DNA from: Varroa destructor
Lineage: Eukaryota > Arthropoda > Arachnida > Mesostigmata > Varroidae
DNA: 64,000 nucleotides
Assembly (NCBI RefSeq): GCF_002443255.2
Contig: NW_019211454.1
Span: 28,039,565-28,103,564, forward strand
Reading direction: 5' to 3'
Each line of letters starts with the position of its first letter. The stretch's first letter is position 1. Shown one piece after another: positions 1-64,000 of the stretch. The translations under genes were made by a program, and so were the position numbers. Under the pieces are notes generated by a model. The model had not been told where the DNA came from. It was given only the letters and a program-made list of their open reading frames with translations, and did not search any database.

Positions 1-512
1 CTTCCGCGCACATAGACCGTACCATCGATCAAGGGGAAAGCACTGAATTCAGTATTAAGTTGAATTGGAGCCGAGCCCGGAATAACTCCAATGGGCGGAA
101 TACGTAGATATCACGCCAGCAATGGTAACCAGCAAGCAGCACGAAAAGTACAGGACACGCAACAGCCGAGGCCAGGTGACATAATTCAATGGGCGGATGA
201 CACATAGATGTGCGTGATTCGCATACGTGCATAATAATACGCAAATTCGGTCAATTGCTCATCGATCATTTAAATCCATCATCTCTTAATCTATCGTTGC
301 TAATTGATCGGGTTGCCATATGTGATCTGGCTATTTACAAGAGCATGCCTCCCAGGTGATTCACATTTCGTTAAGAAAACGCCATGAGATGTTGCCATGC
401 TATGTTCGCAATGTATCGATTGCATCAACAGCCAACAGCCGCCAAAAAGAAGACCACAATTCATTATCAATCACCGTCGCAAGTCGGAAAATTCCTTATG
501 ACGACGACGTAC
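1..512. other. Left edge, no supported gene
   Basis: This stretch would be intron and possibly a further exon of the minus-strand transcript. A possible acceptor (GAATTCAG on the minus strand) lies near position 46 and is followed by an open phase-0 stretch to the edge. The peptide is unremarkable, so I do not call an exon. Confidence 0.3.
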
Positions 513-728
513 CTTGCCGAATGCGCCCAGTTGGGGGTCGAGACCGCCCATTAAGGCAGCCATGTCCATTCCAAGGGCTCCGACGCTCAACATCTGGCCA
601 GCATTGCCGGCACAAGCCGGCCCGCCACTGGAGTTGGGCGTTTGCATCATATGCGACACACCGCCTGGCACGATGTTCCCTGCACCAATCATTTGCGGGG
701 CCCCTGGGACGCCCATTCCTGAGGTGTT
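513..728 (-). CDS. Putative long-isoform exon of the BET gene (Gly/Met-rich)
   Basis: Minus-strand open segment of 72 codons, bounded by an acceptor (GTCGACAG before AACACC) and a strong donor (GGCAAG then GTACGT), phase 0 on both sides. The product is low complexity and rich in Gly, Met, Ala and Pro, with no domain I recognise. Its phase matches the exon at 1635-1474, so the two can be joined in frame. I infer that it is a downstream exon of the fs(1)h/BRD4-like gene whose main exons lie at 11.5-14.8 kb on the same strand. It could equally belong to a separate minus-strand gene that runs off the left edge. The remaining 3' part of the transcript would lie outside the window. Confidence 0.5.
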
Positions 729-1473
729 CTGTCGACGGCGCGATCATCATCACCGGCGACAACGAACAACGATGAGGATGATTAACAAGAATCAAAACAA
801 GTTACACCACACGTCTTGTGATGAAATATTTCAGAAGAAAATAATGAAAATTACACTAAAGCAGAAACTGAAAATTCAGTAAAATAACGATAAACGTCGG
901 ATAAAAGGCAAAAAGGAAAATGATTGATCAAATCATGAGCCATCCTGTATAGTCAGCAATACCTCAAAGGAAATTATCATGTTTTTAACTAAGTTAGGTA
1001 ACTTACGCAATTTAAAAAAGGAAGCAACAAAATGGCCCCTCACCGCTGAAAGTATGATTCTGGAAATGTTTATACGATCTGTCATTACCACAAGAAAAGG
1101 TACTGAAACCTTGTTCCGACCAGATGCACAGACTAAATTATTTCTAACATAACTTACGTTGTTTCGTTATGCTTTAGGCAGTAAGCCCCCAAATGTAAAC
1201 CGAAGCGTAAGGTAAGAATTAAATGAAAGTACATTTCGAATAGGCAGTCTGCTCTTTCCTTTTTTCAGGCTAAGTAGCTCAAGTAAAGCAGACAAGATCT
1301 GATGGTAAGAGAACGTATTTTCATGAAACGACTGAAGAAACCGCAAGCTTAACGTGTGAGCAGAGTAGAATAAGCAAGCAATTGACGGAGACATAAGTAA
1401 TAGAATTGCAATGCTGCTTTAGAATGATAGAAGCCTTCGAGACATCCGGTATCGATCATAGTGCTTGACTCAC

Positions 1474-1635
1474 CGTCATAGAGTTACTGTTGGTATTGAT
1501 AGAATCACTGTTAGTTGTCCGTACGCCTGTCGCAGTCATACCGAGAGAACTATCTGCTGTGTCCATTCCGCCAGAACCTGCCATTCCGTTTAGAAGGTCT
1601 GTTTCTTCCGTTATAGGCATCTGCAAATTTTCAGT
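1474..1635 (-). CDS. Putative long-isoform exon of the BET gene (Met/Asn/Thr-rich)
   Basis: Minus-strand open segment with a good donor (ATGACG then GTGAGT) and two in-frame acceptors: GGCAG before 1635, or TTTGCAG before 1620. It is phase 0 at both ends and gives 54 or 49 codons. The product is low complexity (Gly, Met, Thr, Asn, Ser) and starts with an acidic TEET-type segment. It splices in frame between the exons at 2501-2134 and 728-513. I infer it is part of the long C-terminal extension of the BET protein. No domain supports this on its own; the case rests on strand, phase and order. Confidence 0.5.
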
Positions 1636-2133
1636 CTGCCATAAACGATGGCCATGCACCATCCATATCAATTAGAAGCTATCGGTATCAAATAGAGTGA
1701 CGTTTAACAAGGTATATGGCGATTAATAAGAATTCTATAGGAGTGGCAACAAAAGGGCTTCTTAAGAAACCCTCATATAGGTATTTATCGTGATTTTTAG
1801 ACATCGTTCGTGACAAATTCCAATTCAAAGTGTACTATGGATACTCAGGTAGGGCCCAATGCTGATACTATATATAATCCTGATGCCATTCTCGACGATC
1901 TTTGAGTCTGCTCAATAAGATGTCAACGTGTTTTTGATATTGTGTTGCAGGAACATAGTTCATATATTACTCCTCTATCACTATTATTTTTATTATTACT
2001 GTCGTTGCTTATATCATAACTATGGATAGAGCCAATGAAATGGATTAGTCTGGAGCATTTTGGCCTTGATTCCGCAAAGACCCTCGGAACTTGATAGATA
2101 CAGCACGCACTCACACACTTAGAAAAGGCTTAC

Positions 2134-2501
2134 CTTTCCTAGACCTGAATTTGCTAGTGTTGCCTTTCCATGTGCGCTGTCATTGACAAGCTCACCGCCG
2201 TCACTGGGTACTCCACCGCTAGTGTGCGTTACGGTGACATGTGCTGTTTCTGTAGATCCTAGAGGCGCACCGGTGGCCATCGGCGGAGCCGCCCCTCCAA
2301 CTCCTCCTTCCCCAGCAGCTGGAGCTGCTGCTGCTGCTACTGCCGCAGCGTCGCTGCCCAAATTGCCAGCAACCGTTGCAGTAGGACCAGTGGCTATCGC
2401 GTGCTCGGTCGTCCTATCGCCAAGCGAAGCAGCTGGTGCAGCTCCGTTATGCCCTCCACTCTTTTTTCCGGCTGCTCCCGACTTACCGGTTGTAACACCA
2501 C
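2134..2501 (-). CDS. Putative long-isoform exon of the BET gene (Ala/Gly/Thr-rich)
   Basis: Minus-strand open segment of 368 bases. The acceptor is TTCTTTACAG before GTGGTG and the donor is GGAAAG before GTAAGC. It needs one base from the previous exon (phase 1) and ends in phase 0. The product is an Ala/Gly/Thr-rich disordered stretch with a basic start (GKSGAAGKKSGG) and no recognised domain. The last short-isoform exon of the BET gene has a donor (TCAG then GTTAAT at 11532/11531) that leaves exactly one base, so the join keeps the frame and makes a Gly codon. This agreement is the main support. A separate gene is the alternative. Confidence 0.5.
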
Positions 2502-4195
2502 CTGTAAAGAAGAGGGTCGGGTTCACTCACTCAACATCTACGGCTACCCACAATCTTGTGACGACAGTTCCGAAACGACTCCCAACCGACCATACGGACA
2601 GTAGACAAAATATTGCCCCTAGCGGCATGTCTAAGGCGCAATTGCCCAGTGTAGCCTGTATTTAAAATTTGGGCCGGCGACGCAGCAAGTCTAATACATA
2701 CATGTAATATCAGATAGAACAAAAAGGAGTCGTACATGAATTGACGAACAGCGCTGTTACTGCTAGGCAGACAACAGCAGCATCATATTAAGTTTTAGCA
2801 GTTGCACTTCCGGCCAATACTTATATTTTAGTACTTTTCATCCTTAGTGCGTTATTTTGCCTTCGGGCAGATGGGAAAGTTTTGGAACGTCTTATGCAGT
2901 CACGTAGGGTACCATATTGATGGAGGAGGAACCTGCCCCTCTGCTGAGCGCGTAATGAATGCCCATTATCATATCCTACCCCAACTGCCCCGACCACAAA
3001 GTTGTAACTATTATGGAACCCCAGACCCCTTCCGTAAAAAGGCGAACTGTTGTAAACCTAATTTCCTCAATGGCCAGACATCAACCTGTCAAACAGTCAC
3101 ATCCGATTGCTGACACGATGAGAAAGCACCTTTTCGTCTATAAGTGAGTTGACCCTTAGCGAAGACTAGTGAGCAATAGAAGAGTTGCCGTCTGTCTAAT
3201 TACCAGAACGCTCCTCAGAATCCAACTGGGCAGTAGCTAGAGATCTCACTATAAGAGCGAAAAAGACACACATTTTTATGTATTTCCAATAAGGCATTTA
3301 ATTTAGTCGTCTTTAAGTAATGACTATTTACGTGACCAATTAACAGCTAAGAAAAGTGCAAAGTTCTGCAGTAACACGAACGTAAATTATTCCTGCGTTC
3401 CAAATTTGCCATTAGGTGCATTTAAAAAGGCAGTCAATTCGCAGTTGGATTTCGAGGCGACGATCTACGACCAAATCACAATCCTCATATTCATTGATGT
3501 CCATTGATTGACCACCACGAAACGTCGTCGTCTTTTGTCACTCACTCTGTTTAATTTGTTTTGATTGCAATAGACTAAATCGATTAACGAGCATGTTCAA
3601 GTAGCGATCAGCAGAGACGCACATCCCCCCTTCACCAGTCAAGCATAAATCATCATCATCATCTCACAGAAGATCGAAGAGAACAATTGCATAGTAAGAA
3701 AAATACTACAACAACTGTGCCATTGCTAATAACGAAAAATGGCAATAAGCAAAAAAATATTAAAAAATTATAAGGGCGTTATAAAAATTATGAATGAAAC
3801 GCGCAGTGTAATAGTATGATAATGGCCATCGTAAAACAGCAAAAATATAATTGTTTAAGCTGTTCGTGGAAAAATCAAACGCATTTGTTTATTGTTATTG
3901 TTGTCTGGTAGTAAAAGAGCCTGCCAACGTAAACAACACAACCGATGATGACGGTACCCGCAAAGAAAAATGTCTTGGAGAACAAGACGATAACAGATAG
4001 ACCATTAACAGAATTGATAATATAAGTTAATATTAATGATAATAGTATTTAAATATATGAATATATTGAGCGGAGTTCAAAAAAAGATTGTACTGTTGAT
4101 GTTCGAATAAGCGAGCCATATAAACAAATACGAGAAGTAATTTTTCTAGGCGAACTTCATAAACTGCTATGACAGCGAACGTCGTAAGCATGTGG

Positions 4196-4215
4196 CACAC
4201 ACACACACACACACA
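4196..4215. repeat. (CA)n microsatellite
   Basis: Ten uninterrupted CA dinucleotides, seen directly. Confidence 0.95.
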
Positions 4216-5329
4216 GCCGGTTAAAGGCTTAATCTAAGCAGAAACTGATTGATGTCCAACATACAAAAGCGAAAAACAAGTACTAAAAGGTACTCTCTAC
4301 GCCTAATTTCTTCATAATGCAGTTTAAAGTTTTTCAATCTGAATTATTTCTGAAAATATATATTAATTTTTCAATCAATAACTTTCTTACAATTCCGAGT
4401 ACACTGGGCGGCTGTAGTGTGCAGTTAGTGTATAGCATAATATAATATTAGATTCTCTTCTACATCATTCGCTTTCAGTTTGTCGCAGTATTCGCGCGCA
4501 GTTCGTTCGTTCCTTCACGCAAGCGCCTTCTTTCACGTAGTCAACTGTTTTCACAGTTTCAGACTTAAAAGTTAGTCTACGGTGGCATCATTTGACACAC
4601 AAATATCTAATTATAGCATTGTCTTGTCTATATTTTTCTGCTTCGTACTGAGTGGGAGGGGACGTGGTCGTCCGCGGATGGCGTCTACCTATGACACATA
4701 CAATCATCGATTTCCTTTAGTTTCGTTTCCTATTTTTGTAACAGCAATCAACCAAAAGCCACAAACTGCATTTTACTTGTATATTAGCATTTCCGCATTT
4801 GCTGAAAAATATTCTCAAAATGTGAAGTGTGTTTTATAGACGGTTTCGTCAATGCTGGACACCAACCATATCGAGGTATAGTCTACATAATAGCCTACAT
4901 CAATCAATTGAACATTTAATAATAATGAGGCCGATCAGCTAAGCTTTGTATACATATTTATATACTCTTATTACTTTTTTATTATTAAATCCTCGTCTCA
5001 TTTTTCATCAATTTACCATCTGCTGCCATTTTTTCTGTTCTTTCGCACTTAGACTTCACTTTCGCGCTTTTCCTTGCAAATTCTTTCGCTCGTTCCCTCT
5101 TTCTCTCTTTCCCTCTTTCTTTCTCTAAGCCTTTCGCTCATAATATTAAAGTCCTTATTTTAATTCTGTGTTTCTCGTATTGGCGGTTTTTTGTTGTTAA
5201 TGTTAATCATTATCATCGTCATGATCAGCATCAATATCATCATTGATGTAGCTGTTGAATGTTTTCAATATGTAGCCATTGTTTTATGCTTGCTCGCCTT
5301 CTGTTTTACGTATACCCCTCAATTATTAT

Positions 5330-5430
5330 ACACACACTCACACACACACCACACGCACCTACACTCACACACGCACACTCACTCAGACACTCAGTCACAC
5401 ACTCACACCCGCGCGCTATATATATATATA
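5330..5430. repeat. Imperfect CA-rich block followed by (TA)n
   Basis: About 80 bases of interrupted CACA/CTCA repeats, then a short GCGCG and a TA run. Open frames over this block are artefacts of the repeat. Confidence 0.9.
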
Positions 5431-7862
5431 GGATATTCTTTCCCATTTATTGTGTGTGTCGTCTGCTTGTATCTTCGAAATTACACTTCGACGAAAATTG
5501 TCTCTGTATTTTTCTGTCTGTTCGTTATTCAATCTACAGCATGTTTTTTTCGTATTTTCTGAGGAGATAGTATTGATATTATCATTGAAACAATATATTT
5601 ATATATCTATACTTATATACTGCACAACATTACATGTCCGGGCTAGTTGTCTGCAAACCTCACCCGCCGGACGTCATTTTTCCGCAGAGTCAGTCCCTCG
5701 TTCTTCAACCTGCTCCTTCCTATACATATTCCCCCATGATTTTCACATTATTTTAACAGGCAACGATCGAAACCGACCGCTCTGCTGCCCATTTTTCTAC
5801 GAAGCTTTTCAGTGCTGCCGACCCGATAACCTAACTTTATTAGCATTATGAACATTCCTATTATTTTCATTAATGTTATTTACCTTTAACCGTGGTATTT
5901 ATTATAAACAATGATTAGAAGAAGATAATTACGGCAAGTGGTCATCAGTCTGCATCGGTGCATTAACCCTCAATAAATGGCCCTTAATCCATACGTCACC
6001 ATGTATCTACTTCATTCCTTCACTGTGCCGTTAAAGGTTTTACTTAAACCAATATATATAATACTACTATGTGTAGCAATAGTTATAGTTAGAATAATAG
6101 TTATATTTATATACATCAGTTGCTTTTTAAACTGCTACTGGTGCTGCTACTTGTATGTTTGTACTTGTGTACATTTTCTATTGCTTTTACAATCTTGTCG
6201 CTATTACTAGAGATACTTTTTAACGAAATAATGCTTGCCTATTGTTTATGCTTTTCTGGTTGTCAATAACGCATTTCTGCGTCATTCCTTTTCTACCTCG
6301 AAATCTCCCACAAGCGAGAAATATGCGGCGTTGGTGCACCTATTGACCTTCCTGCCTTTTCAGTGAAGACGCTGTCAATGAGCACAGGGGTCTCACGCTT
6401 TCTACTACCAAAAAGCAGCAGCAGCAGCAGCAACAGGAATAGTCATAGCAATAATAGATTGGTTCGATGGGTAACTGTGTTGATTTACCGCTGGTGCTTT
6501 GCCGTTTACCGATAGTATGACCCCTCTAACGACCACTTCCACCTCCACACTTACGAAACTCCCTACACAACGACTTTTCCCTTTCCACGACACATTCTCG
6601 GCGTCGATTGACTTAGTAGTTTTCACGTGGTTGTTGTTGTTTGCGTTATTGTGGTTTTCGATGTCGTTATTTTGTATGCACTTCGACTACCCCTATTAGT
6701 GCTGCAGTGGAGCGAGACATGTGTCGTTTCTCTGTCTTAACATAATGTACTTATTATGTTGAGTCTGTTACAATAGGCACAGCCAACCTTCACTGAACAA
6801 GTATTGTAGTTTTCCATCTTAAGCTGCTCCCTTTGTCGCACCCAAACATCGTCATTTTAATGTATTTCTATATGTGCGTGTATACTGGGATCCGTTTTTG
6901 TCCGGAATAGATTTTAGTCGTCGTTTCCGTTTAGACTTTTTCATTATGTCGAGCAGTTGCCAATTGATTAATTTTGTAAACAATAGAAACAATAATTCGC
7001 ACGCTTACTATTCGCTAGTTATGTCGTTTTGTTCTCTGAGAAGTTGGGAGAATTCATCTAGATGCGTTTCTATACCACCAGCAAATACCGAAGTGTTCTT
7101 TTCATTGCCAAAATCTCAAAGTCGAATGTTGGTATATGCTTAAAATGCATGTATTTGACGACCACAAAGCTTTTCTGTGACTGTACGTAAACATTGATGT
7201 AAGATTTAATTTGATTGCGTGTTCAGCGTCATACCATTGGAATACTACAAATGAAGTCGTGGACAACCAAAAGCGGAATGGGTGGCGTAGTAGCCCAATT
7301 AGCTAAGTGCAGCTTTTATGCACGGTTTATAATTTTCGTAAATCGTGTTGCAATTATCAGCACATTTAGCACAATAGACATCTACATCTATCCGCGTTTA
7401 ATGTGATTTCTTTTTGAAACGAAATCTGTCATCTATCCTTTAATATTAAATGTTGTATAGGGGATTAACTGTCATAAGGGCGGGGACAGCATTTCGACTG
7501 ACTAAATAAGTCGACAAAGGAGCATGGCTGTCGATCGATGCAATTTATGATATAATTGAATGACTGATGTATGCAATTAATGGCAATATGTACAGCGATG
7601 CCAATAATGATATTTGACACAGGACCAATAGGCCGCCAAATACTAAAATTGACTACCTGGCGGCTACAGGAACTAGGAAGAATATGAGAAAGAGGGCAAA
7701 TATGTGTATGGAAAAATAAACGGCCAAACAAATAAACAAGCAAAGACAGATAGGCAAGCAAACAAACTGACGATTTTTTCTTCTTTCTATTCTGTACATG
7801 TAAACAAAATAACATGGCGTGTCTTCATTCCGTTCTTATGAGAACAATATACAGTATACATG

Positions 7863-7864
<2 letters not shown>

Positions 7865-7905
<41 letters not shown>
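7865..7905. repeat. (AT)n microsatellite
   Basis: 41 bases of perfect AT dinucleotide repeat. Confidence 0.95.
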
Positions 7906-7910
<5 letters not shown>

Positions 7911-8912
7911 ACAATAATAATAATAATCGCAGTAATATATGTGTGATGAGACGGGCCAAGTAATCAATACCTGACAATCTATGCAGCGTACAGCAATGAA
8001 ACAACTAACTGTGGTCGCTATCCACGAACTAAGTTCGTACAATTGTTGTATCCTTGAGCGTATATCTGCAGTGTGACAATTATACTGAAGGCATGAAATG
8101 TAAAAAAATTAATTCAAATTTCCCATCTGCTGCTAGCAGACTATCGAAAAGCAATTAACAACAATGTATGTTTATTATAAAGCGAAGAGTCATTAGAGTG
8201 AGTGTGGAAACCGCACTAGCTCGTTATTTTTTTCTATTAATAACATATGTAGCTAGGCGCTTGTAACTCACACACGGCGCATATGCATTTGAAGTGAAAA
8301 CATGCGGAGAAAGAATGGGTAGTAGCTATAAAATGACGGGTTTGGTTAAGTATAAAATAATTACTGTTACCATCATACTTATTATTACATTAGATAAATG
8401 GTTCGTGCTGCACGCACGGCTGCCCGGTTCACTTAGATGGACTTAGATAGCTCTAATGGTGATAATGATAATAGTAGCACCCGCAGCTTCCACGCGCCAC
8501 AGTCATAGCAATGTTATATCGAGTACGTTTTGTTTCATTGTTGTAGTTTGACGAACTAGCCTACATCTATAATAATTATTATTTGATTACATAGCAAAGC
8601 AGTAATTTTGTATGTGTCTGAGGTAATGTATGTATGTCATTGTTCTTATGCATTTGTAATACCAATGGGTTCATGACCGCCTTAGCTATCTGAGTTTACA
8701 CTATTTTCGATATAATTCCGCACGTTCATACATTGTTGTTGTAGGAGTATAAGCAGCACCAAAGCCGGTGCTGACTGATAGGAAGGCGTGCCCACGTGAA
8801 CTTTTTAGTAAATATAATTATAATGACATTATTTAGGTGATATTAGGCGAATGACAAGTCTGCAAATTATGCAGAACCCAGATAATAATATTAATAATGG
8901 TCGTTCTATGCA

Positions 8913-8913
<1 letters not shown>

Positions 8914-8955
<42 letters not shown>
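8914..8955. repeat. (TA)n microsatellite
   Basis: 42 bases of perfect TA dinucleotide repeat, about 1 kb from the similar tract at 7865-7905. Confidence 0.95.
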
Positions 8956-8958
<3 letters not shown>

Positions 8959-11371
8959 GGTCGGTAGTATCAGTCTATCTATGTACAAGTAATTATAATA
9001 AAGGTGAGTATTTCACCCTTTTCGCGTCGGCAAGCGATCATTCATTTGAATCGCCACAATCTCTTAAACCCACTTTTTGCTCTTTTCATCCTAGAGCTTT
9101 ATCATGGCCATCCTTATCATTGAAATCGAAATAGAGTTTGGATGAGAGCGCGTTGTCTGCCATCTATATTGTGTTGTTGTGTCTATATGTGTAATAGCGG
9201 GCAAGCCAATTACCAAAAATTACTATCCGTTTGCCGTGCTCCCCTATTTTTATTACGGATTGGTTTTGTAGTTGCTATCGCCATGTGTGTCTACGTCTAT
9301 GACTGTGTATGTGCCATTATATCTTAATTATGTTAGCACGACGTCTTTAAATCATTTGCCGGCCTTTACTCTACCCTATTCGCGAATCACAAAGGATCAA
9401 GTACATACAAAGTGACTCTATCCCTATAATCCTTTTCTGTCAGCTCGTTTCTTCTCTTGATAATGATCATCATAATAATATTAATTATATATAACTTAGA
9501 CAATCACCTGTGCTGCTATCATCCGCATTTGCGCCAGGCAGCCTGTCAATAAGCGGCTGTGGCGTTATCGGCCTGGGTTAACCGGCAGAGTAGACAAAGT
9601 GCCGCACTTGTTATTAGATAGCTCAAGTTTACACGTTGTGATGTTTTTGCACAATGTTTGCCCGTCGTGAAGTACAGCTCTATCCGAACAAGCGTGCAAT
9701 TGTTCGCAAGTGCGTTGGTCGGATGCGTAGCGAGGATGACGTGTCGTTATTATATATACGCTCACCCCGCGGGAGGTGACAAAACCTTTTTTTATCATTT
9801 TTAGACGACGTTGTGTATTATTCGTCCCTTTTTGCATTTACTTGCATAGCATAATGATTTACAACAACGGTGGCTGCAACTGCTGCTCTGAAAAGAGATG
9901 TGGCCGACACTTTTCTCGCTATCAAGAGAAACAATTTAAGTAGCAGGAACCGCGCGTTTTGGGGCTTGTTCTACAGAGATCGGTCATTTCGCATTACGTG
10001 TCTTCAGAAGCATTTTTTTCTGGCTCAAGTTCGTCGCTCAAGCGATGTGCCAGTGGCAGAGAGCAGTCAAAGCTCATTTCGATTGTTTGCTCTCTCTCTG
10101 AACCCCGATCTTGCCTTTTTCTCTATTTCCCTAAAGTGTACAACACGCAATGATACAAATGTACCAAATGCGGTACTTGTTTGCGTCATCATAGAAAGCA
10201 GACTTTAGCTTCGGCTATAGCATCCATGGCAACTACTTCCAAAGTGGTCCATCATAAATGACCCCGCTCGCAGTGGTAGTAGTTGATGAGTTCTTGCTGA
10301 TAAAACAGTCGGCTTGGGTGGATTTCTTGCTGGTCGCTGGGTTGACGCGCCTACGAAACTTTAATCTCTTATAGGGTATTTGCCTCGCTTACAGCACATC
10401 ATACATTTATACCCAACCCCGTCGGCAATCCACGCTCTGTCGACAGTGCTCTAGCTAAAGACAGCGACAGACATCGTTATTGGCTCATCGTTTTTGAAAC
10501 CAAACTGCAACGTTCGAGATGTAAAGATCCTCAGATCGTTGAAATCATGAGTCTCAAAGTCGGACTGGCATACGCACGAAAGCCCGGCGGCCTGCGGCAC
10601 CAGTGATTATTCAATTAATTTTTGGGCGGTGATTAGATGTGCGGTATGCTGTCAATATTATGCATTTCAGCGCTCAAGCAGACGCTGGCTCACACTTAGT
10701 GTTTGTGGCGAAGTTAAAATTTGGAGATCACCTGAAACTTGTTCAGCCTTTCTGTTTTATTTTAGTCAAAGTTGCATATGTCAGCTCGGAATAGGGTGCA
10801 TGTACATACGTACGTCACAGCATTATTCGTTCCGGATACAGCCAATAAGGAGGAGATTAGGAATTTTTTGCAAGTTTAGATCCGGTTGCACTATTGAATT
10901 AGTATACACCTCAACGCCAGGCGAAATAGTGACAACTGCATCAGCGACAAGGCAGTCTTTTGCTAATGAAGATGTACTGTTAATATGAATAATACTTTTC
11001 TAACAACCTTAATAATTATGAGAGTCCAATTCAATTAGTACCAGTTGTTGTTGCATGTATTGTCATTATGGGCAAGCACTCAGGCCCAGAGAACTGAGTC
11101 CTGCATTCCTTTGAGTTTTACTTTATAAGCAGCTCAGATACTATCGGCATTTGAATAGACTGAGGCACATGGAAAATGTCGTGCAACCGTCTTTTCCGCA
11201 GTATGGTCTGGCGTATAGGTCATAGTTTCCCTCTAAGATTTGTTCTCGTATCAATTTTTTGATGTTGCTGCTGTCGATATGGTGGCGTTCATCTACATTG
11301 AGGTGTTCCTTTCACGTTTTTTATGCTATGAATGCTGTAACTGTTAATTATTGCTATTATTTTGGTTGATG

Positions 11372-11377
11372 TTTATT
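11372..11377 (-). promoter_or_regulatory. Possible polyadenylation signal of the BET short isoform
   Basis: AATAAA on the minus strand about 150 bases after the TAA stop at 11529-11527. The position suits a short 3' UTR. Hexamers of this kind are common by chance in such AT-rich DNA. Confidence 0.3.
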
Positions 11378-11526
11378 GGACGCTGCCGGGATCGTTGCTG
11401 TGGCGCATCTTTCATGGGATCTTTCTTTCCCTATTTCTTTCTCTTCAGTGAGAGCTATCTATATGCAGTTGTCACACAGATTTTTGTAGTTGTTGCTGTT
11501 GATAGTGGTTGTTGTTGGTATAATTA

Positions 11527-14500
11527 TTAACCTGATTCTGAGTCAGAGGACTCTTCGCTGCTCGAGCTGCTCGACGAGGACGTGCTGCTGTCGCTGTCAC
11601 TCGAACTACTACTACTGGCGCTGAGCCGAGGCGCGGTACCGCCGCCCACCGCTGCAGGCGCACCCGCCTCCATATTTGACAATTCTAAAATAAGAGAAAA
11701 ACCAGTCGAAACACAAAATGCACGGCTATGAACACACGAAACCACAACCAGCACAAACAGTATGCGAAACAGGATTGCAATTGTATCAGAAAAAAATCTT
11801 TTGATTAGCGGGAGCCAATTTTTCAATAGAATTTGTTCGTTATAGCTCTCTCTCGTCACATTTATTGTAATACGAACCTTTCTTGGCGGCGCCCGCCTTA
11901 TGTGGGGGCTTGTGCGCGGCGTTGCTGTGCGGTTGGCCCACTTGGTTTGTCGCCGCGCCCCCCGCAGCGTTGGCGCCGTGATGCGCCACATTGTTGCTGC
12001 TACTGCATCCCGCTGCGTTGGCGGTCGAAGGTCCGGGGGGCGCTAGCTGTCCACTTACGTCCTGTAACCGCTTTTCTAGCTCTTGTTTTTTATCCTTGAC
12101 CGATTCTTCCTTGCTCTTTCCTGCGATCAGACAGATCGGCAAACGGGAGATAAACATTCCGTTGTGTATCGAATACAAATGGAGCCCGCCGAAAATCCTC
12201 ACACCGTAGCTCTAAATTCGTCTGTATGATGTCGTCGAGATTCGAATGATGCTTGCACGCCTATTACATGTTGAGTGAATATAAGTTTAGCAATAAGATA
12301 CAGTGTTACACAGAATAATAACACAGTGAAAAACTTACGCTTATTAGTCCCGTACGGCTTTCGGGGCTTTTTGGCGTTGTTCTTGGCGAGACACTGGGCA
12401 ACATAGCTTTCGAGCTCTCGTAGAGTCGACGGCTTAAGTGTCTCAAAGTCGATTTCTATCTCATCGGGATTCGAATCCCGCAGCGAGGGTTCACGTGACT
12501 GGATAATGTGTACAACTTTGCCAAGCTTGTCACCTGGTAACTTGTTGATGTCGAGCGATAGCTGGCGCTTTTCGTCGTACGACATTGGTTTAGCGCTGTC
12601 CTCATCCTCGGAGTCGAAAGCGCCGTGACCGGACGTACTTGGCAACTGCGGGTCTTTGCGTGTTCGCTTCTGCTTAGGCGGTCCCAAAGACGAGGAGGCA
12701 GCGGCAGCTGCTGTGCCTCCACGGCCTTCGCCCCGCTTACCTCTACCAGGCTTGCTTGGCGATACGCCCTTGTCACCGCCTTTGCCACCTGCATTATTAT
12801 TGTCTTTAGTAGCTGTACCAGCGCCCTTTCCGCTTTCACGATGGTGCTCCTTCTCAGTTCGATGTTCGCGATGGTGTTCTCTATGCTCACCTCTACTACG
12901 ATCCTTGTTTTTCTTCTTCTTTTTAGACTTACGAGACTGGGCCGCGAGTGAGCTAATTTGTTCAGTAATTCGGCGTAGCTGTTCTTGCAATGACTGCAGT
13001 TTGCGTTCACGTTCCGCCTCGCTATCATCAGCTGAATCATCGCTATCGTCGCTGTTTGCCGCGTCTGAGTCGGACGCGTCACCGCCGCCGCCAGCTCCGG
13101 GGCCACCTGTCGTCGCCGGCGCAGGCGGCCCTTGCGTTGGTCGTGCTGCAGTCGTTGGTTCCGAGTCGCTCGCGTCCGGTGACATTTGGTCGCTGACTGC
13201 CGTTGGTTCAGGCTCGTCAGGCATCCGCGCCATTTTAGCTTCAAACACATCCTGCAGACGTCGTGCCATCTTGACCACCTCGTGGTCGGCCGGGTTATAT
13301 TTGTAACAGTTGGTAAATACGAGCCGGACATCGTTGGCGAACTCGTCGGGGGTACGATACTCTCGTCGCTCCATCTTCAACTTGACCGTACCGAGATCCA
13401 TCGGCTGCTTAATTATTTCGTAGTAGTCGTGCAAGCCAAGACCTTCGACGTCGACGGCTTTATAGAATGGCCACGCGTACGTTGAATGCTTCTTAGCAAA
13501 GAGTTCTTTAATCACCGAATTACAATACTTCAGCTGCTCCGTCATTTTCACCCGCTTCGCTTTACTATGTTGCTGCGCCTGGTCAGGCAGGTCCTTTGAG
13601 GGCTTCTTGATGGGCCGGCCGCTCTCGCGCCGCGTTGAGATCTTCTTCGAATCGCCACCGCCACCGCCAGCACTGCTATTCCCAACGAGTGGGGTACCAC
13701 TCGCGGGCGTATACAGCTCACCGGGCGCCTGAGTCGGCGTCGTCGTATCAGCTTTCCGCTTAACACCCTTCTTGGCCTTGTTCGGCATCACTCCCACATC
13801 AGGGATCGTCGGAGGCGTTGTGTGCACCGGGACGGCTCCCGGTAGCATTGAGGGGTCTGTCGCACCCGGAGCTGCAATAGGTGCTAGCGGAACGATTGTT
13901 TTGGTGTCATTCAGCACCGTTTGTGACACTGGGGGCGCGGCGGGGGCCACCGGCTCCGGAGGAAGCACCGTCGGGTCCGCCGCAGGTTGTGCGGCAACAG
14001 CTGCCTCGGCCTTGGCCTGAGCTTGTTGCGCTAACAGCGCCCTAGGAACTGGACCAGGCTTCTTTTTTGGCCCTTTCTGACCTTTGACAGGCGGAAGCGC
14101 TAACTCTATTTCCTGTTTCGGCATCTCTGCCAGCTTCTGGAGGAAGAGTTTCTCAAGCGATTGCGCCATTAGTACGACATCCTCGCCCGGCTTATTGTAA
14201 ATATAGCAGTTTGTAAAGAGCGTATTAAAATCATTGATGCATTCTTGAGCATCGTTGTAGTAACAGCTTTCTAGCCTTTTCTTTATTGTGCCCAGATCCA
14301 TCGGCTGTCGAATGATGCGAAAATAGTCGGGCAGATTCAGCCTGATCGTGTCGACGGGACTCTGAAATGGCCATGCAAAGTTATGTTTCCAGACGGCTTT
14401 CATCACATTCTTGAGCATGTACTGCAACTGGTTGGTGTTGCGATGCGGCCGATTGCCGGGTTCCGTCGGCGGGAACACTTGTCCTCGTACCGGGGTCATC

Positions 14501-14808
14501 CACTCGGGTCGGTCCTCACCATCAGGCTCATCGCCACCCCCGCCGCCGGCACCTCCACCACCACCTCGGTCGCCTCCACCGCCGCCAGCGGCGGCGGCTC
14601 CCGCAGCACTGACGCCTCCACCAGCAGTGGCCGTTACAGACGCGCCATTGCCAGGGACCTGGTTGCTGATGGCTAACGGGAGCTGCTGCGGCGGCGCTGG
14701 AGGGGCGCCACTTGCGGCGGCCGCTCCACCGCCGCCTTCGGCGCCCCCACCCGCACCGCCGCCCACCACCACCGCCGCCGCCGGCGTCCCAGACCCTGAC
14801 GACGACAT
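11527..14808 (-). CDS. fs(1)h: BET-family bromodomain protein (fs(1)h / BRD4-like), short isoform
   Basis: Chromatin reader of acetylated histones that acts in transcription and elongation in the nucleus. Three coding exons on the minus strand: 14808-12339, 12120-11878 and 11684-11527, giving 956 aa. An Ala/Gly-rich N-terminus is followed by bromodomain 1 (about residues 124-230, WPF at 146-148, acetyl-lysine-binding Asn205), bromodomain 2 (about 424-531, WPF 446-448, Asn505), an acidic Ser/Asp stretch near 578-596, a basic Lys/His/Arg region near 626-660, and the ET domain (about 738-812). After the first exon the frame continues as KSKEE and a Glu/Lys-rich helix typical of BET proteins. The protein ends in a Ser/Asp/Glu-rich SEED tail. 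The start is the first Met of the long frame. Donors are GC/GTAAGT and AAAG/GTTCGT; acceptors are CGCAG and TTTTAG. Identification is very secure; short-isoform exon ends rest on homology and consensus sites. Confidence 0.93.
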
Positions 14809-14828
14809 GACGACGCTGGTTGAGGTTG

Positions 14829-15029
14829 TCAGGTTGAGGTCAGGGTCTTCCCAGCAGCAGCGTCGTCGTCAGCGACTCCGCTGCCGCCGGCAGCAACTGC
14901 AGCAGCGTGGCTGGCTGGCGGGCGCTGGCTGACGGCACAGGGCAAGTCAATACTCGCCAGCCAAGGCCTTACGCCCCGGCCTATCCTTGTGCTTCTGTAA
15001 TAGGGGATACGAACACATGCAGCACGCAT
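14829..15029 (-). other. Possible upstream ORF in the BET gene 5' leader
   Basis: A 66-codon ATG-started frame on the minus strand ends with TGA 20 bases before the BET start codon. If the transcript starts upstream of 15029, this uORF would be translated first and could damp expression. The peptide has no recognised domain. The transcription start is unknown, so this is only a possibility. Confidence 0.25.
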
Positions 15030-17166
15030 AGAGATAAAGAGAAGATTCTAGGTTAAAAAAGAAAGAACAAAAATAATATAAATCCCCAAAAAACTAGCCC
15101 AAAATTGGATTTGAAGCTGGATTCTATGGTTGCACGCCCAGAAAGGTTTACTCGTGTGTAAACACTTACTACCGAAACAACAATACTATCTTAGCGGGAC
15201 ATATGGGATTGCAAAGACCTTGCACTGCACGCACAGCGTGTTAGTTTATAAGGTTTCTGTCCCGCAAGTTCCGTATGTGGATAAACTTTTGCTAAATTTG
15301 CTACAAAGCAAATATGGGCGAGTGAGTGGTGAACGAATCTGTTGGGCTGGTTACGAATAACCGAAGGAAAGATTAAATGCTTTCTGATATTCTTACGAAT
15401 TTAACGCGTAGCATATCGCATTCAGATACGACTGACGCACCAGATAGAATTGGTTCAAATATCATGGCTAGAGATGGACTGTCTCAATTTGCTAATAGTT
15501 TGCCAATTGTAGGCAAAACGGATAGGTGCCGATAACGGGTGGGGAATAGTTGATGGATTAGTAGGCTTTTAACTCAAACCAATATAAGATAGTAAAATCA
15601 AGACAATATTCTAGAATTTTGCAAGTCTCTTTGGATTTCTGAGAACATTTATGATCACTGTGCCTTCAGTCATGTAACCGTAACGTACCGATTTAGCGGG
15701 AGGTAGCAAGTAGAATTTTTAAACCATTACTGTGCGTACAGATATGTCGTTTAATCGAGAGTGAACCGGCATTTCTGCGGGCGTACAAAACAGCGGCTCT
15801 CAAATAAAGCAAAGAAATGCGCGACACATTTTTAAATCATAACTAACTTTATTCAGAAAAGACTGAAATAAAACTTATGCTGTCGCAGAGGATGTCGTAA
15901 TCAATTTTGTTGGTCACTTGTTTTTACTGCTTGAGCTACCTTTTCAGTATTAGTTAGATGATTACGTAAGATTAACGATTCTATCGTCCCTTCGTAATAT
16001 GTTCAAGTACAACGCCGCCGTTCCGCCTGCATGTTGAAAAATCAATTTTAGTACGCATGAAAGTAATTAATTTTTACTATCGATTTTTCCATCTAATCCA
16101 GCGGGTTGGCCCTAAGAGACAGATATCGTCTCAATTCCGCACCACCTAAGAGAGCATAATAACTGACTTGAAATGCATATACATTTCATCCTAATCATAT
16201 TTTGCTTTAGGTCTCTGATTACCGCGTGCGCTAACTGCCCAAACGTCCATCATAGCTGCAGGCATGCACAGCCATCGCGTTGCCGCCACTGTGCTGCATT
16301 TAAGATCTTATTAGCATCCGAAACCAAATTAGATCAAAGCTGTTCAATTCGGTGATGGCGTCCATCTCAAGGCTTTTTTCGATGCCCTACGGTTTTTCGT
16401 GATTAGGTGTAGTCTTTCATGAGAGTCCGTTCATTTGCAAGATTGATCGTGAGGAAAAATATGCTACACGCACAACATGAAACTGCTAGTCAGTGCGGCT
16501 CTTTTTTGTGAATGGATGGTAATTAATACACGCCGAAATCGTGCCGGTAATCCTGCCAGTCATAACTAATATTTAGCCTTTCATAGGGCAGCATCAGTTG
16601 ATCATCGCGCTAAGCTTTAGAAAACCAGCCAACTTCCGATTAAGCGACCGCTGCCAAACAAGTTGCCCGCCAAAACGCCCATGTCACCATCGTCAGCTGT
16701 TAAAACGTAAATTTTTGAGAGAAGAAACCTCGCAGTAGGACCATCCTCATCATTGTATAACAGCATTCAGGCCGAGCCTAAGCGGCTTGTTGTAGTTGTT
16801 ATTGTTGTCCCGTAGGAACGCTAGACTGGTAAGTTTGGGTCTAGGGACGGACAGAATGCTCCGGGCAATTCTCATATGCTACGGGCAACGAGCAGTACGG
16901 CGCCATCAACAACCTCTATCATACTGCCCAATGGCTCACCCATCACCATAACACAGCACACGAGACGGCCAAAAATGACAACCGACGAGCGTACCTTGAC
17001 CCTTCAAATTCTCGGCGACGTACTAATGCACCCATAGACGCACAACAACGGCCGTATAGAGCAGGCAGCATCAGCAGTAACGGCGGCGGCGATTGCTGCT
17101 GCTGTTGCCTGAGCTAGCCAGACACCTAAGAGATGTGATGGCGGGGGGTTTTTTGGTGATAAACAA

Positions 17167-17184
17167 CACACACACACACACACA
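17167..17184. repeat. (CA)n microsatellite
   Basis: Nine CA units, seen directly. Confidence 0.9.
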
Positions 17185-17376
17185 GAGACACAAACGCTTA
17201 CGCACGCATCTACAAGCGCACATAGGGCAAATCTCAGCCTCGAGTAAACAGCAGTAACCGTAGAAAAATCAATGGGATAACGAATCGTGCCAACGCCGTT
17301 TCTTCTCGCGAGCGAGCGAGTTATTAGTTACCAACTTACGATTCCTATAACGTACAGCATAGACACAGACATGCAT

Positions 17377-17398
17377 ACACACACACACACACACACAC
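17377..17398. repeat. (AC)n microsatellite
   Basis: Eleven AC units followed by an impure CAGA/CACA tail to about 17440. Confidence 0.9.
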
Positions 17399-20300
17399 CC
17401 AGACAGACAGACACATACACACGTACACACAGACACGCACTCATACGCCGCTAGGATACGATCGGGCGACCATCAGTCGATTACGTGGTTTAACCGTCGT
17501 CGTTTACATAGCAATACAATACTATCAGAGTGTTGTTGCCCGAAAAAAGCCAGGAGAAACGGGGCCAGATGATCGGCGCCACACTAGATCACTACTCATC
17601 GGGTGCGATACATGGTACGCTTTAGCTCTAGTGCCATGTTGCCACGGCCGCTGGTTGGTAGACGCCGGCGGGCCGAATGTTAGGACGATTTTTGGCGCCA
17701 TTGGCCAAGTCCATGTCGTTGGCCTTTGGCCGTTGGCCACAGTTCAGCGACATGGCAGGCACACGCAGTGAAACGTTCGCAGTCCATTCTACCGGCGAAC
17801 GGCTATGAAGACACCATCAAAAATATGAGCCCCGTTTATACTGCACCACGACACGGTCGAGACAGACATCACCATCAGCACAGCAGCAAGTGACTCACAC
17901 AGCAGCAGCAGCAGCAAGCAACATAATAACATCTAATACTAAGATTCCTCTGATCGTGGTGCTGATGCTGCTACTATTGCCACAACTCGCTGTTATTTGT
18001 TCGCCCAACAACAGGGACAGCACTGCGTCGCCGCACTCAAACAACACTTAATCCCGCGATTCTTACGTACAGTCCTCAACGCTTTGGACGCTAGGCGATA
18101 CTGCGGTCACGCACAGCACACGCACTTCACGTATTTCCAACGATTTTTTGACGAATTCGGCGATTTTACTTAAACCCGAAGCCGGTGGACGCCAGGCGGC
18201 CGTCCCATCGCTCTTAACACTTAAACTGACCAAAGTCGGCCTGTACGTGCTTGCATACCGTAAGTCAGGGCTCGCAGTTGGCCTGGCGATCCGTTTCGAT
18301 GATGGCGAGTCACTTTTTGCACATGATTTGTCCGGATTTCAGCCGCTAGCACCGTATTTCGCATGGACAGCGTCTAACGGACATTTGGTGGCCCCCACAG
18401 ACGCTCGCAGGCTCGCAGCGGAAGCCATTGCGACGCGCCCATTGGCTAACACAGGGTCATGTGACCGGCGATCGCAACGCCCTCTGCAAAAGATCGGAGT
18501 GGAGGCTGAGCGCTCACCAGGACAGATTAAGCGGCGGGAGAATTCGAATCGCTCTAAATCATAATAATCGAGATTCCGACTTCATAGGAAGAGAACAAGC
18601 GGCTTTACTTCGTAGGATCGATTGTATTGTATATTATGGTATTATACGGTGGTTACTAGAACTGAGCGGATCAGCTTAATGGAGAAGATTCCACCTTGCA
18701 TCGATGATCCGACTTGAGATAATTATAATAAAAAACATAACCATCATAGGTAAAGTTGGTCACAGTAAGTGTACGAGTATGTACTTAAAGGCAAAATGTT
18801 GACATTATCGTCCGTACATGATCAAAATCGAGCCGTCTTGGGTAAAGACCACCGAGCCGGCTGACAGAACGATCCCTGCGACGTTATGACATTGGCGCGT
18901 CAGACAGAGGTTGTACATCTGTTATAACACAGGTCCCTCAAAGCTCCTGTGCATCGTTTACGCATTAGGAAACATTATTCGAGTAAATAGAAGAGTGTAA
19001 AAAAAATAACTATTTAGCCCATATTGTTAGTTATTTGGACGGAGAAAGCAATTTTCTTACTGGACTCGACGCCCGCAGTACTCATGTGCAGTTACTGAAT
19101 GCGTTCATTGTGAGTGTCGACTGATCGGCTGTCCAAAAGTGCTGTGATTGTTTTGGCACCAGTAGTATTTATTTGTATTTCCCAATGTTATAAGTAGACA
19201 AAGAGCTTTTCAATGTAGGTGCGTGCCATAGCTTCAATTTGATTTTGGGATCGATCCAACTTTTTGCGGGTTTTTGACGAATAATAACGTAACCCGTTGC
19301 ATAAGAGAGCTTTTCTCTCAATCTTACCGTTTCCGACCGATAACATTGTGCTTCTTTATCAGCTGATTATAATTATTGCTAATTATTGTTTATATTATTA
19401 TTATTATTATAAAATGCGCGGGTTGGTGGATGCGCGCAATACATGGGCCTTTATGATGGCTATCTGGTATAGATTGTTATATTCTGTTAAAATTAACAAA
19501 ATTACAGTTATATCAGGTATTGGTGTGGGCTGAAAATGATCTAGCACGTATTTATCGACAATAATTGTTATCTTCGTCTTGCTTTATTTTTTATGCAGCT
19601 TCAAGGGTTTTTTTTTTACTAAAAGGGCATTAAATTAAAACTTCGATGAATTAAGGAAATAAAAAGAAATATTGTACAACACGGAATTTTCTATCAAAAA
19701 GTTACCATGTACGTCAAAATAAATTAAAAAAAAAACGCTTACATAAAATGATTCGGCGAGTATAATACGCCGAGCAATAACGTCCTTGAATGTATTGGCT
19801 TTTTAATTTTTGTACTTGATCAAAATCAAAGGGAATTAAAAATTCACTAAAAAGTAAAGCAACATTAAAAAAGGCATATTTGATGTCATCCTAACGAATG
19901 CTCTCGATTTGGGTCTGAGTGGCTATTTAGGCCTATTCTATAGCTTAACAGAACCAGGTCAGTTTTATACTGAAGAGGTTTCAGGCGTGCGAAAATTATA
20001 GTGCGAGGTCCGCGCTTCGTCGAAGGTTACAGACACGACACGAGCAAAAATGGACACCTTAACCACTTTCTTACAATGTCGTTCAGTTGTGCCTTAATTT
20101 TTGCATTTCCTATTTACGGTAAAACATTACGTTAGATTAACTCGTACCATTAGACATTGAAATAAGTTGAGTAGTTGGGAGCGAGCTTCTTTCTTCACTC
20201 GGTATGCTTTTCATCCGCGCGATTTATTACTTCGCCGGACGCCGGATTGAATCATTATCTTGTCTGGATACTTTTGAGTTTTTTGGGCATTCTAAAATAA

Positions 20301-20649
20301 GAAGTTTATTCAAAAAAATGCAGAGCTTATTATCGTTACTAAGGTATAAAAGTACTTATATTTATTTTATTATAATGAATTTTCAAATATCATACAGGCA
20401 TGGCTTATGATTTCACTCTTCGGTGAAAAATCTAACTGGTTTCGTTAATACTGGCCTGACTAAAAAAGTACGCTCTTAAAAACAAAATGTTTACATTTGA
20501 TTGCTAGATATATGTAGCCTGAGGACGAGCTAGTAAATTGCTAATATAACTGCTACGACGCCAAACCTATCACCGATAGTTCGGGAGGACGCTTACAAAC
20601 TCTAAAATAGTCATCGCCCTCATTTCGAAAGGAATGATTTAACTCTGAA

Positions 20650-20946
20650 GTGTCGATCAAATTGCACGCCATATTTCTGTATGCTTTCACAACATTCTAT
20701 GGCACTTCGATCACTGGCCAACTTCAGCAATTGTTCAGTGAGAATAAACATGCAGGGTTCTTCTGTAAATCAGATGTGGAAAATGCTGCTTGTTTATTTG
20801 TTGAATCAAAATTCTCCTTAAAAAATATGGTCAAGAAATTATGCTGTGGAGATTGTAGGATCACCGCGCTGGCCGACAAGATCCTTCGCTTACTTCATAC
20901 CCTACACAAGTGTAAAGAAGTAAAAAGGCGGAGGATTAAAGTATGA
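20650..20946 (+). other. Unidentified open frame of 98 codons
   Basis: This frame begins at GTG rather than ATG; its first in-frame Met is internal, near residue 60. The translation is Lys/Leu/Cys-rich with a basic tail (KEVKRRRIKV), of more natural composition than the surrounding AT-rich shadows. It might be an exon of an unseen gene or an old transposon fragment. No family was recognised and no splice sites were worked out. Confidence 0.15.
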
Positions 20947-23234
20947 AATTAACATAGGGAAATCATTGACTGTAACCTCAAAGCATGCAAGCAATATTTT
21001 TGAGTGAAACAAACGTGCTCTCGTTGACTTGGGCTATCAGAGTTCCGTTTGTCTGTTGGCCATGTATCCGGTATTTTTGATAAGGCCGCGGTTTGTACTA
21101 CTATATAGCGCTATTAAATCGCACACCGTTCGATTTAATGGCGTTTAACGCCGATCGGTGTTAAAACGAACTACCATAAAGTTTCAAGTCTGGTAGTGCT
21201 TTAGACGGACAGTTTCCAGCACGACACGAAATGTGCCTACGCCCGGTATCGAGGTTAAAAGCGCATGTTTTTGTATTTATTAGCAAACATTACGGGTATG
21301 ACACACTTCAATAGACAACGTCCCACGAACGAAATGGGATTTCCGAATAGGCTGTTCTATATGCTGGGAAGCATGCTCATTTTGGGTAAATTTACTTACG
21401 AGCATTCATCATTATCATTGAACTTTCGGATGATAGTGAAATATCAAATGGCCAAAGATGTAGAAACCAACAGCATTAGATGAGCATTTTATATCTTCAC
21501 ACTAATCCAATATTGCTGAATTCACTTCGACTACATACTATGTTCGTCTATTGCAAACGAATTTAGTTCGATGGGCATTGAAGTTAAATAACTTTTGAAC
21601 CACTAGCCGACTACTACAAGACGAAATTCGATTTGTGAATATTCAAATGTTCTACTTTTGAATAAAAGCCGGTTGAGTTTACTCCAAGAAAGATGAGTTA
21701 GAAAGAAAGGAGTCTTTTTACTCTGAGGACCAACTGCCAACGGTCAAGCCTCAAAGGTTACAGCGCTGCGAAAATGAATTGAAGATTGATAAGGATGTTA
21801 GGCAAAAAGGTCTTCAGCGAAGGCGCGAATGGTACAAACGCTTTACAAACAGAGGATGGAGCGTTGAAAACTAACGAGGAAACAACCAGATGTTGGGACC
21901 CGGAAATCAAGAACGGATCGCCGTTATCGAAAACGCATTTCACCCATTCAGAGCAGGGAATCTAAGGGCTCTTTTGGCCAAAACTGGCATTTTACAAGTA
22001 ACGTGTTACTGAAGACGCGGAAACTAAATAAAAAATTGAATCCTGAGAGTTGACTCCGGAGGAGTTGGAAATTTGTGCGTTGTATTCCACGCAAAATATG
22101 CGGAACAGTAGTCCGTAAAAAAGCCGCCTGGAGCTTACGGTGGTTATAAACAAAGCGTCGTTCAACATTAACCGCCAGCCGGACGTCGCTTCGAGAAGAA
22201 ATCGAATTCGGTGGCAATGTCGAGTGAGTTCGAAGTAAACCTCAGGGGCATCTGCTAACGAGTAATTTTAAATGTTTAGTTAGACACTCGTCAAAAATTA
22301 AACAGTACATGCAGCTCGTTATCTCGACTCCTTCAAAATATTCATGGACCGTTGGAATGGCAATCGACAGTATGTTGCAGTTCGGTTACTTAATGACAGC
22401 GCCAGCCCTCATCGCCATGCCTCAGTAACTTGCTGGAATGAACAAAAGTATATCCAGCACTGGTTTCGACCCGTTTACTCTGTCGAATCAGTGTGATTAC
22501 GGAGCCTTTCATGCTTCAAAAGGGGCATGTTATGGTTAAGTATACCCCATTACTGCTGTACTTCGGGAAATCATAGGTGGGTTATAGATGGGAACGCGAA
22601 CATCGTATAATCATAGGCATGTGGCTGTCCAGAAATTGTTAGACCGTTGAAAAAAGTGTGTAAAAAATAAAGCATCCCTAACACATGTTAGGTCAAATCA
22701 TCATTCTAGCCTGGCTAGTTCAAAAATCATTCAATTTCAAAATCTGCCGGATTCGCTAATAGCAGCCTAATATTTTGCAGTAATATCTACATATTAACCT
22801 ATTGGAAAATGCACTGAGAAAGGTGTTCTGTAGCACAATCACCACTGACAACTGTGGTAGATCACACAGGTAAAATATCCAGGGACGATAAAATAAGTCG
22901 AATCTGTGACGGAAGCAATGGAGGGAGGTGGCGAAAAAAGGCGTATGGCGACGAAGAAAGGTACAAGGATAGCAATCTCTTGTCATTAATTATATATCTA
23001 TGAATGTACGTTTTGGTAACACGTCAACGTCAACCACCTATATAATCTAAGTGTGTATCCGAAAATGTGCCGTTCGGATTGGCATGTACCTCATGGGAGT
23101 GTAATTTAATTCCAATGATTTCGAATACTGATGTTGCCCTAATTGATTTCGCACATTATTTGCGTTCCAGATACACACTACGCTACTCTATATATTAATT
23201 AACTACTCTATATATTAATATGCTATATAAATAG

Positions 23235-23290
23235 TTCCATTACAAACACACACACGCATATATATCTGTGTGTATGTATTTGTAATGGAA
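23235..23290. repeat. Imperfect inverted repeat / hairpin
   Basis: Outer arms TTCCATTACAAA and TTTGTAATGGAA are perfectly complementary over 12 bases. The inner part pairs CA-rich with TG-rich sequence imperfectly around a TA-rich centre. It could be a small foldback element or simply an expanded CA/TG palindrome. Confidence 0.6.
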
Positions 23291-25579
23291 TTATGAATAT
23301 TCGAATTTACCCATGTTCTACCCGATTCTCATCGATATTATCAAAGAGCGGATTTCTTTAAACATACCCGTTAAATGGAGGGAACTAATCTACGACTTTG
23401 TTTCTGGATTTCTAATGACGTCAAGAAAAAATTCTCCTCAAGTTACTCTGTCGTAAATTACTGTAGACACTGTCCTAATTCGTGAAAAACGCCATAGCAT
23501 TATTGATGCATCATCACGCGTCCTTACAGTAGCAGATTTATAAGTCATCATAAGTTGTAAGTTGTGCAAAGATCCATTTAGTGTAGGATAGGTCTGTGGA
23601 AAGAGTTGGCCAGCACTTTTCGTCTTTCAGGTTCTGTCAGCGAAAGGACCAGTCGGCTGTCACCCCGTCAACGTCGCTCTAAAACAACTACATGACTATC
23701 ATGCTATCAAACTGAGGTTCATCTTAGCAGCAGCTGTATTGATCAAGCTAGAAAATATAGAACGGATAAAATAATAAATAAATATTAAGGATAAAAGAAA
23801 ATCAGAGGAAGTAGAGCACACATGCAACATAATATAGCAAACAAAAAAAAAGCAGGCGAGCAAAGGATACGTTGCATGTATAACAGACCTTCTTATGTTC
23901 TGAATATTGCAATATTTAACGCGTGTTTGCGAAGATTTACATTGTCGTAACGAATCATCCGCACACGCATATTTTCCATAAATTTATACAAAAAAAAAAT
24001 GCGTATTTAAAAATATAAGATGGATCAATAAATACTAATTACCGAAGTTTAAATAGCATGGCTAGAAAAAGCTGGACAGATAGATAACTCATACATAAAT
24101 CAACAAAAATAGCTTTTCAACGAATTTTAATCATTAATTGTATAAAAACTTAATAAATTCGATCAAATGAGAAATATATGTTTTTTGTTTTTACATGTTT
24201 TCTTGACGGCAAACAAGCAACACACTCCTAATCTAGGCTGTTAACTTTATCGAATAAATGACCAAAAAACTGTCCATAGCACTACAAAGCAAACCTAGGA
24301 CTCTCTGCCGGTTTCAGACCGTCCATTTGTAACAAACACTCAGTCCTGGTCAAAGGATCCCTAAGCTTCCGAAGCCAGATAGTTCTGAGCCGAATGTCTG
24401 TATCAGTTGCCCGCCAAAACGTGCAAAACATGTACCTAGTGTGGCTGTCATCAGCTGTAGGATCCTAATATTTAAGAAAAACAAGTTTGTTGTACCAACT
24501 TCACCGGTGCCAATTTAATGACCTATTTGGCGCAGACGAATTGCTTTAGATGCTCTATATACATATAAAAGAAGTACAGAGATTTATTTTCCAAAAAAAG
24601 GTGTACTGCACCCATTTCCTACGGACAACGATAGCAATTCGTGTCAGACCCAGCAGTCGCGGTACTTATTTCAGGATTATTAAATGCGTTCATTGTGAGT
24701 TTTAGCGGATAGTTGTTGGTGCTTGGAATTAGTTGTTTGTAAATTTTAACGAGAATCGAAGTGCGCGGGTTGATGTTTCTCTAAAGTTTGAACTTTTAGT
24801 GCTGGAACAATAATCATTTTATGATGAGAAGTTCTGTTTAATGTTTCTGCTAAATTTATCTAATGCAACTAATCGTTCGTTCGTTGGTTTGTTTCATAAT
24901 TTTTATGTAGCAGTGGGGTACACGGAACAAATGCCACATGGACACAGCTTGTATAAGGACCATCAAAGAAACCAATGACGTAGTCTCAAAAATCGGCAAA
25001 AGTCAGGCATGCTAATTATACACGCTATATACAGATCTGGACCTCATCCATAGTGAGATGATATATCTCAAACGAATTATTCAGCCTAACTTCTAGAAGC
25101 AATAGTTTAAAAGCGAGAGAATGTTTTTTCTAGGATTATACCTCGATCGAGATGCTTCTATTGCATTATACGTTTTGTAACTCCTATTTTAAGCATATTA
25201 ATAGCTAAAACAACAGCTACAAATCAAATATATAAATACTTTGATGTTTTTTTCACTGATGATAAACTTTAGATCTGGTGTACCAGCCAAATATGTGCTT
25301 GTTAGAAACTAAATATGTGCTAATGAACGTCCGCACTCAAAAGTTTAACGAAGCACTTATGAGGAGTTTGTGAAGAAAGAACTAAACTCGATTAATTATC
25401 GATGAAATATACGAGATCGTCGAAGTTCAATCATGCTCTCATAGCAAGCAGAGTAATCATACTTCAGTATGATCATGCATAATGTCTATTTCTAACTGAC
25501 GATACGTTAGTTTCCTGGAAATAGGTAGAGTTCGATTTTTCTGAGTATTCGTTTTTTTCTGTTTGTACGCTTGTAGCCA

Positions 25580-27667
25580 ATGTATCGCGTGTGTGCTTCC
25601 GTGTGTCGATCGCCGGGCCGCTTATATTTAATTGACGCTCGGAGTGGTCTCCATCAAAACGTAAAAGCCTCTGTCCAAGGGATGACATCACAAAAGAAAC
25701 TTTACGGCCGATCCCATGACGATCATCATGACCTCACTACCTCGGTTGGTCATCTACATTCTACTTTTTTCAGTTATTTCTCGTTAATGATTGAACATAT
25801 TTTAAATCTTTGAATGCTTACTAGTTATTCGTCTTTTTATAAAGGGTCGTCAGCGAAGATTGTCAGCAGGAAGTTTAAAGAAAACGAAGTGTTTTTTCGT
25901 AAGAACTCTGCAGTTTGTGCCTCGTTTGTTGGGCGTTACTATTTCAAACTCTAATGTCATATTTTATGGCAGTTAACCATCTTTAACACTACTGCTACCA
26001 TATTGCTCCTAACGAAAGGCCGACCGTCCTCATTACCTACAAGATTAGAGACCCCTCCCTTAATTAAATCTTAACCTAAATTTTTAATTGATACATTTGG
26101 TCACGATTCTTGGGTGCGGCTGTTTAAATATACCACCTGCTGTCTTCTACTTGTAACGCGCCGTTGGTTTTCAGGCTGGCAGGAACCTTCAGTGATCGAC
26201 ATAAGCATACTCAATATTATTTCCTAGGTTCCCAAGAATGCTAAAGCAAATTTGGCAGCCGTTATCGACTCATTCGAGGGCTAATGCTTTTAATTGATCA
26301 TTCTACTTTTCTGGAATCAAAGTTGAGCAATTAGCTGCCTTTATATTCACCTGTACCGCGCGTATGAGCTATCGTTATTTGAAAAGTAACCGACATCTTC
26401 CGTGTAAATATTATATTTCGTTTTAAAGACGCAGTCGTGCTTCGGTTAGTAGATAATAGCGTCGACGGTTTGGCCCTTTAAGCAGACATTTGAAATAGCG
26501 GTGCCATCTTTACATTAAGCTTGCAATAACTACATCAATAATTTAACATAAGCACAACTACCAGGTACGATTGGTTTACTTGTTTACGTACTGATCTCGC
26601 GTATGCCTTTGTTTTTCTTCTAGGTTTTCCAATATAGCATAGTGATTATCTGTTGCGCCAATACGCATGAAGTAGTTTTAGTTAGTTACTGCAAGTATAG
26701 ACCTCCTCGAAGTACTCGTTTTACAAGCTTTGCAAAAGTGAGCTGTGTTTTCATATGTGATATTTTGTATCTATGCAAAGGAAGCGCATCAGACTAATAC
26801 ACTGAGAGAATTCGGACTTAGTAAATCGACGCGTCCTACTGAAAGTACAGTCGTCGCTTCACTACAGCTCGCTGGGGTTACAGTTCGAGAGTTACATAAT
26901 GGTATGTTTTGTAAGGAGGACTATTGAAAATTAAACACAATTCGAGCTAAAACATGGTTTTGATAACAGACACGGATGCTGTTGAAAGCATGTGCATGGG
27001 ACATAATGTATTACAATTGAATATCCTTTGCGGAATCATATTTTCTATGTTGCGACTACGACATTTAAACAGGCTTAATAATTATAAGCTGGAAGACACG
27101 CTTGCTGTTGAGTTTCAGACATTATTGACAATGGAACTACAGCCTCAGTCAACGCTTCGTCGGCTAAGGTATTTCCTCTTCGGCATTATCAGAACATAGC
27201 AGATATTCAAACAAGAGTATGGCATTGAATTGGATGAACCGATGAAGGCAGGAACTTGTTCTTGATTGTATAGCTGGCATATGTACATAAACATTAGCAC
27301 CCAATGGCGACGTTCACTGCCTGATATATCTACCCAACAGCATTTTATTATATAATTAGTTCGAGCTTAAAAAGAGGCATCAAATGTCAGATCCTTTTAT
27401 ATAAATAATTACAATTGTTCTAGAATTAGAATTCTGTAGACGTCAAATAATTTAAAGCCTCGTTTAAAAGGGCGTATGTTTTATAGTAGAAGATATAATA
27501 CTAAACAAAGATAAAGATGTTTTAGAAGGTTTTGGCTGAACTTTTAGGTGAGAATAGACCCAGCGACTAAACTTGATAGCAAGGTAAATCATACTTTGAA
27601 AGAAGGACGAAGACCCATAAGCGGCGCTGCAGTCCGCCGCTCTCGGATATTACAAGATCAGGAAACG
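25580..27667 (+). CDS. POLRMT: Copy A N-terminal exons 1-4 (diverged, uncertain)
   Basis: Exon 1 starts MYR and shares the start context G(C)CAATGTA(T)CGC with copy B. Its basic N-terminus, without acidic residues near the start, suits a mitochondrial presequence. Exon 2 has the same length as in copy B (121 bases) and shares the HQT..L..FGLS pattern. Exon 4 also has the same length (120 bases). Copy B's last 35 codons of exon 1 have no visible counterpart in A. Exon 3 aligns at GGAACTAC but then loses frame, so A must splice out early: the AAG/GTATTT donor at 27168 is the best choice, and AGA/GTATGG at 27216 the alternative. Both keep phase 0. Confidence 0.6.
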
Positions 27668-30600
27668 GTGAGATTTAATGTATTGTCAATGATCAGTTGC
27701 CATTGGCTGGCGTGTATCTAGAATTTCAAAAATTATTCTAGCGCGCATAAACCAGAGGATTGTATTTCTAAGTTCCGTAATTGAAGTTTGAAATTTGGAT
27801 GACAAATTGATGTCTTTTTAAAGGTAGATATGGTGATGCATCTTCTAAACGAAATTCATATTTCTACGATTCTACGAGTTTCAGGTGTTGATGGCACTGA
27901 AAAGCTTCATAGAGGTATCGGTACTTTGTGGCGAATTGACGCAGGCCATCATCGCATTGCGATACTATCAGAAGAAGCTCTCACTTAAGTTTGTAGATAC
28001 AAATACTGTAAACTGTAGATAAGGTTGTATTGCATAAGTACTATATTATTCCTAGATTCCACCTAAGTATTCCTGAAAAAAAAAGGCTACTTTATAAAGT
28101 AAACACAATAAACAGCATATTTTTTGTTGACGTGTACCCATTTTCATCAGGTCACACGTAGCTGTCAATATAATGGACAATTCCTTTAATAATAAGAAAT
28201 CTCTATAGAATAGATTTCTTATTCTTAAAAGAATTATGTATCAAATGATTAAGTTCTATGGTACATTCACAACACAAATGACTTTGCAATATCAATGATG
28301 AGTTTATGCACGTTTCTGTTGTACTTTTCAGATGTGGAAACGACATTATTAAATCGGTACCGACATGGATTTACAATTCACTTCTATGGGGATACATTAA
28401 CAAGCGAGACCTCCTTGGGGTACGTTGTTTTTCTTGGCAGTCTTCTGTAGAAGTGCCTGCTTTCATGTAGGTTACCTACGTGTTCGCTCGCTAATTACTT
28501 TGGTGGCGTGATTACACATTACATATTATATACTGCTATTGGTAAAAAGTTGAAGGGTAACAAAGAAGGTATACCAATAGGATTATTCTCGGCTATTTCG
28601 GCTTCCCCACACCCGAACGCGCCATCTGCAGGAGATCGTGATTATCACTGCAGCGTGCCAAAGGCTACCTGCCTAATTCTTCGTTTAAATCTTTGTTTGC
28701 TGTAACTCTCTCCATGACAGGTCATGATGGTGAAAAAGTTAATGGCAGAAAATCGTGTTGCGTTTGATGTGACAAACTGTTTCGATTTATTCGCGGTCAA
28801 GATAGACCGGGATCCAAAACTGTCTTCCAGGTTGATCAGCGCTATATTCGGAAACGAAATCACGTTTAAACAGCGATGTCAAGAGCTTGTGATTGACAAG
28901 GTATGTCTGAAGGATTGTAGAGCGTGACCCTCGATCAACGTTTTAAGGCCATGTTAACTTTGAAGTTTGTCTCGCACAGAGCTTTTCGCTACAAAACAAA
29001 ATTAAAGCTAGTCTGTTTTACCAGTTTGTGCATAAATTCATTTCAGATTCAGTCTGAAAATATCATGAGGATCATTCGGAAGGTAAAACCAGATTCCCGG
29101 GCACCAGTGCAAACTTATCTGGAGCAATACAAATGCGGTCCTCAGAAAGATCTGAAATCAAACAAGGTCTCTGAATCTAGTCCCGAACAAGATAAAATTA
29201 TACCATTGAACCTACTTTTTGAGGGAGCTGGAGAGCAATGGAGCCGCGAACTAAGAGGAATCGTTAAGGTAGAGCTGTTGACAAGTTTCTCTATAAACTT
29301 CACTGAAAATGAGTATCCCAATATGTTAATTTAGAAGGAACTCCAGTCAGATTCACAATATTCAAGAAGGTTATGGCATGGAACAACTATATACAGTTCT
29401 GGAAAGGACTTTCAAGTTCATGTTGTGAGATTGTCACTGCTCTTTAGGCACTTCAGGCCTTAGGCGCGGTATTAAAAAATCTATTCGTTGGAACTGTAGT
29501 ATTGTTATGTTCCATACATAGCTAGGAATTTAGTAGATGAATTAATGTAGCGACAATCAAAAATTTTTAGTTCTTTTTAAATCAGACAGACTTTCAGATC
29601 GTCATTTCATTACATTCATGCACACTGTGTTTATTCGGCATATTAGTTGATACTATTTTAATATTTTAGGTGAAGTCAATAACCGCAGTTAGGGAACCGA
29701 CGCCGTATGTGAAATTCCTGCGTCTGCAAGTACAGGCTCTTGAAAAAGAATGGGCCGACGATCTTCGTTTCTTTCTGAATAAAGAGTTGCGGAAGTTACA
29801 AAGCCATCAACAAGTTAATTCTGGGATGACTTTACACCCTTACCTAAGCGTACTCGACCTTAAGGTTAGCTTAAGACTTCACCTAATACTATCAGAATTA
29901 TGAACGTTCGCTCGCTTTTTCGATGTTCAGGCACACAAAAAAAATTCTTTTGAGAATTTCCATGAATAACTGTAATCAATTTGTTTCATTTTTATAACAT
30001 CGATGATAGGCAGTCGTCGCCCTATTGCTACACGAGATACGATCGATTGCCCTCTCAGCAGACACATGTAACCTCGCTATAAACCAGCGTTGCGAAATGT
30101 TTGGTCAACAAATAAATGACATGTAAGTGTCCTACCCAGTTTACAGCGACATAGGATAAATTTGTCGAAGCTTTGTGTTTTCTGAGGTGAAGGGAACCAA
30201 AATAAATTATCACTATCACATTCGTAGCATGCTAGAATGGCAGAGCCTCGCGGTGTACGTACAAAGGGTTACATGAGAGTAGGTAAATTATAAAGTCCAC
30301 CTTGTATAAGTCTGCATCACCTGCTTAATCCTTGCACTAAATTTCAAGACAGAGTAATGCCAGCTTTCACAATTATGATTAATGAAATAGTAGGAATCGT
30401 CTATTCTTCAGGGAAGGATTGCGTCAAAGATCGGACACGTTATGTTTACAAAACCTGCTAGTCATCGCTGTTTGTTTTTATTGCTCGATTGCTTATAGGT
30501 ATGCCACATGTGCGAAAACGAGGCTTGGGGTTACCCCTAAATTGAAGGCAATCTACAACGATTATCTGAAGGTAGAGAAACATATCAAAATCAATTTAAA

Positions 30601-33600
30601 ATGCCAGAAATAACTGATTGCGTGCTTTAGGATACACATAATAATGACGTTGCCTGCTACCATTCTGCTGGACCAAGCTTAGCCTATCTACATGCGATCT
30701 GTCTTTGAAATTGGGTCTTATACCTCGGAATATAAATGAGCAAAAGATAAGTCAACAATGCAGCTAACAAAACAACTCATATATTGTTATTATGCAAACG
30801 GTATGAATAAACTCTTTTCGGTGATTTCATTCATCATAATATTCAAACAGCGTTACGTAAGCGGCATTAGTCCGAATAATAGTCCGACAGAAACCTGGTC
30901 TTAAGCTTGAAGTGCTGTATCAGCTCTGAGAACTTTCCTAAAACAACAAAAACCTGCAAATATCACCTTTCTTCTGTTTAACACGAAATAAGTAAAATCA
31001 CGTATAAGGAAAACCGGATTAATAATAACATCTTATTATTTGAATTCTTAAATCTCGTTTTAGATCTATAATTTGCGGTCAACGCGTCCCGAACGTGAGC
31101 TTTGGGAAGATTTACTTACTCAGCATTCGTTGTGGGGCCCCACTCTCGAAGAGTTAAGTCCGGTTCCGTGGCCGAAGTCGGTTATTACTGGGGTGGGCCG
31201 TTTCCTTTACCAGGCAATCCGCAACCTTCAACTAGACATCGATATTTTAAAAAGTGATAACAGGTCAGGTGTACTGGTCAATGCTATTTATGTCGTGTTT
31301 AAAAAGAATGGCTCTTCTTTTTGTAAAAGAGAAGAATGGAAACCCCATCCTATGCTCGCCAAACTATACCGTGAAGCTCAGCTAGAAGATCTTCGTTTCG
31401 ACATCAAGGCAAGAATTTCGTAAATATGTGCATTTTTTCTCTATTCGTTCGTCATTTTGACATATCCTTGAAGCACTAAGAAATGGTGCCAAGGCCTGTC
31501 AAAAAAAGGGTAACTGATAGCTAGAGAAGGTTTTTGGCCCGATATTAAGTTGAAAACATTATACAAATATAGTTACGAATACTGTATTAAATTAAACTAA
31601 ATGTATGTCATACATACCTTGTTGAGCTATAAATACTTTGGCTGATAGCATAATGTATATAAAAAAATAAACTAGAATTTCTTTGGATTATAGTGGATAT
31701 ACTTCCTAGTATAGCAAATAGAGTTTTACTGGATTACACTATCATTGCCACCATTATCGCGGGACCTAATGCGAAATTAAAACCAGATAAAGCTATGCTC
31801 TCCTCCATGAAAGCGCGTCCAAACCGTTAAGATAATCTAAGGCAGTGGGCTTTCAGTTATTGTCGATATTGTTGCATATGACGGTTCGTCCTTACTGATA
31901 CCGTTGAAACGATATTCTCAGGCTCTCATTAGTTAATTATGCAATCTTATAAACGCAGTTTACTTTATTGCAGACAGTCCCAATGTTGAGTCCTCCGAAA
32001 CCGTGGCATAATCGAGAGGATTCGCCTTTCCTTGTGTCTCAAGTAACTATGATTCGAGCTCCCAACGAAAGAGCTTTTCAGAAAGACAAGTCGATACGCG
32101 GAGATTTCTATCTGGCGTTTGACGCACTCAATGCTCTCTCCAGATGCCCTTGGATCATCAATAAGCCCATATTGCAATTAATTACTAAGGTAACCCTTTT
32201 TTGTCGACAAGAAATGGTTAGCCTATATTTACTAATTGAATAATTCGGCTAGTACTGACCACAAGCAGATAGCTTATACACATTGGTTAATTTGTGAATG
32301 TGCGAATAATAGAAAGGTATTTAGAAAATAATGTACACTAATCGAATTACTTGTAATGGATTCTTTAAAGATATGTGTTATACAGAGTTTCCAAATACGT
32401 ACTTGTTATGCTTTAATTGATCAGACATCATTTCCCAAATCAAATTTTAAATAAAAGTAGAGGATTATGGTAATTTATTTTTTTAGGTGTTTTTGAACAA
32501 TGGTGATCCTAAATTGGGTATTCCACAACCATCAGGTGTCCTTCCGATATCACAGCCGCTCAACTCGGAACCAAAGAGTGAAGAGCATAAAGTACGTAAG
32601 ATTATGAAACAGGCGTCAATGAAATCGCTATCAACACTGATTGACTAATTTGATCATTAGCATATGCCTCGTAAGGGACGATGACGTATTAAATGTTCGA
32701 GTTTTTTCGCCTGGTATTGCCATTAAACATTACTTAAGATGCCTGACTGCTTCCACTACAAAATGAAGCCTATGTATACCGGTTTTCAAGCCTGAACCAA
32801 GTCTAATAGTGGACGAACAACTTATTACTGCACCATCACGGGGACAAGCCGACATTATCTGAACCTTTTTATTTCGATATTTGTGGTAGATAGTTTTACT
32901 GCTTCACCCCGTTGCTCCTTGTTCTAGGCTGAGCCGTTTTCTATCTCTCTGTCGAACCTTCTCGAAATTCATCGCACCATGGATGACACACGGTGGCGTA
33001 TAGGGTGCACATGTCTAAAAAATAGGATGAAGAATTGACCGTTCCCCCACACTATATATTATGTATTTTAGAAAAATACACTAAATATTTCAGCCCCCTA
33101 TTAATCGGCTGACGAGATGGCATCCAAAAAAAGAGAACGCCATTCCCAGACGTAGGGGCACCTGGCCCCAGTAGGGCTCTCTAGTTGGTTTATCGGGTAG
33201 CGGCATCATTATTGGCGTCCTTCGTCTCCTTGCCATTAGAGGCTTCCTTAATTTTAACAGACTTGATGAGACTGACGAAAACGGTGACGGCGTATGTTGC
33301 GTACGGCGAAACGACCAAGAGGAGGGAAGGCCTCGACACACATAGTGTCTGGGGGCTCGAGGTCGATCATAGCGGCATCACTCAACTTAATAAACTCCAC
33401 AGTATCCTAGAGCTTCATCTTATTTTGTCCAGTGGGACCATGAAACGCCCCAAGTCATTTCGCAAGAAAATCTAAATTTATGGAAGAAATTATGATATGT
33501 AACCCAGATAATACAGATATGTAACCAGATCACTGTATGAGAAGTACTGCCTCGGTTGAAAAAATGAAGACCTGTGTACGTAAAGGAAAACTTTTGTCTC

Positions 33601-36600
33601 GCTCTGAAAATAAGATGATTCTGAAAAAAAGAACAGATTGTAATAAGCTGAATAATAAATATTTCAATTAATTATTCTTGATAGATTTTCAGGTGTAAAG
33701 TAGAATTAGTAGAAAATTTCTATGGTTGCACAGGTTTGAGAATATTTGTACAAAGCTAAGATCCTGGCCTTTTCTTTGGATAAATCTTAACTTTTTGAGT
33801 CTCAAATGAGTCTCAATACCTTAAGACGGGATAATAACGTAACATTTCTTCGCACAATCGAGTCTTAAGCAGGACTCAAAAGATAGTTAATATATATATA
33901 TATATTAACTAGGTTGTTTGTGGACATCATAATAAGTACTCGACCGTTAAGTATAACGTACCCTTGGTACTAACGACAAGGTGATAATGCATGTTTTTGA
34001 AGGTATCCAGTATTTGCAATCGATAAAGGCCACTGCAGCAAAAGCTGTTCTCGCTTAAAAATTAAAAAAAAAATTCTTATTATTGTTGCCTCCTACTTTC
34101 AATCATAAAATAAAATGTTGTCAGAGAAAAAAGTAGATCAATTTCGTAATGTCTACATGCGTGTCCTCACTTTCGTTATCGAGGCTGTATTTCTTGTACA
34201 ATCGCATATTTTGCATAAAAATATTATCTGGCAGATTTTTTTTGGGGACCTATAGGTGTTGAATAAATATAGGCATCTATTGGCCCTTTAAAAAAAATAT
34301 TTACGTTCACTGAATTCTGTCGGGGCTTCAAAAGGTCGACCTCAACTTTTAAAACATATAATTTATTGTGGAATTATATAAATATAGATACGCGCTTGTT
34401 TATTTTCTTATTCCAGGCCACGAAAGAGCTCGCAACTTACCACCGGAAATGTGCGGAAGCGTACTCGCTATGGTGTGACATGCTTTACAAATTGTCGATT
34501 GCTAACCATTTCAAAGATACTACCTTCTGGTTTCCGTACAATTTAGATTTCAGGTGATACTATCCTGCACGAAGTTACGATGAATGAACTTAACATTTAG
34601 ATGAACAATACCGTTAAGAATCTAATGCAATTCGAGCTATTTTTAGTTTGATGACTCTGTTGTTAAAGTTACTATGTTGAGGTCCTTGCGAAAGTATTAT
34701 TTTACGTGATACTGGAATTAAGATCAGATTGGGTAAACACTGACATATAGAGTGTCGGGCACGACGTTGAGGTTGGAAAAAACTGAGATGAATCATACGG
34801 AATGGCGGAAAAGTGCAATGGACAACAAACAGTAAACATTTCTCACGATGGTCAACTGCGGAAGTTATGATTTGGTATTAAAATAGAGTTGATCTTATGC
34901 GTGGCGATTTCAACAGAGGTCGAGCGTATCCATGCTCATCGTACTTCAATCACATTGGCAATGACGTAATGCGTGGATGCTTGATGTTTGCTGAGGGAAA
35001 ACCTCTTGGACCGAATGGATTAAATTGGCTCAAGTTGCATCTGATTAACCTGACTGGATTTTTGAAGGATCGGTCAATTTCTAAGAAACTCAAGCACGTA
35101 AATGAAATTATAGATGATATATTGGACTCAGCTGATTATCCGTTTACCGGCAAAAGGTATGTACCTAGTTGAGTTCTTAATGGAACTTCTGTAAGATCCA
35201 ATGCAGTATACAAACCGGTTAAAAAGACAGGGCTTGGTATCTCCTGAGGCAAAAAACTATTTTTCTTGAAAGTATCATAGGATTGTAAGCACTAGTTGTA
35301 CATTGCTTTTTCCAATGTGTATTGTTTCAAAGGTGGTGGCAAACTTCAGACGAACCGTGGCAAACGTTAGCTGCCTGCAAAGAAGTGGCCAACGCTCTAC
35401 GCTGCGACAAAGGCCCCTCTGAGTACGTATGCCACTTTCCCGTTCATCAGGATGGCAGTTGTAATGGTCTACAGCATTACGCCGCTCTGGGAAGGGATCT
35501 TCAAGGCGCAGAGCAGGTTAGTGTAGAATGTATATGCAACAGAGCAACATCTGAACATATCAATGTGAGGCAAGTTCCAGTCTATGACAAGCCTCGGATA
35601 ACTGAACCTCTTCTCCTAGGTGAATCTCAGGCCTATGGATCTTCCTCAGGATGTATACAGCGGAATTGCTGAGGTTGTTGAACAGGAAAGAATGCGTGAT
35701 GCTGAGGACGGAGTGTTTATAGCTCGGATTCTTGAGGGGTACATCAAAAGAAAGGTACAGATAGGTTATAAGTCATATGTGTTCGACCTGGCACAGCTGG
35801 ATTACATTTATGGCTTCATACCCATCACTTTACACCTTGTGAAATGCTAAGAGTATTTTTCTAGTCACATTAGCACGATTTGATAGGTGGTTAAACAAAC
35901 GGTGATGACTGTTGTATACGGCGTAACTCGGTATGGTTCTGAACAACAAATACTGCGACAGCTGCAAGACCTGGCTGATTTCCCACAGCAATACGTCCAT
36001 GCTGCAGCTTCATATCTTGCCCAAAAAGTTCTTTTCAGGTTTGTATCTGTTTTTTAATATTAAAGGGTCCTCCGATGAAAAAATTAACTAATGCGCCGGA
36101 TCTACGTAGGTATGCACGTTTGTATTATGTAACATTAATCATCTGTGGATGGTATAGGTTAGCAGACGCCCACTGATAATAATTTTTTGTTAAATGTAGG
36201 ATTATTTGTGCTCGATAGTTTTTCTTTTTCCATAACTTTTTGCTATATTTTCCTTCACTATAAAATAGTCTTCGTGAAAAGTTCACTGCGACTAGACAAA
36301 TCCAGGACTGGTTAGCTAACTGTGCGAAGTTAGTGGGCAAAATCAGAGGCCAGCCGATCGACTGGATAACACCTCTCGGACTGCCCGTTGTACAGCCCTA
36401 TTTTCTACCTGTCAAGAAAAGGTACGTATTTCCCATAGTTGTAAGACTGATTATGGTCTCTGAAAACTGGAACAAACCCTCCAAATCATGTATAACAGCT
36501 TCGAACGCGCTGCTTATAATTTTTGACGCAACTTGTTACTGTTAATGAACTATGTTTTTTGTACGCCACAGTGCTAAAAAAATATTCTTGATAGGCAAAA

Positions 36601-37385
36601 GATCATCTCGTTTAGCAACCCTATAGGTTATTTTATGTTTCAAACATGGAAAGCGAACTCGGCTGATATAGTCCATTTTAATGCGCGCATTGCATCTTAT
36701 TTTCGCATTATTTTAGGTTTAGAATTTTCTACCGCTTTGCATGAATATTATCCTTTTTACAGGTCGCCAGTATCGTTTGGGGAAAATCTTTACAAAAACT
36801 ATGTCGACTTTTGGGATCACAGCAGCAAACCCAATGTAAAGAAGCAGAGAAATGCCTTCCCGCCTAATTTCATTCACAGTATAGATTCGAGTCATATGAT
36901 GTTGACAGCAATTCATTCACAGGCAGCCGGCATCAGTTTTGCGTCCGTTCACGATTGTTTCTGGACGCATCCGTCTACGGTGAGCGTATTCTACGTCTGT
37001 TCGCTTCCTGTGCCGTAATTACGGCTCGCCAATTAGTGTTTAGCACCATAATCGATATCATCATGCCCGAAGTATGCAAAATGATGTACATCACCGTCCG
37101 TTACGCCAACGATTTACTCTAATTTTATATTTTTTCTTTCTACAGGTAGAGACTATGAATCGGCTTTGCCGTGAACAGTTTGTAGCTCTTCATTCAGAAC
37201 CGATCCTGGAAAATTTGTCGGAATATTTTGTGCAGCGATTTGGCTTTCTTGACTCTGAGGTTACTGGAGATGACTCTCGTTCAGATATTGTCAAGAAAAA
37301 GTTTAATGAAGCGTTAAGGAAGGTTCCTCCAAGGGGTGAATTTAACCTTAAAGAGGTCCTTGATTCGGTGTACTTTTTCAGCTAG
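25580..37385 (+). CDS. POLRMT: Mitochondrial DNA-directed RNA polymerase (POLRMT), tandem copy A
   Basis: Single-subunit T7-like polymerase that transcribes mitochondrial DNA and makes replication primers. Exons: 25580-25744, 26781-26901, 27119-27168, 27548-27667, 27885-27988, 28332-28419, 28721-28900, 29047-29268, 29670-29864, 30010-30122, 30499-30571, 31064-31408, 31974-32189, 32487-32591, 34417-34553, 34917-35156, 35333-35516, 35620-35754, 35887-36038, 36269-36421, 36763-36979, 37146-37385; about 1184 aa, in frame throughout. Motif A ([18 protein letters not shown], Asp about 865), motif B ([14 protein letters not shown]) and motif C ([10 protein letters not shown]) are intact; the C-terminus ends in YFF plus one residue, as in the family. 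Exons 5-7 give PPR-like helices. Exons 1-4 were found by aligning to copy B; exon 1's end and exon 3 are uncertain: exon 3 may run to 27216, and homologous sequence beyond is frameshifted. Exons 5-22 are secure. Confidence 0.9.
31409..31973 (+). other. GC-AG intron 12 of copy A
   Basis: The exon ends FDIK with AAG followed by GCAAGA; no GT donor fits the protein alignment. The acceptor is TTTATTGCAG before ACAGTC, giving TVPML. The same position in copy B also has a GC donor. Confidence 0.85.
32592..34416 (+). other. Intron 14 of copy A
   Basis: 1.8-kb intron between GTACGT and TATTCCAG. It is much longer than the same intron in copy B (315 bases), mainly because of the eEF1A retrocopy and surrounding AT-rich sequence. 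Confidence 0.8.
33085..33420 (-). pseudogene. eEF1A processed pseudogene fragment (3' end) in intron 14 of copy A
   Basis: On the minus strand from about 33418 the reading gives [16 protein letters not shown], then [16 protein letters not shown], which matches the C-terminal domain of elongation factor 1-alpha. A frameshift follows. In the next frame the text continues [17 protein letters not shown] and then [13 protein letters not shown], with stop TAA at 33192-33190, the usual arthropod eEF1A ending. Sequence to about 33085 would be 3' UTR. An in-frame stop near 33407 (just after the ATG at 33418), at least one frameshift, absence of introns and 5' truncation indicate a retrocopy, antisense to its host gene. 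The family match is strong; the exact borders are not. Confidence 0.8.
35385..35529 (+). repeat. Gene-conversion tract, copy A member
   Basis: Partner of 51599-51743: 143 of 145 bases are identical, including silent positions and the start of intron 17. Divergence resumes abruptly on both sides. Confidence 0.9.
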
Positions 37386-37516
37386 TGTTATTGACCTAAT
37401 ATTACCAAACCTTTTTTGCGTATAGACTAAATATTTTGTGGGATTATATTCATTTACTATCAAATTCGTTTAGCAAAATGGCCCTTTGTGTAAGAGAGAT
37501 AAAAATGAGGTTCTTT

Positions 37517-37564
37517 AAATACGTATCTTAAATTTTAACTAGGTAAAATTTGAGATACGTATTT
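37517..37564 (+). repeat. Stem-loop in the 3' flank/UTR of copy A
   Basis: Arms of 21 bases (AAATACGTATCTTAAATTTTA and its complement) with one mismatch around a 6-base loop, beginning 132 bases after the copy A stop codon. It would fold strongly in the transcript. Its role is unknown. Confidence 0.75.
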
Positions 37565-37866
37565 TATTTAATTAACGTTCATTTATTAAGCAGCTCTGGG
37601 GTCGTGATGCGTAATACATGAAAATTTCGTGTTCAATTTAGGATGCTTGAACTATATATATATATTTCCAGTCACTTAAAGAAACATCCCGATACGTGGA
37701 GATGTCTTCGACCAAATTGTTGTAGAAGGACAACACGTGCTCAGTGGACCTCGTCGTCGGCCAAATGGTCAATTTTAATTGTAAAATTATATTCTGTGTA
37801 TCCTTTGGCAAGAATTTTTGGAGTGTATTTGTTCCAGTTTTAATGCCTTATTATTAGCATATGCAT

Positions 37867-37872
37867 AATAAA
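37867..37872 (+). promoter_or_regulatory. Possible polyadenylation signal of copy A
   Basis: AATAAA about 480 bases after the stop codon. It is a candidate only, since such hexamers are common here. Confidence 0.25.
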
Positions 37873-39519
37873 GAAACTGGTATGCAAGTGTATGTACAAA
37901 TTGCGCGTTACCAATTTTTGTAAATAGTGTCCAGTAATAGTAATATATATTGCACACATACAAAATTATCAACACGTATGAGCTCTCATGTGTGATTATT
38001 TAGAGCAATGTAATTGAAGAGAAGTATTCGATACTTATGGAATTTCACATGATGATAGCATGGTATTGATGGTGGCGTAGTGGACACAAACTTGTCATAG
38101 TCGTACGAAATATACCAGTTCTAAACCGACCTTATTCATCAGAAGTGTTCGATCTTTAAGGGATGAATATTTTAGACACGTACGTAAGTAAATATTTACC
38201 AAATTCTCAATTATTCGTAATTAATAAATGTTCATTACAGAAGTTGCTGAACGAAACTATAAAAAGCTGCTTCAATTTTGCTTTTTTATTATATACTCCG
38301 GCAATACTAACGATAGCTTACATAACTTGTAGAACGGTCTTTCATGCTCTTCAAAGTAGCGTTAATACCGATCTTGTAATTAAACTTGTGCTATTAGGAC
38401 AGCAAATACATGCTTGAACTAATTTTAGACAAAATATAAGTCATATAAAAAAAATCTGCTGAAGAGACAATTTTGGTGTCGCTTTTTTTTGGTAATAGCT
38501 GAATGTTATGTGATATACTCAATTTACCAGGTAGATTGTGCTCTATAGTTATAATTGTTTTAGCAGTGGGAACTTTCTTTGTATAATAAATAATGTGAAG
38601 AGCTCTGTCTGCTCTGCATATTAGACAAAATGCGGCCTACAAAAAATGAAAAAGTAGGTCCATTTTGAGTCTTACATATATAGCCAATATTCTGACAAGG
38701 TTACTCTGTTCAGTTATTTAAAAATAAATAATCTGGTTTCATCTACGGAGGTGTTCCTTTTACTCCACAGATAACAAGTGATATAATAATTATATATATT
38801 CAGTTTAAAAAAAAAAACGTAGACTGTCCAGGCTGTAAACCACCCCACTAATTTTTAGTGTCATAAATCTGGCCCAAATTTATACCACTAGCAGTGCTTT
38901 TTGCGTGATATTCTTCGTTGAACACGTTGAAAGAGTGCAATCATGATGGCAGCTAAAATGTCGTATTTGAAACAAGTAAAGGCAAGGTCTTCATGTTATA
39001 CCGAAGAAGTAACTGCGAAACTTTTTTTCACACAAAATAGCCGAAATCGTAAAAAAAAGTGAACTTTAAAAACTTCATGTATATATACCTCCGCTCTCAA
39101 TATCCTGACGTAGATATGTTATTATCTCCGAATATACTCCTGAAAGATTATCATGGCAATACCGAAACGATTCCCCAAATACATTGTTTTTAAAATTAGC
39201 GCTGAAGATATAATAATGGGTTATCGACAGTTTAATACTAGACTGATCTAGAGGTATCCATATCAACCAACGATTTCTACGTGGATTTTATGACTTATAG
39301 AATTCTTAGTTTTTCTTTGTATTCTGATTCTTCTTAATTATGATTATCAGTGCACGTTAAAAAAACAGTTGCCTGATTTGATTCTAGCACAATGACAGTA
39401 ATAGCGTTTTATAGCTAATGGTTGATGTTATTTAATATTCTCATAGAATTTGTTATATTTTGGCGCTCTCGTGGCACAAGTCCTGCTTGGCCGTTACCAA
39501 TCTATTGATTTCGTTCATA

Positions 39520-39890
39520 CACGCAACACTCGTTTCGCTGTAGACTAGCGAATGCGTTCATTGTGAGCTGTGACTGGTCAGCTGGCGAGCGCGCTGTTTT
39601 GGTTTTCATGGACCGGTTGTATTCGTTTAGATTTCGGAGGGTCCTAGGAGAAGCAGGTATTGCACTGTAGAAGAGTGTGACCGAGTCAACGGTCCTTGTC
39701 ACCACATTTGAGTAACATGTGTCTGTGTTGAAAAACCGTGCTTTTTTTCTGTGGATGAAGGCTCTGTGCATTACCTCCAGTGAGTTTAGTCTGTACCAGT
39801 TTTCCTTTGTTAGCAATGTTTGATTTTGTTGCTGATAGATCATCTATGCGGCCTGTAGTGGGTGCGCGGAACACGTGAACCCGCCGACGT
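39520..39890. repeat. Dispersed repeat, copy with GCGTTCATTGTGAG core
   Basis: This segment shares the core at 39550 with similar cores near 19096 and 24685. The flanks are also partly alike: a GGTCAGCTG/GATCGGCTG segment here and near 19.1 kb, and a late GTGGG..CGCGGAACA segment that resembles 24.91 kb. It looks like a degraded family of mobile elements of unknown class. Confidence 0.45.
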
Positions 39891-41143
39891 CGTCGCTTTT
39901 ATTTTTTTTCACTAATTGCACATTAAAGTTCCAATAACTTCCGAGTGCAGTCTCAAAAGCCTAGTAGATACGTTGTTTAACGTTGTTCTCGTCGCGTCGC
40001 TACCATCATGATGCTTTTGAATGCTCATGTGAAATCCGCAAATGATTTACCCAGGGGCACTCTACGATAATGAAAATTCTTACATATCTATAATATTATC
40101 CGTTGGAAGACAACTACGTGCCGAACGGTGTGCGAACTACCGGGTGATTATAATCAAACTCAATTAGCCTGTGCTTTGTATGTCCGGAGATGAAGGCGCC
40201 GATTAATGGCCAGCTCTTTCGCTTGACTCATACTCAACAAAACCTCGTATGATTTATGGTTTTTTGAGGGATAGCGTTATGTGAGCACTTAATGTTGCTG
40301 TTAATGTTTTGCATAAAAAGTTGTTAAGGTGAAGGTTCCACGCGTATAGCCCGCTAACAATTATAAAATACCCTTAGTCGTATTCTATTATAGTAGCTCG
40401 CGATTATAGAAAAAACAAAATCAAAGTTACTTGCTCTGTTCAATTTGTGGCCTCGTACTTTCTAGTATACATAAGATTCACCTGTCATATTGCCAGAGTA
40501 TCATCCTGATTCTATTATAATGAAATAAATGGGACCAATTTACCTGAATGTTTCAAATGAGCATAAGATTCGATCCACTTTTATTTACTTTGTGCTTCTA
40601 TCTAAGTTTTCTTTTTAGACCGTTCGTCTTATGCAATTTCGTAAATAGGGATTGTGGTATGTATGTACAGTGGGGACAGCTTTTACACTTGAACGAAGCA
40701 TTAAAGTAACATTTTGAGCACTCGGGCAAGTTTTATTATTATGTTATAAGTTATTGTTATGACATGTTTCATTAATATATATAATTATCATATTATTGGT
40801 AATCTTTTCACATAAGGTTCAACGAGAGATCTTTTGGGTTCTTTTTCCCTATTACGTTACTTTTGGACCTGTCGACTCATATGAGTAATCATCTATACGC
40901 TAAGCAGTTTTTTTTTCTATTCAGACATTATTTGGACTTTGTAACTGTTTATTAATTTTGTTCTAAAAATAAACTTTCGAAGTGATTATTAACTGTAGAT
41001 GTCTACCAGGTATCGTAATGTAATTTGTTCCTGAAGTGTTTTATTTATATTATTCGATAGCAAAACGTTTAGGGGACTTCGATCGGGTAGCACGCTTTTC
41101 GTTTCAGCATCTCCTGTCGATATCCTGATTGTTTTCATAGGCA

Positions 41144-44100
41144 ATGTACCGCATGGGTGGTTACGTAAATCGCGTAAATGGGACTAATTTCATAAACGCA
41201 AGAACTGATCTCCGCCTAAAACTGGGATCTTCACCTAGGGGAGTTACTTCAAGACAAGAATCTGTTGAGCCAAGCAAGAACCGTCACCACAAATTCACGA
41301 CTTCAGATGGTCAGAAACTGGGTTCACCAGACAACGAGAACTCCGACCAAGAAGTCGTTGTTGACCGAATTCAACTTTCGACCTCTGGGGTATCACTTAA
41401 GGACTACGATAAGCTCCTAAAAGTATGTCTGAGGAACGTTTGCATATAATGACCTATGACCGAAACTATTATAGTCTTAACGGGAACGTTATAACGAAGA
41501 GAAACAAAAACCAAGAAAAACATTTTATCATGCTTAGAACTTTTTTTAATTTATAATTTTCTTCGATAATGTATGATATTAACTATTTATTCAATGGTAG
41601 AAGAAAACTATTTTTATATAATTTAGGCCGTTTCTTATGAATAGAAATCAGCTCTCAAATTTATTTAGTTTTAAATATACTTGATACAAGTATACACATT
41701 TAAATATATTCGACAACATGTTTGTTTAGCTAATCTGCTACCTTAAAATAAGATGCATACAATGCAGATTTATGTAGACTTACAGGGTGCTCAAAAAGTT
41801 GCGTAGTCTTAAACGATGTTAAGCAAAATCTCGACTTAGTTCCATTCTGATATAGACATATCCGAATAAAACATATAAAAGAACTAAAGCAATACTGCAA
41901 TCTTTTTTTTTGATGGGCATCAAATTTAGGCTAAGTATATCTTAAATGCTTTGTGTGGTTTTAATAGGAATTTGACGTTCTTCAAGATAGTTTTTTTTAT
42001 ATAGTTTTTGTTTTATTTTGTGTCCTAAACGAAATACACTTCTTGGATATATATACATCTGGCATCCTTGAAACTCTCAAGGGCTGCATAATTTTTAAGC
42101 GATTACCTTAGTTGCATTACGAATATTAAAAGAATTGCAGAGAAGAACTATATGTGAAATAAATGTTATTTCCCACTCATTAACTTTGTAAACAGGTTTG
42201 GACATGGAATGTATCCTGATGTAGGAAGGCAGCCTGGTGTCTAATTTTTTGCTTCGCTATATATAAGTCAAATGTTTTTTTCTTACCTGCATGGAATTTT
42301 TAGGTGCTGGAGGTGCATCAGACGCGTTTAAAGTTAGAGTTTGGACTTTCATCGATGAACATGTCTGATATTACTTTTACAATACCATCATCTTTGAAAA
42401 TCGATGAACGGGAGATGCCGAAGGGTATGTTGCATAATAAAGGAATCGGGACTAGAATAATGACAGCAGTTTTTAGTTTAAAGCTTTTCAGGTAAGCTCT
42501 TACATCGTTTACAAAGCACAAAGTAGTAAGTTCCAAAGAATCCTGGTAGCATTTAAACGCAGTTTGTTTTAGTGAAGTAAGTAGGAACGAAGACCGCTAT
42601 ACAGCTAACTGAGAACTGTGCGTATTAGGAACCTTTGGATTATGTTCATCATCTTGCTGCTACTTTACTAGGCATGCAGTGCATAGAAGAAGGAAATCAG
42701 GCTAAACAAAGAACTTACAGAATTTCAGTGGTAATTTGTCCAGCGTTAATTTTCTTTGCTTGATTTTCAGGTGTTTCCGGTGATGGAACTACGACCTTAT
42801 CAGTAGTTGGACCTAAAGGACTTTCCTCGACGCCCTACGCTCCTGCGATACTCGATGGTACGCTCGAACCTGAGCAATATAGTATCGAACTGGATGAGCT
42901 AGATGAAGACGGATATGGAATTTATGCAGAAACACAGGTATTCGTAGTTGACAGACTGATCCACGCTCAACACGCCAGCGCATCAGTTAAAGTAACCCAC
43001 TAGCCACAGTGATTTTAGCCAGTTTCTTTTGTCACTGTGTGGCTGGCTAGCCGAAGTAGACCGAACAATTTGGAATACCTTTCGTATTTGATGTTATCTG
43101 CTTAATTGCCTAAATTTTTCATAGCCATACTCTTTGTGCCGCTGAGGATATTCGAATGGCTTTTCTTGGTGTGCCACAAGGAAGGATTTGTGATCCATTC
43201 AAGGAAGAAAATTCTCAAGTTAATCATTAATTATCTTTACGGCTAGTATCACTGTTTGTTTTCGACAATGAATATCTGCAAACAAAGAAGCTTATAGGGG
43301 TTTCACAGTACGAACAAACTGAATAAAATGACTGTCAGGTGATAACGTTGCAAATATATTTAAATTTACAGGAGACAGTAAATTCAAAATTTAAAGAAAC
43401 TAGCAAGATGAAGGTGAGCGAGAAAGACAAGCATAAATCTGCGAGTAGCCCCGCAGATTGCCACGCTCGGAATCTTCAATACCAATCACAGGTAGAATCT
43501 CGGGAGTCGTATATAATTAAGCCATGGTGTTTTTAATGTATTTTTAGTATCACCTCATAAATATTTAATTCGATATCGCTTGCTAAATGGCACCACAATA
43601 AAATCAAATAAAATTTCATTTACTCATCATCGCTATTCGTAGTCAAAAACTTGATATATACGGGTTAACAATATAACATCCGAGTATTAGGGTAGGTATC
43701 TAAAACAGCTTCACATACAAGTCCTGTTGTATTTACAAGACGATGTAATCAAGCTGCATTAAAACAACTTAGAGAAATATGTATTTTATACTTAACACTT
43801 CTGTTCTCGAGGGCATAAATTGAGGTGATCTCTTAAATAGCCGTTACAAAAAACGTAATGTGAAAAAAATTGGACAATAATATTTCCGATTGAATCGATA
43901 TAGACATACATTAGGCGCCTGCATAATTGACGTGGTCTGTTTTTGCGTTTGTAATGTGAGGCTTGTAGGTGTTGCATTCGTTGAAAAGTTTTGTTGAGGC
44001 TTCAGTCCTTTCTGGTGAACTATCTCAAGCCATTGCTACTTTACACTACTATCGAAGGAAGCTAGAGTTGAAGTGAGTGAAACAGAAGCATATGAGTATA

Positions 44101-47100
44101 CATTGTTTTCGTAAACAATATGCACCACTGGTTAGACACTTAAACTTGACTATAGAATGTTAATTACGTTCTCTAAAAGACGAATAATCACCGTAAATTG
44201 TTTTGTATATTATTTCACAGACTTGGAAAGGGAGGTCATCACCCAATACCGACAGGCGTATACAATTCGCTACTATCGGGATATGCCAATACGGGAAACT
44301 TTTCTGGGGTACGTCATAAGCTTGTTATTTTACGTTTATTACGGTACACAAGGCCTTTCTGGAATTCGTCAGCGGCAGATCAAATGTAAGCTGTATGGTT
44401 ATGTAAATTGAACTTTAATTCCAATTTGTAAAGCAGTGTCATACTTCATTAGTGATACCACACTATTAATGATTTACTTGTTCTTATTTCTGTGACAGGC
44501 AATGATGATTCGACGCATAATGGCTGACTGTGGCGTTCCATTTGACTCAAGCACGTTTTCCTATTTGCTTGCGGTCAGCAAAGATCGAGACGCGAAGTTC
44601 ATTTCTAAGATAATTAGCATGATGTTCGAGAAAAAAATTACATTTGAACAGCTATTTCAGAAAACTGTATTCACCAAGGTATAGTTAATATAGTTTTTTT
44701 TAACAAGGACAATTTTCACTCTGATACATTGACCCCGTTACCTCCGGTTAGAACCCAATGATACCCAAAAGCATTTTACAGTAATGGATTTTAAAGATGC
44801 CTTAAAAGTTAATTTACTAGGAATTCTGACCTGAAAAAGTTAAGTTTATAAGTTATTTAATACAAGACTGAGCGATATCTAATGAACATAGCAACAGCAA
44901 ATATCTGCCAGAATATTAGGCGAATTAAATGCTAGCTAATATTTTTCGTAGCGTTTATTGGTGCTTTTTAGGTTCAGCGTGAGAATGCCATCAAAGCAAT
45001 TCGTAAGGTACAGGCAGATTTTGAGGTACCAGCTAAGACGTTTCCGATGAAGTACACTTGTGATCTTCTGCAGCATCTGAACCAACGCGGGATAGTTAGA
45101 CCCAGCCCAAATGAAGCAAAAAACTTTTCGTTAAAACGAATGGCTGACGGCGCAAGGGAACAATGGAACCGCGAATTAAATATGCTGGTTAAGGTAAAAA
45201 TACGTATGTGGTAAAATAACTGCGTTAAATAACACATAGGAATATAATGAATGAACGTTATATATGAATATATTAATCAAAGCTAACATTTTTATTTGTA
45301 AAGTACATTTATTTACAACAGTTTTTGCTTTTGTATGTTGCCTATTCCACATAACCTTGATGTTGTCAAACATGGCTAAGTTAACATTTGATATTCTTAT
45401 TTCATTTGAAATTAGCCAAACCCTATTTGCAATGGTTTTTGCCAAAATTAGTTATCTTTAAAATTTATATTACATTGTACCATTGTGCGTAACGAATTTG
45501 TTAGTCAGAACCTTTTTTTAACTAATTACAGATAAGATCAGTAGTTGCGTCTAAGGAACCGACTCCTTATGTGAAATTTCTGCGCGGTCAGGTAGCAGCC
45601 CTTGAAGAAAAATGGTCTGATGATATTCGCCAAGCCTTTAATCGAGAGCTACGTAACTTGGAAAATCATAAAAAATTGAAAAGTGGAATGACCCTTTACC
45701 CTTACCTTCGAGCACTTGACCCAAAGGTGATCTTCTTCGATATACTGATTCGTGATCGCACGCGATTACCATTATGTCCTCTGAGAACTCACTGTTTTTC
45801 TAGATGTTTCTGTGCAGCTGGCATTTCACAGAATTGCAGTCGCGTTGTGTAAATAGTCACATATTCATATTTAACGGATCGCTGACTTAAAGCGGTATAT
45901 CTCTTTTAAATTAAAGTGTTCTTGCAAACAAATATGTTTTTGCTTTATCACGACAGATATGTATATAGATACCTTCATAATCAACCAATTGAATGCGTTA
46001 TCTTCACTGTTATCAAAATAATCAGGCTACCGTAACTCTACTGTTGCATGAGATACGCACGATGGCCCTTTCATCGGAGACGTATAGTCCTAGCATGAAC
46101 CAGCTCAGCGATCAGCTTGGTCAACGAATGAATGATTTGTGAGTACTCCATTCAGTTGCCCATTAGACATATTCATACAAAATGTCCTGAAAATTGTTCG
46201 GAAAATCCATTCGCTTGGCGTAACAGGTACGTGTCACGTTGTATTCTATAAGGAAAAGATAAGGCTCTTATCTGCGTTATCGTATACATTAATATATAGA
46301 GAAACTGTCGATAGTCAACGTTGTTTTGCTGCACTTTAATGCTTCCGTTTAAACTTAATATTAATTACAAATCTTATCGTTTCATATACATTAATAGATT
46401 TTTCGGGGAGTCTAAACCTAATTATAGTGAGACTAAACATTTCAAACGGCAAAATCATAGTTAGTTCTTCAAAAAACAGAGAATTATTACTTGTAGTACA
46501 ATTCTGTCTGCAGTAACATGCACTGATTAACTCAGGGAAGTACTTTCATTCAGATTTCGAAACGTTTCTTTTTCTCACGTTTTTCAGGTATGTCATCAGT
46601 GCCAAAACGAAATATGGAATTACCCCTAAATTACAAGCAATCTACGATAGTTATCTTGAGGTATAAAGAAAAAATAAAATCTAATATATATATTCACGAT
46701 TTCCTCAAATTGTTATCCTATTCAATATCCCTGGATGGTCTGCCTTGAACCTATTTCTGATGTAATTGGTCATGTAAACTACTTTTCCAATTGGCCTGAA
46801 TTACGAGTGTTAAACTATTGTAAATAAATTTCCAAATCTTATTTCTTAAGATACGTACCCGACCGAAATTACGCACGTAATTTCGATCGGGTACGTAATT
46901 TTTTAATTGAACATGTCTACTGTCTTCTAAGGTTGGCAATAGTTTTCGTATCTTTCAAATCCTTGCGAGTTATATTACAATATCAACGAATATATAGATA
47001 GCGTGTACCAATTATTAACTGAAAGAGAAGATAAAAACGTTCTAAGCGCATGTGCTCACCGAAGTTTCACTAGTAAAAGTTATGTGGTGTTCGAAACATA

Positions 47101-47176
47101 ACAAACTTTATAGTTAGCAATATATCTTCGTACTGAGGCAGAAGCTATAACTGATCCCGATACAAAACAATGTCCT

Positions 47177-47213
<37 letters not shown>

Positions 47214-50200
47214 AATTTTTTTTACCTATTACAACGACGAATACTTTAATTTTGCTTTAGGCTTACGATTCGGAGAAAAGCTGCCCAGACCGGGAAATTT
47301 GGCAAGATCTGCTTAGCCGTCATTCATTATGGGGTCCCACTGTGGAGGAGCTAAGCCCAGCCCAATGGCCAAGATCAATAACCATTGGTGTGGGCCGTTT
47401 TCTTTACCAAGTGCTCCGCAACCTTCAAATAGACATCAACATTCTAAAAAGTGATGCAAAGCCAGCCGTAATGGTTAATGCTATTTACACTATATACCGC
47501 GACCATCAAAATCATACGGGTAAAAAGGAAGAAGCGAAGCCCCATCCAACGCTCGCCAAACTGTATCGTGAAGCCCAATTGGAGCACCTATACTTTGATG
47601 TCAAGGCGAGTATTTTGAGTCTTCAGCTTAATTATTACTTAGCCAGTGCTAAAAGTCGTTTGTACTTCTAGCTTACATTTTAAAGTACATTGCAGTTAAT
47701 GTCATATGGATATCAATAAATTATTGTAATTTTTTAACTGAAGTTCAATCTATTTGTTATCTGTGTACTTAGTATCCTAACGAAATTATTATGCGGCTGT
47801 CACTGAATCATTATTAGCCTGTCCCATATTCTAAATGGAAAGAAGTTATACATATATATTAGGTGATCAAAAAGTATTGACGGTTTTTCTGCCTAGATTG
47901 CTGTAAAGTCATATGTATCGTTGCATCGGATGGTCGTTGGTGGCATTTGAAAACCGAGCTTTGACAGAATAAATGCACCAAAGTCGTTTCTCATCGTTCA
48001 CTTCTTCACACTTTTATAGAGCGCCTTGAAAGTGAGTGAAATTGCTCTTATTATGTTTTTAGTTTTATCACGATAAAAACACAAATGCACCGCAGACGCA
48101 TAAAAAATGAAGGCTGTTTATGGTCAGAATGCGTCGAAATAAATGGTCTGAAGAGGGTTCTGCCGTTCACGTACGACAATAATGTACAAAGACAAAAATG
48201 TGCTCCATAACCTGCATACAAGGAAGTCCTATATGTTGGCAGGATTGGAAAGAAATCGCGCATTATAAGTTACAGCGACCTAGTCAGATGATTGATTCGG
48301 TCTTTATTATCGACGACTAACAGGATTACAACCAGCCATTGAAAAAATCGATCGCCGTCTTCCTCTGTAGTGATGTCAGACCACATACACAATTTAGTTG
48401 CCCAGCAGAAATTGAGAGAACGTGGATGAAAAATTTTAATGCATTTGCCCTCTAATCAAGATATTATACCATCAGACTATCCTCCTAACTAGACTAATTT
48501 AGTTCCCATGACAGAATGCAAAAGTTATTTTTCACTCTCCGTAATTCAGAAACCATAAAATTTCTATAGCGATGGTATTATCATGTTACCGAAATTTCTC
48601 AAGATGTTTTATATCATAGTTTCAATATATTGTCTTACCATAAAAAATATTTGCTTCAATCATGGCGTAAAAACTGTCAAGACTTTATCCAAAATCTAAT
48701 ACCTTTAGGTGCGCATTACATATGTTACGATCATGTTATCCTTTTTGCTTGTGTTGATCAACAAATGCCGATTATCAAGCAGTAAACATAATTGGTGTGC
48801 AGTTTGCCTAATGAAAAGCTACCATTTGGAACAACGTCTGTTTGTTGTACAATACAGCCTATGCCGAAATAAGATATAAGATTACGAAACAAACACGGAG
48901 AACGTTTTTCGTTAGCAAACGAACTCTGCTCAAAAAATTTGAAAAGACTGATTCGTTCGCAGACGAACTAGGGTAGGGAAATTTACCAACTGGACGACGA
49001 AGTCGCAACAACGTTGTTGTGCTAAACAGCGTAGATGCCGATCCAATGATTTTAATATGACGCCGTGACCATTAACTCGGCCTATCAAGGAGCATTCTGT
49101 TGTTCATTTTTAAGCAAGGGTTGGACCGAGTTGAGAGCAGTGGATCCAAACAGCCTTTGCTTCCAATAAACGGGGACGACTATATTGCGTACGAAGCAAT
49201 CAATCTATTTGGAACACGGTTCCCCTGCCAATTGATCCCGCCGCCCGGCGGTCGTTTCGGTACTGTTTTTGACTCCTCTCGATTTCTTCCTGTGGGCCTA
49301 TGTCAAAGATACGGCTCTTGAAACAACGTTAAAAATAGCCCACGACCTGGTACATCTTTGTACGTGAACTGATTGGTAAGGCTGGTCTTAACGTTGCAAA
49401 ATGACGCAAGACGGATCGGTTATGCAAGTGGTTTCTGGGAGGCCATTGGGTTAACATTATTTTGTATCACTAGCGCAAATTGAACCCATTAAGGTAAAGC
49501 ACGTATATATAGAAGACCTTGAAAATGAAAAACAAAAGTCTGAGTTTGAATTAGTGGGTAAAGTAAATTTCTTAAATGTAAGTTCGGGCCGACCCGTTTC
49601 GATGTTTGAAAGCTTTAAAAACTCTTGTTATGATTTGAGTTACTCATCAGTTGTTTCAGATGATGTAGTTGCTGAGAGTGGGTTGGATCCATTTTGAGTA
49701 ATGGCGACACCCCTTTGGTAGTGATTATTACTTACAGGGTATTCTTGATCTACCTACTTACTTAATTGATGCTTAATCGGTACTACCTACTTAATTGGTG
49801 TATGCTCCTGAATAATCCATTGTCAATGTAATTGAAATGATTAAGCCCGATTATTATAATGTTGCAATTTCTTATTCTGTGTATAATGTCCTGGAAGTCT
49901 TCCCGTTTTTTGCAGATGATCCCAATGCTGTGCCCTCCCCGGCCATGGTGTAATCCAGTGGATTCACCGCTCCTTCTGTCTCAAGTGCCTTTTATTCGGC
50001 TTCCATACGAAGGAAGCAGCCAAAGAGAGCTCGTGGAGAAGGCTCCACGTGAAGATCTATTCCCATCGTTTGACGCACTCAATGTTCTCTCGAAATGTCC
50101 ATGGATCATCAACAAGCCTATGTTGCAGTTAGTGACTGAGGTAACTTCATAAGATTAGTAGATGACGAGCGTGCCATTTGAACAACATGCGAAACTTTGA

Positions 50201-53200
50201 ACAAAGTTTTGTGAAGGTAAAAATTTCCACGATTTGTTAGTTGTTATTTTTGTAGCTGTTACTAAGTTGTTTGGCGGTTTTTTTAAATATATTTTTATAT
50301 ACTCGCATGTATACCATCCGATCTTGGTGAAATTTTTTTCAAGTTATATATTTCAATCTGTACAATATTAATTTGGAATATTTGTGACTTTGTCTATATT
50401 AGGTGTTTTTAAATAATGGCAACCCGAAGCTCGATATTCCTCAGCCACCTACCGTTATTCAAATGCCACCCTCTATCAACTCAGTATTAAAACAAGATAA
50501 ATATAAGGTATGTGAGTACGAGGTGTAATAAAAATCAATTAATAAAACCACTTCAGTAATGCACCTACAAGAGAAATAGAAGGGATGAATGGTAAAAGCG
50601 TAATGCTAAATCATCACCGCTATATTAGTCATTTGTTTTTATTACTACTATTATCATTGACGAGAATTATAAGACATTTCTAAAATGCAGCTGACTTGAT
50701 TAGTTATCCAATAAGCGACTATAATTAAGCCTTTAAAGTGTTAATACCGTACAGAAAAATATAATTTCTAATAGAGAAAAAGCCTAATCTTAGGATGTGA
50801 TTGTTATTTGATTCCGTTTTAGTCCATTAGGGAGCTTGCTTTATACCATCGCAAATGTGCGGAAGCGTACTCGCTATGGTGTGATATGCTTTACAAGTTG
50901 TCAATTGCCAACCATTTCAAAGATAACATCTTCTGGTTCCCGCACAATATGGACTTCAGGTAATGTATTTTAACAAGCGAATTATTTTCCTACTATTTCG
51001 GCGTAATCCTTTGCTTAGCTTAATGAGTGTATTTTTAGATAGATAAATAAGGTAAGAGTTAATAGAGAAGTGAGCGCGCCTACGATCCATGTCTATCTTT
51101 CTCTAAACTTAGTAAACGTAGATCAACAGCTAGTGCTTCGTAGGATTGTTAGCAAGTAGGCTGTGTTATCAGATAATTGATTTTATATTGTGTGATTTAA
51201 CAGAGGCCGAGTGTATCCGTGCCCCCCGCACTTTAGTCATATTGGCAGTGACGTCATGCGTGGTTGTTTGATGTTCGCCGAGGGCAAACCGTTAGGACCT
51301 AAAGGGTTAAATTGGCTGAAGTTACATTTAGTCAACCTGACGGGCTTCTTGAAGAGACAGTCTGTTGCTGACAGACTTAAATACGCAGAGGAAATTACGA
51401 GCGATATATTGGACTCAGCAGATCATCCGTTTACCGGCAGGAAGTACGTATCTTATTAATTGACATGAATTTTTTAATATGCAATGAACCATAAAACAAC
51501 TATGATGCTAAATTTATGTACGTCCCAAATTCCTACCTCTACACAGATGGTGGCAAAAATCAGATGAGCCGTGGCAGACGTTAGCTGCCTGTAAAGAGGT
51601 GGCCAACGCTCTACGCTGCGGCAAAGGCCCCTCTGAGTACGTATGCCACTTTCCCGTCCATCAGGATGGCAGTTGTAATGGTCTACAGCATTACGCCGCT
51701 CTGGGAAGGGATCTTCAAGGCGCAGAGCAGGTTAGTGTAGAATTTATTCGTATATTATTCGAATTAAGGATTGTCGTTAAGGGTACAATTATGTTAGGCA
51801 TACTTGGCATGAAGATTTGCCAAGGAAGAACGAAGTCTATCATAAAGCTATTTAGGTAACTGCTCATATGCTTCCTCATGTAACCAAATACACAAACATT
51901 CTAATTAATTTTTTCCACTTAAGTCTCGTCTCATTTCTAAAATATCTGTCGAGTAACTGACCTTGTGAGTTGTAAAGGGTTATCTCAAGTCAATTTTGAT
52001 TTTAAACTAAAGGCATCAGCCCAGAACGAAGTGCTCATGGAATAAGTTGTCCATTAAAACATCCGTGTTTGTCAGCTTATTCTTCATAGAAAAACGTATT
52101 GTAAAAATTCTAATGTGGAACTTTAATTTTGCAATTAAAACATCATTTTATAAATAAGATAAAATATGGATAATTCTGTAGATTTTTATATATGTATCTG
52201 GATGTATGTATGTATGCCTGTAAACAGCTGCCTAGCTCGACTAGATCTGTTTTTCATCTTCAGAGTGAACTAAAAATTAGGCACCTAACAATATGCCAGT
52301 TGTCTTCATTTGATATTAATTAATTTAATATGTACTAGTAATGGGGACTGCGGATATCTACCAACTGTGTTTTTCTAGGTAAATCTTCGGCCAATGAATC
52401 TACCTCAGGATGTGTACAGCGGAATTGCTGAGGTTGTTGAACGGCAAAGAAAGCAGGATGCTGACAGCGGAGTACTCATTGCGCAGATTCTCGAAGGGCA
52501 CATCAAAAGAAAGGTGCTCATTGAACCAAACTTAGGTATTGTTCATTCTTTTCGTATTAAACGGAACGTTAAAAATACTAAACTTTTTCAAGAATTTCAA
52601 ATTGACGCTGGTTCCATCGCAAGCGAATACGCTGCTGCAAAAGAGGCAGAAGCAAGTTAAGGTACAGCACAAGCGAAAGCCCATCCCATGCAAAAAAACA
52701 GTGCGGACTTCCGAGTAAATTAACACCGTCGAAAAGAGCGTGTGTATTGACCCTTCCGCTGTTCTGAAGTCGCTTAAAACTTGAAATCTACTCGATGTTG
52801 TTCGTCCCTCAGTTCTGTAGATAAAGAATCATGTGGATTCTGATTCTTCTCTGAGGAAAGGGCGCTTACCATCGAAGTAAAAATCAGTCGCAGAAGCGAC
52901 CGCTGGCTTGTTCACTATCCAGAGGATATGCCTATTAGGGAAAAATTTAATTTGTAACCAATGTACGGGTTCTAAATTTAATGTTCAGTAAAAAGACATG
53001 GCGCTGGCATACTTTTTCCGCGAAGGCGAAACCATTAACAAATAAGCTTGTTCTTGTGTTCCACAAAGTGTCGTATGACCACAGATAGATGGCATGTTCG
53101 AGGGAACGTCATACATCTTTAAGCGAGATGCTGTACCAGTTCATACTGGCCGGTTAGTCCTTGGGTGCCTGAACATATTTTGGACAAAGGACCCAAATTT

Positions 53201-56200
53201 GAATGCGCTGAAATGTCCGACAAATCTCATTTTGCAGCAACATCGACTGGCCGTCAAGGCTGTTTTGTATGATCAAAAAAAAAATTCCTTGAAACGATAG
53301 ATTTGGGTACCAAAGGAAGGTTGTAATCGACGTGAATGGGGATTGTATCGAGTAAGTATGTCTGTCAGAACTAATATTTCTATGACAGGCAAAAAAATAG
53401 TTAGCTTATCTGTCTTTACTTGGAAAGAATCTAAAAAAATTGACTGCTTTTGCCTCGTATATAGATATATATAGAACAGTACCATAGAGTGAAGTCATTT
53501 GTTAGCCTAAATTGCCATGCATGATGTAGCAAGTTATAAGCCATTCGCTAAAACATCACGTCTAGCACCAGAGACAGTAACCATTGTCCACCTATAGCCA
53601 TTGAGGTAAAAAAAAGTTCATCATAAACAATGCCAAGAGATGAATTCATTTGCGTGTTGATTCTACAGGTAGTTAAACAAACTGTGATGACAGTTGTGTA
53701 CGGCGTAACCAAGTATGGAGCTCAACTGCAAATATTGCGACAGTTGCAAGATCTGGATGATTTTCCACAGCAACACGCCCACATCGCGGCCTCATACCTT
53801 GTCCAAAAGGTGTTTTTCAGGTACTTAATTTTTCGAATCGTTGGCATTGGTTTGTTACTTCAACAAAGTGTCAGCTTTTGCTTCTTGATAAATTTTGACA
53901 TTCCCATAGGTAGCATCGACTGTGGGCTAAGCATACAACTGTGATTCCATATAACTAGAGTTAGAATTTTCATAAAAGTATTTAGGACTGCCAGTTGGGA
54001 CGTGGTGTATATAATTTGAGCCTAACTGGTTTATTTTTTTCAAAAATCCTTGTCACACTTTTTTTGATTATAAAACAGCTTACGGGAAATGTTCACTGCA
54101 ACCAGAGAAATCCAAGATTGGTTTACTAATTGTGCTAAGCTAGTGGCGAAAATCAGATGTCGGCCAATCAACTGGGTGACACCCCTCGGACTTCCCGTCG
54201 TCCAGCCCTACTTTGTACCTGTTAAGAAAACGTACGTAAACAACACGTTTTACAAGTTCGAAGCCATTTTAGCACTTCACATAGTTCTGGTGATTATAAA
54301 TGCCTCCAAATTTCAATTTAGGAGTTAACGCGTTCATCATTTTCATCTAGTCTTTAAGCATTGCTTCAGAAACTGGCTCCCAGCACGAAACGAAGTGTGC
54401 TTGAGCCAGAATTCGAACCTGGATCACCATGTGTCCCCTAAATATAGAAAGCAAACACGTTATCCACTGCGCCATTACGGAGCCTTAGTTCAGCAGCTAA
54501 AATGCATAAAATGCGTTTTGCATAATTCTAATAGCGTACCACTTTCTGGCCACCTATGCCTTCTAGAAGGAGCAATGTAATAGGTTTTCAGATCTGTTTC
54601 AGCCATGCGTCAAGTAAAAACACAGCCTAGAAAAGTATCTGCAAAGATTTTGAATACGATGGTTTGGATGGTTTTTTGCTTACTACTGAAGGCTAAGATC
54701 TAGTGTTCTTTAATATTTTTTTCGTCCGTGTACTAATGCCATAAAATACGTAGAATGGTACCCTCAGTTTTTTGTGTAGCTTTATATTGATTACGCCAGA
54801 TTATGAGGTCAACAATAATGAATGCATCGGTTTGCCCGTACACACTGATGGTTGGGGTGATCCGCGTTCCGCATGTTAAAACATACATGTAGGCAAAGAG
54901 AGTCCTGTGCCGATATGGGACGTTTTTATAGAATGTGCGTATTTATCAATCCTTGCCCAACCTTTACTATATCATCTAACAATTTAAAAAGGAAAAACCG
55001 TCCAAAAAGATTCAATCTAACAAACAGTAAAAGTGGCAATGAACGACGCCATCTCTACTTCTTGCTACATGTGGCGGAATTGTCGAAAAGTCATTGATAA
55101 TAAGGGTCGTATTTTTGCAAATTAATTCGTGTGCTATGAGCGGCTGTATCACAGCTGCTATGGACACACTTCAACGTATAACATGGTCAACAGACTTCAA
55201 TCCTCTATTTTTTTTAGCTTAGAATTTTAAGTTCGGTGTTGCGGTTAAACATTGCTTTCTTCCGTTTCTAGCTACCTCGAGTACGAAACAGATTGTATCT
55301 GCGCACTGTTCTGGATTTAAATTATTTCACGTGTCTTCCCAGTTAGTACTTAACCACGTTACCTCCTATGTCATCGTAAGAACTGGCATAGGTGATCTAC
55401 CATAGCAGGGTCATGATCGGTTGGGCATGGTAATTGTGTCGGCTAAAGAACATTGCTGCGACGGATTTTCAAAAAAAAAAAAAGAGAAACTGGATGTAAA
55501 CACTTTGGTAACCCAAAAACGGATTGCCGAAAAATGAGAAACAATACCTAAAAAGAAATCTGAACTGCTTTCAGCAAATCTCTCGGGCTAGTAATATTTT
55601 CAGGAACGGAGGCAATCCTAATTCGTGTGATTCGTAAGAGAAGTAATAAAGAACCGTCAAATGGACAGGGATGTCAGCAGATGTCTGTAATCCTGTAAGT
55701 GATACCCGTGCATGTTAACGAAGCGTCAAATTTTACATGCACTCGAGAGGAAAGGTATTCTTAAAGCTCTTCAGGTGGCACATAATGAACAACACATTGA
55801 ACCCGCAGAACAAGGCCGCGGCTGGACAGGTTAAGGATCTTCCTAAAAAAAAGTTCCTTTTGTCTGAGAAAAAAAAAGATAATAAATAGATCAGTGCTCT
55901 CGAGTGGCGTCAGCGCTGAAGATATATATTAATTTTAAAACCAATGCATATGTCCGCCTGGTATCAGTGAAACTGGTTAAATCCACATCATTTCATCGCT
56001 GTTCCAATAATCAATTGTGCGTTGAAATAATCTAGCTAAATTTTGAGACCTGTTGAAGCAAGACATTTGGAATAGTAGAATTCCTGGACAGGAGTGCATT
56101 GACAGATCAAAACCGATCAAAGCGTGAAAGCCTATGACTAAAAAAAGTTATCGGATAAACTAAGTTAACGGCAACGATGACTCGGTCAACCTATATTACA

Positions 56201-58404
56201 AGGGCAGAACTACGGAACATACGAATTCATTCGAAGATATATAATAGGTATAAGCACGGTAAAATTGTCTTCCGCCAGGAGAAATATACGTCCGAGATAG
56301 GAAGCAGAACCATTGGCAGTGCCCCAATTTTCAGTTAAGAAGGGAATCCCATGCGCGCCAGTGAAAGATAAGAAGGGAATCCCATGCACACAAGTGAAAG
56401 ACAGGAAGGGAATCTTATGCACGCAAATCAAGGATAGCCAGTGAGTTGAATGGTGATGAAATGTGTGACGCTGATCGTGCAAATATTATACTGGGCAACT
56501 TCAACTCACTTGGCATTAAGTAAGAGTCAACGAGTTGTTTCTCAAGGCAAAATCAAAATACTGAAAAAGACAGTGAAAACGAGCTCGAGAAAGCTTTATT
56601 TTTCAGTTGTTATGGTGCCGATGGCTTTATCTAGTTCGTGGCGAATTCCACAATTATATATGGCGACAAAGCGGCCTCAGGAAATATTCTACGTTTGAGT
56701 CTACGCGACAATGGCTTTATCGAAAACGACCGAGTCTTTCCTTCCACTATGAACATCATGGAGGCATGAAGCAGTTACCTTCAATATCCGCGGAGTCCCC
56801 GTAGTAGCTTTCGTCCATCCGTTTGTAAATCGAATCGGTAGCAGCGAACCTAGGTGGAACAAGCTGGTCCAGATTCTTCGCCGACGACATTTAGATTTAC
56901 GTTCTTCGTTTTTAAGTGCTTCGCCATGCACTTTGAATAAAATAGCCACATGACATGGTATTATACTGACAGCGAAATGCGTGGTCTAGGGACCTCAACG
57001 TCAAAATATCTTAAACACGGTGGCAATACGTCGCTAATCCAGAACGCCAGAAGTGTAAATAGAATCGTAGGACTAATTATAGTCACTAACTATACCCTGT
57101 CTTTACATGTAATTATTTGATTGCTACGAGATGCCGTTGCCCCCGTGTCAGTGCTCAGTGTTAAATATAAAACTAGTTAGGGAGGAAAAAGCTCTCACAG
57201 AATGTTTAAAAGAAGGTTCCCTTAGAGACATGACATTTGTTGCGATAAAGCTCTCTATAATGATATTCTAAAATTTACTGGACAAAAATATGCTTAGTAC
57301 TGATTGATGAGGATACAATGCAGAGCTAGCCGAAGTAACTTTCACTAGTACTTTTCTACAGTTATAAAAGTGCATTAAATAAACAGTTAAAATAGATAGA
57401 AATAGAAATCTGTATCAATAGTGTCTTCGTGTGGCGTGCTTTGTTTCGGATAGTTCGCGCAGGCAACCAGATAATGCTTCATCTTGCATTTGTGCGTCAA
57501 ATAAAAAGTATCATATTGAACCGTGTTGTGAACAACTCTTTTTCTGCCCTATAAAGCAATAGAGATTAGACTACCTCCTTGTGCACTTATGCCCCTTCTA
57601 AAATGAGTTCGGCTGCTGCAATCAGCCGTAGGGCAGGAGTATTACTCCTCTACTGATTACATAGCCTCAATTTGTCTTGGCTTCTTTTGGGTTTCTGTTT
57701 TATTCTAGATCGCTGGTGTCTTTCGGAGAATCAATCAAAAAGCAATACATCGATCTTGGTGACCACGACGCTAAACCCAACGTGAATAAACAGAAGAATG
57801 CTTTCCCACCGAACTTTGTTCACAGTCTCGACTCTAGCCACATGATGCTGACGGCGATTCATGCGCAGGCAGCAGGAATCACCTTTGTATCCGTTCACGA
57901 CTGTTTCTGGACGCATCCGTCTACGGTGCGTGATTTATGGTTATCTATTAATTTAGCTGTTTATTGTCCCGCGTAAAATGGCGCTAACGTATTCTGTTAA
58001 TGTTATTATGCTCTATCCGTGGCATTCGAGTTAATATCTCAAACAAACAAGTGATACCAAGCCTGTTGGAGAGGAAGTCGTGATGACGCTAAAGTAACGA
58101 AAAGGGAAGAACAAGAAGACAGGATTAGTCGATCTTTTAACTCTGCGTTTTTGCAATTCTTCAGGTGGATATCATGAATCAGTTATGTCGCGAACAGTTC
58201 GTAGCCCTTCATTCGTACCCAATCCTTGAAGATTTGTCGATTCATCTACAGAAACAGTTCGGTTTTCCTACAGCCGAGATCCTCAAAGACAGTTCTGTTT
58301 CAGACATTATCAAGCAGAGGCTTAACAAAGTTTTGAGACAAGTTCCTCAAAAGGGTGAATTTGATCTAAAGGAAGTCCTCGACTCTGTGTATTTTTTCGG
58401 CTAA
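41144..58404 (+). CDS. POLRMT: Mitochondrial DNA-directed RNA polymerase (POLRMT), tandem copy B
   Basis: Exons: 41144-41422, 42304-42424, 42771-42937, 43372-43491, 43969-44072, 44221-44308, 44499-44678, 44972-45193, 45532-45726, 46026-46138, 46588-46660, 47261-47605, 49916-50140, 50403-50507, 50823-50959, 51204-51443, 51547-51730, 52379-52513, 53669-53820, 54079-54231, 57709-57925, 58165-58404. They join in frame to 1264 aa, the family's usual size. A basic N-terminus ([16 protein letters not shown]) suits mitochondrial import. PPR-like helices are near 230-350. Motif A has Asp945, motif B Lys1014 and Tyr1022, motif C His1176-Asp1177; the protein ends YFFG. All 21 introns share position and phase with copy A. 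Exon 2 must use the inner donor (AAGG/GTATGT at 42424); the later GTAAGC donor would create a stop. Exon 13 is three codons longer than in A. Nothing suggests loss of activity. Confidence 0.93.
46852..46897. repeat. Near-perfect 46-bp palindrome in intron 11 of copy B
   Basis: Arms of 22 bases (TACGTACCCGACCGAAATTA CG and its complement) with a single mismatch and a 2-base centre. The core is GC-richer than the surrounding intron. It would extrude as a cruciform or fold as a hairpin in the pre-mRNA. It may be a tiny foldback element. Confidence 0.9.
47181..47208. repeat. (TA)n microsatellite
   Basis: 28 bases of TA repeat in intron 11 of copy B. Confidence 0.9.
47859..48699 (+). mobile_element. 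Degenerate mariner element with terminal inverted repeats
   Basis: The left end TTAGGTGATCAAAAAGTATT and GACGGTTTTTCTGCC pairs with the right end GGCGTAAAAACTGTC and AAGACTTTATCC..TCTAA as inverted repeats of about 35 bases with several mismatches. Both ends are flanked by TA, the target duplicated by mariner elements. Inside, near 48372, the plus strand reads DVRPHTQF, the catalytic DNARPHT-type motif of mariner transposases. The frame is broken by many stops and the element is about 840 bases, shorter than the usual 1.3 kb, so it is an old, internally deleted copy. Confidence 0.85.
48810..49470 (+). mobile_element. DDE transposase relic (Tc1/mariner superfamily, second type)
   Basis: Broken translations on the plus strand give an N-terminal piece starting [13 protein letters not shown] at about 48820, like the helix-turn-helix start of this arthropod transposase group. 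A C-terminal piece [14 protein letters not shown] at about 49270 matches the [13 protein letters not shown] motif around the third catalytic acid. Several frameshifts and stops lie between them. No terminal repeats were found. It lies about 110 bases downstream of the mariner element in the same intron. Confidence 0.75.
51599..51743 (+). repeat. Gene-conversion tract, copy B member
   Basis: These 145 bases match 35385-35529 in copy A with only two differences, and the identity crosses the exon 17 donor into the first 13 intron bases. The tract contains catalytic motif A. Most neighbouring exons are far more diverged. Confidence 0.9.
52640..53330 (+). mobile_element. DDE transposase relic in intron 18 of copy B
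   Basis: Near 53000 one frame reads [13 protein letters not shown]. At 53106-53220 another reads [15 protein letters not shown] and later [11 protein letters not shown]. This order and spacing fit the second catalytic motif (QQDGAPAHT) and the FWxKD..PDLNxLD region of Tc1/mariner-superfamily transposases. Frameshifts separate the pieces. No terminal repeats were located. It explains why intron 18 is 1155 bases here but 132 in copy A. Confidence 0.7.
54370..54485 (-). mobile_element. tRNA-derived SINE
   Basis: Minus strand: starts GGCTCCGTAATGGCGCAGTG GATAAC (A box region, tRNA-Arg-like) and continues to CCAGGTTCGAATTCTGG (B box with a 5-bp T stem). The 3' acceptor side (CTCAAGC) does not pair with the 5' end, and there is no proper anticodon arm, so it is a SINE head or tRNA pseudogene, not a working tRNA. 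The body continues with CACTTCGTTTCGTGCTGGGA. Confidence 0.75.
55262..55385 (-). mobile_element. Probable degenerate second SINE copy
   Basis: It shares in order several blocks with the SINE at 54370-54485: ACGAAAC..TGT, CTGGATT.., CACGTGTC, and CACGTTACCTCCTATGTCAT matching CACGTTATCCACTGCGCCAT. Divergence is high, so the call is tentative. Confidence 0.4.
56337..56435. repeat. 33-bp minisatellite, three units
   Basis: Units 56337-56369, 56370-56402 and 56403-56435 share the core GAAGGGAATC(C/T)(C/T)ATGC followed by CAAGTGAAAGA-like sequence. Units 1 and 2 differ at four positions and unit 3 is more diverged. The unit length is a multiple of three and the minus strand is open across it, but no coding role is evident. 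Confidence 0.9.
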
Positions 58405-61292
58405 TGTTCTAATTCAACTGCTGTTTCGCAATCAGATCTTATCAAACTTCCTACGATAGAGTATATGAATGCTTGCATTCGTAAGCATAGTTGTAGATTA
58501 TTTTATGGATATAATATCATGAAATGGGCCAAGTCGTATTTTAAGGGAAAGAAATAACTATGAGTTCGTTCGAATACGATGTCATATTTAAAGTATCAAC
58601 CGTGTAATTCGGACTTTGGCGTGTACTACTCTAGTGTATAGGTATTGAAATAATGAGTTTTGATGTAAATACTTTCGGAATCACCAGGAGCGCTGCGGAG
58701 GAGTGTCACACCATTTTTACTGTTTGTCCAAGCGCGTGTCACCTAAGACCTGCAAACGTTACGTTAAAGCGCGGAACATGTCATGATGTCTCAATTAAAC
58801 AGAGTGTCCTTTATTTTTCCTATCTAAATCGGATGAATTCTCTTTGGTGCAGATTTTCTTTTGGAGGGAAATATGTATGTTGTTGTTCTTTAATATCTAT
58901 TTTTTGATCAAGAAGCAGATAACGTCAAATTCGAAATATCACGTACGACTGCGTTTACAGTTCGTTCGGGCTGATACTTCACGTAAATTCATTGAAATTC
59001 AGTGAAATATCACGTCGAACGGAAACACCTTGAGTCTATGGTACTTCGATGTCAGTTCAGCAATTATACGAGGAAAAGGATATGCATAGGCAGTCATTGT
59101 TGTTTGTTCCAGACATACAACTTTTGTGTACAATCTTTAGTAAGAATTTTTAATAAAGCACATAATTTTGCATGTGTTTGTCTTCATACATGCTCATGAC
59201 TAGTGCAGATTCAGTGCGTAATTATCTTGAATGAAGGGATGCTAGCTCCGGTCAAACTGTAAAAGTAATTTCCGCGTCATCATAATAATAGTCTGGATTT
59301 TCTCCGTAAATCACTGTAAAGGCAGCAATATAGGGAAATAGTAATTGACGCTGCGAGTATCCGCTGAGGGAAAGCTAAACGCTAGGTAAGCATTTTAAAT
59401 TCAGACCTACCACCATGACAATTACCGCATCCGAGTTTGTGATACAATCAAGCGTAGCTTGAAATAAAAATTGTTTTGTTGAAGTTAAAATTTCCAACGT
59501 CGATATAGGTAAGAATGTTTAACAGACCTCAATGGAGGAACCTAATTGATGCCTGCGCCAATGTAACTAAGCTTGAAATTGTATGTTATTATACAAAAAG
59601 TCAATCACAATAGAAGTGGATCGCTTGGCTTGGGTTGCAAGAATATTAGGGCTACAACTGAATCAAATTGAAAAAAATAATCACCTATTTGTTAAGTAAA
59701 AATTCGAGTCCAGAAACGTAACAAGGCAAAGGTCTGAATAACTGGAACTTACGACATCTTTGAATCAATCAAAGAAATTTAGAGTGAGCGGATTATTAGA
59801 CACTGTTTTTATAAACTAGTTTTCCAACCAACATAGTTATACGCATTGGCTAGGATCAGTCGGTTTATTTTCCACCAGTCAACAGTGACTGTTCTTATAT
59901 ATTTGAAGTTTTATATCACTTACGAAGGCGTAGTGCGTCATCCTATTTTAGTCACTATTCCTATTCGATCCTCATTGTTTCTGTCGTGACATGTCCAAGG
60001 CAAATGGCCATTATTACCGTTTATATCAGTTTTGCATGCTCGGGAAGCGACTATTCGTCTGTGAATATTAAGCCGAGCCAATTAATTCCAAAGTGGTATA
60101 GACCAGTAGAAAATGGTTTTTAATTGTATTTGTAGATCTATGGTTCGGTCTATTTATCCACTGTGCCCATTTAACTGAAATCATTATACATTTAACAAAA
60201 CACTAAAAGTTACCTATTTAGTATGATAATAAATGGTGGTTGTGAGTCGAACGTGATTTCGTGCTTTTGGGACGTGGCATTTACTTTTCTGGACTTTCTT
60301 ATTTTAAGGTTTCAAGAGGCCTGTTTAGTTGGCCGGAAACGTTCGACTGTGATGGTCAGTAATGCGAAAGCAAATATCACGTAAAAATGGACGCATGATC
60401 TTGCAGCTTCTGTCGATAACTATTTACTTGGCTGGAATAATAAGGGACGCTCTTGTAATCAATTCAAGCACCGGCTAGTGGATGTACAACAAGATGGGAT
60501 TTGTTGGAAATAGCCGCTTTTCTTTACAGTGAAATCTGTGATAACAAAAAAAGCTGATGAGCTAGCCAGGTTCAGCCTTTTAGAGACATTTCCATAATTA
60601 GCTTGGTTACTAACGGACTTCACATCCTGAGGCGTCCATACTATTAATTCCTAGTAATTTACCTGTTTTTTTGACTTTTACAGACAATTTGAAGACCGAG
60701 ACAAAAACTTATCGAAGTACATTGTTCATGCAAGGTTCCCATTGTGACATAATAAGCTTGACGTTGAGAACAATAAGATAATACAAGCCGCCGTTGCACA
60801 AACAGCAACTAACGGTAATAGTAGTAGTCATAATTTAGAGACGGCTATACAGTCTCAGATTCGTACTTCGTGATACGTTAAAAAAAATCACGCAAATCTG
60901 TATTAAAAATGCCTCATCTCATGCTCTAATGGGATTTTGTATACTCTGTGGTAAAGACTGATGAATGTAATGTCAGACCCTCAAACTGCTGATGGCAACT
61001 CGTACTCTCACACTCAGTGACATATCCATAAATGACTATATTTTCGGCATACTGTTGAAGGCACCTCAAATGATGATTTCAAACAAATTATAGAGCGAAT
61101 GTTACTTTGACTTGCAAATTATCTTAAAATGTTACTTGGAGGTACTATTTCGGTTTAGATTATAAGCCGATAATGACGGAAGGCTTGAGATTTTATAATT
61201 ACACCCACTGGTCTACCATGGAGTGCGAATGAGTGGAAAAGGTAATTTCCTGAAAGATACAATGACGCCATGGCAACTGCGGAACGCAAGAC
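58405..61292. other. Downstream flank of copy B, no supported gene
   Basis: AT-rich DNA that would contain the copy B 3' UTR. A possible polyadenylation signal AATAAA is at 59152-59157, 750 bases after the stop. Nothing else was recognised. Confidence 0.5.
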
Positions 61293-61739
61293 TCAGTTGA
61301 ATTGCTTTTCCATATCCACGTCGCGGTACTGACCAAAGAGCTGTTCCTTAAACGCACCACCGAATGTATTGCAGCGCTCCAGAACATGGGGACATAACAC
61401 CTGTAGACAACAGAGTTATTATCAGGTTGATATTTACAGCTGATATCAGTGGTTCATGTATCCTACCCCGCTTCACTGAGGCCTTTGCCATTATTTTTAT
61501 TGCCTTCCTCGCTTTTAATTAAAACGATTATTTGGTCAGGTGTTGAAATAGCCAAATATATAGGTGCTGAGGATATGGCCTTTTTTTGAGGCTAGCTTTG
61601 ATGGCCCGTAATAATATTTAGTTGTCGTAACGATCTGTGGGCATAATGGGTCTCTACCCACCTGGATTGTACACTGTTTGCCGTTAAAGCATTTGGGACA
61701 GTTTGTGACTACCGAAGTAACGTGCGATGGTTGGAATAC
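61293..61739 (-). CDS. Possible two terminal exons of an unidentified minus-strand gene
   Basis: The first piece runs from the assembly gap to a donor at 61662 (ATCCAG then GTGGGT) and includes NCPKCFNGKQCTIQ. The second starts after a good acceptor (TTGTCTACAG) at 61400 and ends at TGA 61295-61293, with RCNTFGGAFKEQLFGQYRDV near its middle. Both junctions are phase 0 and the intron is 261 bases. Composition looks like a real protein, with several cysteines, but I recognise no family. The upstream part is lost in the gap, so the reading frame cannot be confirmed. Confidence 0.4.
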
Positions 61740-61764
61740 NNNNNNNNNNNNNNNNNNNNNNNNN
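61740..61764. other. Assembly gap (25 N)
   Basis: Run of 25 undetermined bases. The true gap size is unknown and may hide part of the minus-strand gene next to it. Confidence 0.99.
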
Positions 61765-63193
61765 CGTTCCGCCCCCTTCCTCTCACACACGGCCTGTTAC
61801 TTAAAAGGACCGTCCTCAAAGTGTTATCAAACTGGAGACACTAGATGGGCCTGAACGGTGTGGACAAGATGGCGATCGTGGGGACGATATAATGTCTTGT
61901 CATAACATTCGCGTGTCGTACCTCCTTCACGCTTTCTGTGTCCGCCGTGTGCTTAGCGTTTCCTAGACCTAGTCAGGTTACGTTGTTTCCTAACCTACAA
62001 TCAACATGCGCGTAGTTCTTCCCGTAAAATCTTTTTCGTTCGAGCCTTCTCCACTTGTTGAGCTAGTTGTCTCTTTCCGGTCGACACTAGTTCTCTTGCT
62101 CATCGAACTCTTGTTAATGGCTATTGATCGAAATTGATTGCTCGATCGTCGAAAACAAGTCTATCGAATCATTAGATATACATGAATTTTTTATAATATT
62201 AATGAAGGGAGTTGAGTTATGCATGTGAGCAGGCTTGCGTCCGGGAGACAACAGTCATTGATGAGCGATGATATGTTCGAAGTGATCTATAGCACTCGGC
62301 CGCAAATACACAGAAATAATCAGTTGACCTATTGTATCAGTAGTGCAAGTATAAAGACAATCGGGATCATATCGTGAACCTATCAGCATCTATAAGTACT
62401 TAACAAGTACATCATCTGGTGTATAATCTTTAAAACGACACGAGCTGGAAAGTAATTGAGCGTCTTAATAGACAATGAAGGGAGGAACTAACAGCTTGGT
62501 TGGGAGTTGCACAGCTTATCTCAGCCAATTTCGCAATAGGAGCATGTGCTGAGGTAAAGTACTTTACCTGTAAAAAGTGTTGCAGCTTTTCTATTTGTTT
62601 GTTTGTTTGTTCCAGATGACGTCGTGAGGTTCCAAAGTATCCGACCGATAAAGTTGTAGGGTGTTTTTTTTGTTTGTCCGAGATATTTGCTCATTGTTGC
62701 TACTTTTGTATAATTTTTATCCTGTATAAAAAAAGAGCAGAAAACCAAGACAGTTGTGCCGCTAGATTTTGGATGTTGCATATATGTTTCGGGGCAGAGG
62801 TTAATTAACGCACACAAGCAATGATGCCAGAAAATAACTCTTCCTCTTCCTTCGTAAAACTAATGGGTGTTAAAATAAAATATATACATACATATGCATT
62901 ATATTTATATGGCTTTTTTATCTTCTAATAAATACATTTGATTTACTAAGGAAAGAATGTATTTATTATTATTAATTATTGTTCTTATTATCGTGATTTT
63001 CTAAACAAGAATATTTTTTAAATAAATTAGATTCTTTTAGTATGATAGGAATAAGACATTTGTTCTTAAATAGAATATTTTAATCTTTTCCTCAATAATA
63101 ATAATAGCATATGTTACTATTATTATTACCATTATTTTTTATTAGCATAATGCTAAGCGTCAGAAAAGTAAGTGAATGCATTTTTAATTGCAG
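61765..63193. other. Region between the gap and the CACHD1-like exons
   Basis: No recognised coding sequence. From about 62.85 kb it becomes very AT-rich, and it probably includes an intron of the CACHD1-like gene. Confidence 0.5.
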
Positions 63194-63922
63194 GCTAATT
63201 TGGAACGGTTGTCTTTCACACCTTTACGATTCAGCCGAGATGATATTGTGTCCAGGGTTCACGGAGCGCTTAAGAAGAAACACCGAGAATTAGCTAAGGT
63301 TTGTTGCTGTGTCATAAACCAACGGTTTCTGAATGCATAATTGTAAGATTATGTCTAACTAAAAACTGAAACGCTCGACAAAAATTACGTGTATATTGTA
63401 TATAAACAGGCCTTACAAGACGGCTCACAAGGTATTCGAGATGTGATGCTACATACACCAAGGCGAACCGATGTGCGGCCAAAATTCTGCTGCGGTCTCA
63501 ATATTGAGGATGTGGGCATAACGTTCGACCCGCTCTTTAACTCCGAGGTATGACTACATAACTTCCAGTGCGCTCCTATTTATTTCATTCCAATTATTTT
63601 TTTTTCTCATGGGATTCTACCAAGAAATGTATAGTTCAGATAAATGTATATGTTTGCAGAGCTTAACCGCAAAACATTTAGGCGAAAAGAACTTTCGAGC
63701 GTTGCCGTATCTTTGACGTTCTTTCTTTTAGGTTGTAACCAACGCCAGCTGTACCCCATCTCGGGAAAGTGAATCGTTCTATGACCTGACTCAAATTTTT
63801 GAACGGATAAGTTCTTCAGTTCCTGCCGCTCGATGGCAATTCTTTATTTCACAGCGGACGCATCTTGAATTTCCCGCAGTGACTGGGGCGAGCTCATTCT
63901 GTGGGGACGTCACGAGGCACCG
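63194..63922 (+). CDS. CACHD1: CACHD1-like protein (VWA and cache domain), partial
   Basis: Three exons: 63194-63298, 63410-63547 and 63732-63922, joined in phase 0 and ending in phase 2 at CACCG/GTCAGT; acceptors are ATTGCAG, AAACAG and CTTTTAG. The 144-residue segment shows the pattern of the region before the VWA domain in CACHD1/alpha2-delta-like proteins: a basic helical part, a Cys-Cys pair (KFCCGLNIED), a FDPLFNSEV..NASCTPS segment, then WQFFISQRTHLEFPA and a conserved Cys followed by an Arg/His pair. CACHD1 is a large type I membrane protein that modulates voltage-gated calcium channels in vertebrates. The start codon and signal peptide are upstream and were not found; the VWA and cache domains lie beyond the right edge. 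Other alpha2-delta family members are the main alternative. Confidence 0.7.
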
Positions 63923-64000
63923 GTCAGTCGAAAATGTTTTATGTATTTACCTTAGATAACTTGATACTTACACTTATATTTTATGTACAATAAACGTGCG

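Follow-up and report, generated by a model that had tools for sequence, protein, structure and literature searches.

In textbook animal mitochondrial transcription a single polymerase works together with TFAM and TFB2M, and to our knowledge animals generally have a single POLRMT gene. The human system is described in these terms, as one polymerase acting with TFAM and TFB2M, and the account given of it places an AT-rich loop and an intercalating hairpin in the N-terminal domain of POLRMT and a contact with promoter positions -15 to -12 in its PPR domain (PMC7939475). Plants are described as carrying duplicated T7-like organelle polymerases in one nuclear genome, the RpoT family composed of RpoTm, RpoTp and RpoTmp (PMC3022604, PMC3895441), and, among animals, many duplicates of nuclear mitochondrial genes in Drosophila are reported to be testis-biased, COX4L being an example (PMC8950493).

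The honeybee mite Varroa destructor carries two POLRMT genes in tandem, hereafter A (upstream) and B (downstream). Domain order and catalytic motifs are those of metazoan POLRMT, but the Varroa pair differs from it in that there are two genes, one of which (A, judged by its Varroa jacobsoni counterpart P0003) lacks a PPR_2 match and scores lower for RPOL_N. Two intact paralogues have been retained, as in a plant RpoT-type pair, although the mite duplication is a separate event, is in tandem and involves no plastid. As with the Drosophila duplicates, a housekeeping gene of the mitochondrion has been retained in duplicate, but those of the COX4L type concern another gene and arose by an RNA-mediated route, whereas A lies in tandem and has introns. 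The enzyme itself is known; what is new is A, an asymmetric paralogue of it. Tandem duplicates in Varroa were reported by Techer et al. 2019 (PMC6773775), in whose main text the word 'polymerase' is absent and in whose supplement the POLRMT pair may figure; no title or opening of an abstract among the matches listed, which covered the main texts of openly accessible papers, dealt with the pair.

The tandem gene pair

The window, by which we mean the whole stretch of 64,000 nucleotides that was analysed, contains the two genes in head-to-tail order, as a sequence-only reading of the locus had proposed with coordinates and counts that proved correct:

25580 to 37385, + strand: POLRMT copy A, upstream; 22 exons, 1184 residues; the fast-evolving paralogue (spliced model, splice sites and stop checked)
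41144 to 58404, + strand: POLRMT copy B, downstream; 22 exons, 1264 residues; the slow, ancestral-like copy
24938 to 25006, + strand: candidate extra 5' exon of A, uncertain; 23 codons, to which residues 1-23 of P0003 map with 22/23 identical; GC donor (GCATGC)

The spliced product of B is the annotated V. destructor protein P0001 over 1264 residues, without differences, and that of A differs from the annotated V. jacobsoni protein P0003 at 5 of 1184 residues. These public copies, of 1264 residues for B in V. destructor and 1208 for A in V. jacobsoni, bear the label 'DNA-directed RNA polymerase, mitochondrial-like'; separate rows for V. destructor A and V. jacobsoni B were not seen in the protein database, which was clustered at 90% identity.

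The two genes have the same architecture. All 21 introns lie at matching positions and agree in phase (21/21); in each copy all 21 acceptors are AG and 20 of the 21 donors are GT. The exception in both paralogues is intron 12, which opens with GC, a non-canonical donor that is thus probably older than the duplication:

31409 to 31973, + strand: intron 12 of A, with a GC-AG boundary common to B
47606 to 49915, + strand: intron 12 of B, with a GC-AG boundary (splice-site check)

Exon lengths are equal in 19 of the 22 exons and unequal in exon 1 (165 nt in A vs 279 in B), exon 3 (50 vs 167) and exon 13 (216 vs 225). Exon 3, at 27119-27168 in A and 42771-42937 in B, is much shorter in A, with the frame kept. 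After splicing there are 0 internal stops in A and 0 in B, and the proposal of 22 exons each, 21 shared intron positions and phases and no internal stops is thus supported by the spliced models. The start of A may be either the exon at 24938 or position 25580: the V. jacobsoni model has an extra first exon mapping to 24938-25006, so that A may begin upstream of 25580, and at the 25580 start the residues MYRV of A are aligned to MYRM of B.

Judged from their sequences, both copies belong to the T7-like mitochondrial RNA polymerases, with a fold that is not in doubt. Among solved structures, mitochondrial RNA polymerase chains, the best-matching of which we take to be human, were matched over at least 900 residues with 703 bits by A and 805 bits by B; T7 RNA polymerase was also matched, more weakly. 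The Pfam domain RNA_pol (PF00940) scores 525 bits in P0001 (B) and 514 bits in P0003 (the near-twin of A), and RPOL_N (PF14700) 117 and 73.5 bits respectively, the cut-off being 30.1. PPR_2, from a domain that usually goes with metazoan POLRMT but is dispensable for T7-like catalysis, reaches 26 bits in P0001, below its 30-bit cut-off, and 16.3 bits in Galendromus; P0003 gave no Pfam match to it at E up to 1, the PPR region being still alignable between A and B at 43-50% identity. The strings that we take to be motif A, the motif B helix and motif C are identical in A, B, Tropilaelaps, Galendromus and Ixodes, in agreement with the sequence-only reading, which had held these motifs to be intact in both copies. 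Motif A lies in exon 17 (see below) and the other two as follows:

35887 to 36038, + strand: exon 19 of A, motif B helix (motif string)
53669 to 53820, + strand: exon 19 of B, motif B helix (motif string)
36763 to 36979, + strand: exon 21 of A, motif C, SVHDCFWTH (motif string)
57709 to 57925, + strand: exon 21 of B, motif C, SVHDCFWTH (motif string)

The same reading had seen in the pair a candidate for an undescribed system; this does not stand, since both genes encode T7-like mitochondrial RNA polymerases and B (in V. destructor) and A (in V. jacobsoni) are already in databases. With mitochondrial targeting in view, a direct count of the N-terminal 40 residues gives 7 K/R in each copy, with 1 acid in A (read from 25580) and 2 in B, and the largest hydrophobic moment of the N-terminus is 0.48 in A but only 0.29 in B. 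If A instead starts as P0003 does, an acid stands at residue 2.

Divergence of the copies and the likeness of exon 17

A and B are 60% identical as proteins over 1180 aligned codons. When exon 17 is left out, dS is 1.27, dN 0.30 and dN/dS 0.235 (Nei-Gojobori), a dS this high being approximate only. A dS of about 1.3 together with a dN/dS of about 0.24 points to an old duplication under protein-level constraint, and to neither a haplotype artefact nor a dead pseudogene. The ratio is not low throughout, reaching 1.26 in exon 3 (16 codons) and 0.94 in exon 6 (29 codons), but by these estimates the pair is under protein-level constraint on average. In a neutral simulation at 0.64 substitutions per site, which is half of the A-B dS, the frame was broken in 200 of 200 cases, with a mean of 49 stops, which puts the intact genes far outside what chance would leave. 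That A is a dead pseudogene is not supported, its frame and splice sites being intact and dN/dS standing at 0.235. In a blastn self-comparison (E 1e-5) the copies are alike in exons only, except at the flank of exon 17, and since synonymous sites are near saturation the pair is not an assembly duplicate; an assembly duplication or haplotype split was rejected on this divergence and on the presence of A in V. jacobsoni. Two further proposals made from the sequence are thereby upheld, namely that the divergent introns speak against haplotype duplication (the blastn likeness being confined to exons apart from the exon 17 flank) and that the gene was duplicated and both copies kept, the frames being intact, the constraint at protein level holding on average and the Varroa lineage being the probable setting.

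The two copies have evolved unequally, a point that the sequence-only reading had not made, just as it had not remarked on exon 17 (see below). Branch lengths in the tree are 0.66 for A and 0.21 for B, so that A evolves about 3 times faster, and in relative-rate tests changes were in excess in A with 5 of 5 outgroups (chi-square 15.0 to 50.6), the Tajima counts for A vs B being 180 vs 68 with Tropilaelaps, 102 vs 50 with Galendromus and 110 vs 58, 122 vs 57 and 112 vs 61 with three ticks. Divided roughly by branch length, which assumes equal synonymous change on both branches, dN/dS would be about 0.36 for A and 0.11 for B. Across 143 reference proteins, 217 alignment columns are near-invariant (conserved in 97% or more of them); the expected residue is replaced at 21 of these columns in A, 5 in B, 7 in Tropilaelaps and 13 in Galendromus, and four of the replacements in A (V748A, P752S, P753S and H754Y) cluster just after the RGR element. 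Identity between A and B, taken by window, is 19-57% up to B residue 480, in the N-terminal and PPR half, and 83-93% where motifs A, B and C sit; over the alignable windows up to the same residue, B and Tropilaelaps are 41-65% identical, so the N-terminal half has diverged between these two as well and change there is not specific to A. Loosened constraint and specialisation would account equally well for the fast evolution of A and for its altered conserved sites.

As to the age of the duplication, trees with ticks, Galendromus and Tropilaelaps group A with B and leave Tropilaelaps outside (support 92/91 and 92/92), and in an 11-row tree the A+B grouping has a support of 84/85, or 83/84 without exon 17. 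Forcing B together with Tropilaelaps cost 7.6 log units (p-AU 0.031) and forcing A with Tropilaelaps cost 7.1 (p-AU 0.061); the fork was drawn open once Galendromus was removed from the tree. The duplication probably took place in the line leading to Varroa once Tropilaelaps had branched off, this being the best reading of the trees rather than a decisive one. One Tropilaelaps protein was present among the matches listed (the best 120 of 4065 and of 3149), and a second copy there may thus have been lost or missed. The event most likely long preceded the split between V. destructor and V. jacobsoni, whose genomes are given as 0.38% divergent (PMC6773775), a figure at which few differences in A between the two species are expected anyway. 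Elsewhere, an apparent second POLRMT in Ixodes scapularis (P0009 and P0047) was discarded, the two rows being 99.5% identical over 574 residues and so taken as the same gene, and a single exon of A (115 aa, too short a query to carry weight) found none of 8 candidate short fragments at E 1e-10.

Exon 17, which carries motif A, stands apart from the remainder of the gene:

35333 to 35516, + strand: exon 17 of A, motif A; likely a conversion tract that takes in the start of intron 17; 94.6% nucleotide identity to exon 17 of B
51547 to 51730, + strand: exon 17 of B, conversion partner; 94.6% nucleotide identity to exon 17 of A

Nucleotide identity between the copies is 59-83% in the seventeen other exons compared, and the synonymous difference pS is 0.159 in exon 17 against 0.613 elsewhere (Fisher p 2.6e-8). 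The likeness continues beyond the splice junction: over the first 17 bases of intron 17, A and B agree at 16, and 14 of the 15 bases past the donor dinucleotide match, compared with 4 to 9 in the other twenty introns. Exon 17 and the first bases of intron 17 have likely been homogenised by gene conversion. Strong RNA constraint at the exon is a weaker alternative because the likeness extends into the intron. B was probably the donor and A the recipient of the conversion, since outside this tract it is A that changes faster.

Possible roles of the second copy

We lean towards an account in which B is the ordinary Varroa POLRMT and A a catalytically competent paralogue, born in tandem and specialised for a restricted setting or for a subset of initiation events. 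B would be the housekeeping polymerase, responsible for general transcription and priming, beside which A would have arisen by tandem duplication. Because the catalytic half is preserved in A and most of the change lies in the other half, we infer that A may still make RNA in mitochondria, with altered contacts to promoter and transcription factors; the catalytic half would have been held in A, the motif A exon especially and apparently through gene conversion, and A might work in one sex, in the germ line or at one life stage, or on some initiation events only. The testis bias reported for many of the Drosophila duplicates makes a sex- or stage-limited role the first idea to test, and A is possibly limited in this way. 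Annotation of the Varroa genomes by NCBI is described as drawing on both RNA-seq and protein homology (PMC6773775), so that a gene model alone is no proof of a transcript.

A competing explanation, not likely but to be taken seriously, is that A is redundant and slowly declining, kept by chance or for dosage while constraint relaxes, without a role of its own. The rate data are explained nearly as well by such a loosening of constraint without a new role: A has the higher rate, with 21 of 217 near-invariant positions altered, its domain scores are weaker and two short N-terminal exons have a dN/dS close to 1 or higher. Against this, despite about 1.3 synonymous changes per site between A and B, no stop, frameshift or broken splice site has accumulated where neutral simulation expects about 49 stops, the average dN/dS is 0.235, and A is annotated as a protein in V. 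jacobsoni, where the 5 differences in 1184 residues concern the protein only and few would be expected at a divergence of 0.38%. A further alternative, close to what the sequence-only reading had put forward, is a plant-like division of labour, in which the copies serve different promoters, or one primes replication while the other transcribes. The divergence of A and B does peak in the half that faces promoter and factors (by the functions assigned in PMC7939475), and duplication of RpoTm in flowering plants is described as having given RPOTp and RPOTmp (PMC3895441), but in plants the split goes with the presence of two organelles, a condition that mites do not share, and we find this distinctly unlikely. 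It is tempting to speculate more broadly on an animal mitochondrion with two polymerases, comparable to the plant case, in which B would be general and A reserved for separate promoters, for priming or for one sex or stage; as a whole, this picture is unlikely.

That A has lost polymerase function altogether and taken up another role, for instance in binding or regulation, in or outside mitochondria, seems very improbable. The four altered conserved positions after the RGR element (748, 752, 753 and 754 of A) and the missing PPR_2 match in P0003 would agree with it, but A retains its catalytic motif strings unaltered, and no part of the protein is better conserved than the catalytic half. The chance that the pair is an assembly artefact, made of two haplotypes or of a falsely duplicated region, is negligible: a 25-N gap does lie nearby at 61740-61764, though outside both genes, but the blastn likeness, the exon 17 flank aside, is restricted to exons, the two proteins differ by 40% and A is also annotated in V. 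jacobsoni. A mite with two long-retained polymerases offers a natural experiment that may show which of the functions of POLRMT, among them promoter choice, priming and tissue output, are separable. A deserves to be tested, since jobs that fall to one polymerase in other animals may here be divided. The experiment is within reach, Varroa being of economic importance and amenable to gene knock-down by RNA interference.

Other observations

Several minor features accompanied the analysis. Two palindromes, each about 91-92% self-complementary, occur at 37517-37564 (48 bases, between A and B) and at 46852-46897 (46 bases, in intron 11 of B), and a run of 25 N at 61740-61764 marks an assembly gap downstream of B. 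The most GC-rich part of the window contains, at 12199-14868 on the minus strand, a large open frame that encodes two bromodomains and a BET domain, presumably a gene of the BRD/fs(1)h type. Among the reference proteins, the predicted POLRMT of Mythimna separata (P0004) has its motif C segment of about 45 residues repeated at least 7 times, which perhaps reflects tandem exon duplication or an error of assembly or annotation.
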